From contig OZ025831.1 of assembly GCA_964019425.1 (NCBI GenBank), positions 730,227 through 794,226 on the forward strand: 64,000 nucleotides of DNA. The letters are read 5' to 3'. The DNA comes from Flectonema sp. DT1601. Taxonomy: Eukaryota > Euglenozoa > Diplonemea > Diplonemida > Diplonemidae. Position 1 is the first letter of the stretch, and every line of letters starts with the position of its first letter. The position numbers and the translations under genes are program-made. Below the pieces are notes generated by a model. That model was not told the DNA's origin. It saw nothing but the letters and a program-made list of their open reading frames with translations, and searched no databases. Shown piece by piece: positions 1 to 64,000 of the stretch.

Positions 1-1
1 G

Positions 2-904
2 CTCAGCAGAATGGGAGCCTACTCGAACTACGAGAGATTCACTCAACAGGATGTGAAGGACATCGTTGAGTACGCCAGACAAAGAGGAGTTAGAGTTGTT
101 ATTGAAGTCGACACTCCAGGACACGCATCTTCATGGTGTAAGGGACACCCTGAAATCTGTCCAGCACCAACTTGTCCTACACCATTAAACCCTGCTACTA
201 ACGCTACCTTTAATTTAATTGAAGGACTCTTTAAGGATCTTCAGGATGCTACTATCGATATCTCTTTCCATATTGGAGGAGATGAAGTGAACACAGATTG
301 CTGGACTAAGACTCCATCAGTAAACAATTGGTTACAACAGAACCACATGACTGCTAATCAGGCTTACGGATACTTCGTTGGTCGTGTTACTGATATCGTC
401 TTCAGCCTTGGACTTCACGCCACCGGATGGGAAGAAATCTGGAACCACTTCGGAACTAAACTCGACAAGAGAACAATCATCCAGCAGTGGCTTCCTGGAT
501 CAACTATCGCAAAGAATGCAACAGCTCACGGATACAGAGTCATCTGGTCAACTGATGGTGTTTGGTACCTCGATGGACTTGGTGTTAACTGGCAGAAGAT
601 GTACGAACAGGAACCATGTAACGGTCTTACTGACGACGAGTGTAAACTAGTTATCGGTGGTGGTGGTGAGATGTGGGGAGAGACTGTGGACACTTCAGAT
701 ATTCAAAACACTATTTGGCCGAGAATGGCTGCCATCGCTGAACGTCTTTGGTCTGACAGATCCGTGACGGATGTCTCAAAGGCTCAACCAAGAATTAGAT
801 ACTTCAGATGTCTTCTTAACAGACGTGGAATTGGTGCTGCTCCTGCCAGCAACCCAACTGCTCGTCAGTCACCAAAAGGTCCTGGATCATGCTTTGATCA
901 GTAA
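2..904 (+). CDS. beta-N-acetylhexosaminidase (GH20), 3' part only
   Basis: Glycoside hydrolase family 20 enzyme that removes terminal N-acetylhexosamine from glycoconjugates, normally in the lysosome or outside the cell. The reading frame is already open at base 2 and the visible part matches the middle and C-terminal half of HEXA/HEXB-type enzymes, so the gene starts before the window; the ATG at 11 is internal. Seen: RVVIEVDTPGHASSW, the catalytic HIGGDEV with the Asp-Glu pair at about bases 281-286, GWEEIW, a tryptophan-rich barrel, and the C-terminal RYFRCLLNRRGIGAAP block that closes eukaryotic hexosaminidases. Paired cysteines fit a secreted or lysosomal protein. Identification is firm; substrate preference (chitobiose, glycans or gangliosides) cannot be read from the sequence. 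First of the co-directional + strand genes. Confidence 0.93.
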   Translation, partial: LSRMGAYSNYERFTQQDVKDIVEYARQRGVRVVIEVDTPGHASSWCKGHPEICPAPTCPTPLNPATNATFNLIEGLFKDLQDATIDISFHIGGDEVNTDCWTKTPSVNNWLQQNHMTANQAYGYFVGRVTDIVFSLGLHATGWEEIWNHFGTKLDKRTIIQQWLPGSTIAKNATAHGYRVIWSTDGVWYLDGLGVNWQKMYEQEPCNGLTDDECKLVIGGGGEMWGETVDTSDIQNTIWPRMAAIAERLWSDRSVTDVSKAQPRIRYFRCLLNRRGIGAAPASNPTARQSPKGPGSCFDQ

Positions 905-1298
905 ACAAAACGTGTTTCTTTTTTTTGAAGTGAAGGCCGCATGTGTTGATTCTCATCTGGTCATTACTGCTTAACATAAAATTTTAATGTGCGTGTTCGC
1001 TGCGTATTCTATCGTTGCGTTAATTTCTTTTTATATTTCTACGATTTGTGAAACGACAACCAAGCAACGGATGGACCCCACAGTTCTTCAAGTCGCTGAT
1101 TTATCTTCGAGTCTTGTTGACTCTTTATATTTGAATATAATCTAATTTAGAATATTCATTTAGAAGTCTGTTGAAACCCATCCCCCTGCAGTTGCTTCCG
1201 ATGGTGTTCGTGTTGTGTTATTTTGTTTGTTGTTTTTGGTGTTCTTCAGTATTTATTTCAAGAATTTCAGGGGAAAAAAAAACAAAAAAGAACAACAA
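905..1298. other. intergenic region, no gene seen
   Basis: 394 bp between hexosaminidase and the Rab-like gene. It is AT-rich with short T runs. The only signal is a splice-acceptor-like TTTCAG ending at 1270, followed by a purine-rich 28-nt leader before the ATG at 1299. Confidence 0.6.
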
Positions 1299-1910
1299 AT
1301 GTCGGATCTTCCACTCGCTAAAGTAACAATAATGGGATCACCCAGGTGTGGGAAAACTTCATTATCGAAGAAGTTTATTTACGGAACATATAATCAGCAG
1401 TACCGTGAGACTATTGGAGTAGACTTCTATCTGAAGAAGGGGACAGAAGTAATAATGCAACTTTGGGACATTGCTGGTAAGGAAGCAGGATTGTCATTAT
1501 CTGCTTTGTACCTTAAAGGAACACATCTCGTGATTATGGTGTACGACATGTCTGATTCGAGTTCTCTTGAATCGATGGTCCAGTGCTATCTAAATTGCCC
1601 TTCTATGGTAAGAAAGCTCCCTGTTGTTATCTTTGGTACTAAATCAGATGAGAAGTCAGTCACTGATGATGAAGTTCAGATTGCTGCTAAACGAATGCTA
1701 CCTGACAAAGACATCCCAACCTACACCATGTCCGCTAAGACTGGTGAAGGTCTTTCCTCATCCTTTGAAGCTGTTTCTGAAATACTAAAAGGTCTGAATT
1801 TATCACCGACTCCAGTCAAAGCTGAAAGAGAATCTGATTGGAATTTCAAAGTCATCATTCCAGCAGCTGCGATACTTCTGTTTGGTGGAATGTATTTATT
1901 TGCAAAGTAG
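1299..1910 (+). CDS. Rab-like small GTPase with C-terminal membrane anchor
   Basis: 203-aa Ras-superfamily GTPase. The G1 loop GSPRCGKT lies at residues 13-20, the switch I threonine in RETIGVDF, WDIAGKE in place of the usual WDTAGQE at switch II, GTKSDE as the G4 box, and SAKTGEG as G5. Rabs normally end in prenylated cysteines; this protein has none and instead ends in a hydrophobic segment (VIIPAAAILLFGGMYLF) followed by AK, so it looks tail-anchored, as in Miro-type GTPases. Lys in place of the switch II Gln suggests altered GTP hydrolysis. I chose ATG 1299 because the frame upstream encodes a non-conserved hydrophobic/Lys-rich stretch and the acceptor-like TTTCAG ends at 1270, inside that upstream extension. 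The membrane (ER, mitochondrion or vesicle) is unknown. Confidence 0.85.
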   Translation: MSDLPLAKVTIMGSPRCGKTSLSKKFIYGTYNQQYRETIGVDFYLKKGTEVIMQLWDIAGKEAGLSLSALYLKGTHLVIMVYDMSDSSSLESMVQCYLNCPSMVRKLPVVIFGTKSDEKSVTDDEVQIAAKRMLPDKDIPTYTMSAKTGEGLSSSFEAVSEILKGLNLSPTPVKAERESDWNFKVIIPAAAILLFGGMYLFAK

Positions 1911-2484
1911 GAGTTGATGTCAAACTGACATGTCTTTTTCTTTTTGATCTTACAAATGAGTCAATCTACTACCAGTCGCCTTGCCTTATCTATCCGTGAT
2001 ACTATGCCGACGTTTATCAGCACACTGTGTTATGTCGTTAGCACGAGTACGTTTCTTGCTTCTGTTTTTTTGTTTGATAGACCCGAGTGTGTGGGTCCTT
2101 TGAGGGGTTCCTTTGAGTGCTGCGAGTTCCGATCGTTATTTTATTTTTTTTATGAATTATTAAAATCTTATTCTTCTGCTCAAATAGGCAGCTGAGGGAA
2201 TTCCCTCAGTTTGTCAGCAGCTATTCACTTTTTCTGATATTTTGTTTGAGCGCTTTCCATTTGCAGGCTATCTTTTTGTTAGGACAGGGACTTCGTGCTG
2301 TGAAGGCCGAATCGTCCCCTCCTATCTAATAGTTGCAATTGGGAAGCTGTTACAGACATCAGTCATTATCTCACTTTAGTTTACAATCTTACAGTATAGT
2401 TAGCACGTTTTCTGTACTTATTCTGAATAATGATTTCTGTGTGTTTGAATAAGTTACTTTCTTTATCATCAGCAGCAGCGCAAG
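1911..2484. other. intergenic region with an 18-bp palindrome
   Basis: 574 bp without a supportable gene. An 83-codon ORF at 1944-2195 has no recognisable features and no acceptor in front of it. The region contains a perfect 18-bp palindrome at 2192-2209 and the block ATTGGGAAGCTGT near 2338 that recurs near 4937. An acceptor-like ATCAG ends at 2472. Confidence 0.55.
2192..2209. repeat. perfect 18-bp palindrome
   Basis: CTGAGGGAATTCCCTCAG equals its own reverse complement. In RNA the two halves could form a stem only with a strained loop, so a dimeric protein-binding site or chance are both possible. Confidence 0.6.
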
Positions 2485-3645
2485 ATGTTCTCTCGAACCC
2501 GTTTACTCAATTGCGCTAAGAAACTAAGAACGCAAACAACAATCGATGTAGTCGGAAGTGATTCTCTAGCAGGAAAGAGAATGAGTGCAGGAAGTGTGTT
2601 GGGAATGATGGATTTAACTGCTGTGAGATCTGCTGTTGTACACTGCAAAGAATTTTTAGAAAATAACAACGGAACTGTTGCGACTGTTGCTGTGGATGGC
2701 TGTGACTTCAGCTCTCCCCTTCGAAATGGGGATATGTTGAAAATGGAATCCCGAGCAGTTCTTGTTGGTAATTCCTCTATCACTGTCAACCTTGAGTGCT
2801 CTCGTAGAGAACTTCGAACTCGTCGATGGGAATTAACCCAGAAGGCCAGTTTTGTTATTGTTGTTGTCGATAAGGAAACACTGCGACCACTATCAGGTAT
2901 TCATATGTTTTATTTTTACTTAACAGTCTTATTAAAATATTTTAATTAAAACTCACCAACAGGACTTCCTCAGATAGAATGTCAAACTGAAGAGGAAATC
3001 ACTGCGAAGGAAGCAGTCCTCTCTCGGAGAGCTGTCGTAAAGAAATGGGATCTTCTAAACGTAGAATTAGAACAGAAACCTGTTAAAGAATTGATAGCAA
3101 TGGCAGCACCTAGTAATGAAAATAATAGTCCTGGGATTCCAAAGCTGTCGATGTCTGACACGAGAATCGAACTTCGTAGGATGTTCCTCCCCAGATCATT
3201 AAATATGAATAACACAGTTTTTGGAGGTGACGTCTTAGAATGGATGGAAACAGGAGCTAGTCACTGCGCTATGAGTTTTGTTGGTCATCGTGATGTCCAC
3301 ACAATTGCAATGAATAGAGTGGTGTTTAAGCATCCAATATTTACTAATGACAGCGTTCAAATGATTTGTGATGTTGTTTATGTTTCGACTTACACTATTC
3401 ATATTGAAGTAAAGGTAAGTATTGATAGAATAGGTGTTGACCATCCGATAGTCAGTCATGTTGGACACTTTGTTTGTATGCAACACAGTCCTGATACTGG
3501 AACTAATCACATTGTTATGACTGGATTAGAAATACCTGATAATGATAACGATTTACGTAAACATGTTGCAGCAAAGCTCCGATATGACTTTTGGAAAAAG
3601 CATTACAAAACTAAATTAGTCGCAAACACTCAAGGTACTGTCTAA
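2485..3645 (+). CDS. acyl-CoA thioesterase, double hotdog (ACOT9-like), one intron
   Basis: Hydrolyses acyl-CoA to free fatty acid and CoA. Coding exons are 2485-2896 and 2963-3645 (364 aa); the 66-nt intron 2897-2962 starts GTATTC and ends CAACAG, and removing it restores one frame (junction ...LRPLSGLPQIE...). Two hotdog domains are visible: the first with GMMDLTAVRSAVVHC and CDFSSPLRNGDML, the second with NMNNTVFGGDVLEWME, ASHCAMSF and RVVFKHPIFTND, the pattern of mitochondrial ACOT9/BFIT-type enzymes. The first 20 residues are basic and hydroxylated (MFSRTRLLNCAKKLRTQ), which suits a mitochondrial presequence. Acceptor-like CAG sites end at 2472-2478, just before the ATG. The family call is strong; chain-length preference is unknown. 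Confidence 0.9.
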
Positions 3646-4013
3646 CTGTATTCACTGAACATTGTTATGGAATGAAAGTCTTCTTTACAAATGATATCCA
3701 TTTATTGGTCTTTATGGATCGTTGGAATATAACTGAACTTTGCAATTGGTCACTGCTGAGCTCGTCAATTCCTCAGAAGCAATATTCTGATAAAAGTCTT
3801 CTAAAGAGTCATTTCTTCGCAGATGACAAAACAACAAACGTTTCGTGAGATTACTCACATTTAACATTTCTTACTTCTCACGCATGCTTATGCAGTGCAA
3901 GCTAAAAACCAACGTTTCAATTTTTATGAATTTGGTATAAATATATTTCATTGGATTACTGTCTGTTTTTCATATTAATTATTTTCAGTGTTTTTATTAT
4001 AACAAAAAAATAA
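3646..4013. other. intergenic region, no gene seen
   Basis: 368 bp of AT-rich spacer. Acceptor-like ATTTTCAG ends at 3988, followed by an A-rich leader up to ATG 4014. Confidence 0.6.
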
Positions 4014-4877
4014 ATGGGGGCTTCGTCCTCCAGTGACTCTGCCATCGTTGATGAAGGAAAGGGAAAAGTTGTTCTACAATTAGGTCATCAAAACTTACGA
4101 GTGTTTCCTGTTGAACAGTTCCAACGTCATGCGAAGGTGGTGACTAAAATTGATTTGACTCACAATATGATAGAAAGCTTAGACTTTATTAGTTTATTCC
4201 CAAAGTTAGAAACACTTGTTCTAGACAGCAACAATGTGACTCACAAGAGTAGCGTTCCTCTTCATCAAAAATTGAGAACAGTTTCCCTTAATAGCAATCG
4301 TATAGGGTCTCGTGATACTGAAAGTGGGACCAGTTCAGGTGGCAGTATGTTCGTTGATCGCTTGGCAAGAGCGCTTCCAAACTTGTCATTTCTTTCTCTG
4401 CATCACAATCCTGGTTGTCCCTCTTATTTTAATAAGGCTGAGCTCACTGAAACAGAATTGTTTCGAAAATATTGCATTCGTAAACTACGGTCTCTTGAGT
4501 TCCTTGATGCAGCTCCGATAACTGATGAGGAACGTGAAGAAGCTGAAGAAGAATTCTTGAGTCGTAAGAAAACATCTCACGCAAGCAGCTCTGTTTCAAT
4601 AAAATCAACAAAAGCACGTTCTGCAAATCAGTCGTCTGCTGAAAGTTTCTCAGCATCAACACCTGTGAGGAAAGAGTTCTATGATCCAAAGAAAGTTAAG
4701 AAACCTGACACCATATCAATACCTTGTCCTAACTGTAAGGCTTCTCTTGTATTGTCGAAGGCGTTTGTTGGATCAGATCAGTCCTGTCCAACTTGCAGGA
4801 GAGTTTTTATTGTTCAAGAACCGGATGCTTCACAGGCAGCCCCTGCTCCGGTAATTGCTACTCCTCCACCGCCTTAG
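4014..4877 (+). CDS. leucine-rich-repeat protein with zinc ribbon and myristoylation signal
   Basis: 287 aa. The N-terminus MGASSSSDS fits the N-myristoylation consensus (Gly2, Ser6), predicting attachment to a membrane. Residues about 20-175 form SDS22/LRRC-type leucine-rich repeats (KIDLTHNMIESL, LETLVLDSNNV, LRTVSLNSNRI, LSFLSLHHNPG) with the usual capping sequence LRSLEFLDAAPIT. A Ser-rich linker follows, and the end carries CPNCKASLVL...CPTCRRVF, a four-cysteine zinc-ribbon-like motif, then a Pro/Ala tail. An LRR plus zinc ribbon on a myristoylated protein suggests a membrane-associated adaptor. No enzymatic motif is seen and I do not recognise a named orthologue. Acceptor-like site ends at 3988. 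Confidence 0.82.
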   Translation: MGASSSSDSAIVDEGKGKVVLQLGHQNLRVFPVEQFQRHAKVVTKIDLTHNMIESLDFISLFPKLETLVLDSNNVTHKSSVPLHQKLRTVSLNSNRIGSRDTESGTSSGGSMFVDRLARALPNLSFLSLHHNPGCPSYFNKAELTETELFRKYCIRKLRSLEFLDAAPITDEEREEAEEEFLSRKKTSHASSSVSIKSTKARSANQSSAESFSASTPVRKEFYDPKKVKKPDTISIPCPNCKASLVLSKAFVGSDQSCPTCRRVFIVQEPDASQAAPAPVIATPPPP

Positions 4878-5324
4878 GATGTTAGTTATTACTTCACAGA
4901 TATATCAACTTGTCGTTAATAACCTTGCTCCTCCTATTGGGAAGCTGTAAGGTTGTATCATAATGTGCTTGTGGTTAAGATAGCATTCGCGTCTGTTTTT
5001 TGTCGCAAGACTTTTTTTTTTTTTTTTTTTTTGTTGTTTTATTTTCTGTTATTTTTCTTATATTTGTATGGGAAGTCTACCGCCTGCCCCATACCCCGCG
5101 TGGTTGTCGCAAAAAAAAAAAAAAAAAAAGTTTTCTTTTTTTTTTTTTTTGCTCTGTTTATTTGAAATTGTAATATATTGTGCGGCAGTCACAAAAGTAT
5201 AATGGGTCAAGTTACTGAAGCAGCGAAAGATCATGTATCCCATATGCTTTGATGCCTCAATAGTGATTGTTTGAAAAATACACAATTTTTATAGTTATTT
5301 TACAGGTATGAACAGGACGTAATT
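4878..5324. other. intergenic region with long T and A runs
   Basis: 447 bp with a run of about 21 T from 5012, about 19 A from 5111 and another T run near 5140. ORFs here are homopolymer translations and are not supported. TTTTACAG ends at 5305 before the next ATG. Confidence 0.6.
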
Positions 5325-5699
5325 ATGCCTCCAATCAACCCCTGCCCACCATCGAAGATAAAAGAAAAAGTTAAATCAGCAGTCAGAACATACCTGGAGG
5401 TTATTAACGAAGCAGGAGACTGCAATGACCGTGCCGAACTACTGTCGAAAGTGAAGGAGAGAACGGAAGAAATTTATGCACATCTGAGTGCAGCAGCCTC
5501 CGAGGTAGCTCAGTATCGGGAGAGGCAAACAGCAAAAAATATGATCACAGAAATCAACCACAGAACTGCTATCGCATTACAGGGAATTGATAACATCAAA
5601 TCAATTCGAATGCGACTCCAACAGAGTGACATGGCTGAACTTCCAGAAGATGAAAATGATCTCCTAAAGAGAAGAAAAATTGAAAAAACACCCGAGTAG
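5325..5699 (+). CDS. small helical protein, unrecognised
   Basis: 124 aa, charged and almost wholly helical by composition: KIKEKVKSAVRTYLEVINEA, then long amphipathic stretches (ERTEEIYAHLSAAASEVAQY, NHRTAIALQGIDNIKSIR) and an acidic then basic tail (ELPEDENDLLKRRKIEKTPE), which could act as a nuclear signal. Length and helix pattern are loosely like small Mediator or chromatin-complex subunits, but no specific motif supports that. The start has an acceptor-like TTTTACAG ending at 5305, 19 nt upstream. The open frame, the leader signal and the coding composition make it a likely real gene of unknown function. Confidence 0.7.
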   Translation: MPPINPCPPSKIKEKVKSAVRTYLEVINEAGDCNDRAELLSKVKERTEEIYAHLSAAASEVAQYRERQTAKNMITEINHRTAIALQGIDNIKSIRMRLQQSDMAELPEDENDLLKRRKIEKTPE

Positions 5700-5943
5700 C
5701 ATAACCCTGATTCAGCTCAGTTGTTGCACTGATTCTGTGATACTTCACAAGAATCATACCCTGAGGGAATCGAACTAGAGGTGTTGTCAAGTTAAGTAAA
5801 GGTTCTTCACTTAGCTGCGTATCTCAGCGGTGCGGGAAGGTTTATTTGTAACCAAAAAAGTTGGTATTTCGGATCGTATTTTTTAGTTTTGTGTTTATGT
5901 GATTAATTGTCAAATTCTTCATTCAACCCACAGGCTCTTTAAC

Positions 5944-7578
5944 ATGAACCGATTATTATTTGCTGCGTCGCTTCTAGCGACCGGTGCGTCTCTCGCCCCG
6001 GTAGTGGAGACTGAGTTTGGTAAAGTTTCTGGAAAGGTTGATAGAGAAACCGGTACTGAATACTTCTGGGGAATTCCATTTGCAGCTCCGCCTGTTGGAG
6101 ACTTGCGTTTCAGTCGACCAGTTAACCCGCAGCCGTGGAATAACACAAAGCGTACAACTGACTTAAGACCATCTGCGTGCCCACAGTTAGATCTCGAAAA
6201 CAGAGTTTTTTGGGGTAAAGAAGACTGTCTCACCCTTGATGTTTACAAACCAACTGCTGCCGCTAATTTACCAGTTCTCGTTTGGATCTACGGAGGAGGT
6301 TTCACCATTGGAAACAGCGACCAGATTGGATTATATAACGGTAAGTACCTTGCTAAGAACCACAGCGTTATCGTTGTAGCCATTAACTACCGTCTCGGAA
6401 ACCTTGGTTTCTTAGCATTAGACTCTCTGAAAGCTTCCCAAGGGTTTGCAGGTAACTACGGACTTTTAGATCAACAGTTCGCTCTGAAGTGGGTTCAAAA
6501 CAACATCGGCCTCTTCGGTGGTGACAAGAACAGAGTTCAGATCTTTGGTCAATCTGCTGGTGGGTGTTCAGTTGTAGCTCAGCTAGCGATGCCTAACTCA
6601 AAGGGTTTATTCCACTCCGCTATCGCTGAGAGTCCACTCGCAGTGTCTGATGTCAGCTGGTTATCTTTGAAGAACTCAACGAGATTTGGAGAAATCTACT
6701 CCGAGCAAATGAACTGTTCGATTGGAGGAAGTGGTAGTCCGGAAGCTCAAATCAAATGTCTTAGAAAGAAGTCTTTGGGTGAATTAGTTGAACCATTTTT
6801 TGAGTGGAGACATGACGTTCCTGCTCCTGAGAGAGGAGAGCTTCCAAGACTTATGCCAATCATGCCGTGGTGGCCAACTATTGATGGAGTCACACTTCCA
6901 CAGACTCCAATTGAACTCGCTCGTATAGGAAAGCTTCACGATGTCCCAACTGTCATCGGAACTGTTCACGATGAAGGAACTATTTTCGTTCCACTTGTAC
7001 CATTCGCAATTAATGGAGGTGACTTCCCTGTTGTCTTTCCGCTTACAGAAGAAGGGTACACTAGAACTTTGAATCATTTCTTTAATGAAACCCTCAGCGA
7101 CAATGTTAAGATGTTCTATGGAACGGGAATGTCCCCAACAAAGAGAGCTGATACCGTTCTTCGTGATGCTTTGTTTGCCTGCCCTGCGAGAGCAATACTT
7201 CGTGCCATCACAGAAAACCCTTCAAGAAAGTCACCTGCCTGGACTTATCAATTTGATCATGTTATTAACACTGACATGTACCGTTTCTTTGGTGACTATC
7301 ACACGTCTGAAATTACTTACGTATTTGATCACCCACGTGATAATTGGAATGCATCTGACACTGAAATGGCACGCGTTATGTCTAGCTTCTGGACTTCTCT
7401 TGCTCGCGACCAGAGACCATCTTGTACAAACTGTCCTGAGTGGACTCCTTATTCCTTTGATGCAGCCACTGACACTGACTCTTACATGAGATTTGGTCAG
7501 GGTACTGCAATGCAGACAAACCTTTTGAAGGTTTTCTGCGACTTCTGGGACAAGTGGGGATACGTCAACAACCCATAA
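5944..7578 (+). CDS. secreted type-B carboxylesterase/lipase
   Basis: 544-aa alpha/beta-hydrolase of the carboxylesterase/cholinesterase family, hydrolysing carboxylic esters. MNRLLFAASLLATGASLAP is a clear signal peptide. Family blocks appear in order: YFWGIPFAAPPVGDLRF, EDCLTLDVY, PVLVWIYGGGFTIG (oxyanion hole), FGQSAGG with nucleophile Ser204, HDEGTIF with acid Glu344, and GDYHTSE with His453. A full catalytic triad is therefore present, and several NxS/T sites and cysteine pairs agree with secretion or lysosomal location. The frame is open back to 5899, but the ATG at 5944 is preferred because it begins the signal peptide and follows the acceptor-like CCCACAG that ends at 5933, which would remove the upstream ATG from the mRNA. 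The natural substrate is unknown. Confidence 0.93.
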   Translation: MNRLLFAASLLATGASLAPVVETEFGKVSGKVDRETGTEYFWGIPFAAPPVGDLRFSRPVNPQPWNNTKRTTDLRPSACPQLDLENRVFWGKEDCLTLDVYKPTAAANLPVLVWIYGGGFTIGNSDQIGLYNGKYLAKNHSVIVVAINYRLGNLGFLALDSLKASQGFAGNYGLLDQQFALKWVQNNIGLFGGDKNRVQIFGQSAGGCSVVAQLAMPNSKGLFHSAIAESPLAVSDVSWLSLKNSTRFGEIYSEQMNCSIGGSGSPEAQIKCLRKKSLGELVEPFFEWRHDVPAPERGELPRLMPIMPWWPTIDGVTLPQTPIELARIGKLHDVPTVIGTVHDEGTIFVPLVPFAINGGDFPVVFPLTEEGYTRTLNHFFNETLSDNVKMFYGTGMSPTKRADTVLRDALFACPARAILRAITENPSRKSPAWTYQFDHVINTDMYRFFGDYHTSEITYVFDHPRDNWNASDTEMARVMSSFWTSLARDQRPSCTNCPEWTPYSFDAATDTDSYMRFGQGTAMQTNLLKVFCDFWDKWGYVNNP

Positions 7579-8607
7579 AGGGTTATGATACTAGAAAACA
7601 AAATGTAAAATTACAGAGCCTTCCCCATTCCCATTCTCTCTTTTCTTTTTGTCTTTAAACGTTCGGCAAGCTCCACTCTTGCTTTTTTCCTTTCCTTTTT
7701 CTTCGGTCTTTGTTATTTTATAACTTCGGTCTTGGTTATTTTATAAGTTTTATGATCACCAGACAGTGCTGAGTGAAGAAAGTACTGATCAAAGGAGAAA
7801 ACACTTCTTTGAACTAAGATTTGAAGTTTTTTTTTGTGATTTATTTTTCTTTTTCTTCGTTCAGTGAGATTGTGACTCACTAGATGAACCTGTTTCTCAT
7901 GTTGCCACGTCCTTGTTCTTTGTTATTTTTTGACTAAAATAACAACGTATTTCGTAACTCTAACCCTGTGTGTAATGTTTATGTGAAGTATAGAATGCTG
8001 GCGATGGGTTCTTTCTGTGTCGGACAACCTGCTTACTTATCGGATCCTGTAGTCTGTGTTACTGCTAGTCCAGCTTGTGTTCTTTCTCTCTATTTGCAAC
8101 TACGTGTGCTGGCATGTCCCGTGTCTGGGACATGGCGAATTTATCATAATTGTTATATCCCCTTCTCTTTAAATCCTTGAATTGTTTCATTTTTATTGTG
8201 CTCTGTTTAGCGTGTAATATTCACGTTTGACAAGTATCACGTGTATTCTGTATTCCCCAAGCGTCGAACAAAAGTTCCCGACGATGAAAGGTTTCTTTGC
8301 ACTGTTTTTCTGCGACCTCCCCTGTGACAAAACAATAAAAAAAAAACAACAAAAAAACAAAACAAAACAAAAAGTGCCTAAATTGAATCGTTTGCCTACT
8401 CCCGGCATGTTCCCTATCAAAAGTCTCGATAAATAAAACCGTGTGTTAATACTTTACATATCTTAGGAACAATATTATTATAATACTCTTAATAGGATAG
8501 TGTCTTTATTTCTTGTTCTCTACATCCACATTGGATCGATAAGAATATCTCTTTTTTAATTAGTAAGGCTGACTGTAGTACCTTTTCTTATTACAGAATA
8601 TCCAAAC
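7579..8607. other. intergenic region, no gene seen
   Basis: About 1 kb, T-rich at first. It contains a two-copy 23-bp tandem repeat (7701-7723 and 7724-7746, one mismatch). Short ORFs of about 70 codons have no coding look and no acceptor in front. ATTACAG ends at 8596, before the kinase ATG. Confidence 0.6.
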
Positions 8608-10338
8608 ATGGATCCCGTCGATGAGCTGAACCTAAAACTCGGGATTGGCCCACGTCGTCCACCCCTTCCCAGTGAACTCATGTCAAGAGGATATAAGGGA
8701 ATAAAACAAGTTGGGAAAGGAGCATTCGGAACCGCTAATCTAATTTTTAACGAGCGAACAGGGACGTACTACATCGCTAAAGAAGTTAACATCGGAGGGA
8801 TGACTGATAAGCAAAAAGCGGAGGTACAAAATGAGATTGATATCCTCTCTTCATTAGATCACCCGAATATTGTGAAGTACGAAGAGAGTCTTTCAGCAAC
8901 AAAAGTATACATTATAATGGAATACGCTGATGGAGGTGATTTAGGTGTGAGCATTAGAACAAAGAAAGCTTTGGCATCTCCTTTCTCTCATTCTGAAGCA
9001 GTTTTTCTATTCGGTCAGACGGCACTCGCTCTTAAATATCTTCATGAAAGAAAGATACTACATAGAGATCTGAAGCCTCAGAACGTTTTCCTAACCAAGT
9101 CAGGAATTGTTAAATTGGGTGATTTTGGTATCTCAACAGTCCTTCATTCAACACTGATGATGGCGAAGACTATTTGTGGTACTCCATTCTTCTTTTCACC
9201 GGAACTGTGTCAGGGACAGGCTTACAATAATAAATCAGATATCTGGGCACTCGGCTGTCTGTTGTTTGAACTCCTCTCATTAGACGTTCCCTTCAGAGGA
9301 GTAAATATGACGGATTTAATGAAGAAAATTGTATCTGATTCTACTCCTAACCTTCCATATTATTGTGATAAACGATGGGGGGAACTCATTGGACAGATGC
9401 TTCAAAAAGATCCTTCAAAGCGTCCAACTATTAAGGAAATTGTTTCAACTACTTTTCTGAAAGAACAGTTTGATTCAGCGGCGACTGACTTCGACAAGAA
9501 GGCTGATGATATCGCGAATGGAGGTAGCCCAGTACCATCTCCTACAAATGGTAGGCGTCGATCGACACCAGGATTTGGAAGACGATCACCCAGACATGAG
9601 GATAAAGTTGGTGATAAACCTGCTGCTTTACCACCAAAGCCAGTAGTCGCTGGGAGAAGGGAGTCTCAGTTACAGTCTTTGAGTGCATACCATGATGACC
9701 CTTCTATTCAAAAAGCTGTCGCATCTCTTGACAAAGTCATCGCTGTCGGTGAAAAGAAACAAATTAACTCGTCACCTGCAGTTCCAAAGAGAATTATTGA
9801 AGTACTTCCTTCACAACCTTTCGATCCTATTCAAGTGTCGACTCAGTGTCGATCAATTGCGTCAATCTTCCGTCAAATTGAAGAACGGCCAGTCAGTGAA
9901 ATAACTTCCCCACTCCTCGTTTCTCATATTAAAGGAATTGAGGAAGTCGCTAAAACTAAGGAAGAATCATCATCCGTGGAAGAGCCACTTGATAAGACTT
10001 CGTTTTCAGATAATTGGTGCTCTGGTCTGGATCTGACAGTTGCTGATGTACAACACGTTGATGAGAGTAATGTCAGAGTAGGAAGTGAGACCTTTAGTGT
10101 TTCTATAAAACGAAAACATTCTTCATCCGAACAGGAAGAACCTGTCGATGATGCCACAACTCTATCACAACTGGAGAACGCGCAGCATGAGATTAAGGAG
10201 CTCTGCGGTTCCCTTTCCGAAGAGAAAGGCCGTGCTTCTCGCTTACAGATGCAACTCGACGAACTGCGTGAGAAGTTCCTCGCCCTGACACAAGAGAATC
10301 TCACACTCAGAAGAACTATTAAACAAAACTCTACGTAA
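8608..10338 (+). CDS. NEK-like serine/threonine protein kinase
   Basis: 576 aa. The kinase domain occupies about residues 28-290: glycine loop GKGAFG (36-41), catalytic Lys58 in IAKEVNIG, HRDLKPQN (152-159), DFG (172-174), CGTPFFFSPEL activation-loop end, and SDIWALGCLLFELL. The IAKEVN, HRDLKPQNVFLT and DFGIS wording is typical of NIMA-related kinases, which control cilia, centrioles and mitosis. The region from 290 to 500 is Ser/Pro-rich and probably regulatory, and the last about 50 residues (AQHEIKELCGSLSEEKGRAS and on) are a coiled coil for dimerisation, as in many NEKs. All catalytic residues are intact, so it should be active. Acceptor-like ATTACAG ends at 8596, 11 nt before the start. 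Which NEK subtype is not resolvable. Confidence 0.9.
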   Translation: MDPVDELNLKLGIGPRRPPLPSELMSRGYKGIKQVGKGAFGTANLIFNERTGTYYIAKEVNIGGMTDKQKAEVQNEIDILSSLDHPNIVKYEESLSATKVYIIMEYADGGDLGVSIRTKKALASPFSHSEAVFLFGQTALALKYLHERKILHRDLKPQNVFLTKSGIVKLGDFGISTVLHSTLMMAKTICGTPFFFSPELCQGQAYNNKSDIWALGCLLFELLSLDVPFRGVNMTDLMKKIVSDSTPNLPYYCDKRWGELIGQMLQKDPSKRPTIKEIVSTTFLKEQFDSAATDFDKKADDIANGGSPVPSPTNGRRRSTPGFGRRSPRHEDKVGDKPAALPPKPVVAGRRESQLQSLSAYHDDPSIQKAVASLDKVIAVGEKKQINSSPAVPKRIIEVLPSQPFDPIQVSTQCRSIASIFRQIEERPVSEITSPLLVSHIKGIEEVAKTKEESSSVEEPLDKTSFSDNWCSGLDLTVADVQHVDESNVRVGSETFSVSIKRKHSSSEQEEPVDDATTLSQLENAQHEIKELCGSLSEEKGRASRLQMQLDELREKFLALTQENLTLRRTIKQNST

Positions 10339-10872
10339 ACATCACATCATCTCATGACTTAATAGAATTAGTCTTCTGTGTCTGAGCTACAAGTCTACGA
10401 GGGCTGTAGAAATGCTTTGTCACTTTCTGTGAGCTTCTGACGTCATTTACACAAATTGATAAGAAGCATGTAATGTAGGCTGGGATCTGTGGGTCTATTT
10501 TCATAGGCATGTAGAGTAAGTTAAACAGTTAATTATCTTTTGTTTCCCTTCTTATTCTTCTTAAGATGTTCTTTACAACGAGTTTTCTTTTTATATTACT
10601 TTAAAAAAGGAACCCTTGCCATAGTATTTCGGTATTTCAGTTTACACCTTTTAATTGTTACTAATATTATTTTGTAAAAAAAAATATAAGAAAAAGTTTA
10701 TTATTTACCCAAACCTCTCTCATCTTCCCCTCCTCGGAGAGTAAAATAGAAATCGGATCAGAGATAATATTTATTATTGTTTTGGTGTGATGATACACGG
10801 TGGTAAGAAGTAGAGAGGACAGTTCACCAAAGAAAAATAACACTCAAATTCCCACATCAGAAACTACACAAA
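10339..10872. other. intergenic region, no gene seen
   Basis: 534 bp of AT-rich spacer. CCCACATCAG ends at 10860, 12 nt before the next start. Confidence 0.6.
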
Positions 10873-11697
10873 ATGTTTGATTGGATATGGGGAAGTGGCA
10901 GCAGTGAACGAGACAACTCTGAAGCCTGGAAGCACACAACGGATATCATAGTTTTGAGTAAAGGAGGCAAGACTGGTGACACCACCTACGATGAACTAAG
11001 AGGTTCTGAAAGAACGAAATGGATTCAATGGAGAAGACGAATTAAAGTAACGATCAGAACACCAGAAGACTGCACAGAGGAATCTGTTCAAGTCTTCATT
11101 GGAGAAGACATTGTGAGGTGTTTGATTATGGGGAAGTATTTCATAGAATTACCCTTATTAAAACAAATAGACGCTACTAGAAGTGCGTGGTCACACTCAA
11201 AGAATAAATTATCAATATCACTTTATAAGAATACAGACTGCAGTGGTCAATGGAGTCATTTAGTTAACATCCCTTCACGTGAAAGTAGATCGTGGCTATC
11301 TTATGACTGGGACGGTCACACAGAAGAAGATGAGGAAGTTAGAATGAAGAAGTCAATGCAACGGCAAGCCATGAGACAGCATCAGGAAACTGCAAAGTAC
11401 TTGAGGATGTATGGTGACTTTCTTTTAAAGTTTATTGGTCAAAGTCACACTGCGAGTAAACTTTCGGATTCAGATGATTTGATACTTCTCGAGAAGCCAG
11501 CTACTAAATACCAACGACGTACTCGCATCAGACCAAAACCGCAATCTGCTGCACAACTTTTTGCGGAAACCATTCAAGCGGCTGGTATTAAACTTCCAAC
11601 ACCAGTAGAACCTGTTGGTCCAACTGATACCAGTAGCTGTGGATTGTCTTCAGAAGACGAAGCAACACCTCAGCAACCTGAGACTCTAGTCCCGTAG
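10873..11697 (+). CDS. CS (p23/NudC-like) domain protein
   Basis: 274 aa. Residues about 45-125 have the CS/HSP20-like beta-sandwich pattern: WIQWRRRIKVTIRTPED, SVQVFIGEDIVRCLIMG, YFIELPLLKQID, then W and KLSISLYK. CS domains serve as HSP90 co-chaperone or client-binding modules (p23, SGT1, NudC, dynein assembly factors). After it comes a charged, Gln/Met-rich helix (RMKKSMQRQAMRQHQE) and a disordered Pro/Thr-rich tail. No TPR, SGS or CHORD partner domain is seen, so the exact orthologue is open. Acceptor-like CATCAG ends at 10860. The domain assignment rests on the strand pattern and is moderately sure. Confidence 0.75.
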   Translation: MFDWIWGSGSSERDNSEAWKHTTDIIVLSKGGKTGDTTYDELRGSERTKWIQWRRRIKVTIRTPEDCTEESVQVFIGEDIVRCLIMGKYFIELPLLKQIDATRSAWSHSKNKLSISLYKNTDCSGQWSHLVNIPSRESRSWLSYDWDGHTEEDEEVRMKKSMQRQAMRQHQETAKYLRMYGDFLLKFIGQSHTASKLSDSDDLILLEKPATKYQRRTRIRPKPQSAAQLFAETIQAAGIKLPTPVEPVGPTDTSSCGLSSEDEATPQQPETLVP

Positions 11698-12684
11698 TTT
11701 TGTTTAGTTTCATCTTCTGAGCTAAAGACATCAACGGCAGATTCATATTAAAAGTATTTGTTAACAAGAGTGCCAACAGTTACGACATCTGCTGCATGAT
11801 ATTGACAACTAATTGTAGTCGACAACAGTGGCAGGTAATGTCGAGCTGCCGCTACTTTTTGATTCACCCCAGTCGCGAGAGCGATACCCCACTGTCTTCC
11901 GTCCTTTCTTTATCAGCAAAGCTGTTCTTCCTTTTCGTTGTTTAATTTGTCCTTTACAATTTTTCATTTATTCAATTGGTAGTGTGCCAAACGAGTTTAT
12001 GTTTTGTTGTGGCCACGCGATGTTGTTATTGATTGGTTGGTTGGAATCGTTTCCTTGATTTAAAGTTTTTTTTTTTTTTTTTTTTTGAACAATCCCCGTG
12101 AGGGAACAATTATAAGGTAATAATATTAGTAAGAAAAAAAAAACAACATTTTAAAAGTTCGGTAGTTGCGAATGCGAGTTACACAAAACTACCCAAACAG
12201 TTGGGTGGCTCTTTTACACTTCGCTCCTTTTTTATTTTATTTTAATTTTTGAATTTAACAAGTATTGTAAGAACGAAAAATAATGTTGGCAGCAAACGTA
12301 AACCTCCTTTAGCTTTATCAGTTTAAGTCGGTTCACGGTTTCTTGCACAAACAAAACATCACCAGTGTTATTACTATTTTCTGTGTAGTTTTCTAATATA
12401 AAGCCAATTATTTTATATTTCATTCATTATGGTATCGAACAATATACCGGTTGTCATCAACAAAGAAATACAGCTACGTGAGATGTTTGCGATACTTTTA
12501 CTCTTTTCTATTTTGGTTTGTCGTGGATTACTTTTTTCTTTTTCCGATTCTCGTTTTTCCAATTCATTTCACCACTTCAACAGAGTAGTAGTGACCTTGA
12601 AGAAAACATCACTGCTGTGAGTTGATTTATTTTATTTAGTACAAGTGGTTATTTAATTTCATAATTCCAGAAGGGTAGTATAAA
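11698..12684. other. intergenic region, no gene seen
   Basis: 987 bp, AT-rich, with a run of about 21 T from 12066. ORFs at 11828 (GTG start) and 12429 are short and unsupported. ATTCCAG ends at 12670, 14 nt before ATG 12685. Confidence 0.6.
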
Positions 12685-14292
12685 ATGCTAAGTACCCCCC
12701 CGAGGGGTATTGCCCCACTTGCTAATGTGCTGTCACCATTACCAGCCCCATCACATGTTCCAGTTGTAGCGACGGTGGATTTAGGATCACCTGAAGCTGT
12801 TGTTGGATTGATGAGAAGATCGCGTTCTCCTCCCATGGCGATGGCGCCGATGATACATCCAATGTTAGCACCTCCAGTAGTGTCGATTGTTGAAAGAGAG
12901 ATTGAGGCTGCTGCAGCAGCTGCACAAAACGCTGCAAAAGACGCCGAAAGAGAAATCGCCCTCGCATCCAGCGCACGTGACAATGTTAACATGAGCACTA
13001 CGATAGAAAGTCTACGAGGTACAGTTATCAATCTTGAGCAAAGGTTACGAGACTCTAATCAGGAACTCGATGTACTAACTCGTCAGAATTATGAAACCAG
13101 ATCGATAAATAGCGACCTCCAAAACAAGACTTCTCAACTAAACAGAGAAGTCCTTAACACAAAAGAAGAGTTGGAAAGATCATCACATCAATGCAGTCAC
13201 TTAGAATCAAGACTCATAACTTTAGAACGTGAGAAGGAACGACTTCGAGCTGATTTGATGGCATCGTCAACTGAAGGACGGTCACGGAGAGAAGTTGAGA
13301 TAGAGCTTTCGTCTGCAAGAATTGAAATGGATAAATTAAAACTTGAATGTGACAACAAGAGTCAGGCTCTAATTCAATCAAAGATGCAATGCGACCATTT
13401 AATTAGAGACAGAGATGCTATGGAGTCGAGTGTGAAAGCAGCGAATGCTCGCCTTGTTCAAATTGAGCAGGCTGCGAGGGATGCCGACCTGCTACGAATG
13501 GAAGTCGATCGCCTGACGGAACTCCTCCGACAAGCTCCAGTCACAGCTGAAGAGTACGCAGCAGAACTGGCTCGTCATAGACAAGCGATGGAAGAAATTC
13601 AGCGAAAATATGATGAGGAACTCCGCAGATCAGACTTCGTTCATGCCCGGCAATGCAATGATTTAGTTTCTAACATCGAAGAGGCTCGACAGCAACGCGA
13701 TGCTAAAATACGTGAAATAGCTGAATTAAAACTTGAAATAGAGAGGCTGGCTAAGGAAGTTGAATACCAACGAAATGAAGCTGCTATGGCGGCTGGTCTT
13801 CGAAAGGAAAAGGAATATCTAGAAATTGATCTCCGAAACCTGAAGTTAGAAATGGAGAAATTAAAAAAAGAAAATCAGCATCTTCGACAAGAAATGGAAA
13901 CACTTCAAAGTACTGAAGTGAGAAGAGGTTCAGATATGCAACAAGCATTTGAAGACCTTCGTGATGCCTACAACGCTATTCAATCAAAGAACGACCAGTA
14001 CAGAGCTCAACTTCGACAGGCTACTCAAGAGTTTAAGGTACTTGAAGATCGTCTTGGGCACGCTGAGAAAGAAACTTTCTACACTGCCCGCCATGCTGAC
14101 GGTACAAAACGCGCAGCAGCAGAACGAGAAAGACAAGCAGCCAACACTATCAATAATGCAGAGCATGCCTTAGCTGGTTACGTTCAAAGAAATCGTTCTT
14201 CGATAAAGAAATCAGAGAGGCCAACGATGGACCACACAATTCGATCGATGAGACAGTCAGTGAGAGCTCTTAGTGCTGGGAGAAGGAATTGA
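12685..14292 (+). CDS. long coiled-coil protein, unrecognised
   Basis: 535 aa. The first about 70 residues are Pro/Val/Met-rich and disordered. From about residue 70 to 490 it is an almost unbroken coiled coil rich in E, K, R, L and Q (for example SLRGTVINLEQRLRDSNQEL and EIAELKLEIERLAKEVEYQR). The C-terminus is basic (SIKKSERPTMDHTIRSMRQS and on, ending AGRRN). The architecture resembles structural proteins of centrioles, basal bodies or cytoskeletal roots, but coiled coils match each other by composition, so no orthologue is claimed. ATTCCAG ends at 12670, just upstream. The reading frame and codon use leave no doubt that it is coding. Confidence 0.85.
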   Translation: MLSTPPRGIAPLANVLSPLPAPSHVPVVATVDLGSPEAVVGLMRRSRSPPMAMAPMIHPMLAPPVVSIVEREIEAAAAAAQNAAKDAEREIALASSARDNVNMSTTIESLRGTVINLEQRLRDSNQELDVLTRQNYETRSINSDLQNKTSQLNREVLNTKEELERSSHQCSHLESRLITLEREKERLRADLMASSTEGRSRREVEIELSSARIEMDKLKLECDNKSQALIQSKMQCDHLIRDRDAMESSVKAANARLVQIEQAARDADLLRMEVDRLTELLRQAPVTAEEYAAELARHRQAMEEIQRKYDEELRRSDFVHARQCNDLVSNIEEARQQRDAKIREIAELKLEIERLAKEVEYQRNEAAMAAGLRKEKEYLEIDLRNLKLEMEKLKKENQHLRQEMETLQSTEVRRGSDMQQAFEDLRDAYNAIQSKNDQYRAQLRQATQEFKVLEDRLGHAEKETFYTARHADGTKRAAAERERQAANTINNAEHALAGYVQRNRSSIKKSERPTMDHTIRSMRQSVRALSAGRRN

Positions 14293-14727
14293 TAATGCTA
14301 TTTAAAGTTATTCATATTTGAGATAATGAAGTGAAGTGTATTCATCTTATCGTCTACTCACTGGGAAGCATTCATTACAAAACTGACCTGACGTTCACCA
14401 GTTGATTTACGTTTCGACTTGTTCTACATTTATAGATTGTTAAGTAATTTATTAAAATATTGTTCCTGAGTCTGTTGAGTAGATCTGATCTAACTGGAAT
14501 TCAAAACTCACGGGAATTATGTTGTTCACGGGTGAGCAACATTTCCCCACATACATTGCGAACAGCTTTATTACTTGTTTTAGGTGTTACCTCTTTCAAA
14601 GAGATAATTTTAGTAGAGTCCCCCTCTCCCATCTGTTGTACTTTTTATTAGATTACTTATTCAAACTAATTGTGATTGTTAGACTCTCAAAACATATTAT
14701 TATTCCGAACCAGTTAAAATATGCCAC
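14293..14727. other. intergenic region, no gene seen
   Basis: 435 bp. Two overlapping ORFs of 63-70 codons show no coding features. CGAACCAG ends at 14713, 14 nt before the next start. Confidence 0.55.
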
Positions 14728-17163
14728 ATGATTGACCCGTCGGTAGCAATTGTGTCGGAGAAGTTGCAGGTGTTCCTTAAATGGAGGGACCCTTCCTCAT
14801 TACCTCGAGTTAGTGAATTTTTAGAAAAGAGAAAGGGAAGAGAGTTTTATATATTTTTTGAATTGGAACAAGATCAGAAGTATGCGAACACTGCAGGATG
14901 GAGTTTGGTAAGAGATGCGATGATGCACTACAACCAAATGGCAAAGACAGGGAAAAATAAAGACCAGATTGACTTAGAAATTCAATCGTGGCATGCCAAA
15001 CATTTATCAAACTTAAAACACGATGGAGTGACTGGTGTCTTTACTCAGCTTTGGACTGAATTAGAAAACGTTGCGCCCTACTACAAACATCGTCGTGAAG
15101 TTGTTGTATTATTGTGTTCTGCTGGTTATATAAACGAAGTCTCTAATCTCGACACCGCACTAGCAGAGTGTTGGATGAAAGAACATATTTTCGTCAACTC
15201 AATGAAGCAACAGATTGGAGCAATTCAACAGTCAAATGATATGGTGAAGACTTGGATTATTTCATTTATTAAGAAGCATCAGCCTCATGAAGTTGAGCAG
15301 CTTATGAAACACCTCGCAGACCCTCAAAGTCAGTTATTGTTATTAGCGATGACATATTTAAGACAATATGCACCTGAAGAATATCAGAAAGTCGCTTTGT
15401 GGGACAAAACCTCTCCAAATAATATTAAAATAGCTCTCATTGACTACCTCAATCACAGAATGCCGAGTGATATGGAATTGGTTGAGAAGTACATTGCTGA
15501 GGTGCCTGATCAGCAGATTTTAGTTCAAAAGATTCTTCAAAAATACGAAACAGCTCAGATAGCAAGCTGGTGGGAATCAGCAGTCGCAGGAGGGAGGAGT
15601 TTATTTTTCCCTCCCTGGAGGAATAGTGATTTCCCAACAAATGCAATCCCAAAGGGAGAACAACTCATCTCATCAACTTCTGAACTAAAAGTTGTACCCT
15701 TACCTTGGGAAAATCCTCAGACAGCTTCTACCCCAGCAGTTCCACAACAACAGCAACGATCTGAACCTCAAGAAACTCAAAAACCTATTCCACAGGCAGC
15801 TACTGGGAGTGTCAACGCACGAAACAGAAGTCCTGAGGAAGTCATTTCTCTAATCAAATCTCGATGGTCTTCTAGACGAAATATTATTGATCAGGGACTC
15901 TCAACAAAACAAGAACCACCACCAACACCTTCTGAAGAACCAAAAGGTGTCTTAAAGGAATTATGGATCCGACTCGTGAGAGAGGAGAAGGACGCTGAAA
16001 CTCCAAAACTACGTCGGGGAGTTCGTCTACTCATTCCTCACGAATGGTCTTTCAAAGCTGAAGATGATGTTCAGTACGATGCGAATGTTTCAACAGCGAT
16101 GATGTTAAAACAACAACAGCAATCCTTCTGTAAACAATGTACTGAACATTGTACCAGCGCACTTCAGGAAATGGAACACGACTCGTCTGCCACGAACCTC
16201 CCGTACCTCGAACCGAAATCTGGAATAATTGAAATGACAAAAGGGAGTGGGACCCCAAAACCTTTTAATGGAGGATGGGTTCCCCGTTTCATGAAAGCAA
16301 CGACTTTTGGTGTTCATTGGTACCTCTCATCACAACATCAGCATATAAAGTTTCCTCTTCACTCAGTTCCGATTACACCTGAAGTATTATTTATTGAAAT
16401 GCCGTGTGCTCCTGCATTTCCTCAGGCGACACTTAACGAAGCAGGTTGGGAGACGTTTGGGATCCGGACTCGCAATCCAGATACCTTTTTTTGGATGCGC
16501 ACCAAGGACGACGCCTGGCGGCAGTACCTCAAGCAGGCATTTCGAATCGTCGCAGCACGTTCTCAGGAGAAAAGTACTCAGGCGCTGTCTGAGTCCTGGA
16601 CGCTGTGGCAAAATAGAATTCCAAAACTATTTGAAGTACACAAGAGAACATTACATGAGCTACAGAAGAATTTTCAACAGGCTGAGGAGGCCCAATTAGT
16701 TCTCTGCAACACCACTGAAAAGGCAACCCAGCAAGACAACATCAAAGATTGGAAGATAATACAAGCTTCTGCAGCAGAGTGCGCTGTGTCTGATCGCATT
16801 GAAGCTCTCAAAAAGACTGAACGTGAACGGGACAAGCTCCGTGCGGAGTTGGCGCTACTAAAGAAGCAGGCGAACCAATATCGTTTTGAAAACAATCGAA
16901 TTACTACACAATCTGCTGACTCTGTTGTTACCTTAGAACAGGAGCAGACTAGTCAACAACACGAAGTCGATAAAATTCTTCAAAAACTGCACACCGTTCG
17001 CAAGGAGTGCGCTGATGCCAAGGCAGAGACCGAACGTATTCAAGCCTTGATAAGTCCTCCTCCAAAAGAAGCCCCGGCAGTCCCCAGACTGTCAGTTCAT
17101 CGCCTTGTTGAATTGTCGCCATTTTCATGTGGCAGGAAAAGTGAGGCGAGGGAACTGTTGTGA
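14728..17163 (+). CDS. large protein of unknown function
   Basis: 811 aa, not recognised. Residues 1-320 look like a helical-repeat or RGS-like fold (EFLEKRKGREFYIFFELEQD, VVVLLCSAGYINEVSNLDTA, DPQSQLLLLAMTYLRQY). Residues 330-430 are Pro/Gln-rich linker. A second globular part (about 430-630) has many W, F and C residues and CKQCTEHC, which could bind metal with other residues. About 640-790 is coiled coil (RDKLRAELALLKKQANQYR). The end is basic with PRLSVHRL. An overlapping upstream ATG at 14721 is out of frame. The acceptor-like CCAG ends at 14713. Coding status is certain from length and composition; the role is unknown. Confidence 0.85.
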   Translation: MIDPSVAIVSEKLQVFLKWRDPSSLPRVSEFLEKRKGREFYIFFELEQDQKYANTAGWSLVRDAMMHYNQMAKTGKNKDQIDLEIQSWHAKHLSNLKHDGVTGVFTQLWTELENVAPYYKHRREVVVLLCSAGYINEVSNLDTALAECWMKEHIFVNSMKQQIGAIQQSNDMVKTWIISFIKKHQPHEVEQLMKHLADPQSQLLLLAMTYLRQYAPEEYQKVALWDKTSPNNIKIALIDYLNHRMPSDMELVEKYIAEVPDQQILVQKILQKYETAQIASWWESAVAGGRSLFFPPWRNSDFPTNAIPKGEQLISSTSELKVVPLPWENPQTASTPAVPQQQQRSEPQETQKPIPQAATGSVNARNRSPEEVISLIKSRWSSRRNIIDQGLSTKQEPPPTPSEEPKGVLKELWIRLVREEKDAETPKLRRGVRLLIPHEWSFKAEDDVQYDANVSTAMMLKQQQQSFCKQCTEHCTSALQEMEHDSSATNLPYLEPKSGIIEMTKGSGTPKPFNGGWVPRFMKATTFGVHWYLSSQHQHIKFPLHSVPITPEVLFIEMPCAPAFPQATLNEAGWETFGIRTRNPDTFFWMRTKDDAWRQYLKQAFRIVAARSQEKSTQALSESWTLWQNRIPKLFEVHKRTLHELQKNFQQAEEAQLVLCNTTEKATQQDNIKDWKIIQASAAECAVSDRIEALKKTERERDKLRAELALLKKQANQYRFENNRITTQSADSVVTLEQEQTSQQHEVDKILQKLHTVRKECADAKAETERIQALISPPPKEAPAVPRLSVHRLVELSPFSCGRKSEARELL

Positions 17164-17464
17164 AACTGGTCGAGTTCATTGTCTGGCTATTGAAGAGATC
17201 TTGAATTGTATAGTTGAGTAGTTTTGTAGTAATATTGTCTTTCTGTTGTTCTCTCTCATTCCTTTTGTTTCACTCCCCGCGGTCGAGATTTATTTTTAGT
17301 AGTTTTGTATTGTTTGTAACTCTCAGATTACTTGTTTCCAATAGTGTTGAGCTTATTAATTAATTCTTACACAGTTCGTATGAAGTCTTTTATGCGGCAG
17401 TCGCTTCGGCAATTGAAGAGCCAATCATCACAACGAATGACATTTCTTCAACAGATATTTAAAA
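17164..17464. other. intergenic region, no gene seen
   Basis: 301 bp spacer. CTTCAACAG ends at 17454, 10 nt before the ATG. The overlapping short ORF from 17332 is a shadow. Confidence 0.55.
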
Positions 17465-18913
17465 ATGTCGCTCCGATCACTAATACGGCAGGCCCGTTGG
17501 GCTGCTATTCGAACGCGTGGTTTTAAGGAAGGTGAATGGGGTCCTTCAACACCCACAGAAGTATATAATAAACTAATAGAATCGGGTAATATAATTGAAG
17601 ATAGCAAACAGAGACAGCTACTCAATTTACTTCAGCAGATGTACGATGGAGTTGTTTGGAATAAAAATAATAAAGATGAATCAAGTACTTTATGGAAAAT
17701 GTTTAAAAACACTGTTGAAACAATAAAAGAAAGAAACAAGTCAACAACAACAATTGTAAATTCCGATACAAACATAAATAAAGGATTATACATCCACGGT
17801 GATGTTGGATGTGGTAAGACTATGTTAATGGACATATTCTTCAGATGCATTCCAACTAAAAGAAAACTTCGAATTCACTTACAAGCTTTTCTTTTAGATA
17901 CGTACAAAACTGTTCATCGCATTACTAATGAATACATGCAACTGACTGCTGATAAAAAAGAGGAAAGTGATGACATAATGGATATTTATGTGTCAGAAAT
18001 TACTTCAAATTATGATCTAATTTGTTTTGATGAGTTTCAAGTTCTTGATCCTGGAGACGCTGCGCTTCTCGCCAACTTATTTCAAAAACTATTCTCTCAT
18101 GATATCCTTGTCATATTTACGTCTAATAAGTCTCCGACTTTTTACTTATCTTTAGGAAGGCAGTATAATAGTTTCGTTAAACAACTTCACTCACATTGCA
18201 ACACCCACTCCTTGAGATCAACATACGAGGGAGGGGACTATCGGAAAGCTACCGGGACACAGACTTCAAAAACTTACTTATATCCAAATACTCAAAACAA
18301 TACGAGAATGTTATTACAACTTTTTAAAGATGTCGTCAAATCCGAAATTGAGTCTGGCAGCTTCTTAGAAAGCGTCGGGAGATCAATTCCCATTCCTCGT
18401 AGAGCTGGTGGAGTTGCTTTATTCACTTTTGCAGACTTGTGTGGTAATGATATCCCAAAGAGTCCTTCAGACTATCAGCTTATCGTTGAACAGTTTCATA
18501 CCATCTTTATTGTTGGAATTCCTGTCTTGAGTATGTTTAGAAGAAATGAAGCTCGTCGATTTATAAACCTCATTGATGAAATGTATCAATACAAAGTTAA
18601 GTTAATATGCACTGCTGAAGCTGATCTCAAGAACCTGTTCGCATATGAAACTCTTTCTGATGCAGCACTTCGTCAATCATCTCACTCTGCTGACTCTGAT
18701 GATTCTTCTTTTGATAGTCGAACTCTTTGGCGTTTTTCTGGAGAGGAAGACGTTTTTGCTTTTAAACGCGTAGAGTCGAGACTTGCTGAGATGTCAACAC
18801 ATGAGTACCTTTTATTACCTCATCTTAATTATGTAATTGATGATATTTATATTGAAATGTTGTTTACGAAAGAATTCGACGTTTCGAAAGAAAAATCATT
18901 TATCGACATCTGA
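17465..18913 (+). CDS. AFG1-like mitochondrial ATPase
   Basis: 482-aa AAA-like P-loop ATPase of the AFG1/LACE1 (ZapE) family, which in yeast and animals sits in mitochondria and helps degrade respiratory-chain subunits. The N-terminus (MSLRSLIRQARWAAIRTRGF) is a strong mitochondrial targeting sequence. Walker A is HGDVGCGKTML (about 112-122), followed by the family block LLDTYKTVHRIT; Walker B is LICFDEF with QVLDPGDAALL after it, then IFTSNKSP as sensor 1. Near the C-terminus the family hallmarks FTFADLCGNDIPKSPSDYQL, FIVGIPVL, FINLIDEMY and KLICTAEADLKNLF are all present. Length agrees with the family. Acceptor-like TTCAACAG ends at 17454. Very secure assignment; the name AFG1L is the human equivalent. 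Confidence 0.95.
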   Translation: MSLRSLIRQARWAAIRTRGFKEGEWGPSTPTEVYNKLIESGNIIEDSKQRQLLNLLQQMYDGVVWNKNNKDESSTLWKMFKNTVETIKERNKSTTTIVNSDTNINKGLYIHGDVGCGKTMLMDIFFRCIPTKRKLRIHLQAFLLDTYKTVHRITNEYMQLTADKKEESDDIMDIYVSEITSNYDLICFDEFQVLDPGDAALLANLFQKLFSHDILVIFTSNKSPTFYLSLGRQYNSFVKQLHSHCNTHSLRSTYEGGDYRKATGTQTSKTYLYPNTQNNTRMLLQLFKDVVKSEIESGSFLESVGRSIPIPRRAGGVALFTFADLCGNDIPKSPSDYQLIVEQFHTIFIVGIPVLSMFRRNEARRFINLIDEMYQYKVKLICTAEADLKNLFAYETLSDAALRQSSHSADSDDSSFDSRTLWRFSGEEDVFAFKRVESRLAEMSTHEYLLLPHLNYVIDDIYIEMLFTKEFDVSKEKSFIDI

Positions 18914-19164
18914 CAATACTATTCGGTAACGACATCTTATCTCTTTTGTGTGTTTTATTATTTTATTTTTAATATCGATTAGCTGCCTTGGGTAGGCTTA
19001 ACTATCCCTGTGCTGTGATGTCTGGTTTTTTGTTCTGTTTAGAGGCCGCTGCTACTTCAGCTACAACTTTCTGTGTGTTTGACCAACAGGTGATAATGTA
19101 GTTGAGTTTATGTTTATGTTTTTATTTTATTTATATCACTTCAGTTAATAAGTTGGGTAAGAAG

Positions 19165-21044
19165 ATGGGATTCTTATTAGAAGAGCCAACTACAGAAGTA
19201 CACGATGATAATGAGACGGATTTAGAGATGACAACACCTCTTCTAATTGTTGAAGAGCATCAGAAATCAAATGTAAATATCAACACTCGAAGTGAATCGA
19301 GTTCTGATCTAAAACCACGATCTCGGTCAGTAGTTCGATTTACTGAGCCAGTGCTTCCCGTGTCACCTCTGATGTCACCGACAGAGAGTGCTTCATCACC
19401 GAGTATGTTTTATTGTATTTCTATTTATGGTATTCAATTGTTGTTCTGTTGCCTTCCCAGAAACAAACAAAAACAGCCAACGAATTCGGTCAAATACTCG
19501 GCGAGATGCAGTGTCCTATATGTCTCGATTGCTATGACGCTCCCGTCTCGTTACAGTGCGGTCACACTATTTGTAAAGTTCACGTCGCAGAGTTGTCAGC
19601 TATCTTACATCATCCTGATACCGGAATTATTGAATTTGATTGTCCGAAGTGTAGAGAACGATGTAAGTTTGATTCAGCTAGTGATGTAAAAGTAAATCTT
19701 GAGATGAAAAATTTAATTCAAATTGTTAAGAAGGCAGCTTTCAAAAGTCCATCGCAACGCAGGTCAGAACGAGAAGCAAAATTAGTAGCTCGTCTTAAAG
19801 AGTTCGAAGGAACAACTGCTGACCTTCGACGGAAAGAACAACGTGTTGAACAAGACAGACGAAAACTTTCAGAAGAAAAGAAAAAAATTGAATCCTTCGA
19901 AGAACAAACTCGCACGAAAGCCGAAACCGAAAAACTAGTAAAAGGTCGTCAGAGACTCGAAAGAGAAAAAAAGGCTTTGGAGCAACAGAGAATTGAAACA
20001 AACAAACAACTTCACGCCCTAATGGTACGACAAGCCAGAGAAGGAAAAGCTCAACAACAGCAGCCGACATCAGGTGTGTCAACGGAAGCTGACATTATTC
20101 GAATTAAGAAAGATTTTGAGAATAAGAAATTAGAAGAACGTCGCATTCGAGACGAACGAATCAACGCTGAGTACAATACCTGGATGCAACAAAATGATCA
20201 AATGAAAGAAGCGTTTCACAGCAGACTTGAATTACAGTCTCAAGTGGATAAGTTTGTTAAAGTCATCGATGAGCCGAATTCTTCTCCAATTAAAAATATC
20301 ACTCAGTCAGTTTCATCATCTGCCGCAAGTACTCAAATAAAGAAGAGAGTAATCCAACAGAAGTCTTCAGATCCTTCGTATGAAATTCAATTCGACCATT
20401 CAAACCCGGCAGCATTACTCGTTAGAAAAGAGAGTCGTGACACACTCACAGATAATAATAATAAAACTGATTCTATTCCAACAGCTTTAGTTAAAAAAGA
20501 ACTTCATGAGACTGGTGACAGTATTTCAGGAGATAATGTTCCCGACAAGACATTCATAACATCGTTTAGTAAAATAAGAAATCTTCCGATTGCGGAATTA
20601 TCGTCATCTCAATCACGGCCTGTAGAAGTTCAGAAATACCCTGGCAGAGTGAATCCCATCACGGGATTTCCAGATGTAGAGCATATGTTAGAAATTGATG
20701 GTGGCGATCAGTTTGTTAGAGAACGGGAAATATTTTCCAGGGCTGTGAAAGAAGTCCCTCCTCAGAGAGTACCATCAGACTATCCGAATCATTTATTTAA
20801 ACGTCAAGATGTTGATTATGAATTAAATGACCTCCTTGAAGAGGTTGATAACAAATATCGACCCGACCTCGAAGCTGCGTACAGTCGCAAAGTCCTTTCT
20901 GAAAAAGCTCGAATAGCTGAAGAACGAGCTCTCTCAATGGTCTCCCAATACAAAACCAATGCGGGTATCGCTGTTCAAAAACCAAAGCGTCTCAAACCTT
21001 CTTATCAACCAAAGCTCTGTCGGGCTCGTAGAGGTCGCGTTTGA
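19165..21044 (+). CDS. RING-finger coiled-coil protein, one intron
   Basis: Coding exons are 19165-19402 and 19477-21044 (601 aa); the 74-nt intron 19403-19476 begins GTATGT and ends AAAACAG, and splicing joins the two frames cleanly (...SASSPTNEFGQILG...). The other CAG at 19460 does not keep the frame. Right after the junction is a C3HC4-type RING, MQCPICLDCYDAPVSLQCGH followed by H and CPKCRERC, so an E3 ubiquitin-ligase activity is likely. A charged coiled coil follows (about 150-290), then a disordered Ser/Lys-rich region and a basic tail. The order RING plus coiled coil is TRIM-like but no B-box is seen. ATG 19165 is preferred over in-frame 19102 because ATCACTTCAG ends at 19144. Confidence 0.85.
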
Positions 21045-21404
21045 TTAATAATACCTATTGGGTCTCAATACTGAGTCCTCGTTAGGACCCTTTCCAACGA
21101 CGTCTTTGAAATGGAATGACACGGTAATATCTTTTTTGTTTAATTCAATTTATTTATTCACACATTTCTATGTGTGAGTTATTAGTTAAGGGCTTATTAC
21201 ACAACACACTTATTGCTTTTCATACGAGCGCCACTCAGTTCCGTGTGCGCCTCAATTTGTTTTTTCATTTTTGGTTTGTCTCTTGCGCAACTGTTAACTT
21301 TAAATGTTTTTTTCCGCTATTGCTGGTAGTGAGTGATGATGTTGTTTCTACACTTCGTTTAATATTTTAAATTAGAATAATTAAAACAACAACAGTTATC
21401 TAAT
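21045..21404. other. intergenic region, no gene seen
   Basis: 360 bp AT-rich spacer. AACAACAACAG ends at 21395, 9 nt before ATG 21405, and closely resembles the 3' ends of internal introns in this window. Confidence 0.55.
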
Positions 21405-23513
21405 ATGGGAACAGATCAATTGGTTGGAGGATTTCATAAGTTTGAATTTGGGGAATCTTCTGATGAGCGTCGGTACTCTCTGGCTGAAACATCCCCTGGA
21501 TCTCAACCTTCTCCAAGACCACCTCTTCCAGTAGCTGCTGTTGGTGGATCGACACCACCAAGTGGGAAGGTAACTCCTCGACAGCAGCATCTCCAACAGC
21601 AGGCTCAACACATTCTTGAACTGCAAACGACGCTGAACGCTGCTTTTATGAAAATAAGAGAGCTGGAGCAACAGTCTGATCCCAGCACTCATTTGGATTA
21701 TAAAATATTTAAAAGGAAAGCCGCAGCGACGTTATCAGTTCGGAGTGAACACACCATCTTAAAAATACACTTTCTGTATTGGAAACTGTGGAGGCATCCT
21801 TTCGGGAAAGTAACTACAACATCAATCCAATCAATGCCTGCATTAAGAGAGAAGCAAGAGCCTCTTGTTAAGAACTCTGAAGGGCAGCCGTTAAGTTCTC
21901 TTCATCAACAAGATGCTTCCCTTATAGATTTTATAGATAGACAGTTCAACGTTAATAAATATTCAAATCAACAAATGTCTTCAAGGAGATCGTCTGGTGG
22001 AATAAATCCCCGTCTCCCATCTTCTCTTCAACATTCTCTGCGGAAGCCAATTCCCGATGAACACGATGTTGATGAGCAATCGCAAGACTCAGCGCATCCC
22101 AGCCTCGCAACCTCTCTTCACCAACACGTAAATATTAATAATTCCCTTCATACGCAAAGTGATTTAGACAAACAATCGCAAAACCCGACTCTCGCAACTT
22201 CTCTTCACGTACAGGTTGATAATTCCCTTCTGAGACAGACACCGGACCGAAAAGACAACACCGACCAGCAATCACAAGACTCAGCACAGCCAAGTCTCGC
22301 AACTTCTCTTCAGCCTCTGGTATTTTCAGCCAACAGTCGCCTTAGCAATACGATGGAAAGCCTACGAGGAAATCAGTTAGAACTCTCACCTCGCACAAAT
22401 GAATCCATCACTGGTAGGCAACCATTTCCAAGTCCTCCTTCAACAGGAAACACGAATCGATCGTTGCCATCTCCGAACCCCCTGCAGGCGAATATTATGA
22501 TGAGCAGTCCTGAACATCAAAGCGCGTTCTGCAATCTCAGACAAACCGAACCACCGAGACTGAATAACATCTATTCAGGAGATCCACAGAAGGGAGTATT
22601 CAGAAGTGGCAGCGGAAAGCAGATGCAGGAAGCCTCAGTGGCACATAAAGAGACCCGCATTCTTGATTTTCAACGAATCGGGGATGGAGCACACCACAGT
22701 GGTGATGTGAGTGAAGAACAAGTTGCAACAGTACTGAGGTGTGAACGCGAGTCGAACAGCAGTCCAAACGAGTCGCTTCGGATTTCGGAAGATTCTCCCC
22801 CACGCGCTTCGCTCTTCCCGTTGCATAAATTAGAACAGCCTGAAAGTCATCTGGTGGCCAATAAAGTCCATTCATTAGAAACTATCAGTGATACTTCTTT
22901 TACAATCCATTCATCAAAGAATACTAAAGTAAATATAATTCATAATGAAAAGCCTTCTCCTGTTGGTATTAGCATCAAAGAGAAGACACCAATAGCTGAT
23001 ACATCGCAATCCGTCAAAGACATGTTGGGCGGGAATTCTATTGAATTGAATGCGAATTTCGCGGCGCATGAACTTTCTGATACTTGTTCGATGCCGACTG
23101 TGGTAGGAGAGCTAAGTCAACCAATAGCGATAAAGGCACCTCCTCCCCCTCCTTTTATGGCAGCAGCTATGAGAGGAATTCTGGATTCCGAAAACTGTTT
23201 GAAAGATAACAAGGAGCACGTCGTTCAGACTCGTTTGATTCACGGAGGCCATCCTTCGAATGAACTTGTTGCAGATCTCAGGATGCGTTCTACATCAGAG
23301 CTGACGTCACTCCTCAGTTATTATAAGATCCCAGTTGATGCTTCTCATTCTGATGCTGTTGTTCTTCTTGCTATAGCGATGTCTACTTTTAATGAATTAC
23401 AAACAGATGTCCCTGATGAGTACATCACTCCTGTTTGGAGTACAAATACAACTCCGGCAAGTGATCATTTACTTTGTGGTGTTACTGAACAGACAATAGC
23501 ACTTCCATTGTGA
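21405..23513 (+). CDS. low-complexity protein with internal repeats, unrecognised
   Basis: 702 aa. Mostly disordered and rich in Ser, Gln, Pro and Asn. A short coiled coil (LQQQAQHILELQTTLNAAFM) lies near residue 65-90, followed by an aromatic/basic helix EHTILKIHFLYWKLWRHPFG that resembles centrin-binding SFI1-type helices, an impression only. Residues about 220-310 contain three imperfect repeats of the form DxQSQDSAxPSLATSL. The C-terminal about 60 residues (RSTSELTSLLSYYKIPVDAS and on) look globular and could be a SAP-like or interaction module. Acceptor-like CAACAG ends at 21395. The function is unknown. Confidence 0.8.
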   Translation: MGTDQLVGGFHKFEFGESSDERRYSLAETSPGSQPSPRPPLPVAAVGGSTPPSGKVTPRQQHLQQQAQHILELQTTLNAAFMKIRELEQQSDPSTHLDYKIFKRKAAATLSVRSEHTILKIHFLYWKLWRHPFGKVTTTSIQSMPALREKQEPLVKNSEGQPLSSLHQQDASLIDFIDRQFNVNKYSNQQMSSRRSSGGINPRLPSSLQHSLRKPIPDEHDVDEQSQDSAHPSLATSLHQHVNINNSLHTQSDLDKQSQNPTLATSLHVQVDNSLLRQTPDRKDNTDQQSQDSAQPSLATSLQPLVFSANSRLSNTMESLRGNQLELSPRTNESITGRQPFPSPPSTGNTNRSLPSPNPLQANIMMSSPEHQSAFCNLRQTEPPRLNNIYSGDPQKGVFRSGSGKQMQEASVAHKETRILDFQRIGDGAHHSGDVSEEQVATVLRCERESNSSPNESLRISEDSPPRASLFPLHKLEQPESHLVANKVHSLETISDTSFTIHSSKNTKVNIIHNEKPSPVGISIKEKTPIADTSQSVKDMLGGNSIELNANFAAHELSDTCSMPTVVGELSQPIAIKAPPPPPFMAAAMRGILDSENCLKDNKEHVVQTRLIHGGHPSNELVADLRMRSTSELTSLLSYYKIPVDASHSDAVVLLAIAMSTFNELQTDVPDEYITPVWSTNTTPASDHLLCGVTEQTIALPL

Positions 23514-23721
23514 ATCCCTCTCCTAAAGCTGTATCTATGGTTCGGTTCTTTTGTGTTTATCTGATTATAGCATTTACTATTGTATCTCTGTTCCGTCTTG
23601 TTGTTCTTTAAATTCATATTTTGTGAGAAGTTATCGTTTTTCTTTCAAGTCGATTGATTAATTATTAGTGGTGGCGGTATTATCTTTTTAATTGTACTTC
23701 ACAGGACCGTTTCGTTAAAAG

Positions 23722-26700
23722 ATGCTCCGCTCTACCGGGCATTGTTTGTCAGCTATTCGGGGAAAGGCTGCAATGGAGAAGAGAACCACCGCAATGGCAG
23801 CAGTAGATAAGAACGCAGAACGAGGGATAATATTTCCATTTGACGAACCGGAATGTAAAATGCAACTGTCTGTGACAGATTTCGCGGAAGTTATGAATTC
23901 CCAGCCATCAATAGCAGTGAGAGAAGAATCCGGACGGTTAGTTAACTTGTCAAAAACGGTGTCGGAAGATGCAGAGATTGAACAGCTGGAAATTGAGAAA
24001 ACTTGGGACTGTCAGGCTTCTGATGAAGATAGCATTAGTAATACAGCACCACAGTTTGCATGGGGAGCTTTACTTGAAAATAATTTTGATTTATTCTGCG
24101 AAGCGTTCACTGCTAGAATAGCTGACCATTTCATATCCATGACTAAGTTAGACCCTCGAATTATGACTTTTATTAATGTGGACTTCATTGACATCGTCGA
24201 AGAAGGAGTCGAAGCTCTCGCAGATGATAAACTAACTTCTTTAAAACCAAAAGAACAATTATCACCAGACGACATTAGTCTGGTTAAGTACACTACTAAA
24301 TCTGTTATTAAAAAAATGATTCGGGTACTACTCACTAAGTCTTCAACAGTTGCTATCGATGTTCGTAAAAACTTAGAAAAAGGAGCTGAAAGTGCTGAAC
24401 ATGGTTACCGAAGTCGATTTCAATTCTCATGGCAAGATGAGAACCCTCAACTCAACACATACGAAGTTGTTGCTTCTTTAATAATCTTAGAAGCAGCGAT
24501 AAGGGATATAAAGATCGATATCACTGATAGTGACCTCGAGCTTCACGATAAGTTTTTCACCTTGCAAACTATAACTGGTGATCTCAGGCTTTACACCAGT
24601 AAAGATGGTGTGGCTGAGAAAATACACGAATACCTGTTGGTACTGTTGGATAGAAATCATAAAAAAAAAGACTCGTTTCTCATAGCAACGGGGTATCAAC
24701 TTCATTCTGAAACCTTGAATCACTCATTAGCTCTTGTCAAAATGTTAAATATGGAATACGATAAATTGATCCAGGAGTCTTCAACAGATAATAGCACAGA
24801 GAGTAAGATAATGACACGTGTGATATTGGCTGTGAAACGCATTCACCTTGAGTCCCGTGGCCGTGTTGATAATTATGTCTCAACAAAAGGTTTTATTCAG
24901 CAAACTATGAAATTGTTAAGAAGTTCTAAAAACATTGAAGAACCAGAACTCAACTGTAGTAGTATTGAAAAGTATATCTCAGCTGAGGAAGAGATTTATA
25001 GTTTCTTAAAACCTGCCGCATTCTTACTTGACGTGCTGTTGCACACGTCATTTAATGGAATGAAATACATCGCAACTTGTACAAAGACGACATCGTTTTC
25101 CAGAAGTACGTTGTCGAAATCATATATTAGAGTCGATGCTGGTTTAGCAAAGATGTCTACAAATCAAGTTTCTATTCTCTCGGATTATCCTCCAATGATC
25201 GCACCTCCATTAAGTTGGAATACAGGTAGTCCATATTATAAGCTTAAAGCAAAGTTACTTCGATTTGATAGAAAGGGGAAATGGTTAGACAGATTAATTC
25301 GTGATAATTGCTCAAGTACATTTCCAACTTCTAAACTGGTCAAAGGACTAGACTTCTTAAATTCAGTGAAATGGAAAATCTCTTTAGAAGCTATCCGACA
25401 TCTGAAATGGATGAGGAGAGAAGGTATGGAATCGGGAGATAAACTTAAAGGAGGATATGTCCTCATTCCTCAATCAAATCCAAGAGCGAGATCAAAGAAA
25501 GCTCATCGAATTTGGATGGAACACAATCGATCGATCAAAGTTAAGAATTCTGACCGTTCAGCATCAAATAAACAGGCCAACCAACTCTTAAAGCTCACTG
25601 ATAAGTTGCATAATAGAAGTTTTCATCTTCCTGTTAATTGTGATTTCAGAGGAAGAATATATCCAATGCACACGGCGCTTAATTATCAGGCTTCTGATTT
25701 CGTCAGATCTATGCTCGTCTTTGGAGAAGAAAAACCTCTCGGGAAGAACGGATTATTCCACTTGAAAATCCACGCAGCCAACTTAATGGGACTTGATAAG
25801 AAAAGTTTTGATGAGCGGATCGCGTGGATTGATGAAAACGTCGAAGGGATTATCCACTCGGCAGAAAATCCAAAAGCACCTGACGCTTTGTGGAGAGCAG
25901 CAGACAAACCTCTCCTTGGTCACGTTGTTTTGACAGAATTAGGAAGAGCTTTAAGTCATTCTCGTGGACCTGCTTTCTATGAAACAGCAACACCAATCCA
26001 CGTTGATGGATCCTGTAATGGATTGCAGCATTACTCTGCTCTTGCACTTGATCCGAGTGGTGCAGCAACTTCTAACTTAGTAAAAAAGAAGTTTAGTGAG
26101 AGACCATCAGATGTTTATACGTCTGTTTTAGAAGTTGTGATTAAAAAGAATAATGAAATACTTGAGCAGGGATCTTCTCATCCAAACTATGACAAAGCAG
26201 TTATGGTAGATGGAAACCTTGTGAGAAAGACTATAAAACAAAGTGTAATGACAAACGTTTACGGTGTTACTGCTATGGGAATGCGCCGTCAAATCCTATC
26301 ACAGCTTGAAGCTCAGAATGAAAACTTGGTCGTCCCATTTGGTTCCTATGAACTCAAATCAATGGCAGCACATGTCGCTTCCCTTGTAAACGAATCCCTC
26401 AAAGACGTCTTCAAGGGTGCTGTTCAAACGCAGGCTTGGTTCAAGGTATCTTTTGATTTAGTTTATTCACAAACTAACTCCTCAGTATTTTTATCACCTC
26501 TCAATAAAATAACACAAAAACAGGACGCCATCAAAACCATAAGAATAATTCATAATGAAACACATATAAAAGGACCACCTGTTTGCTTCATGAGTCAGGT
26601 TTGTGTTTTCTATTATTATTCGAATCTAATATTTAATTGTGAATCAGTCTGAAATAATAATATCAAAACCACAGCTCGGATTCCCAGTACTACAGCCTTA

Positions 26701-27133
26701 CTTTAATAAAGAGTCGGAGAAAATTGTAAACGTACGATGTGGGACGTCAACGATTCATTTTCACCAAAGTGTTGATTTTCTCCCTCACTATGGAAAACAT
26801 ATCACGGCGTTCCCACCAAATTATATTCATTCAATGGATGCGAGTCATTTGCTACTTTCAGCACTTAAATTTAAAGAGCGAGGGTTAGAGACATTCGGAT
26901 CTGTTCATGATTCTTACTGGGGTCACGCTTGTGATATGGATGCATTAAATATCTCTCTTCGTGAGTCATTCATTGAACTATATAAAGAAAATCGTCTCGA
27001 GTCTCTTTACCTTGATTTATCATGTGCTTATGCAAAGCCTTTAAAGGTTGCTGGAATTTCAATACCACTTCCTCCTAGTAGAGGTGATTTTAATATAGAA
27101 GAAGTACTTGATGCACCATATTTCTTTGCATAA
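23722..27133 (+). CDS. mitochondrial single-subunit (T7-like) DNA-directed RNA polymerase, two introns
   Basis: Transcribes the mitochondrial genome. Exons are 23722-26445, 26524-26598 and 26648-27133 (1,094 aa). Intron 1 (78 nt, GTATCT...AACAG) is a multiple of three without stops, so it reads through; intron 2 (49 nt, GTTTGT...ATCAG) must be removed to reach the catalytic end. T7-family motifs are intact: DFRGRIYP, motif A VDGSCNGLQHYSAL (Asp about 762), motif B RKTIKQSVMTNVYGVTAMG (Lys about 838), LGFPVLQPY, PNYIHSMDASHL and motif C SVHDSYWGH (about 1020). MLRSTGHCLSAIRGKAA at the start is a plausible presequence. The N-terminal 400 residues are divergent, as usual in this family. Acceptor-like CTTCACAG ends at 23704. 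Confidence 0.95.
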
Positions 27134-28673
27134 GTTTCACGCGAACGACCTTTACAGACAGTCGTCGAGTAGTTTATTAGAAACACACTTCAAGGGGGAG
27201 CAGTTTAATTTCATATTTTCTTTTTTATTATTACCATTATAGAATGACATCCACGTAGTGGTGCCTTTGTTCTGTAATTATTTTATTATTATCAATTCTC
27301 TGTTATAATTGATAGTATCCTCCAGCTGTAGCTCTCGGAGGTCTGCGAAACAAATAAAGAGCAATCAGTCTTTAGCACTGCATCTGAGTGCAGTTATTAC
27401 TTGAAAGGGAAGACGAGCTCGATCCCCTCATGCCATCACATCCGAACAGTGCTCCCTCTTCCCTGTCTGTTATGACACAAAAAAATGGAAATCGTGTGAA
27501 CACGTCCTTCGATTTTGTTCCTTTTCCGTCGGGAAAGGTTGCAAAATATACTTTCTGTCCTATGTGTGAGTAAGCAAAGAGAAGCTTTTCTTTCTTTCTT
27601 TTTTTTTTTTTTTTTTTTCTTTCTTTTAGTTGTTAACCATTTAATAACCAGCTTTGTGAAAGAATCAAAACCCGAGATCCTCGCGATCGCAGATCGCTCT
27701 TTAGGATTCCGAGAAAATTCTGTTATTTCGTTTTACTTCTTCCTCTCATTGTTGAGTTCACATAGTTTGTGCGCCAACTGTTTGGCGAAAGGCTTCACAA
27801 ATCACTCAAATAGTTTAAGGCTTTCACTACTACCAATTAAATTTTTATTATTGTGTAGAAGAAAGTGTGAAATTAGTAAGAGGAAAGTGAATGCTGTTCT
27901 CAATGCCATTATTACTTATTTTTTCCTTTGAAAAAAAAAAAAAAAAAGGAAAGGAAAATGAAAATGAAAATGAAATCCTATTTTCTTTAGATCAATGCAA
28001 CGTAAGACACAAAAGTTAGTGGTCAGCATCAAGACAATAAATCAGCTTATCGTTGTTGTGTGGTACTTGTTTTTGGGCGAACCACTTACTTTTCTCTTTT
28101 TTTGCCATTGTTGTGGCAGCGTTGCCTTTCCCTTTGAAAGAAAGAAAAAAAAACTTAATTTATATTGTTGCTGTACTTTTCGATTTGTGGATTATTAAAG
28201 TCCAGTTATCTCCTTCTTTGTTGTCATATTAACGAACACCAGCAATACACTTCTTTGTGAGGTATTTAGTTGGCATTCGTTGTTCTTTTTTTTTTTTTTT
28301 TTTTTTAAAAGGTTGTTTGTTTAGCAAACGACTGACTACCCTATCAGATGCTTCCTGGACACAATTACTTGGTTGAATCTAAGTTACGTGTTGGTAGCAA
28401 TCAATCTTACAAAAGAAACGAAAATAAGAATTCTAAAAAAAAACACATCAGAAAAAGTAGCATCAAAGACACAATGCAATATCTGGTAGCAAATAGCAGC
28501 ATCACTTTATAAAACAGTTCACAAATATGAGCGACACGAGAAAGCCTGAAACTATTTATTAATTACAAAGCGGAACAATATATTCACAACCTTTCTGTTG
28601 TATCTTTGACTTGATAACATATCATAACTTTATAGTAATCCACCCTCCCGCAGTACAAGTCACTATAAACAAT
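27134..28673. other. 1.5-kb intergenic region, low complexity
   Basis: Contains T runs near 27600 and 28286, an A run at 27931-27947 and a short GAAAAT tandem after it. A 47-codon ORF starting at ATG 27431 (ending FCPMCE) has no clear acceptor and no recognised motif, so it is not called. The 138-codon ORF at 27515 is mostly homopolymer Phe. Confidence 0.5.
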
Positions 28674-28952
28674 ATGATCGCAGAAGTGCTGGGAGCATGT
28701 TTATCGATAGTTGCCGTGTTGGTTGTCGTGTTGGTAATTTGTTATAAAGATGTAAAAGGAAAAGTTGGAGAGCGAAGATATGAAAGGCCAATCGACTCTG
28801 AAACTGAGTCTAACGACAGGGAGTGGATGTACGAAGGGAGAACAACAACAACAACAATAACGACAACAGCAGACGAGATAGCAACTCAAGAAGAGTCAAA
28901 GCCACCAGAAGACAAAGAGAAAGATGATTCAAAAGTATCTTGCGATGTATAA
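28674..28952 (+). CDS. small single-pass membrane protein, unrecognised
   Basis: 92 aa from ATG 28674. The N-terminal half is one hydrophobic segment (MIAEVLGACLSIVAVLVVVL and ICY), followed by a basic stop-transfer patch KDVKGKVGERRYERP, then an acidic Thr/Glu/Lys-rich tail ending KDDSKVSCDV. This predicts a signal-anchored or type III membrane protein with a disordered cytosolic tail. The open frame goes back to 28611, but CTCCCGCAG ending at 28653 favours the inner ATG. There is no family match from memory. The composition is plausible for a real gene, but it is short and isolated, so I am only moderately sure. Confidence 0.5.
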   Translation: MIAEVLGACLSIVAVLVVVLVICYKDVKGKVGERRYERPIDSETESNDREWMYEGRTTTTTITTTADEIATQEESKPPEDKEKDDSKVSCDV

Positions 28953-29398
28953 ACACGAGAGTCTGATTCTAGTCTGGGCTATCCTCTAATCACATAACTT
29001 GGTGAGGAAGTACTGACCACCTGCCCGAAGGATGAAGACTGCTGAAGATTTTATTCGAAATTAAAACTCTGTTAGAATTCTATTGGCCTCCTCCTCTCAG
29101 AGAAATAGTAGAAAGCTCATCCCTCCCACTGATATTGTTAATTCATTCATAATAATTAATGCAGTCATGTTACACTAGTTCGTATAGCTATATGGTAAGG
29201 CGACTTAATTATTATAATTTATTTTTTTTTAAATTTTACGAATTCTGTCTTCTCTTCCCCAAATTATTTTAAACATCGAATCCACCTGACCAACGTTACG
29301 AAGTCAGGAGTCGATTTCGTGGAGATGTTGTTGTTAGAAGTTTAGCTTCCTCCCGTTGTAATTTTATTTCTTTTTAGCAATCCAAAGTAGTTGTGTTA
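28953..29398. other. intergenic region, no gene seen
   Basis: 446 bp of AT-rich spacer. TTCTTTTTAG ends at 29377, a TAG instead of the usual CAG, 21 nt before ATG 29399. Confidence 0.55.
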
Positions 29399-29932
29399 AT
29401 GGATCAACGAGAGCTACAAAAGGATGGGGTTTGTAATGATAAATTCCCACCTGCTGACCTACTCTCACAGTATGAACATGTCCCTGAAATCAACAGAGAT
29501 CGATTACATTATCAAATTTTAAAAAACCAACCAAAGATAACAGCTATTGTTTTCTTACAACATATGCTTCAAAGGTTTTCAGGGTGTTGTTTAGTATCAG
29601 AGTTGGCTGCGGCATTAAAATGTGGAGTCGGAGAAGTGTATCACATTGCGTTAATACTAAACAGAGACATGTGGATTGATGTTATTATTAAATCACTACC
29701 AGACTGTACTGGAACTCTATCACTAAAACAGGACTCGGTTGATACGTTAACTCTAACTCATCCAAATAATTCATTATTACCATCTCGGTCTGTTCATGCT
29801 GCTGAGAATATGTGGAGAGATGCTCTTCAGTGTTCTCATCAAAAACCTTTGGGAGCTGATGAAGTTTGGCTTCACTGGGAATCCATCAATCCGAGATACC
29901 CCGACTGGTGGATACGACAAGTAATTGCTTAG
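29399..29932 (+). CDS. small soluble protein, unrecognised
   Basis: 177 aa from ATG 29399 (the codon at 29393 is GTG). Contains helical, partly hydrophobic blocks: ITAIVFLQHMLQRFSGCCLV, SELAAALKCGVGEVYHIALI (a helix-turn-helix-like look), RDMWIDVIIKSLPDC, and a Trp-rich C-terminus VWLHWESINPRYPDWWIRQ. It could be a winged-helix or adaptor-type protein, but nothing specific is recognised. The acceptor-like TTTTTAG ends at 29377. GTAATT just before the stop could be a splice donor, but no continuing exon was identified. Confidence 0.65.
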   Translation: MDQRELQKDGVCNDKFPPADLLSQYEHVPEINRDRLHYQILKNQPKITAIVFLQHMLQRFSGCCLVSELAAALKCGVGEVYHIALILNRDMWIDVIIKSLPDCTGTLSLKQDSVDTLTLTHPNNSLLPSRSVHAAENMWRDALQCSHQKPLGADEVWLHWESINPRYPDWWIRQVIA

Positions 29933-30244
29933 TTAGTTGTTGATACTTTGATCTTGTTTGTTTATTTAATATAACTATCACTAGACTACTTTGGTATGTT
30001 ATTAGTTACACACGAGGCGTTAATGTGGCCTTTTATTGTGAGGCTGCTTCCCTTTACAGGTAGAGTCGTCTAAAAATTGGCTGCCGTGGAAATTAATTTA
30101 GTTATCGCTCCCCTCAGTCTTCAACGAATTGAGAAATGAATCCAATCAGGAATAATATTTACATTTTATGTTCTCTAAAGGGGTGTTCATACTTCACTCT
30201 GAACAGGTAGAAATTTACACCTCCCCTCACGACAAATAATTTTT
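29933..30244. other. intergenic region, no gene seen
   Basis: 312 bp spacer. CTCTGAACAG ends at 30206, leaving a 38-nt leader before ATG 30245. Confidence 0.55.
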
Positions 30245-30559
30245 ATGAATACCGCAGCGGCTCCTGCGATGCCCCAGCAACCCCAACAACTAACTAGTCA
30301 GCGCAATAGTCCTGACGTGTCTCCTCCTCATTGGCCGCTTGAGAAGAATGTTTATCGGGGGACTTCAAAAGCAAAAGCTCATTGTTCATTTCCTGGATTC
30401 CATGTCGGTGATGTCACCATCATACCAGCGAACGAGATCCCGCCTCCAACTTATTCGGTATGACTGTTTGCTTTGATGTCTTATTATTAATTACTCGATC
30501 TCAAGTCATTTCGTTGATGTCATTTTCCTTAAACAAAACAGAAACACGGATATCACTAA
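30245..30559 (+). CDS. short Pro-rich protein, one intron, unrecognised
   Basis: Exons 30245-30457 and 30542-30559 give 76 aa. The 84-nt intron (GTATGA...AAAACAG) has the same ends as verified introns in this window, and splicing replaces an abrupt end with ...PPPTYSKHGYH. Without splicing the frame stops two codons later (72 aa). The sequence starts Ala/Gln/Pro-rich and then has SPPHWPLEKNVYRG and FHVGDVTIIPANEIPPPTY. Short proteins with Pro-Tyr-Gly-His endings occur among ciliary microtubule inner proteins, but that comparison is only an impression. Acceptor-like AACAG ends at 30206. It is probably real and its function is unknown. Confidence 0.6.
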
Positions 30560-30775
30560 ACATGATCCTATTAACGATGAAACTCTTTGTGACTATTCAT
30601 GGGTGTTATCTAACGACTGTTGTTAACGAGATTCAATGAGAATTGTAAGTTTGGCAACTTTTGGTTGCCAACGAGTTCTTAAATTGCGAATTACCCGCTT
30701 TTAGGTTCTTGTTGGTTGTGTTTTGGTTCATCTTTTTCGGAACCTAAAAACTTTTTCAGTACACACGAGGGAATA

Positions 30776-31750
30776 ATGTCGCGGCATCGCACCAGTGGTG
30801 GCGCAAAGCCCCTCAAGAAGGTCGTTTCGGCGACACGCGATGCAGCTGTCTGGAGGGCAGTGGCCCTGCAGCAACATTTCTCGTTGGATTTAGGTCTTGG
30901 GCAAGCCAGGACACAACAGAGAACTCAGAGGACGATGGCAGAGAAGATGGGATGCGTTGAAGAAGAAGAGAAACCAAAGAAAATGACAGAAGACGATTGG
31001 GCGCACGCAATCCGAAAAGCTGATAATCGAAAGGACTCAACAGTTCCCTGCGCTATCTGTTGTGAGGGATACACAACTGAAGCAAAACAAATAATTCTCT
31101 CATGTTCTCACGTATTTCACGAAGCCTGCATCACCAACTTAGAGAAGTTTGCAACGAAAGGAAAAGACATAGCTACAGGAAAACCACTTCTCCCGACCTG
31201 TCCAATTTGTAGATCCACAAATTACGAGAAGGCTGCGTGTTCATTAGGAGAGAAGGAATTCAAAAGGGAGATGGCGACCAGAATTCAGAAATGTTTTAGA
31301 GGATGGATGGGTCGGAGAAGGGCTACCCGATTCCGTCTTGAAGTTGATCCCAAATTTAGAGAGGAATACGAATTTAAGTTAATTCGAAGAAAGACTGGCG
31401 AGTGCATCAAACAGACGGAGCAAAACGCCAACGATATCGACGCTCTCTTCGCGACTCTCGATCGAGAACGAGCAGTTGCTAAAATCAGTACCATCACAGA
31501 CGCTGATTGGGATAGCGCTCGTCATCAGTTAATTTCAAGGGGGATGTCTGAGTGCTCTATTTGTATGACTTCTCTACTACCTGATGATGACTCCGCGAGA
31601 GAGGTTCTACTGCTCAGTTGTTCTCACTGTTTCCACGCTCCTTGTCTGTTGTCATTTGAGCAATACGACCAGACTATTGATTCGGAACCAGTCGATAAGA
31701 AATGTCCTCTTTGTAGATCAGCTTACCTTACTCGTCTTCTTTATGAGTAA
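30776..31750 (+). CDS. RNF32: RNF32-like protein, RING-IQ-RING
   Basis: 324 aa with a domain order characteristic of RNF32: first RING-H2 (CAICCEGYTTEAKQIILSCS, HVFHEAC, CPICRS; about residues 90-150), a central IQ calmodulin-binding motif RIQKCFRGWMGRRRATRF, and a second RING-H2 (CSICMTSLLPDDD, CSHCFHAPC, CPLCRS; about 260-320). The human protein (362 aa) is testis-enriched and linked to ciliated cells, so a flagellar role or E3 ligase activity is plausible but inferred. ATG 30776 is used because CTTTTTCAG ends at 30759, inside the upstream extension that begins at 30716. Human RNF32 is slightly longer. The symbol is used for the architecture match. Confidence 0.9.
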   Translation: MSRHRTSGGAKPLKKVVSATRDAAVWRAVALQQHFSLDLGLGQARTQQRTQRTMAEKMGCVEEEEKPKKMTEDDWAHAIRKADNRKDSTVPCAICCEGYTTEAKQIILSCSHVFHEACITNLEKFATKGKDIATGKPLLPTCPICRSTNYEKAACSLGEKEFKREMATRIQKCFRGWMGRRRATRFRLEVDPKFREEYEFKLIRRKTGECIKQTEQNANDIDALFATLDRERAVAKISTITDADWDSARHQLISRGMSECSICMTSLLPDDDSAREVLLLSCSHCFHAPCLLSFEQYDQTIDSEPVDKKCPLCRSAYLTRLLYE

Positions 31751-32030
31751 CACAACTTTCATTAGAAGAATTGTGAGATTCGTAGTAAGGGTTTCTGTTA
31801 TTTCTAATTCTAATCTTTTTTGTAAACCTTCGATCTGTTGTAAACGAATTATCTTCACAGAGGACACCTTGTTGATCTACTCATGGTATTTATTTATATC
31901 ACAATATGTTTATTGATTATTATCATTAGAAGGTATTAAGAATAGTCGTAGTAGAGTGCGGCTGTGAAAACTTGTTTTCTATTTGTGATGATATCAAACT
32001 TTTAATTACCAAACAGAAATTATTAATAAA

Positions 32031-32903
32031 ATGTCATCGTTGGTGAGACAAATTATCATTTCACTGTTGTCATGGTGGAGGTGGTTTCTACAACTGGTTA
32101 CTGTGGAGCGGTTATCAAATACGACGAAGGAAGAGGAAGTAGGAAAAGAATTACAATCATTGACAGAGCCAGAGCCTATTGACCCAAAGGAAAGAGGAAA
32201 TATTCTAAAGCTCATGAAGAAGAAAGAATGTCTTGGATCTTATTGTTACCTTGTTCGTCATGGTGAACGTGAAGATCATACAGCTTCGGGATGGAAGGGA
32301 AAATTTCCAGCTGACCCACCGTTGTCGAAAAAAGGAAAATCTCAGGCTACTGACACTGGTTTATATTTACTTCAAGAAGCTCCGGTGAAGCCCTGCGTTA
32401 TATTAACTTCTCCGTTCTTAAGAACATTACAGACAGCTGAGTGCATGGCAAAGTCACTAGAAGTACCGATCGTAGTTGAGCCATTACTTAGTGAATTCTT
32501 AGCTAAGAAAATGTTTAAAACGACTCCAAAACTCAACAGCTCCGCGGCCTCTAAAATAGTAACCAACGACACGTATGTTCCGTTAGAATCAAAGCTTCCT
32601 AAGTGGCCTGAGAAAGAAGATGACGCGACCATTCGATTTATTAAAACAGTTCAGGAGATTGTTGACAAAAACCCGAAGGCGCCCATCGCTATTGTAACTC
32701 ATCGATTTGGTATTGAAACCGTAATTAATAATTATCTATCTCGTCTTCGGTCAGCTGATGCTCGCGGAGTCTCCTACTGCAGCGTTACGACATTGGAACG
32801 TCGACCACCACCGAGGGGAGGAACACAACAAACTTGGAAATATCACCTCATCTCATCAATTGATCATTTAACAAATAGATCTTCGATGTACTTTAAAAGA
32901 TGA
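32031..32903 (+). CDS. histidine phosphatase (phosphoglycerate-mutase-like)
   Basis: 290-aa branch-1 histidine phosphatase. Residues 1-23 (MSSLVRQIIISLLSWWRWFL and on) form a hydrophobic signal or anchor. The catalytic block YLVRHGEREDH contains the phospho-accepting His; TSPFLRTLQTAE supplies a phosphate-binding Arg; VVEPLLSEF and the second catalytic His in IVTHRFGIETV follow. The RHGER form is closer to UBASH3/STS-type phosphatases than to glycolytic mutases, so a protein or small-molecule phosphatase is more likely than phosphoglycerate mutase. No UBA or SH3 domain is present. Acceptor-like ACCAAACAG ends at 32016. The superfamily is certain; the substrate is unknown. Confidence 0.88.
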   Translation: MSSLVRQIIISLLSWWRWFLQLVTVERLSNTTKEEEVGKELQSLTEPEPIDPKERGNILKLMKKKECLGSYCYLVRHGEREDHTASGWKGKFPADPPLSKKGKSQATDTGLYLLQEAPVKPCVILTSPFLRTLQTAECMAKSLEVPIVVEPLLSEFLAKKMFKTTPKLNSSAASKIVTNDTYVPLESKLPKWPEKEDDATIRFIKTVQEIVDKNPKAPIAIVTHRFGIETVINNYLSRLRSADARGVSYCSVTTLERRPPPRGGTQQTWKYHLISSIDHLTNRSSMYFKR

Positions 32904-33149
32904 AATAATACTTGTGCTGTATTCAAAAGTTTATATAACTTCGACTGTCTTAAGACACTCAATCTCAACCATCTCATCTGATGGTGGTATTACAACTCGA
33001 GGAACTGCTATCCCAATTGATGCCTCGCGTTGTTTCATTTTTTTGAGTTCTTCCATTCTAATTTAATTAAATCCACTGACAGGAATTATCGCAACGATGA
33101 TTATGTTTGAGCAGCCACTCTTACTGCAGGGATCGTAAGGTACTTCTTC

Positions 33150-33155
33150 ATTCAG
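33150..33155 (+). promoter_or_regulatory. splice-acceptor-like site that decides the start of the 1,536-aa gene
   Basis: CTTCTTCATTCAG ends at 33155, 8 nt before ATG 33164. The coding frame stays open further upstream but has no ATG there. A second possible acceptor, CACTGACAG, ends near 33082 and would leave a 13-codon out-of-frame uORF from 33097. Confidence 0.55.
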
Positions 33156-33163
33156 ATTACAAT

Positions 33164-36100
33164 ATGGAGGCCATCCTTGATAGAGTGTATCCTTCAGCAC
33201 AACATAACATTGTACCTATCAGGAGGAGTAAGGTTAGGATGACTACAAAGTACGTTGCTCAAACAGAACAAGATAATACTTTAATAAAGAAGTTCTTTGA
33301 AGGAGACTTGGGGAGGGAGAGCGAAATAGCAGCAACAGTCACGGCACAGGTCGAAAATAATTTCAACGGGAGTGCCGACGACGAAGCTCAACTAAAGTTA
33401 GCAATCGGAGAAGAAGGTGCCCCGCAGTCACCAACTGAGGATTTAGGACCCCGAAGTGATCTACAAACTACTCTGAATGATGAGGATATAAATAAATTAG
33501 CTGAACTGAACAACACAACAACTGCAGTGAGTTCGACTTTACTGGAGCACGCGGTACAAATAAGCACTCGCTACGAAACTACACTGCGGAGTATTAAACC
33601 AGCGACACTAGACGAAGACCTCACGGGATGTACTAACGGAAGTAACGTCAACTCATCAGCGGGGAAGATTATCCCGAGAGCATCATTCATTGAAGCTGAA
33701 GATGTTGGAGATGGTCTGGTTGCTCCATCAAAACTCGGTCCGTTACTTCAGTCAGCAGGTGAAAATATTACAGCTTCCCGAAGAAGGACTTCCTTCGCTC
33801 CCGCTGCTCATGGAGGCCGGAGGCGTTCCGTCATCCCGACAACTCAGACTTATCATTCTGCTCTTCCAATGTTACAAAAGGTTCTTCAAACAGATCTCTC
33901 TACAAAACGTCATTCTCTCTCTGAGTACAATCAAATTGAAGAAGAGATTTCTGAGATTTCTTCTCAGAAGAAACCAAAAAATGTTATTCAAAATGTTGTT
34001 AGGTCTGAAAAGCTTTGGAAATTCCGACTCGAGAAGTCAGTTCAGGAAGCAGTAAAGCAAACAAAAGAAGAGATCTCATCGCTGGCTGTAACACGAGCTC
34101 AGACTGCTGTTGGTATTGAAATGGCCAACCTCCGCGCGAAGATAAGCGAGCTGAGCAGTGCTATCATCGTACAGGACGCTGTTATGGAGGAGGCGAAAAA
34201 AATGCAGCTCCAAATGCAATTAAAAATTGCCTGCATTCGCGAAGAGTTATGGCCTTTAAAAGAAAAGGAAGCAAACATGCAACTTGTTGATGTCGAAATG
34301 ATGAAGAAGTCGATTGAATTCTATGAAAAGGAAAGAGAGTATTTATACACGAAAGTATTTTCTGTAGAATTGCCGTTGTACGATAATTTGACATCTGCAG
34401 CGGTCACAGTTGGAGGTGGAGGGGGAGGGGGAGGAGGACGTCGAGAAACAGGTGGACAGTTTGGAAGGCAAGTTCGTGCGATGGCCGACCGCGCTCAAGG
34501 GGAGAAACTAATTCGGAGGTTTTCAAAGCAACTCAAACAACTCTCTCTTGAGCTTCACAAAATTGAAGAAGTTTGTTCTGCTCACGAAAGGTCTCGGATG
34601 GAACATCTTGATACTGACTGTCTCTCTTCCAAAACGAAACCTCTCTCACTTGCTCCTCGACTATCATCGAATCCCAGTACTATAAATCTAGGAGCTGTGG
34701 TTTCCGTTAAGAGGCGTTCCCTCATGGATTCGGAAACCGCAAAACTTCTCGACGAATGCGAGCGTTATGAGCAACAAATTCTTAAGGCGGAGTGTGAGGC
34801 AAGCCCGGTATCTCAACGATGCATTAAAAGAAAAAGTACCCGAGGAGTAACATCACAAACACCTAGTGTATCTCATGTTCCTAATGAAGTTGAGGAAACT
34901 TCTGACCACACACTCGTTCAGAAAGTACTGAGTGAGCTTACAGTTCCTAACGAACTGAAAGAAGTATTTGGAAAGTTATCAAATGAAGTCTTTCACGCAA
35001 TCAGTAGAGTAGATCTTTGTAGAACTCGATTACAAGCTTCACTATTACCATCACTTACTGATTACAGAGGAACTAGACAGGCTGCTTTAGCTGTCTTTAA
35101 GGGTTCAGCTGAACGCGTGTACTTCGAGAGAACAGAAGCTGCTGAGACATTAGTCGTTCCTATGAGAAATCTAATAAATCAAATAAATAACTTTGTGAAG
35201 TTACATCAACAGGAAGAACAACAACAGCATCAATCACAATCACAAGAACTAGAAGTAGATGATGACGACAAGGGCAGGGAACACCAGGAAGATGAGGATC
35301 AATTTCAACACTCAGATCAGAAGCAACAACAACGGAAGCGATCACAGTCGCGACAAGAAGAAATTGATGAAGAAGACAAGGGCAAGGAGCAACAAAAATA
35401 TCAGCAGCAACAAGAACAATATCGTCATGAAGGTCAGCACTCAGATCATCAACAACAACAACAGAGGCATTCTATTCCTATCGTATCATCTAGAGTACAA
35501 AACAAGACCGTTATGAAAATGTGGAACGTGGAACGCGTTCGTCAATTCGCTTTCACGAGGGAGTTTATCTCACAATGTTCCGATCATGAAAAGGAGGAAA
35601 TCGCTTCCCTGCGAACCCAACTACTCGATGCCCTCGACAGCGAGTCATCAGCTTCTTCTCATCGTGGTGACTCTAACTTGAATCACTTATTACAACAATG
35701 GACACGTTGTGTTGGATCGAGTCACTCGTTTAAGAAATTTGGGAATTCTAATATTCAATTTACAAAGGAAGGTCTTCCCTGTGAGATTTCGGAAATGTTG
35801 AAAGACGATAAACAAACGAAGAGTTGCTCAGAAACGAGTGCAGGAGTGAGCCAACCTCGGATGAGTTTAATGAAAAAGAACAAAGGATTGATATCAGTTG
35901 AAACAGAAACAGATAGTCCTCATAGTGAAAACATCACTTCTAGTGGTGACGATCGATTTGATAGCAACCTCAATAAAGTTACGTCTCCTTCGCATGGAGA
36001 GCCTGCAAGCCCAACTATGACTGCTGATATGAGTAGTTGTAAGTCGGATCTCGACAAGTTAGAAGAAGAAGTAGCTCGCAAACAAACACAACTTGAGGAG

Positions 36101-37507
36101 GAATTTGAAGTTAACTTCGGCTCAAAAAGCAACAGAGGTAAGTCTGGAATTCCAAAGACTCCCTCCGAACGATCAAATGATGTGAAGTATTTGAAGAGAG
36201 CTTTAGAGTTCGAAAAAGAGCATTCCGTGTGTCAGATTGCGAGAGTTGAGCACAGCGCTCTTATAATTCATCACGCGGTGTTTCGTCTTTTGGCAAAACT
36301 TCGACAGGAGTTAGAAATTAGCGAAGAAATCACGAGATCAAAGCAATCAAAGTCTGAGAAGGACTCCGATAAAGTTTCAAAGATTCGATCTTTCTTACTC
36401 CACGACGCGAAAGTTATAAATACTTTCACGACGTTAGTAGGAAAGGCCGACACCGCTCAACAACAACGCTCTCTTGTTCAAGTACGTGCTGGAGTACACT
36501 CAAGATCTATTGCTTCCCCAATTGATCCAAAGCAAATCTTCAGAAAGAAGGTGGGTGCAAAGGAAATAAATTATCTGCAGGGGATTCTTAGTAGCCTTGC
36601 TACGCTGTTTGGCCCAACTCCTCTCGGGGGATATTTCACTGAGTTACAGAGCTCGGAAACTGTTATTGAGGCCTTCTCTGCTGATCCTCCTGACTTAACT
36701 TTAATAAAAGAAGTTCATCCTCCCCCAAGTCTTTTGGACTCTGCAGTGCCTCCTTCTGCAATGGAAAATGCCGACGATGACGGCAGTGCAAAAGATGAGA
36801 AAATATTTTCGTTAAATTCTCTCTGCAGGACTCTTCACGCAACGTCGTTGCAGATGCTCGACTTGGCGAGGAAGAAGATTTCACTTCGAAAGTTTCAACA
36901 CGAATCGATCATGACGGAAAGTATGATGAAATCTATTGACAAAGCATCAAGTGTTCATATCATCAGACAAGTCATCGGATTGATGAATACTTTCAAAGCG
37001 CACATTGAATGGGATGCGAGTCTCACTAGCGAACGTATCCGAGCCACATTATTAACACTCGCTACTACAATGAGACTTCAGCGTGTTGAAAACATTATGT
37101 CTAACATAAAGGATGACACTCCAGAAGGTAATCAGAATGCCGCCGCTGCCACCAATTCAGACACTCTGAAATCGAACACTCAGAACTCCTCTGATCCTAA
37201 AACTCTGGGTGGAAAGCTCTCCAACTTCCTCGTTCGGCAGCAACAAAAACTTGAAAATCGCGTCACCCGACTGAAAGAACAAAAAGAACAAATCCAACGC
37301 GATCGCGAGTCAAAGTGGATGGCGTTCCTAAAAACTGATACACATGGTAATGGTACTGTAGATATGAGTACTGCGCTTGGAACAGCGTCAACAAAAATCC
37401 AAACACTGATCTCTAAAAAGCGGGGGGAAGGAAAGAAGGACCATCAAACTCTCCAGCAAAAGTTAAACACAATAAGAGGGCAGCTAGCTGCACAGCATCA
37501 GCTGCAA

Positions 37508-37538
<31 letters not shown>

Positions 37539-37774
37539 AGCACACATTTCCTGATCTCGCCCGACCTGCAAGGTCAGAATTCAGTCAGCCTGAACGCAGT
37601 GAGAGCGAAAAAGGGATACAAAGAGAGCAGTCACTTGAACACCTTCCAGGTATTAAATCAAGGGGGCAGTCATTAAAGAAGACCCAATCAAATAAAATTG
37701 TTAAGAAACTAAATGAAGAGAACGAAGATACTCCTCCCACGAAAGATGACGACAGAGAAAGTGTTCCCAAGTAA
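33164..37774 (+). CDS. very large coiled-coil protein, unrecognised
   Basis: 1,536 aa from ATG 33164. It alternates coiled-coil blocks (KEEISSLAVTRAQTAVGIEM; RLKEQKEQIQRDRESKWMAF) with disordered Ser/Glu/Gln-rich parts. Low-complexity features are a Gly9 run around base 34,420, an acidic/Gln-rich region at about 35,200-35,470 with two diverged copies of an about 40-residue unit (DDDDKGREHQ and DEEDKGKEQQ), and a polyGln tract near 37,500. RRRTSFAPAAHGGRRRS is one of several basic-Ser sites suited to phosphorylation. There is no enzymatic motif. Size and make-up suggest a cytoskeletal or centrosomal scaffold; this is inference from composition. There are no introns in 4.6 kb. Confidence 0.85.
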
Positions 37775-38092
37775 CTCGACCCCATCTCGACCTCGTTGTT
37801 AATTATTCAGTACCGTGACGCTACATTTCTTTGCTGGACCAAAGCGATAAAAAATTATTTGTTGTCGTTTCAGTTTACGTGCAGTGTTACCACACTGTTG
37901 TCATTTTATTATATTTTAGCCGTCGGCGCCCTGACGGGTGAAGTTCCCTATTAATGTAGGAGATCCATTCTGCGCTGTTTTACTTTGCTAGTTTATGTCT
38001 GATTAGGTTTTATCTGATTAGGTGTTTTGTCTTTTCCAAGTCAACAAGAGATATTATTTTAATTAATTCACGCTTCAGCTTTTATTAATAAA
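37775..38092. other. intergenic region, no gene seen
   Basis: 318 bp spacer. ACGCTTCAG ends at 38078, 14 nt before ATG 38093. Confidence 0.55.
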
Positions 38093-39400
38093 ATGAATTC
38101 CAAGATCATAACTCTCCTGTCCCTGACGGTAACCACTTTGGCAGCTTTCCCAAAGTTAGGTGAAAACTATTTAGTGTCACAAGAGGGAGGAAATCAATAT
38201 AATGCAGACGCAGCAACAATGGATGGCTGTGGTCATGTTATTGTTTGGGAGAACAGGGGTACACAAGGGAGTGGTATCAAGGGTCAGGTCTATAGTTGCG
38301 AAGGAACAAAAAATGGAGCAGAAATAATAATCAAAACAGACACTGAAGGTACTCATCGTAATCCAACAGTAACTACTCTGGTTGACGGGTTTGTAGTAGC
38401 GTGGGATGGACCTACTCACGTTATGATGAGGAAATTCGACCTCGGTGGATTTGCTGTCGGACAAGAGTCTCTTGTTCACCCAAACAATCCGACCACGGGT
38501 TCCCGCCCAGCCATCTCCCGTTCTGGGTCCGGCTACCTGTTAGCATGGGAAAGGAATTCTGTCTTAGGAACTGATGCTGCAAACATGCAATTCTTCAATT
38601 CTGACATGACCAACAGCACTCTCTCTCTCAGATTCGGTTCCCTCGAAACATCGCAATTGCTCCCACAACTTGCTGTACTAAATTCTGGTAATATTATTAT
38701 CACTTGGTGTTCAGATAGTTTTAGAACTGGTCATTGGCAGCACTTCAACACGAGGGGTGAAGTGTTGTCGACAGAAGTCACTTTGATAACAGCAGCGACT
38801 GCTCAATCCGTGTCTCGAATCGCAGTTGCTAAAATATCAACAGGCTTCACAATTACTTGGAGTGAGAAGTTTGCTTCAAAATCAGTTCTTCACACGGAAG
38901 TCTTTGACGAGTCTATCAAAAGAAAGAGAGACTTCATTATCACTGAAGAGGTTCGAGATGTTAACCCTGCTGTAGGTCAAGTTAATAATGGTTTCGTAGT
39001 AGTGTGGACTGGTCCGGATCAGATTTCTGACGTCTCATTTATTACAACGGGACAGCAATTTGACGAACTCGGTTTCGCTGTTGGCGAAAGGATTGGAATC
39101 AGCAGTCCAACTTCAGTTCAAAGAAATCCTCGCATCTCATCTCACTCTGTTGGATATGTTGTTACTTGGGAGTCTTCTAAAGCAGATCAGCAACAACAAC
39201 AACAGCAGCAGCAGCAGCAACAACCACAAGATGTACAATTCAACCTTTACGCAACTAACTATGGGTTCTCTGATGGGACATCACGTAACCTTTTGTTCGT
39301 ATTTTTTTTTATTCTGACCTTCTTTTGTTGTTGTGCAACAGCAGTATTCTTCGTCTGGAAGAGCTGCTGGAGCGATTTTGAAGATGTTGGAAAGGAATGA
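38093..39400 (+). CDS. type I membrane protein with beta-propeller-like repeats
   Basis: 435 aa. MNSKIITLLSLTVTTLAAFP is a signal peptide. The ectodomain (20-370) repeats, about every 45-55 residues, a pattern of hydrophobic-x-Trp strands: HVIVWENRG, GFVVAWDGP, GYLLAWERN, NIIITWCSD, GFTITWSEK, GFVVVWTGP, GYVVTWESS. Between them are pieces such as FDLGGFAVGQE and FDELGFAVGER. This matches the FG-GAP-like or propeller repeats common in bacterial surface proteins. A polyGln run (about 12, bases 39,190-39,225) precedes a transmembrane helix (LLFVFFFILTFFCCCATAVF) and a short acidic tail. It is probably a cell-surface protein with a propeller-type ectodomain; the ligand is unknown. Acceptor-like GCTTCAG ends at 38078. 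Confidence 0.8.
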   Translation: MNSKIITLLSLTVTTLAAFPKLGENYLVSQEGGNQYNADAATMDGCGHVIVWENRGTQGSGIKGQVYSCEGTKNGAEIIIKTDTEGTHRNPTVTTLVDGFVVAWDGPTHVMMRKFDLGGFAVGQESLVHPNNPTTGSRPAISRSGSGYLLAWERNSVLGTDAANMQFFNSDMTNSTLSLRFGSLETSQLLPQLAVLNSGNIIITWCSDSFRTGHWQHFNTRGEVLSTEVTLITAATAQSVSRIAVAKISTGFTITWSEKFASKSVLHTEVFDESIKRKRDFIITEEVRDVNPAVGQVNNGFVVVWTGPDQISDVSFITTGQQFDELGFAVGERIGISSPTSVQRNPRISSHSVGYVVTWESSKADQQQQQQQQQQQQPQDVQFNLYATNYGFSDGTSRNLLFVFFFILTFFCCCATAVFFVWKSCWSDFEDVGKE

Positions 39401-42400
39401 TCGGAATCTCACCGAAGTAGCTGCCACAATAAGAATGTAGCTCACGGAGCTCTCTAATCGACAATTGAAAAGAACTGGACTGGACTGGACACTGGACTTC
39501 CGTTTTTATGATCACCTACTCGGTTAAATGTGTTGCAACTTTATCTTTTCTTATTGTGATTTCCGTCGGCATTTTTTCGCCGTTTTGCTCTCCCGAAATC
39601 ACAAATAGAGTTTTTCGAATAGTACTGCATCATCATTTACCGCTCTTAACGGATTCCTTGATTCTGGTGTCGTTTATCTATTTACTGTAGACTGGAACTA
39701 TTCGTCAGTCTTTGAAATGAAATAAATACTTTCAATTCAAACACCTTTCTATAATAATGTTTTGTTACGTTTCTGAAATATCTCCCTCCCCAAGGAGCCT
39801 GATTAGGTGTCTCATTGCCTCCCTTTAAGTGCGAGCGTCTGTGCTTCTGATGTTGTTGTAGTCTGCCAAAAGTTGATACTTTTCTGGACTTTCACTATCA
39901 CATCACACAGTTAGCTTTTACTTTTTATTTTTGTTACATTTTTTTTTTTTTTTTTTTTCTTTTTCAAATTATTTATTAAAACAACATTCCCTCATCAGAA
40001 TGTTCATCAATTTAATTTATCTTTCTGAACCCTATGTTCACATGAAGAAATTCATCAAAAGAAAAAAGAATTATGTTATTAATTTAACATAATCGTCCTT
40101 GTTGTAGTGTAGTAATCATTTCTTTCCATAACTAAGTTGGGCTACTGTCATTTATCTTCGAAGGTAGTTGACACGGTTGGCGCTTCTTATTTTCCCCTCT
40201 TCAATTCTATTTGTCCCTCTTTAGAACACATGTTTGTTCATTTATCCTGTGGAATAATCAGCAGTCTTTAGCGTGTCGTGGTATTGCGGCTGTTCGAGTT
40301 CACTTGCAGATTTGTTCCCTTTTTTTTCTCCCCCCCCTTTTATCAAATTACCCCCTTTTTTTTTAAAAATTTTTTTTACTTAAAAGCTAAACAGCTTTTT
40401 TCCTTTTTATTGCTTTCACAAATAGGGATACATATCAACATAACTAACGGTATTTGCGTGTTCCGATAACTACGAAGTGACTGGGTCATCCTGTGTCACT
40501 AGTTTGGAATTATTTAATTTAGTTCGGTCGACTAGCAGATCGATATAAGGTTTATAATTGTGTGTTCTGTTGAAGTGAGGCAATGTTTTATTTTATTTTG
40601 TTTTGTTTCATTTCATTTCCAACTAAATTTGTCTTCCGAAAAAGAATTAATGAGCCGAGTATTACGTTGACTCCTCTCTTTCTGTCTTCCTGGCCTGCAG
40701 CGTTGTCTTGGCCACACTCATGTGTTGTGTTCTATCGACTTTAGCGATTTATTCTTGCGTAGAATTAGCAAAAAAAAAAAAAAAAAAATTGAATCTCACA
40801 TGGAGCTGTATTTCTTCTTTTTTTTACTACCACGTGAGTTGAGATATGCCTGAGTGAATCCTGGTTTTATTTTAACATTTTTTTCATTACGAAGGTTTTG
40901 AAAGGAGCTAAATATTTTCGGTGTTTTCATTAAGGGCTTTCCTGCTTGCTGTGGTTTATATATATATATACTTGTGTTATTTTCTCGAAACCCGGGACCT
41001 CTTTGCAATTCGTGGGACAGGTAGCGCAGCCTCATCGGTTTAGTTTTCTCAATTAACGAACAGCTACATATCCATTGTTTCACTATCACAACTTCTGATG
41101 AGACTGTCAGAAAGGATTTCTGTTATCTCATATTGGATATGAAAACTAAAAGACGGGGCTTCGTTTCTCAATCTTCCCTCGTTTTCCATCTCTTGCGCTT
41201 CCTGTCACACTGACGCCGCAGTACTGGTCGGGTACCTAGATGTCTGGTTGCCTTCTGGTATCTTGAAGAGGTAAGCTGTTGTGTTCTTTATATGATTTTT
41301 GTTATTTCTTTTTATTTTGTTGGACTGTTTGGTTAGTCTTCTGGAGTGCTGTTTACACTCCCACATGTTGAGACGAAAAGTTCAAACTTGCGCCGGCCTC
41401 TTTCAAGCTAAGTTCAGTTGTCCGAATGATTTGCGTTTTGTTTAATAATATTGGAGACCGTACTCGCAGAGGTGATCATTGTTGTTGTTGTTTTTTATTT
41501 CAAGTTGGTTACAGGCAATTGCCGTAATCCTTCGATAAATCCTGCTTTGTATTCTCTGAGAGGTATTTCTAACGCAGTTCTGTGGGCAGGTGTGCAGATT
41601 TAGCAATTGAATCTTTGGTCTCATTTTCCCTTTTCTCTTCCCAGAAAACCTATTTTCAGTTACATTGTTAACTACGGTCCGTAGAGAAGGGCAAACGCGA
41701 TCAGTAGGACAGTCCTGACACCCGCAGTGTCCCCTTTACTTTCTTCGCTGAAGAGGGCTGGGTAAGGGGAATGGTCCGACGAAGTATTTTTTAATTTCAG
41801 CCCGAAACCAACTATTATTTGTTTGTTGTCTTACGAAATTTTGCATTTGATTTTTTTGATTGACTGATAATTATTAATACTACGGTCCGTCGCAGTTATG
41901 ACCTTAAACTGACTGTCGTCTTACCTGATCCTTTTGTTTTCATTTCTTGCTGAGTGATGTGGCTATGTGCTGCCCAATTTTTGTGATACTTTTCTAAAGC
42001 CCACATTACAATTATAGTGCTTAGGACAACTGGGTGAACATCCTCGGTACTGTTCGGGTTTTCTATTCGTGGTATGTGGCATATGGCACATGTGGTCGTA
42101 TTATAAAGAAAGATATTATATAATAAAGGGGTTTTTTATTATTTCACACCCAGATTATTTCTCTTTTTTTTTTCTTTAATTGTTTTCAACCTGTTAGCCT
42201 CTGGGCTAGGTGGGAGCTGGAAGTCGATCACTTCTGCCGAGCTATAAAACTACAATCTTCGCGATTGGGTTCTTACTGATGCGGCTACCCAGACCCCTCG
42301 TAGTCATCAGTTCTGTATTTGCTAACAAAACAAATCAAAACATTGTTAACTGGTCGTTCAACGTTGTATTCAATTTAACATTGTCGAGTTGAACAAAAAA

Positions 42401-43063
42401 AATAAAAAAAACATTAAATAGCTGCCTGAATTCCTCGTGCAGCATCTGTGCTTGTCATTGTTGGTATGTTTCATTGTGTGTTAGTAGATCGTAGTATAGT
42501 ATTTGTAGGATTATTATTTTAAATACGATGCTTTCATTGAAAACAATAAACATCCAGAGGATCTACAAGTCAGGAAGATGATTTTGTTATTCTTTTTTCT
42601 CATTATGCACGCACGAATTTAATATCTTTTCCCACGACTCACCGCAGTAGGTGATCTTAGTATCTAATCTTTTGCGTGAATAACTAAGAAATATTTCTCT
42701 TAATTATCCTTCGCATCCTTTCATATTAATAATCTGTCTGTGGATTGGAATGTTATCAGACGCGTGGGAGTTAATATTCCACCAAAACCTTTGTTGCAAA
42801 GAAGAATAAAAGAAAACGATTACCTCTTTTTAATTCATGGCTTGACGAAACATGCCAGACTTTGACTTCTTTTTTTGATTAGTACTAAATATCTTCCTTT
42901 GATTTACTCTGCTGAGGTATCAATGTGTTATAAATAATCTCTCTCTCCAGGTTAGAATAAGAATACGTTTAGTACTCGACAACGATCCCTTATACTTATC
43001 TAAGGATGCCATGTTCTTAAATCTAATTAATAAAAATAAACTCATTAAACAGATTTTCAGCCA
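39401..43063. other. 3.7-kb gene-poor island
   Basis: The longest gene-free stretch inside the gene array. ORFs are under 100 codons and lack coding features. It holds a T run at about 39,939, an A run at 40,769-40,787, a short TA tract near 40,970, a repeat bounded by 12-bp direct repeats at 41,671-41,890, and C/T-rich DNA near 40,320-40,380. ATTTTCAG ends at 43060 before the next gene. Non-coding RNA genes could be here but none is recognised. Confidence 0.55.
41671..41890 (+). repeat. candidate SINE-like insertion with 12-bp direct repeats
   Basis: The 12-mer ACTACGGTCCGT occurs at 41671-41682 and again at 41879-41890. Between them lies about 196 bp whose right end (41808-41878) is clearly related to 52938-52985: both start CCAAC[T/C]ATTATTTG, continue with TTTGTTGTC and ACGAA, and then share an ATTGACTGAT block. 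The direct repeats look like target-site duplications and the shared right end like the tail of a dispersed family. Confidence 0.5.
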
Positions 43064-46000
43064 ATGTCGCAGGTACCAGGTCGTGACCTGGCCCTCGCGT
43101 ACAATGCTGCGTGTTCAAAGTATGGAGTGGAACCTGCTCTTGAAATAACAGTCGAATTGAGAAAGGGCGAAGATGTGGAATGTTGTTTGGCTCATCGAAC
43201 TAGGCCGCTGACGGACGCAGCAGTAGACGCTCTATCAGAAGGGTTGACAGACAATACCGTTACCTCATTAGATCTTGAAGGTAATGCAATTACTTGGAAG
43301 GGAGCTGCTTCTCTGTCAAATATTATTAAAAGAAGCAGTCTTTTAAAGACCGCTAGGCTGGGTGAAAACAGTCTCGAAGATGTTGGTTGTAAAGTTATCT
43401 CTGAAGCAGTCTCCTCATCGACTTCGCTGGAGAAGTTCGATTTGCGAGCGAATCGAATTACAGCAGTCGGGGCGGAGGCAATATCAGAGGCGCTAAAAAA
43501 GAATAAATCGATAACACAGTTGTCTCTGCAGAAAAATGCGATTGATGACGAGGGGTGCAAATACATCGCCTCTGCGTTATTTGGAAATTCAAGATTACAG
43601 TTATTGTCTCTTCGGTTTAATGATGTTAGCGATAACGGAGTCTATCAGCTTGCTGATGCTCTTCCTCATTGCAGTTTAACTTCTCTTGACTTGGGTGGGA
43701 ATCGGATTTCTTCTCTTGGCGCTGCTGCACTCGCTAAGAGCATCTCTCTTCCAAACTCAAAGTTGTTAAAACTTAACTTACGTTCTAACACATCTGGTTC
43801 TCAGGGAGTTGACGCATTTACCGAAGCACTGTGTCTACCCACATGTGCTTTAGAAGAATTGTACATCGGATTCAATGGAGTTCCTCTACCAGCTGCAATT
43901 CGCCTTCTCCGAGGTCTACTCAGCAACACGTCTCTTAGAAACCTAGATCTGCAGGGAGTGTTACTTGATTCAGAAGGTGAGAAGTCAGTGGCGGAATTAA
44001 TACAAAAGGGAACTGCTTTACGGCAGCTGGTAACAGAACTTGACTCCAACATCTCGGGTATTAACATTTGTAACGCATTACTAAAGAACACGACGCTAGA
44101 TGAACTCAGTGTGGGGGACAGTCAAGTCATCGCCACCCCTATCATTACAGAAGTTCTACGAGGGAATCGTCTTCTCAAGACGCTTCATGCTTCTGAAACG
44201 AGTGATGTCCACGCCAATCAACTCTATCGTTATATTGTGAAGCAGCGTAGTGAGTTGCCAGTAATACCTTCTACTTCTGATGAGGTTCAGAAGCAAGTAG
44301 TGGAGGTTATTGTTAATAAACTGCTCGACTTTAAGAAAATGATTATCAAATTCCGCCAAATGGGAAACTTTCTCTCAACTCCTGGGGGAACAACACCCAT
44401 TACGGAAGCCTTTACCGGTAAGGACATCGTTCACAGAGGACTTGCAACTCTTTCTCCACGAGGAGCAAGCCCTGTTAGCAATGTTGTATCCCCGAACACT
44501 GGCTGGGAGAAGGGGGGAACTCCAACAACAACTGCGGCTGCGAACACAACGCAGCGAAAACTACTCCAAACACCTGAAAAACTGAATTTAAATGCATCGA
44601 TCTCGAGTAGGTACACAACCGATTCTAATGGAGGCACACCGAGTAGACAAGAAGTTTCGTTCTTGTTAGACACGATAAAGACACTTCAGGGACAGGTACA
44701 GGATTTACAAGTTTCTCAAAAAAGAATAATATCAGAACACACGACTGAGCGCAGTCCTGTAAAGCAAGCCACAGATGTCGAAAATAACAACTTCCAGTCG
44801 ATAACGGCCTCTATTTCTGATCTCAAAACGAGTTACGAGAATATTCACATTTCTCAGCGCCAATGCGAACGTAACATCGAACACGTTGTCAGCATCCTCG
44901 GACATTGTTTGGATCTCAAAGCAGGTGAAACACTGCAAGCAGCGATTGCAAAAAATACCGATTCCTGTACAGATCTCGACTCTCGACTGAATCAAATAAC
45001 GGAAACAATCGCATCACAAGATATAACTATTAAGAGATTACGAGATGATCAGAATGAAGGATTTACTGGTGCTCATGATATGCTTCAGGGTATGCAGGAA
45101 CAGCTAAACTCACGGGAAACACGTTCGAGTTCAGGAGATACGGAATTATTAGAAAGGATTGCCAACGTGGAGGAGAGTTATCAGAAAACCAGGTCTCGAT
45201 TACAGTCAGTTGAGACTGAGTGCTCACAAGTCACGCAGTCTCAGAGTTCTCAGAGATTAAAGATTGATCAGTTTTCTAAAAAAATTGACGAACTGCACCC
45301 ATTGTCCAGCCAACAGAAGTTGCTGTCAGATCGTCTTTCGAGTGTAGAAATGCTCAACACGGATGTTGAAAGGCAGCAAAGTGTTTTATCGACAGCTGTT
45401 GAAGAACTGACTACTAAAGTTAGTACATGGTATAGTCATATTAAAGCCTTAAAGCCAAAGGTTGATGAAATACGCGATGCCGTTGAAGGTTTCGATCACG
45501 TACGCTCTCGCGTGGCTCGTTTAGAGCTCGAGACTACATCAAAGCAGCAGCAACACGAATTAGAACTAAAGAAATATCAAAAGGTTATTTCCAAATCAGC
45601 TCAAGACAATCCAAATACAACCGCACAACTTACCCTCCTCGCTGAAGAAGTTACAAAGCAGGGAGGTAACATAGACTCCTTAAAGGTGTGTACTCCCGGG
45701 GGGTTGAATATTATTTGGAACTGTATTTATCTTTGAAATATTTTATTATTTAAATATTAAAACTTACCTAACAGGGAGGGATGCAATCACTCAGAGAATC
45801 GATTACGGAGAGTAAGAACACTCAGTACGCTGGAATAGAAACCACACAGCAGCAGGTGAAGTTCCTCGCAGCGGAACTGCAGGAAGTCATTAAGCAGCAA
45901 CAGAACGATCTCGAACGGACGGCAGAGGGAATGACGATGTCAACTAGAGTGGCCGATAGCAGTGCCAGTAACTCGAGATTGTTATACACAACTCAAAATG

Positions 46001-46476
46001 GAGGATCTGTAATCACTGACTTCGGAGAAACGAGAACACAATTGCACAAAGAGTTAGCTTTATTGAGGGAGGAAACTGCTGAGGCGCAAGCTTTAACAGC
46101 CGAACTCAAACAGAGATTAGAATTAACTTCACAGACGCCATCAGGACTCGGGTGGACCAATGCAGTGGACAACCCGGCTGATGAGAAGCTTCAAAAACTT
46201 CAGTCTCGCATGGATCTCCTTGAGGAAGTTCTTAAAAGAGATCAAAAGGCTTCACTTATCGCACTCCAGGCTATCGTTGCAGAGCGCACAGGACCGACAA
46301 CATCATCACCAGGAATGCCAGTAACACCCCCTCCTGGTAATTGGTATCATGAAAGGAAGAACCAACACGCCCAACAGCAGCAGCAACAGCAACAACAACA
46401 CACTGGACCAGCTGCTTTCTCATACCCGGCGCCCACACCACTCTTTCCTGCGACGCCGCATTCTCGAGGAAGATAA
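43064..46476 (+). CDS. leucine-rich-repeat plus coiled-coil protein, one intron
   Basis: Exons 43064-45685 and 45775-46476 (1,107 aa). The 89-nt intron starts GTGTGT and ends CTAACAG, with phase 0 at the donor; splicing continues the coiled coil (NIDSLK joined to GGMQSLRES). Residues about 45-380 are ribonuclease-inhibitor-type LRRs, about 28 residues each (VTSLDLEGNAITWKGAASL, LEKFDLRANRITAVGAEAI, LTSLDLGGNRISSLGAAAL). The rest is disordered and then a long coiled coil, ending in a Gln-rich (near base 46,375) and Pro-rich tail. N-terminal LRRs followed by a coiled coil recall LRRC45, a centrosome-linker protein, but this one is longer and the match is only architectural. TTTTCAG ends at 43060, 3 nt before the ATG. 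Confidence 0.85.
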
Positions 46477-46840
46477 AAATCTCTTTTGGTGGAATTGTAG
46501 CATTGCGTTGATGTTTAACACTTGCCTTGCGGGAAGTAGCTTTAGCCAACTACATCTTGATTTGTACATACACCCTTTAGATGTTCTACTTAATAATACT
46601 AGTGGACAATGAACGACTGGTCGTTGAAATAATTAAATTTTAGAAGTAAAGAAGTTTGTACATTAACTAACTAGATCAACAACACGAGTTGTTACCTAAC
46701 TTTTTATTTGTTTTATTTGTGAACGAAAATACTATTCTTTACTACAGAAGAGAACTAAACAAGATTTAAACTACTGACGACGTCAGCTATTTAAAGTGTA
46801 TGTGTGAAATCTAATTACTTTATCTTCAGGCTCAGTAAAG
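46477..46840. other. intergenic region, no gene seen
   Basis: 364 bp AT-rich spacer. TTATCTTCAG ends at 46829, 11 nt before ATG 46841. Confidence 0.55.
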
Positions 46841-49800
46841 ATGGATAGCAGCAACTATTCCCTTCCGGATGTGCTTCATGGAGTTCCGAAGGTAACTCCG
46901 GGTGATATTGTACTTCCTGGAGAAGACGCAGCGCCTGAGGGATCAGCAAAGTACCCAAAGACTTATGGGCTACCTGAATTGGGTTTTGGTAACAACAGAG
47001 AGATCGTTCAAATCGGTAGAAGGATGAAGATTGGAGTAGTGTTCGGGGGAGGTACTGCTCCAGGATCTGTTGAACTGTTGATTGGACTTTCTAATTACTT
47101 GAAGAGATGGAACAGCACCTCATCATTTATTGGATTTAGAAAAGGTTTAAAGGGACTTATTGAAGGAGAATACGCGACCATCGACGATGTAATTATTGAC
47201 AAGCTTATTAACGAGGAAGGTTTGGGTTGTATCGGTACTGGAGTTCATAACCCAACTGGTGCTGATATACATCGTTGTGGTGAAGTCTGTCAAAGACTTG
47301 GACTCTCTGGATTGTTAGTTGTTGGAGGCACTTCTTTTATGACATTTGCGCTTCAGCTGTCAGAACACTTTGCCGATCACAATATTTCAACTGCAGTCCT
47401 CGGTACTTCCAAGCGTATGGAAGTCGCTCTTCAAAAGAGCGAATCGACAGAAATCAGTTTTGGGTTTGACTCTGTTACCAAACTCTTTTCTTTTTTGGTT
47501 GGTAACCTCTGCGCAGACGTTGCCAGCGCTCAATCTAGCTACCACATTGTCCGTCTGATGGGCGATGAAAAGAGCGGATCGTTGTCGCTGGAAGTCGCGT
47601 TAGACACCCACCCAAACGTCGTATTTATTAACGAAGAAGTCAGCCATAACAATTGGTCATTAGAAGAAGTCGTCCAAATGACGTGTGACGTAATCTGCGA
47701 ACGTGCTAAGAGTGGTAAGAACTACGGAATTATCCTTCTCCCTGAGGGACTCTTGAACTCAATTGAATCAACGAACACACTCATGGACGATATCACAGAT
47801 GTCATTAGCGAGAAGTCGATTACATCTTTCAAGGAAGTTATTTCTGCTTTGCCAGAAGCCTCTCGTATCGAAGCATTAAAACTCCCAGAATGGTTTGTTG
47901 AGCAAATTATTAAGCAGCGCAAGACTCACGTCAACGAAGTTCACACGGCTCAAATTCAGGTGGAACGTCTGTTCGGAATGCTTCTTGATAAGGAGCTGAA
48001 GAAACGTCGCAGTATGGGAACCTTCATCGGAAAATTTTCATTCCAATCACATTTCTATGGATATGAGGCTCGTTGTGCGATGCCTTCTCAGTTTGACTGC
48101 GCCTTAGCATCAGCAATCGGATGCGCTGCCGGGGCACTCTTTGAACAGAAGTACAGTGGGTATCTTGTTGGTATGCGAGGACTTTCTCGACCAGTCACTG
48201 ACTGGGAGCCAGTCGCAACTCCCTTGACCAGCATGTTGGTATACAACAGGAGAATTAAAACTGTCGAAATCGGAAACAACACCGTCCGTCTGGATGGTTA
48301 CCCGTACCAGGCACTTCAAATGCTTCGTCAGGGTTGGGTAAATGATCAATACAGATTCAGTGTTGGTACCCTCAGTGATCAAGTTTGTACTACTGCTCAG
48401 TTATCTGATTTACAACATGCACATCAAAGTGAGAAATTAATGAGACCTGAAGAGAAAGTTAAAGAGTTATTCGATGCCGTTAAGAGGCTTTCTATTCAAG
48501 AGAACTCGTTTCTGAACCAGAGACTTTCCTTTGTACCACCAGTACCCAGCGTTCTCCGCGGGAGCTGTGGTTTGGAGGAAGTTTCGATTATCAGCACCAT
48601 GCAAGATTCTGTAAAGAAGACATTACATGGATTATTCCCGTCAACTTTCACTGATACAAAAGCCTACAGAGTTGGACACAACACATCAATGCAGCCAACC
48701 TCTGCTGGCAAACCACTTCGCATTGGTGTTGTATTGTCTGGTGGACCTGCTCCTGGAGGTCACAACGTCATTTCAGGTCTTCATGACTACCTAAAGACCA
48801 GAAACATGGATTCCGTTCTATTTGGGTTCTTGAGAGGTCCCTCAGGCCTTCTCACAGGAGAGGTGTTGCGAATTAACGACAGCATTTTAAGAAACTTCCG
48901 CAACCAAGGAGGGTTTAACATGATTGGAACTTCTCGTACAAAGATAGAGTCTGTTGAGCAGTTTGAGAAAACAAAACATCAGGTCACTCGTCTCAGATTA
49001 AACGGATTAATTATTTGTGGAGGTGATGACAGTAATACGAATGCAGCACTTTTAGCAGACTACTTCGTGCGGGAAAAAGTACCTTGTCAGGTTGTTGGAA
49101 TGCCGAAAACAATTGATGCAGATCTGCGAACGGATATTCTCGAAATGTCATTCGGTTTTGATACCGCGACGAAGGCTTACTCGCAATTACTTGCAAATGT
49201 TATGCAGGATTGTCTTGTTCGTGCTGACCGCTGGCACTTTGTACGTCTGATGGGTAGATCAGCTTCTCATATTGCAGTTGAAGTTGCTTTGCAGACGAGA
49301 CCTAACTACACGGTCGTATCCGAAGAAGTAGAAAACAAACAAATTACAATCATGACAATTGTAAAAGAGATTGCTGATTTAGTATCATATCGATACAAAC
49401 ATGGGAAGCCATACGGTGTAGTTGTTGTACCTGAGGGTCTGATTGAGGTTTCAAAAGATATGAAATTATTAGTTGCTGAGTTGAATGAACTTCTTGCTAA
49501 GGGAGGAGACGTTGAGTCGCAACTCACTCCAGATTCCGCAGCCGTTTACAAAAGAGTTCCCGACTGGCTCAGAACGCAACTTCTCAGCGAACGTGACCCT
49601 CACGGAAATGTTCGAGTGTCTTTGATTGAGTCTGAGCGCCTACTCGCATCACTTGTTGGTGAAGAACTGGTTAAGAGAAACGATCCCTGCAGTAAGGACT
49701 ACAGATTCTGGTGCCACTTCTTTGGTTACCAGGGACGTTGCGCCCTCGTTTCCAACTTTGATTGCACCTACACATATTCTCTAGGACACTTAGCTGGTGC

Positions 49801-50140
49801 GTTAGTTGAAGGAGGTGCAACGGGTGTTATCGGAGCCATCCGCAACCTAACCTCGTCAACTGAAAAATGGGAGTTACTTGGAATACCACTGACATCACTC
49901 ATGAGAATTGAACGTCGTCATGGGAAGGACAAACCAGTTATTGAGAAGAAGCTCGTTGATCTAAAGGGGCAAGTCTTTTCAAAGTTCTCGAGCCTTCGTA
50001 ACGAATGGGCTGTAAATGATAGTTACCCAAGGAGGAAAGACTTAAGAGGTGGTCACTTAAGTGGTGTTCATGACAACTACCCGACTCAGACTCTGAAGAT
50101 TGAATACCCTGCAAACAACAAAATGAACTCTAAGATTTAA
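46841..50140 (+). CDS. double-length pyrophosphate-type phosphofructokinase
   Basis: 1,099 aa built of two complete PFK units in one chain. The C-terminal unit (about 625-1,090) has the PPi-PFK catalytic set: GVVLSGGPAPGG, GGDDSNTNA (about 727), PKTIDADL with both aspartates (usually TIDGDL), FVRLMGR and PEGL. The Asp in GGDDS is the marker of PPi over ATP use. The N-terminal unit (about 60-560) has the same fold order, GVVFGGGTAPGS, GFRKGLKGL, VVGGTSFMTFA, SFGFDSVTK, HIVRLMGDE and LLPEGLL, but lost the catalytic aspartates (TSKRMEVAL in place of TIDGDL), so it is probably regulatory. This parallels the separate alpha (regulatory) and beta (catalytic) subunits of plant PFP, here fused. It should interconvert fructose-6-phosphate and fructose-1,6-bisphosphate. 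No intron. Confidence 0.93.
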   Translation: MDSSNYSLPDVLHGVPKVTPGDIVLPGEDAAPEGSAKYPKTYGLPELGFGNNREIVQIGRRMKIGVVFGGGTAPGSVELLIGLSNYLKRWNSTSSFIGFRKGLKGLIEGEYATIDDVIIDKLINEEGLGCIGTGVHNPTGADIHRCGEVCQRLGLSGLLVVGGTSFMTFALQLSEHFADHNISTAVLGTSKRMEVALQKSESTEISFGFDSVTKLFSFLVGNLCADVASAQSSYHIVRLMGDEKSGSLSLEVALDTHPNVVFINEEVSHNNWSLEEVVQMTCDVICERAKSGKNYGIILLPEGLLNSIESTNTLMDDITDVISEKSITSFKEVISALPEASRIEALKLPEWFVEQIIKQRKTHVNEVHTAQIQVERLFGMLLDKELKKRRSMGTFIGKFSFQSHFYGYEARCAMPSQFDCALASAIGCAAGALFEQKYSGYLVGMRGLSRPVTDWEPVATPLTSMLVYNRRIKTVEIGNNTVRLDGYPYQALQMLRQGWVNDQYRFSVGTLSDQVCTTAQLSDLQHAHQSEKLMRPEEKVKELFDAVKRLSIQENSFLNQRLSFVPPVPSVLRGSCGLEEVSIISTMQDSVKKTLHGLFPSTFTDTKAYRVGHNTSMQPTSAGKPLRIGVVLSGGPAPGGHNVISGLHDYLKTRNMDSVLFGFLRGPSGLLTGEVLRINDSILRNFRNQGGFNMIGTSRTKIESVEQFEKTKHQVTRLRLNGLIICGGDDSNTNAALLADYFVREKVPCQVVGMPKTIDADLRTDILEMSFGFDTATKAYSQLLANVMQDCLVRADRWHFVRLMGRSASHIAVEVALQTRPNYTVVSEEVENKQITIMTIVKEIADLVSYRYKHGKPYGVVVVPEGLIEVSKDMKLLVAELNELLAKGGDVESQLTPDSAAVYKRVPDWLRTQLLSERDPHGNVRVSLIESERLLASLVGEELVKRNDPCSKDYRFWCHFFGYQGRCALVSNFDCTYTYSLGHLAGALVEGGATGVIGAIRNLTSSTEKWELLGIPLTSLMRIERRHGKDKPVIEKKLVDLKGQVFSKFSSLRNEWAVNDSYPRRKDLRGGHLSGVHDNYPTQTLKIEYPANNKMNSKI

Positions 50141-51157
50141 ATAACCAACTAATTCTCATTCCCCCAAATGATAAAAAGAATTGGTCAGCTTTCCGAGGAG
50201 AGGAGGCTCCCGAATAGAAATCACAAGCAGATTGTTAGAACTTTTATTGTAAGTTGTGCTGTGGCACTTCTTTCTCGAACGTAACGGATGTCCCTGCGCT
50301 TGTTCGCAACAAGTGTTGAGCTGTACCTGAGCGTGAGATGGCAGCAAAAAGCATTACAAAAAGAAAGAAACAGTTCCGCCTCTTCGATTTCAAATGCTAG
50401 GAATCCCTCCTAACATACGTGAACGAAAGTATTTATATTGTGCGTGCCCAAGTTTCCCATCCCCGTCATCCCGTTGGTTACAATTCAAGGGATTTCTATT
50501 TTACTTTTTATCGTAATCATCTCATTACTTTTTTATTGAAGCGTTTGTGATTCGAGTTAGTTGCTTACCTTTAGCTTATGAATTAGGAGTTGAGGAGGTT
50601 TTATTTTTAATCAAGTACTTGTGAAACCTGAAGTACAATTATGTGGCACTCAAGCTCAAGATTTCTTCTTCAAAGTCAATACTGGCTGCGGGTTTTTTGA
50701 ATAATTTTGAGAGACGGCGCTACTTGCTTTGGTTTGAGAGATTTTAGAAAGCTTCGCTAAGGTTTCCTCACAGTCGACACATGTCGATTCTCAGTGGGAA
50801 AACGTTGTGATTTACGAAACATTTCATACATGTTGTTTCCCTGTATGAACCGACATTTTTTTCGCTATTCCTTCTTAGAATCGGATGTTATAACATTGTT
50901 GCTTTTCTTTGGATGCAAACTTCCTTTCTTCTTCCCGTTTTTATTTAAATTCATTGGCTTTCATGCGGTGCCCACTGTACAACAGGCAGTTTGCCAGTTC
51001 CCGTCCCCATTTTGAATCGGGGAACGCCCCACTTATGAAAAGAATAGGAGTCATGGTTCTGCATCTTATTTCCTTTCAGATCGAGCTCATGTCATGAATC
51101 AGTTTTGCTTTAATTGCTACGAGAACTTATTATTGGAACTTAAGACAGGTGAATAAA
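50141..51157. other. 1-kb intergenic region, no gene seen
   Basis: AT-rich spacer; ORFs of 60-75 codons are unsupported. AACTTAAGACAG ends at 51148. Confidence 0.55.
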
Positions 51158-52252
51158 ATGGGTACCAATATCGAAAATGCAGGTGACCCTCGAGTCACTC
51201 TGTCCCCAGGAGCACTTTGTTTTTCAAGTGAAGCCTCACGCGATGGCAAGTCGGTTGTGTCCGCATCCCTCAAATTAAAAAGTAACGACACCAGAATGTT
51301 ACTTTTTAAATTGAAGACATCGGCACCTTACAAATATTTCGTAAAGCCTTCTTCTGGAGTAATCCTCCCAAATAAGGAGTTGGTTATTAATGGTTTGTCT
51401 TTGAATTGTTTGGGGTTGGCGTTTCGATTCTTTTGTTACTCTCAATCGAACGACAAAACAATAAAACAACAGTTCGTCCTCGAGTTGAAGTTGAAGGCGA
51501 TAAGTTTTTGATGGAAGTCAGACCCGTCACGGATCAGGAAAAGGTATGTTGTTACGATACTAGTGAATTCAACTTCACTTTAATCTCTGTAAATATTAAC
51601 TGACAACAGAAAGCCATCTCTCTCCGTACTACGAACCCTGATGAAGCCAATAGAATAATGGACTTCACACCAGATGATAAGGACCTAATCGCAAAGCTTT
51701 GGAAGCGTGAATCGAGGCCTGCGATAAAGCCGTTGCAGTTTGTTTTAATGACAGCCGCTACACTTGAGAGCATAGATTCAGTCCCTCGGTTTGCTTTACC
51801 AAAAGACCGCCACCCCGTTACAGCCACAGCAGCAGCTTCAGCTGATCCAACTCCCGAACCGGGTCAGGATGGAAAGAGTGGTAATACTCCATATTTACAT
51901 TATGTTCAAGAAAAGGAAGAGAAATGGAGGCTTGAAGATAACATTCGAGTTCTTAAACATCAGCAAGAAACTCTTGAAGAGGCCAGATCAACACTTCAAC
52001 ATGAAGAACGTTTGAAGAAACTGCGTATGTCACTTTACTTTCAGTGAATTCTTAAAAAGGATTGATGACTTACGTGGTCATATGTTGGAATCCATTTCTA
52101 TGCAATTCGATTATAATAAAAATACAGCTAAACTACCACCACTTACGGTACCGCTTCAATTCTTCATACCACTGGTCATCGTTGCGTTTGTGTTTGGAGT
52201 GTACCTCTCACGATTAGATATAGGAGACATAGCAAGTACTATCGAATTGTAA
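51158..52252 (+). CDS. VAP-like MSP-domain membrane protein, 3 or 4 exons
   Basis: ER tail-anchored contact-site protein type. Exon 1 is 51158-51392, exon 2 is 51473-51543 and exon 3 is 51610 to about 52024; introns 51393-51472 (GTTTGT...AACAG) and 51544-51609 (GTATGT...AACAG) join in frame. Residues 10-125 form an MSP domain (LKLKSNDTRMLLFKLKTSAP, YKYFVKPSSGVILPNKELVI, VEGDKFLMEVRPV), which in VAPs binds FFAT motifs. A coiled coil (LKHQQETLEEARSTLQHEER) follows. The last part, in another frame, encodes EFLKRIDDLRGHMLES and a C-terminal helix (PLQFFIPLVIVAFVFGVYLS), stop at 52250-52252. The junction is a GTATGT...TTTCAG stretch of only 20 nt (52025-52044); removing 20 nt misses the frame, removing 16 nt (52029-52044) fits. 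Start ATG 51158 follows the acceptor ending at 51148. Confidence 0.82.
52025..52044 (+). other. candidate mini-intron or frameshift in the VAP-like gene
   Basis: Twenty bases with a GTATGT donor look and TTTCAG acceptor look, exactly between the coiled coil and the membrane-anchor reading frames. A 16-nt GTCACT...TTTCAG variant restores the frame; the 20-nt one would need a 1-nt indel. Confidence 0.45.
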
Positions 52253-53105
52253 TCTAATAAGTGTGTTGACTCGCTAACTGAACGATCCCACACGTTGACT
52301 GACTGTATGTTCCGAAATTACATAATAAGTCAAAACTTCGAACATGAGCTCATCGTAGGTTGTAATTATTTCACCACATTAGATTTGGACTTTACCTGAC
52401 TATAGTGGGGCACATCGCAATTGCGAAAAGACGAAGATTAGGAAGAAGAAAGAAAAAAATATGGAAAAATGGAAAGAAAGGAAAAATAATGACAAAAAAA
52501 AAAAAAATTAAAAAAAATAGTAAAATAATAAGTAAGGTGAGTATCCGGAGGATATTTACCATTTTTCGGTTGTTCAAAAGACTCTTTTTAGCTGCCCTAC
52601 CTGTATCTAGTTGCTCCCCCTTGCTTTGCATAATATGTCTCTCGTTCTGTTGTGTTTCGTTTTCGAGCAGTGGAACAGTGGTACGAAGAACTTCGTACTT
52701 CATTGGCGGGCATTGCTTTGCTTTAAAAAGTACCACTTTTCTCTTCTTTTTATTTGTGTTGTTTCCCTCCATATGTACTTACTTGCTAACCTGTACTATT
52801 CTATTTGGTATTCTTTTTATTGAAGTAAATAAATCGGAGGAGGTAATGAATATTTTTATTTCAGTCTTTTAGTTTGATGTGACTTCGATGGCTGAGAATG
52901 GTTAGCGTTCTGAACTACACATGCTGTTCGATTCTCACCAACCATTATTTGTTTGTTGTCCCACGAATTTCTTATTGACTGATTAATATTATTACTGACT
53001 GTTCAAGTCTTGGGTTTCTCATTTATCTGATGGCAAGAAGTGGTTGTGAGTTTTGATTGATTTTCAACTGAAAAGATTTGAATTGAAGTTCTTTTCAAGA
53101 AAAAA

Positions 53106-53136
<31 letters not shown>

Positions 53137-53347
53137 GGAAATAACAATAATAATAATCTTTTGTGATGTACGGCTGGAGTGTCTTCCAGTGTTTTTAAGG
53201 AGACTGATGCAAAGTGTTTTATGTCTCTTTTTAACAGTCAACAATATTTAGATGATTTTCGAATGCTAATGACTTTGATATTCTGTTTGAGAGATCACAA
53301 GATCGACATGTCCTCACTACCTACTCACGTTCAGACACTTTATAAAT
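52253..53347. other. 1.1-kb intergenic region, A/T runs and a tRNA-like repeat
   Basis: Strongly purine-rich on the + strand at 52,440-52,540, T/C-rich after that, A runs at 53,101-53,137, and the tRNA-like repeat at 52,888-52,985. ORFs are low complexity. CACGTTCAG ends at 53334. Confidence 0.55.
52888..52985 (+). repeat. tRNA-like head plus dispersed-repeat tail
   Basis: TGGCTGAGAATGGTTAGCG resembles a pol III A box region and GTTCGATTCTC (52926-52936) a B box, but only about 18 nt separate them, too few for a tRNA. The following 52938-52985 is related to the right end of the element at 41808-41878. The arrangement fits a truncated tRNA-derived SINE. Confidence 0.45.
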
Positions 53348-53510
53348 ATGGCAACTGGAGTTCAAAAGGTAGCTGCCGTGGTAGCTGCAATAGTTTTTAT
53401 GTATTTCTTCCTTCATTTTATCGACAACAAGACTGGTAGGACTGATGTGTACGCTGCTCGTATGTTTTATTTAATTTGAAGCAGAAATTCCGTCTGTCCA
53501 TTGGAAATGA
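53348..53510 (+). CDS. tiny single-pass membrane protein, possible 25-nt intron
   Basis: ATG 53348 opens a 43-codon frame (stop 53477-53479) with one membrane helix, VAAVVAAIVFMYFFLHFI, and a short polar tail NKTGRTDVYAA. A GTATGT...AAGCAG stretch of 25 nt (53460-53484) could be a mini-intron; splicing would give 45 aa ending QIPSVHWK, stop at 53508-53510. The size and layout resemble small subunits of mitochondrial or ER membrane complexes, but no family is recognised. Acceptor-like CACGTTCAG ends at 53334, 13 nt before the ATG, as for its neighbours. An overlapping 86-codon ORF (53179-53439) looks non-coding. Confidence 0.45.
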
Positions 53511-53736
53511 AAATAAACAGACCGAGATGCACCCGTCGGAGTTTGAGTTTCTGCAGATAAAGATATGTAACCCTAACACTTCGTCTGGCAACTACATCTT
53601 GGAAGTAGTTATGATCGTGCGCTTCATACTAAGTTATCGACAGTTCTGAATTCAAGCATCTCTTTACAATTGTAGTCCTTGCGGGTAACTTCTATTTATT
53701 AATAAATAATTCTAAGAACGCAACATAAGCAAAACC

Positions 53737-55842
53737 ATGTCGGCCCAACCTGAGGCGGAAACAAAGGAAGGGGGAGAGTCAGGAGACATTGCAACAATAG
53801 TTGAATTGATGAATAAAAATTTAGGAACTTCTTATTCACTTGTTGAGTTTGATGAGTTTCAGGGAATATCGCTGCTGCAGAAACTAAACGACGTCTTCGC
53901 TGAGCTTGCACCAGAGCAAGCAGTTGACATCACAAATGAACAGGCGACTACTGGAGGAATGGGAACTTCACTCGGACGGATGACAGGCTTCTTACAAACA
54001 ATTTTAAATTATAAACTCCCAAAGGCACTAAAGCAAGACTTTGAACAAAACTTCGTAAATGGTGAAAAGCAGGTGATATATCCAATCATGCACTGGGTTC
54101 TTTCACACATGAGTCAAAACAAAAAACGAGTGTACTTATCAAAGTACCTGATCCCAGTCGAAGTGCCAGAAGACTTGCGAGCCAGTGACGACGGTGTCAG
54201 AGATGTTTACAATCAGTACAAACAGCATGTCGAGGAGTTCATTGCCAGGCATCGAAATGTTGAAAAACTGAGGGAGTCCTCAACGAATCCCCAAGAAGTC
54301 GGTCGAACGATAAAGACACTCGAACAAGAGCGCGAAACTTTAAAACAGCGCATCACGGGTACAAAAGAAAAGTTGAAACCCAATCCGCAGTGGGAAGCAC
54401 TTTTGAAGTCAGCCCAGGTACTTCGCCAAGCGCAAGAAGAGCAGCTACGAAATGCCGAGCATCTGGAAACGCAACACGAAAGTTTACATAAAACAGAAAT
54501 GAGGCTCGCAGCTAGTCAGCAGACTTTGAAGGAGCTGAAAAGAGATTTAACAATCTCACCATCAGATATGTTACTCAGAATTAATGATGACATTAAAATG
54601 TCAACGATGCTGCTTCAGGACAAACTACCTCGTGACATCGAAGTTAAACAGCAACAACTTCACACTCTCTGTATCGCACTTAACGAACCAGTTGACCTGC
54701 CAGCTCTTCAGCACGAGATCAGTTCTCTAGAAGGCGAAATCACTGAACTTCAAAAACGCAAGGAAGAATTAATGAAAGACAAGGAGGCCCAACAATTGCA
54801 CCTCTTCAGACAACAAGCCTCACTCACGGCTGGAAGGAAGGCTGGTTTTCACGAGGAATTACAATTAATAAAAGAGGACATTGGGAAAACAAGATCTGAA
54901 ATCAATGGAAAAGAAGACGACCTCTCCCGATTCAGCAGTGAAAAGATCCCAAAGGGAGAGGACTTCGTTAACTACGTCAATTCTTTGCGTGAGAATTACA
55001 GCAACTATAAACGAATGGGTGTTGAACTTGGCGAACTGCGGGCGGAATTTGGCGTCCTTCAACGAACAAAAGAAATCCTTCTTACGAAAGTAGACAAACG
55101 GGAGTTTCAGGGACTGCAAAAAACGAAACAGCAACTAAAGGAGTTGGGAGGTCAAAAGGAAACACTTGACGAGGGTAAAACTTACAAACTAGAGCAGCTG
55201 TCAGATATTGTGAAGGAATTTATGAGCGACATCCACGAAAGACGTGCTAAACTAGCTCCACAGATATTGGAACTTCGAAACACCAGACAGAAGAGTCAGG
55301 TCGTAGAAACGGAATACCAAACAAAGAAAGATGCTTATGAATCTGAGCAACAACTATTGGAAAGTGAAAGTGGTAAAGTACAAGAAGAAGTTGATCAACT
55401 TGAAAATGATACTCGGCTTAATGAATCACTATACCACAGATTAAACTGTCAGCTTTCAATTGCGGCAGTGGCATGGAACCGCGTAAAGGACGAGAAAGAC
55501 TACGTGATGGCTGAGCGAAAGTTAGATGAAAAGTACGACACCTGGTCGAAGATGTTTGAATCAGTTACTAAACAACTCGAACAGCGTTCGCAGTCCCTCC
55601 GGTTACAGAAAAAAGAAATTGAAGCAAGCCACCCGCAGAATTTACAACAAATGGAGTGGTTTACAAACCTCCATAGGCTACTCGAATGTAAAGTTAACTT
55701 CTACAAACGTGAGACTCAAGAGCGGGATAAGAATCAGGAGGGACTCCACGAGGGGATGATGATGGGCGGTACTGGAAATGTTTGTTCCCCTTTTTTTTTA
55801 AAAATCAGATCGGTGTTTTCTCAAAACATGGCTTATTTTTAA
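53737..55842 (+). CDS. IFT81: intraflagellar transport protein IFT81
   Basis: 701-aa IFT-B core subunit that carries tubulin and other cargo along the axoneme with IFT74. The N-terminal about 125 residues form the IFT81 calponin-homology-like domain: MNKNLGTSYSLVEFDEFQGI, LLQKLNDVFAEL, VIYPIMHWVLSHM, KKRVYLSKYLIPVEVP. All the rest is coiled coil (for example LKQRITGTKEKLKPNPQWEA and PHNLQ-like turns near the end), as in the family; length is close to Chlamydomonas and human IFT81 (about 680). The last 20 residues (VCSPFFLKIRSVFS and on) do not look conserved; GTTTGT...AAATCAG at 55780-55808 might be a 29-nt intron changing the tail. Its leader is an exception: the nearest acceptor-like site is TTCTAAG ending at 53716. 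Confidence 0.93.
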   Translation: MSAQPEAETKEGGESGDIATIVELMNKNLGTSYSLVEFDEFQGISLLQKLNDVFAELAPEQAVDITNEQATTGGMGTSLGRMTGFLQTILNYKLPKALKQDFEQNFVNGEKQVIYPIMHWVLSHMSQNKKRVYLSKYLIPVEVPEDLRASDDGVRDVYNQYKQHVEEFIARHRNVEKLRESSTNPQEVGRTIKTLEQERETLKQRITGTKEKLKPNPQWEALLKSAQVLRQAQEEQLRNAEHLETQHESLHKTEMRLAASQQTLKELKRDLTISPSDMLLRINDDIKMSTMLLQDKLPRDIEVKQQQLHTLCIALNEPVDLPALQHEISSLEGEITELQKRKEELMKDKEAQQLHLFRQQASLTAGRKAGFHEELQLIKEDIGKTRSEINGKEDDLSRFSSEKIPKGEDFVNYVNSLRENYSNYKRMGVELGELRAEFGVLQRTKEILLTKVDKREFQGLQKTKQQLKELGGQKETLDEGKTYKLEQLSDIVKEFMSDIHERRAKLAPQILELRNTRQKSQVVETEYQTKKDAYESEQQLLESESGKVQEEVDQLENDTRLNESLYHRLNCQLSIAAVAWNRVKDEKDYVMAERKLDEKYDTWSKMFESVTKQLEQRSQSLRLQKKEIEASHPQNLQQMEWFTNLHRLLECKVNFYKRETQERDKNQEGLHEGMMMGGTGNVCSPFFLKIRSVFSQNMAYF

Positions 55843-56842
55843 TTTATTTGTTACTCTTGTTGGAGAAGAAGAAAAACAAAATCAAACAGGCTACTGTCAT
55901 GGTGCTCTAAGAAGTTGTTTGAAAGTCTCGTCGGAATGTTGCGATAAGACACGACACATGAGTGGGAGATTGAGAGATAATTTTCGGAGCGTTGCAATTA
56001 GAGCATTCACTTGAAATAGAAATAAATTGCTCCCATTTTCAATACATATTCTGCTGTTCCAAATAATTTCCTCCCCACCTCTCTCCCCTTACTTATTGTC
56101 TTGTGGCTTCTCAATTATTAGCAGAACACGGTTTTAATCCAACTTGCTGGACCTTCCTTCGGATTCTGATGCCATGGATGCATGGCACTATGACTTGACC
56201 TGCATTTTGCTGAGTTCTTAGGAAATAGAATAGAGAAATAACTTCAAACTTTTGTTTGTCAAATAGTTTGAGACTTTTGAACAAAAAGTAAACAACACTA
56301 CATTCCCAATTCCCACTTTTATTTTGTTCAGTTAACTGCCTTAAGTCTAATCCCCATGTCTTTGTTGGTTGTGGAAGCAGATTACAATTTACGTTTATCG
56401 TTTTCTGTCTAGCAGGTTGGGAGTAGATGCTTTTAAGAAACTAAACTTTATCGATTGTGCACATCTGCGAAACCTATTTCAAGAAACGATGTTGTTCTTT
56501 TCTTAAAATTTAGCTTCGCGCCTCGTGATCTCAGATAGTGTGACCCCCGGATTTACATTTCTTCTTACCCAATAGGTTATAAATAATACAGTAGGACTGA
56601 ACGAATATGATGGGTTTACTAGTGTGACTGCAACAGAGTCGGCAGTTATGTGTGTCATCCGCAACTTCTCCCTTCCTGTACATGTTAATCTTATAGCTTT
56701 TTCCCCATAAAGACAAATCATAAGATGGCAAAGAACAAAAGGAAGCCTCGTGATTCCTGCTGAAGGCAACTTATTATTGTTTCGCTCTCTCCACCAAGAC
56801 CTCCGCGCTGACCAGCCTTCACTGGGGTTTTACAATTAGAAG
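55843..56842. other. 1-kb region after IFT81, no gene seen
   Basis: AT-rich DNA with short ORFs on both strands, none supported. This marks the change from the dense gene array to repeat-rich DNA. Confidence 0.55.
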
Positions 56843-56902
56843 ATGACAGACACATACAAGCCCGACTACAATCAAGGAGATTCAGACCTATGTGAACAAC
56901 TT
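56843..56902 (+). CDS. possible first exon of a gene, continuation unclear
   Basis: ATG 56843 directly follows TTACAATTAG (ends 56839). It encodes MTDTYKPDYNQGDSDLCEQL and then meets GTGAGTATG, a good splice donor, near 56903. Acceptors are available near 57014 (ATGTTTCAG) and 57057, but no convincing downstream exon was found, so it may be a remnant or chance. Confidence 0.25.
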
Positions 56903-57084
56903 GTGAGTATGTGGCTTGGGTGTTGACAATTGCACCATGGGATGGAAATAAGTATTAATAAGGTTATCGTTCATTACCAAGGCCTTGTTAGCCACCTTAT
57001 TTGTGATGTTTCAGGCTTTTGCCTTCTTTTATTCATCACCAACGCTTCTTTCAACAGCAGCTTCTTCGGGCAGCTACCCGCAAG

Positions 57085-57231
57085 ATGTCGAAGTTTCGCT
57101 CCACTGCCTTTAAGTGCAGGTTATCAAAGCTTCCCTCCACTACCTTGAAGTACCTGCTGCGAACTCGGTGCAAACTTGCATACCAGTCTAATATAAATGT
57201 GAATTGGGGAACTGCATGCCAACTCTTTTAA
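57085..57231 (+). CDS. short basic ORF, doubtful
   Basis: 48 codons (MSKFRSTAFKCRLSKLPSTT and on), Arg/Lys/Ser-rich, after an acceptor-like TTTCAACAG ending at 57057. The surrounding DNA contains loosely repeated CTTC-rich motifs, and no family is recognised. It could be part of a decayed gene with the exon at 56843. Confidence 0.2.
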   Translation: MSKFRSTAFKCRLSKLPSTTLKYLLRTRCKLAYQSNINVNWGTACQLF

Positions 57232-57370
57232 TAGCACCTTCTTGGGGTCTCCACCTCCAATGCTTCTTTCCTTCGGGCTGTTGAACTCCTTCTGCACACG
57301 TCCCTTCACCATGATCTCCGAAACTTCATCGCCAACGCCTCTTCAATAGCATAGAGCAGCTTGTCAGGCA

Positions 57371-57442
57371 GCAAACACGCAAACCCGCAAACCCGCAAAC
57401 CCGCAAACCCGCAAACCCGCAAACCCGCAAACCCGCAAACCA
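57371..57442 (+). repeat. short array of the 8-bp unit GCAAACCC
   Basis: Seven perfect units (57379-57434) flanked by one-mismatch or partial units. Same unit and same orientation as the large array at 61289. Confidence 0.95.
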
Positions 57443-57888
57443 ACACTCAGACTGGGAACTGCACAAAAGGCAAGTGAAGTACGATATCCTCTTATAATAT
57501 TTTCCTTTTCATTGATCAACATTAAATGTTGTTTAAGTATCATTTTTGTTCTCTTGTTATTATTTCAGATTTATCATTTTACTGTTCTCTTATCATTATT
57601 TCATTGTACTCATTTATTCAGGCTAGGAAGGGTCTTAACGCAAAGCGTTTTAAGAAACGTTTTCCCATTACCCCTTCGTGAATGAGTTGCTTCGTGTTAA
57701 CTTGGTTCTCCTTTGTCTTTCTCATCATCATTTTATTCAGCTGAGAAAATGGGAAAGCTAAGACGACATGAGGCTTATGATGCTAGTATCTTGTTATGTG
57801 GTTAATTCGTGTGATTGTTTTTATCAGACTCTCCTTTATGACTTTTCCTTTTCAACAGTACTTCACTGAGAATGCCGAGCGGTTCCCC

Positions 57889-57920
57889 GCAAACCCGCAA
57901 ACCCGCAAACCCGCAAACCC
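57889..57920 (+). repeat. four units of GCAAACCC
   Basis: Four perfect tandem copies of the 8-bp unit in the same orientation as the other two loci. Confidence 0.95.
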
Positions 57921-58048
57921 GCACTAGAGATACCCCTTCCAGGCTCGCGTTGCTCGCACACAACTTTTTTTTTTTAAGCTTTCTGAACAAACATTATTTT
58001 TACAACCAAGTCACGTCTGTTTTTATTCCCTGGCTAGGTACCCGTCCA

Positions 58049-58115
58049 GGGTACAAATTTGAACTTAACTTTACGCTCGCTTCGCTCGCGTTAAGTTAAG
58101 TCCAATTTTGTACCC
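58049..58115. repeat. long inverted repeat (hairpin)
   Basis: Arms 58049-58076 and 58088-58115 are reverse-complementary at 25 of 28 positions, with an 11-nt loop. RNA or single-stranded DNA would fold into a stable hairpin. The arms begin GGGTACAAA and end TTTGTACCC. Confidence 0.75.
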
Positions 58116-58169
58116 TTTTCCTTGCTACTTTCTTCTTACTAATTTTTCTGGTTGAAAAACACAAAAAAT

Positions 58170-58250
58170 GTGCCTGGGAATTGAACCCTTGCCACGGCTA
58201 CCGAATAGATTTAAGAGATTTAAGGTATCCACTCGGCTGTGCAGCCCTGG
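58170..58250 (-). repeat. tRNA-like segment with pol III A and B boxes
   Basis: On the - strand, CAGCCGAGTGG (58229-58239) matches an A box and GGTTCAATTCC (58177-58187) matches the B box consensus. The ends do not form an acceptor stem and no anticodon arm is visible, so it is probably a tRNA pseudogene or SINE head, not a working tRNA. Confidence 0.45.
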
Positions 58251-58417
58251 GACTTTTTTTTTTTTTTTTATTTATTTATTTGTGTGTTCTTAGCCTCTTT
58301 ATGGAAATCCTTCCATTTTCCCTTCCCTCCAGTCTTAACGTACCAGGTGCCTACCCTGGACGCCCTTCGGGCGCGGGATTTGAACTAATTGCGTGTACGG
58401 GCGCGATGGGTTATTGC

Positions 58418-58490
58418 AGTGGCAGGGGGTCGAACCAGCGATCACCCAGCCCCAGGGCGAGGGTTATACCACTACCCCTGGGATATCGCA
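58418..58490 (-). repeat. second tRNA-like segment
   Basis: On the - strand, GGGGTAGTGGTATAACCC resembles a D-arm/A box and GGTTCGACCCC (58426-58436) a B box. Stems are imperfect. It lies in the same direction as the neighbour at 58170 and is probably tRNA-derived too. Confidence 0.4.
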
Positions 58491-59230
58491 ACTTTTTATT
58501 ATTTTTTTTTTTTTTTTTATTATTATTACTTTTCTGCAATTTTTATTTATAAATAAGTTTTCGAAAAGGTGGGAAGTAACGGGCTGGGAGCTTTTGGCTC
58601 CTGCCCTATTCCCGATGTAAACTTTCTTTTTTTTTTTTTTTTTTTTTTTTAACAGGCCCAAAGGGCGACAATGAAAGATGCTGACCAAGGAATAATATTC
58701 AAATGAATTTTTGTTTCAAAGAAACGAACAGGATTAAGGGAGAGGCAGAAAAAAAAAAAAAAAATAATATGAAGAGGAAATAATCAAACATGAAAAAAAA
58801 AAATAAAAATAAATAAATGTTATATATAAGCAATTTCTTTTTTTTTTCGATCAATTTTTTATTTATTTATTACTTTTCTGTCCCAACAGGACGACAAATG
58901 AAAAATGTCCTCCCTTAGCTGAAAATGCACACTGCACCCTGTTTTATCAAGTCCTTTGTTTTTGTTTTTCTGAAAGATATCTGTAGTTGTTGTTATATTA
59001 ATATGCTAGCATGAAAACGACAGCTAGGTTTATGATGATTGGATATGTGGCTTAGGTTATCTGTTTGTTACATTTGGAAGTATTCTACAACAGGTTTATC
59101 GAACCTGTATCTGCAATGTGTGCGACCCTGGGATGGGAATATAGGAATTTAGTTATATTAATAAGGTTATCGTTCATTATTTCCAATAAAATAGAAATGT
59201 GGGAAGAACTATGGGATGGCGGAACGCAGC

Positions 59231-59262
59231 CCCCCCCCCCCAACCCCCCCCAAGGGGGGGGA
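59231..59262. repeat. poly-C / poly-G hairpin
   Basis: A run of C broken by AA, then eight C, AA, and eight G, so C8-AA-G8 is a perfect inverted repeat. Homopolymers of this kind are also error-prone in sequencing. Confidence 0.6.
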
Positions 59263-59499
59263 GCCACTAATAAAGGCCAATCTCCTGAAAAAGAATCAAG
59301 AAAAAACAAAAATGCCCTCACCCAGGGTCGAACTGGACGGTTTACAGCCATTTTGGGTTTTGTAAAGAATGGTTAGTTCTGAAACTATTTGTGTAGGAAA
59401 GACCCTTTACCAAAAAAGAAATGAAATCAAAGATTGCTTTTTCACAGCTTGGCACCTAAAATCCAAAACTCATTAAGAAGGAAAAAATTATTTCAAAAA

Positions 59500-59818
59500 G
59501 AAAATTCTTGCTAACTAAATTGGCAGCCATACACCTAAATTTCAAAACCATACCACTTACTAACAAAATTTCTTTCTCATCACTTTTTATATTTTAAGAA
59601 AATGGTTAACAGGGATTTATGAAGACTTTTGGATAGATCAACTATGTGTTCCCATCTTTTTTAGGAGATCTGTAGAAGAAAATAAATCTTTCAGAAAATA
59701 TTATAAAGGGAAGAATTCTTTTTTAACTACCTACTAAATTGGCAACCATACACTTAAATTTCAAAACCATACTAAAAAAGAATTTTCATCACATTTTATA
59801 CTTTAAGAAAATGGTTAC
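59500..59818 (+). repeat. diverged direct duplication (about 108 bp, two copies)
   Basis: 59500-59608 and 59711-59818 share ordered blocks such as ACTAAATTGGCA, TTTCAAAACCATAC, ATTTTA and TTTAAGAAAATGGTTA, with indels between. Confidence 0.65.
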
Positions 59819-59938
59819 CCATCTTTTTTAGACCTGCCCGGGCACAAAAATCCAGCATTTTTCCTTAGGCAAAAATAAATCTTACTTACTTCCTACTGAA
59901 GAAAATTGGCAGCTTAAATTTGTTTTCAGGAAAAAAGT

Positions 59939-60216
59939 AAGCAGCTAAAATTTGCTTGCGGGAAGAAGATAAGCAGCTAAAATTTGCTTGCGGGAAGAAA
60001 ATAAGCAGCCAAAATTTGCTTGAAGGAAGAAAATAAGCAGCCAAAATTTGCTTGCGGGAAGAAAATAAGCAGCTAAAATTTGCTTGCGGGAAGAGAATAA
60101 GCAGCTAAAATTTGCTTGCGGGAAGAGAATAAGCAGCTAAAATTTGCTTGCGGGAAGAGAATAAGCAGCTAAAATTTGCTTGCAGGAAGAAAATAAGCAG
60201 CCAAAACTTGCTCAGG
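59939..60216 (+). repeat. 32-bp minisatellite, about 8.7 units
   Basis: Units start at 59939, 59971, 60003, 60035, 60067, 60099, 60131, 60163 and (partial) 60195, exactly 32 bp apart, each with GCAGCTAAAATTTG and usually CTTGCGGGAAGA. A more diverged unit precedes at about 59907. CTTGCGGGAA also occurs at 60631 and 61158 outside the array. Confidence 0.95.
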
Positions 60217-60307
60217 GGTGCTACATAAGCATTGATTGCAGAAAGGTGGCAAAAATGAAAGGAATTATTTATTAAAACCCAAATTGTCTAAACCATAACA
60301 AAAAGAC

Positions 60308-61170
60308 AGCTTGGCACCAAAACTCTAAAACCTATTCTCCTCAGGGATTTGTGAAGCCTTTTCGAGATCGATAGGCCAAGGGATAACCATAAAAAAAGTG
60401 TAACCATGATTTCTTGGAGGTGAGTGGCACAAAAAGCAGTAAAAAAAAAAAAAAAAAAACCCATGACAAAGGCAAATAACTGCAAAAGCAGCAATTCTCT
60501 TTCCGCAAACGCCCCCCCGTGGGTCATTTGGTAGTGCCAACCTGCAACAGGTTAACATGCAACACTCTACCTTTCTTCCCGTAATGCGTGACACCATTCA
60601 ACACTTACGTAGCACTTAGTACCAGGCCTGCTTGCGGGAAGAAACAGAAGCCTCTCAGTACGGAAGTAGCTAGGCCTGGCGCTTACATAGCACTTCTGAG
60701 CAACCTAATATTATCCCTGTAATGCGTGACACTATTACGTTAGCACTTAGCACCAGGCCTGCTAGCAGGAAGAAACAGAAGCCTCATTCCCAGTACGGAA
60801 GTAGCTAGGCCTGGCCAGCTTACAGTGCTGCGTAAGTTTTGGCTGGCAAACAACTGCAAAACTTTTTTCTCCACCCAGAAATTTGTGAAGACTTTTCGGG
60901 GCCGATAGACCGAGAGATAACCATAAAAAAAGATGTACTCATGTTTTTTTGGAGGTGAGTGGCGCAGAAAGTGGTAAAAAAAAAAAATTCCGTGACAAAG
61001 GCAAATAACAGCAATTTTCTTTTTGCAAACGCCCGCCGTGGATCATCAGACTGTCATTTTGTAGCGCCGACTTGCCACAGGTCAATATGCAACGCTACTT
61101 TTCTTTCCGTAATGCGCGGCACCAGTCAACACTTATGTTGCACTTAGAACCAGACCTTCTTGCGGGAATG
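60308..61170 (+). repeat. diverged direct duplication (about 340 bp, two copies)
   Basis: 60308-60650 and about 60834-61170 align through many shared blocks: TTTGTGAAG, GATAACCATAAAAAAAG, TTGGAGGTGAGTGGC, TGACAAAGGCAAATAAC, GCAAACGCCC, GTAATGCG and TTGCGGGAA. Confidence 0.75.
60581..60814 (+). repeat. about 97-bp direct duplication nested in the larger one
   Basis: 60581-60679 and 60719-60814 share GTAATGCGTGACAC, GCACTTAG, ACCAGGCCTGCT, AGAAACAGAAGCCTC and AGTACGGAAGTAGCTAGG with few changes, so this copy pair is younger. Confidence 0.85.
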
Positions 61171-61288
61171 CAAAGAAGAATTAGTGTGTAATTAGGTGAG
61201 GCTTGGCCTGGGTACCTGGCCCAGGACTTGGTGGATTTCCTCAGAACCCAAAATATCCCCAATGCTGACAATTATACAGGAAAAACCC

Positions 61289-62728
61289 GCAAACCCGCAA
61301 ACCCGCAAACCCGCAAACCCGCAAACCCGCAAACCCGCAAACCCGCAAACCCGCAAACCCGCAAACCCGCAAACCCGCAAACCCGCAAACCCGCAAACCC
61401 GCAAACCCGCAAACCCGCAAACCCGCAAACCCGCAAACCCGCAAACCCGCAAACCCGCAAACCCGCAAACCCGCAAACCCGCAAACCCGCAAACCCGCAA
61501 ACCCGCAAACCCGCAAACCCGCAAACCCGCAAACCCGCAAACCCGCAAACCCGCAAACCCGCAAACCCGCAAACCCGCAAACCCGCAAACCCGCAAACCC
61601 GCAAACCCGCAAACCCGCAAACCCGCAAACCCGCAAACCCGCAAACCCGCAAACCCGCAAACCCGCAAACCCGCAAACCCGCAAACCCGCAAACCCGCAA
61701 ACCCGCAAACCCGCAAACCCGCAAACCCGCAAACCCGCAAACCCGCAAACCCGCAAACCCGCAAACCCGCAAACCCGCAAACCCGCAAACCCGCAAACCC
61801 GCAAACCCGCAAACCCGCAAACCCGCAAACCCGCAAACCCGCAAACCCGCAAACCCGCAAACCCGCAAACCCGCAAACCCGCAAACCCGCAAACCCGCAA
61901 ACCCGCAAACCCGCAAACCCGCAAACCCGCAAACCCGCAAACCCGCAAACCCGCAAACCCGCAAACCCGCAAACCCGCAAACCCGCAAACCCGCAAACCC
62001 GCAAACCCGCAAACCCGCAAACCCGCAAACCCGCAAACCCGCAAACCCGCAAACCCGCAAACCCGCAAACCCGCAAACCCGCAAACCCGCAAACCCGCAA
62101 ACCCGCAAACCCGCAAACCCGCAAACCCGCAAACCCGCAAACCCGCAAACCCGCAAACCCGCAAACCCGCAAACCCGCAAACCCGCAAACCCGCAAACCC
62201 GCAAACCCGCAAACCCGCAAACCCGCAAACCCGCAAACCCGCAAACCCGCAAACCCGCAAACCCGCAAACCCGCAAACCCGCAAACCCGCAAACCCGCAA
62301 ACCCGCAAACCCGCAAACCCGCAAACCCGCAAACCCGCAAACCCGCAAACCCGCAAACCCGCAAACCCGCAAACCCGCAAACCCGCAAACCCGCAAACCC
62401 GCAAACCCGCAAACCCGCAAACCCGCAAACCCGCAAACCCGCAAACCCGCAAACCCGCAAACCCGCAAACCCGCAAACCCGCAAACCCGCAAACCCGCAA
62501 ACCCGCAAACCCGCAAACCCGCAAACCCGCAAACCCGCAAACCCGCAAACCCGCAAACCCTCAAACCCGCAAACCCGCAAACCCGCAAACCCGCAAACCC
62601 GCAAACCCGCAAACCCGCAAACCCGCAAACCCGCAAACCCGCAAACCCGCAAACCCGCAAACCCGCAAACCCGCAAACCCGCAAACCCGCAAACCCGCAA
62701 ACCCGCAAACCCGCAAACCCGCAAACCC
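61289..62728 (+). repeat. 180-unit array of telomere-like 8-mer GCAAACCC
   Basis: 1,440 bp, exactly 180 tandem units with a single base change (G to T at 62561). The bottom strand is (GGGTTTGC)n, a G-triplet repeat of telomere type able to form G-quadruplexes. The unit has no stop in any of six frames, so it creates overlapping false ORFs of about 435-570 codons encoding (NPQTRKPA)n and (GLRVCGFA)n. The + strand is C-rich, the orientation a left chromosome end would have with sequence to the right of the array. It may be an interstitial telomere, satellite or assembly junction. Confidence 0.97.
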
Positions 62729-62922
62729 GCAAACCTAACTACAGCGGGGAACCGGAACTTCGAAGTACAGCCGTCAGCATCATTTTCTCGCCATCGTTTG
62801 GCGCATCGATACATCCTATCAGAATATATTTCATTTTATTTAGAGCTGTTTAACTCATGTTTACCTTTCCTTTTCTTTCAGCCGACGGGTTCGACCCATT
62901 AAACACTTAAACAAAAAGAAAA

Positions 62923-64000
62923 ATGGGTGATACTTATGACTTCGAATTTCCTAACTCATTAGTTACGCTATGGGGAAATACCGGTGAGGAACTGCTACCG
63001 AGAAGACACATAAATATGCCAGATGTATTGGGTCGGATCCCATGGGCTGATTGGACAAGTGAAGCAGGCAAAATGATGATGATAATGGTGCTTGCAAGGT
63101 GCCTTGGGTGTGATAGAGAAGTAATTCAAGGTATTTCACCAAGAAAGATTGCAATATTAATTGACGCGCTGCGAGGTCGGAATAATTTAATTGTTGATAG
63201 CATCGCCGAAGCTGTACAGAACGGGACACTAGCAAGCCTTTCTGGGATGCCTCAAGATCCGTTTAGGAAAGTTGAAGCGATTGTAACGACAGTTGCAAAT
63301 AGACAAAGCCAGCAAGACGAGAATCTCACAGGACTGTATCGTAGTACCGCTCAAGAATTTGCGAAGCATGAAGGAGCGATCCGTGCAGTAAGTAGCGAAG
63401 CAGCAAATGCCACGGCCGCCGCCACAACAGCTGTTAAAAGTACTAATGATAGACAAGATTCGCTCGAGTCACGAACGGATGCTTTCGCAACAGATGTACT
63501 GAATAGACTGAACAGGCAGTCAAAGCTTATTGAGGAGCAGCAGGAAATGATCTCTAAGCAAGATAAACAAATTGCAAACTTGATGCGGGCGTCGTACAGA
63601 TACGTCCACCCAATGAGCGCGCAACCGGCGCCTCGTACGACCGCACCTGAACAGCCGGGGCCAAGGGCTCAGTATGAAGAACCGACTTCCGCTGAAGAAG
63701 CAAGAATTCACAATCCAGTCTCGCATACTGTCCGTTCCGTTGCGGAAGACCCTGATAGGTGGATGGAGTACGCAGATGCCAGTAACTTCCAACTGACGGA
63801 ATTAATTCGAGAGTTGCGAACATGGGTTCCTAGCAAGAAAGGAGATCTGCAAGATGGGATGGAGGCGGTGATCGGTGCGATCGAAGTCATCTTGCATCCG
63901 GAACGGGACGCTGAAGACGCTGTGCTTGCCCTTGCCGACAGCTTGCAGGTATTAAGGTGTAAGGCAAGGGATGGATGGAAGGCGGCTGAAGCTTTTAAAG
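62923..64000 (+). CDS. partial ORF after the array, unrecognised, possibly mobile-element or viral type
   Basis: Open from ATG 62923 to the window end (359 codons, no stop). It starts MGDTYDFEFPNSLVTLW; then helical, Ala-rich and coiled-coil parts (residues about 125-225: NRLNRQSKLIEEQQEMISKQ), a Pro-rich linker (AQPAPRTTAPEQPGP, about residue 235), and a second helical domain (DRWMEYADASNFQLTELIRE). Helical domain, coiled coil, Pro linker, helical domain is a layout known from Gag-like and nucleocapsid-like proteins, but no zinc knuckle, protease or polymerase is visible yet, so this is a guess. Codons such as GCG, CCG and CGG are commoner than in the genes before 56 kb. CTTTCAG ends at 62881, giving a 41-nt leader, so it may be expressed like the host genes. 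Confidence 0.7.
   Translation, partial: MGDTYDFEFPNSLVTLWGNTGEELLPRRHINMPDVLGRIPWADWTSEAGKMMMIMVLARCLGCDREVIQGISPRKIAILIDALRGRNNLIVDSIAEAVQNGTLASLSGMPQDPFRKVEAIVTTVANRQSQQDENLTGLYRSTAQEFAKHEGAIRAVSSEAANATAAATTAVKSTNDRQDSLESRTDAFATDVLNRLNRQSKLIEEQQEMISKQDKQIANLMRASYRYVHPMSAQPAPRTTAPEQPGPRAQYEEPTSAEEARIHNPVSHTVRSVAEDPDRWMEYADASNFQLTELIRELRTWVPSKKGDLQDGMEAVIGAIEVILHPERDAEDAVLALADSLQVLRCKARDGWKAAEAFK

Follow-up and report, generated by a model that had tools for sequence, protein, structure and literature searches.

Spliced-leader (SL) addition has been described as common to all Euglenozoa (PMC10161547). Genes of Diplonema are grouped into unidirectional arrays, each with five up to 120 members, and in D. 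papillatum essentially all mRNAs carry the SL, with a 5' UTR of about 70 bp (PMC10161547). The introns of L. lanifica, D. japonicum and R. humris have (G)/GTATG donors and CAG ends, with median lengths of 107, 41 and 74 nt, respectively, and those of D. japonicum have an A-rich 3' tract (PMC12621601). Among the euglenids, E. gracilis combines GTGTG donors with C-rich tracts and CAG acceptors, its cis and outron acceptors being alike (PMC11170887). Eutreptiella 5' UTRs average 21 nt, with 56% shorter than 15 nt (PMC3621762). In R. costata part of the SL was reported on only 15.3% of transcripts, so not all genes have to be SL targets (PMC8219788). Kinetoplastids have polycistronic one-way clusters and almost no cis introns (PMC7859406).

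In the window studied here, the whole 64-kb stretch of DNA that was analyzed, the genes form a one-way array like those of diplonemids and kinetoplastids. The window has canonical short introns with (G)/GTATG donors and CAG ends, and its donors, intron lengths and A-rich intron ends resemble those published for Diplonemidae. The putative 5' UTRs between acceptor and ATG (mean 16 nt) fall short of the D. papillatum length, a figure from one species that perhaps does not define the group; they are similar to the short post-leader 5' UTRs of Eutreptiella. CAG acceptors are shared with E. gracilis. However, the donors are mainly GTAT and GTTTGT (GTGTG in one of ten), the tracts are T-rich at leader acceptors and A-rich at cis acceptors rather than C-rich, and the two kinds of acceptor are unlike each other. 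Unlike the kinetoplastids, the window has eight supported cis introns in 25 genes. We read it as euglenozoan nuclear DNA, probably from a diplonemid or a close relative, whose one-way genes are released by SL trans-splicing at CAGs (probability about 0.88). Given that SL trans-splicing is described for all Euglenozoa this finding was expected, and a one-way arrangement with SL acceptors is already known; the difference between the two kinds of acceptor appears unusually large.

Genes on one strand

The sequence-only reading had placed every recognizable gene on the + strand, which is borne out by a six-frame scan for codon usage whose training set was 15 + exons, all of them with Pfam matches. 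The scan returned 42 segments scoring at least 12, 30 on the + strand and 12 on the - strand. All 12 minus-strand segments overlap + genes, and none of the 42 falls outside the gene list. One-way gene clusters, a feature of Euglenozoa, are present in the window. The count of 27 genes holds but for three: ATG 56843 opens an ORF of only 27 codons and is unsupported, and the short genes at 30245 and 53348 are doubtful. None of the three contains a segment scoring at least 12. A tRNA search of the 64-kb window found none.

Acceptor sites and their composition

An acceptor-like site had also been claimed ahead of the ATGs, and this was confirmed; all 27 sites end in AG (Table 1). The classes are those given originally: 24 CAG, two TAG (29377 and 56839) and one AAG (53716). 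The distance from acceptor to ATG is 3-41 nt (mean 16, median 14) and is below 15 nt at 16 of the 27.

Table 1. Gene cluster, putative leader acceptors and cis introns in the window. Rank is that of the claimed AG among the AGs of its own intergenic region, scored with a leave-one-out matrix.
Feature	Positions	Strand	Remarks
One-way cluster	1..63999	+	25 supported genes (24 strict + incomplete first) and two doubtful short ones; Pfam domains
Leader acceptor CAG, Ras-like GTPase gene	1268..1270	+	ATG 1299; rank 1/14
Leader acceptor CAG, 4HBT thioesterase gene	2470..2472	+	ATG 2485; rank 1/34; further CAGs end 2475, 2478
Leader acceptor CAG, LRR gene	3986..3988	+	ATG 4014; rank 1/12
Leader acceptor CAG	5303..5305	+	ATG 5325; rank 2/18; alternative AG ending 5314
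Leader acceptor CAG, carboxylesterase gene	5931..5933	+	ATG 5944; rank 1/14
Leader acceptor CAG, NEK-like kinase gene	8594..8596	+	ATG 8608; rank 6/36
Leader acceptor CAG, CS-domain gene	10858..10860	+	ATG 10873; rank 1/35
Leader acceptor CAG	12668..12670	+	ATG 12685; rank 5/50
Leader acceptor CAG	14711..14713	+	ATG 14728; rank 1/21; out-of-frame ATG 14721 in leader
Leader acceptor CAG, AFG1 ATPase gene	17452..17454	+	ATG 17465; rank 2/18
Leader acceptor CAG, RING gene	19142..19144	+	ATG 19165; rank 1/12
Leader acceptor CAG	21393..21395	+	ATG 21405; rank 1/11
Leader acceptor CAG, single-subunit RNA polymerase gene	23702..23704	+	ATG 23722; rank 2/7
Leader acceptor CAG, weak	28651..28653	+	ATG 28674; rank 30/88
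Leader acceptor TAG	29375..29377	+	ATG 29399; rank 1/25
Leader acceptor CAG, doubtful short gene	30204..30206	+	ATG 30245; rank 4/14
Leader acceptor CAG, double-RING gene	30757..30759	+	ATG 30776; rank 1/5
Leader acceptor CAG, histidine phosphatase gene	32014..32016	+	ATG 32031; rank 1/13
Leader acceptor CAG	33153..33155	+	ATG 33164; rank 4/10
Leader acceptor CAG	38076..38078	+	ATG 38093; rank 1/15
Leader acceptor CAG, LRR gene	43058..43060	+	ATG 43064; rank 14/154
Leader acceptor CAG, tandem PFK gene	46827..46829	+	ATG 46841; rank 1/21
Leader acceptor CAG, MSP-domain gene	51146..51148	+	ATG 51158; rank 14/59
Leader acceptor CAG, doubtful short gene	53332..53334	+	ATG 53348; rank 4/52
Leader acceptor AAG, IFT81 gene	53714..53716	+	ATG 53737; rank 2/8
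Claimed acceptor TAG, gene unsupported (27-codon ORF)	56837..56839	+	ATG 56843; rank 29/50
Leader acceptor CAG	62879..62881	+	ATG 62923; rank 4/255
Cis intron GTATTC..CAACAG	2897..2962	+	frame-supported
Cis intron GTATGT..AAACAG	19403..19476	+	acceptor set by reading frame
Cis intron GTATCT..AAACAG	26446..26523	+	frame-supported
Cis intron GTTTGT..CCACAG	26599..26674	+	frame-supported
Possible cis intron GTATGA..AAACAG, doubtful short gene	30458..30541	+	frame did not confirm
Cis intron GTGTGT..TAACAG	45686..45774	+	frame-supported
Cis intron GTTTGT..CAACAG	51393..51472	+	frame-supported
Cis intron GTATGT..CAACAG	51544..51609	+	frame-supported
Possible cis intron GTATGT..AAACAG, doubtful short gene	53460..53520	+	frame did not confirm
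Cis intron GTTTGT..AAACAG, near IFT81 end	55780..55889	+	frame-supported; last exon 6 codons

Compared with 129 control CAGs (P values uncorrected), the 27 sites behave like 3' splice sites, with a G-poor, T-rich and AG-free stretch ahead. The median distance to the preceding AG is 28 nt against 15 nt in the controls (P=0.0016), and the bases ahead are 7% G and 44% T against 19% and 34%; C makes up 17.5% of the leader tracts. TTAAT, one of six motifs tried, occurs upstream of 10/27 sites and 13/129 controls (P=0.0012, uncorrected). CTAA is not enriched.

Each CAG could instead be the 3' end of a short, ordinary cis intron in the 5' UTR with its own donor upstream, which we consider very unlikely. 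Cis introns do occur in the window, and at 9 of the 27 sites a donor-like GT within 125 nt upstream reaches threshold. Shuffles, however, gave 9.3, and the wider ranges, up to 400 nt, showed no excess either (16 against 15.1 within 200 nt, 23 against 21.4 within 400 nt). For held-out cis introns the donor was found in 8 of 10, compared to 3.7 in shuffles; scoring the introns with a matrix built from those introns themselves gave 9 of 10, and with only the eight supported introns the held-out test gave 6 of 8 against 4.4. As expected of an outron, no excess of partner donors was detected upstream in the same transcript, within the limited power of a donor model trained on only 8-10 introns. In base composition, too, leader and cis acceptors are unlike.

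Equally improbable is that the CAG is an initiator-like element at the transcription start of an unspliced mRNA with a very short 5' UTR. The leaders are indeed short. ATGs number 2-11 per 20 nt between -200 and -40 and only 1 and then 2 in the two bins nearest the start codon, a drop also expected if the mRNA began there. The AG-poor, G-poor region and the T-rich tract ahead of the CAG are nonetheless features of a 3' splice site, and low G is common to the leader tracts and the cis introns (6% and 7%).

SL trans-splicing, as the sequence-only reading had proposed, is supported by the properties of the sites, the lack of a donor excess, the one-way cluster and the affinity of IFT81. With such controls it can be recognized from genomic sequence alone. 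Transcription of the + strand would yield long polycistronic RNA, in one unit or several, from which the spliceosome would release each gene. The 5' splice site would come from an SL RNA, presumably encoded elsewhere, and the 3' splice site would be the CAG lying 3-41 nt ahead of each ATG, leaving each mRNA with the leader and a short gene-specific 5' UTR. A search of the 64-kb window with Rfam gave no match at the gathering threshold, to SL RNA, snRNA or any other family; with E up to 5 there were seven sub-gathering matches, none to an SL or spliceosomal RNA. A kinetoplastid/diplonemid-type SL core pattern had no match in the window, and a Eutreptiella-type SL end pattern had one (0.6 expected).

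Acceptors near start codons compared with chance

The strict set comprised the 24 first ATGs of long + ORFs, chosen without regard to acceptors and leaving out 30245, 53348 and 56843. A CAG lies within 30 nt of 20 of these starts, compared to 48 of 177 intergenic + ATGs (P=1.5e-7), and within 45 nt of 22, compared to 69 of 177. Minus-strand control ATGs gave 84/231 and 115/231 at the two distances. The strict starts also exceed 500 dinucleotide shuffles, which had a mean of 7.0 and a maximum of 14 of 24 within 30 nt, and 9.9 and 16 within 45 nt. In an SL system, start codons are expected to have a 3' splice acceptor a little way upstream, and these counts agree with that.

In the leave-one-out scoring, 13 of the 27 claimed AGs outrank every other AG of their own intergenic region (1.6 expected) and the other 14 do not; the lowest-ranked sites are 28653, 56839, 43060 and 51148 (ranks 30, 29, 14 and 14). 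That the CAGs arose by chance and were picked post hoc is refuted for the whole set, with acceptor-blind starts still giving 20/24 and no shuffle more than 14/24, though single sites are weak, as those 14 outscored in their own regions illustrate, and may still be wrong.

The leader acceptors help to fix start codons across the cluster. Two leaders contain an out-of-frame ATG, at 5308 and 14721; splicing at the AG that ends at 5314 instead would leave the former out of the mRNA. Two such ATGs compare with 5.6 expected, a depletion that is not significant (P=0.089).

Lineage

The lineage comparison used one protein, IFT81, and two comparison chains, with T. brucei the sole member of Discoba and pairwise identities as the measure. 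Over 288 columns, the window protein shares 105 identities with T. brucei and 74 with Chlamydomonas, and the latter two share 72. Over nearly the same residues it scores 215 bits against the T. brucei chain (6IAN) and 126 bits against 8BD7, which we take to be the Chlamydomonas IFT81 chain. The full-length scores are close (214 and 203 bits), the T. brucei chain having only 454 residues. IFT81 being nearer Trypanosoma than Chlamydomonas points to Euglenozoa, and on this sequence evidence a euglenozoan is the most likely source. PDB searches with PFK, the NEK-like kinase domain, two LRR proteins and three proteins without hits gave no lineage signal. Queries with PFK, an octamer repeat, the last gene, IFT81 and the RNA polymerase confirmed no relatives in viral contigs. 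PFK matched 53 plasmid records, of which the best five of 53 were all bacterial and of no lineage use.

Cis introns and two kinds of acceptor

Ten cis introns of 61-110 nt were proposed, of which eight are supported by reading frame. Internal intron ends had been said to share the CAG form of the leader sites. This is partly right, but the tracts differ, the cis acceptors being A-rich (AACAG) and the leader acceptors T-rich (TTCAG). In a limited search of open-licence papers we did not find this contrast described for diplonemids, and in the main text of PMC12621601, on diplonemid introns, neither "outron" nor "spliced leader" occurs. Tentatively, cis and trans 3' splice sites may obey two rules, AACAG after a strong GTATGT-like donor and TTCAG at leaders. 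If so, the tract could tell the spliceosome whether the donor is in the same RNA or in the SL RNA, and acceptors could be sorted into cis and leader by sequence alone. If genome-wide, the contrast would be a testable handle on how the spliceosome separates cis from trans substrates.

The MSP-domain gene may have a third intron, at about 52025, but splicing to either of two acceptors tried did not give a frame leading into the membrane-like segment. The acceptor at 19460 for the intron starting at 19403 failed the frame test and 19476 was taken instead; the composition and 27-site donor tests used 19460, and the ranking, frame and held-out tests 19476. By commonest base the donor consensus of the ten introns is G/GTATG, with four exact GTATG, three GTTTGT, one GTGTGT and two other GTAT donors.

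Gene content and orientation

The sequence-only reading had taken the one-way genes, each with an acceptor shortly before its ATG, as a signature of spliced-leader (SL) trans-splicing. That the predicted leader acceptors (27 AGs, 3-41 nt before an ATG) would reflect SL trans-splicing is well supported by the one-way genes, the placement of the acceptors, their splice-site composition and a donor count that is not in excess. SL trans-splicing is the expected state in a euglenozoan.

Long ORFs were taken from the six frames of the window and scored by codon usage, the model being trained on 15 plus-strand exons, every one with a Pfam match. At a score of 12 or more the scan gave 42 segments, 30 on the plus strand; all 12 minus-strand segments overlap a plus-strand gene, and none of the 42 lies beyond the gene list. 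The standard code reads the long ORFs. For 25 genes (the 24 of the strict set described below and the incomplete first gene) to share one strand has a chance of about 6e-8, assuming independent orientations. Pfam matches were found for 18 of the 28 protein pieces submitted, with domains including glycosyl hydrolase 20, Ras, thioesterase, carboxylesterase, protein kinase, CS, AFG1, RING, single-subunit RNA polymerase, histidine phosphatase, PFK, LRR, MSP and IFT81. Judged by this set, the window belongs to a eukaryote, and the organism would be flagellated if IFT81 is a guide.

Acceptors upstream of start codons

For each long plus-strand ORF the first ATG was taken as the start codon, ignoring AG positions. 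Twenty-four genes qualify (the strict set), with three short genes named by the sequence-only reading excluded. A CAG lies within 30 nt of the ATG in 20/24 genes and within 45 nt in 22/24. The corresponding counts are 48/177 and 69/177 for control intergenic plus-strand ATGs and 84/231 and 115/231 for minus-strand ATGs, while 500 dinucleotide shuffles gave means of 7.0 and 9.9 and maxima of 14 and 16 of 24. The observation made by the sequence-only reading, one-way genes with acceptors before them, holds. CAGs number 21 in the last 20 nt before the ATG and 2-8 per 20-nt bin between -200 and -20.

The claimed leader sites look like 3' splice sites. The median distance to the preceding AG is 28 nt at the 27 sites versus 15 nt at 129 control CAGs (uncorrected P=0.0016), and positions -25 to -4 hold 7% G and 44% T, compared with 19% and 34% in controls. 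When all AGs of each intergenic region were ranked by a leave-one-out matrix of 20 positions, the claimed site came first in 13/27 regions (1.6 expected) and among the top three in 17/27, which measures consistency among sites and is not proof because the matrix sites were picked near ATGs. Another AG in the same region outscores the claimed site in 14/27 cases, and four sites rank low. Sites are stronger on forward intergenic strands than on reverse complements (uncorrected P=0.0002), a comparison biased because those forward sites had also served to train the matrix.

Counted in 20-nt bins upstream of the 24 genes, ATGs run at 2-11 per bin between -200 and -40 and drop to 1 and 2 in the two bins nearest the start. 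Within the 27 leaders, the stretches from acceptor to ATG, there are two in 432 nt, where the rate in the preceding 200 nt predicts 5.6 (uncorrected P=0.089). The scarcity of ATGs near starts agrees weakly with removal of upstream RNA; transcription starting close to the ATG, instead of splicing, would equally give this drop. Leaders average 16 nt and are under 15 nt at 16/27 sites (14/24 in the strict set).

Cis introns and the two acceptor types

Ten cis introns are proposed in the window. Five gene models, which together take in six of them, stay in frame up to one terminal stop, and the frame of the MSP-domain gene stays open across its first two introns; the other two of the ten sit in doubtful short genes, and the frame check did not confirm them. 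Donors of the cis type were sought 50-125 nt upstream of each acceptor. Matches occur at 9/27 leader sites versus 9.3 in shuffles, whereas cis introns held out one by one gave 8/10 versus 3.7 (6/8 versus 4.4 for supported introns alone), and wider upstream ranges show no donor excess at leader sites either. Since donors are at shuffle level at every range tried, there is no sign, as far as so small a training set can tell, that the leader acceptors are 3' ends of 5'-UTR cis introns, the arrangement that the sequence-only reading had set against its own proposal.

Between positions -15 and -3, A makes up 66% and T 13% of the cis acceptors, compared with 30% and 46% in the leader acceptors. AA occupies -5/-4 in 9/10 cis versus 4/27 leader sites (P=5e-5), 7/8 supported introns versus 3/24 strict leaders (P=0.0003) and 5/6 introns with coding sequence on both sides versus 4/27 leaders (P=0.003; all uncorrected), in a small sample from one window with introns positioned by eye ahead of the frame checks. 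For the A-rich tract of the cis introns D. japonicum offers a parallel (PMC12621601). Cis and leader acceptors of E. gracilis are described as highly similar (PMC11170887), in contrast to those of the window.

Lineage of the source

IFT81 is the sole protein informative on lineage. Its first 458 residues score 215 bits to T. brucei 6IAN versus 126 bits to 8BD7, which we take to be a Chlamydomonas chain, over nearly the same residues; uncut, the scores are 214 and 203, the T. brucei chain being shorter. Over 288 shared columns (residues 16-313), identities number 105 for window-T. brucei, 74 for window-Chlamydomonas and 72 for T. brucei-Chlamydomonas. By IFT81 alone the source may still be a heterolobosean or jakobid, but SL trans-splicing is described as common to all Euglenozoa (PMC10161547).

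In the euglenid R. costata, part of the SL was seen on only 15.3% of transcripts (PMC8219788). Kinetoplastids almost lack cis introns (PMC7859406), unlike the window with its ten proposed ones, eight of them supported by frame. In the Diplonemidae L. lanifica, D. japonicum and R. humris, donors are (G)/GTATG, introns end in CAG and their median lengths are 41-107 nt (PMC12621601), and the window's introns are much like theirs in donors, ends and length. D. japonicum also has an A-rich 3' tract (PMC12621601), much like that of the window's introns. E. gracilis, with GTGTG donors and C-rich tracts (PMC11170887), differs. Leader lengths in the window are closer to those of Eutreptiella (21+/-25 nt, 56% under 15 nt; PMC3621762) than to the 5' UTR of about 70 bp in D. 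papillatum (PMC10161547). On balance, we lean toward a diplonemid source.

Other features of the window

Features of the window and their coordinates
Feature	Coordinates	Detail
ATGs inside leaders	5308, 14721	
Short genes outside the strict set (ATGs)	30245, 53348, 56843	
Low-ranking leader sites	28653, 56839, 43060, 51148	
Gene models with only a terminal stop		thioesterase, RING, RNA polymerase (two introns), LRR, IFT81; frame check
End of MSP-domain gene	52025-52251	GTATGT donor-like site; open frame reading membrane-like segment
Intergenic gap	39401-43060	3.6 kb; longest apart from repeat stretch
Octamer AAACCCGC array	61283-62735	~181 near-perfect copies; gene-free stretch
Short AAACCCGC arrays	57371-57441, 57886-57923	
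32-base tandem unit	59898-60212	9.8 copies, 91% matches; within repeat-rich stretch 56.9-62.9 kb
Long ORF adjoining octamer array	62923-63999	continues past window end
PFK gene	46841-50140	two tandem PFK stretches (Pfam)

At the end of the MSP-domain gene, neither of two GT-AG introns tried joins the donor to the membrane-like segment; the cause may be a nonconventional intron or an indel in the assembly. In the long intergenic gap neither strand has a coding-like segment that reaches score 12, and Rfam gave no match there at gathering. The octamer array would be a satellite or an interstitial telomere-like repeat; four consecutive copies have no exact match in viral contigs. The adjoining ORF has no Pfam match, and viral contigs yielded no relatives of it; it may belong to a mobile element.

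Fused PFP-type enzymes occur in apicomplexans. The second half of the PFK gene has as its best PDB match 1kzh, a PPi-dependent PFK.
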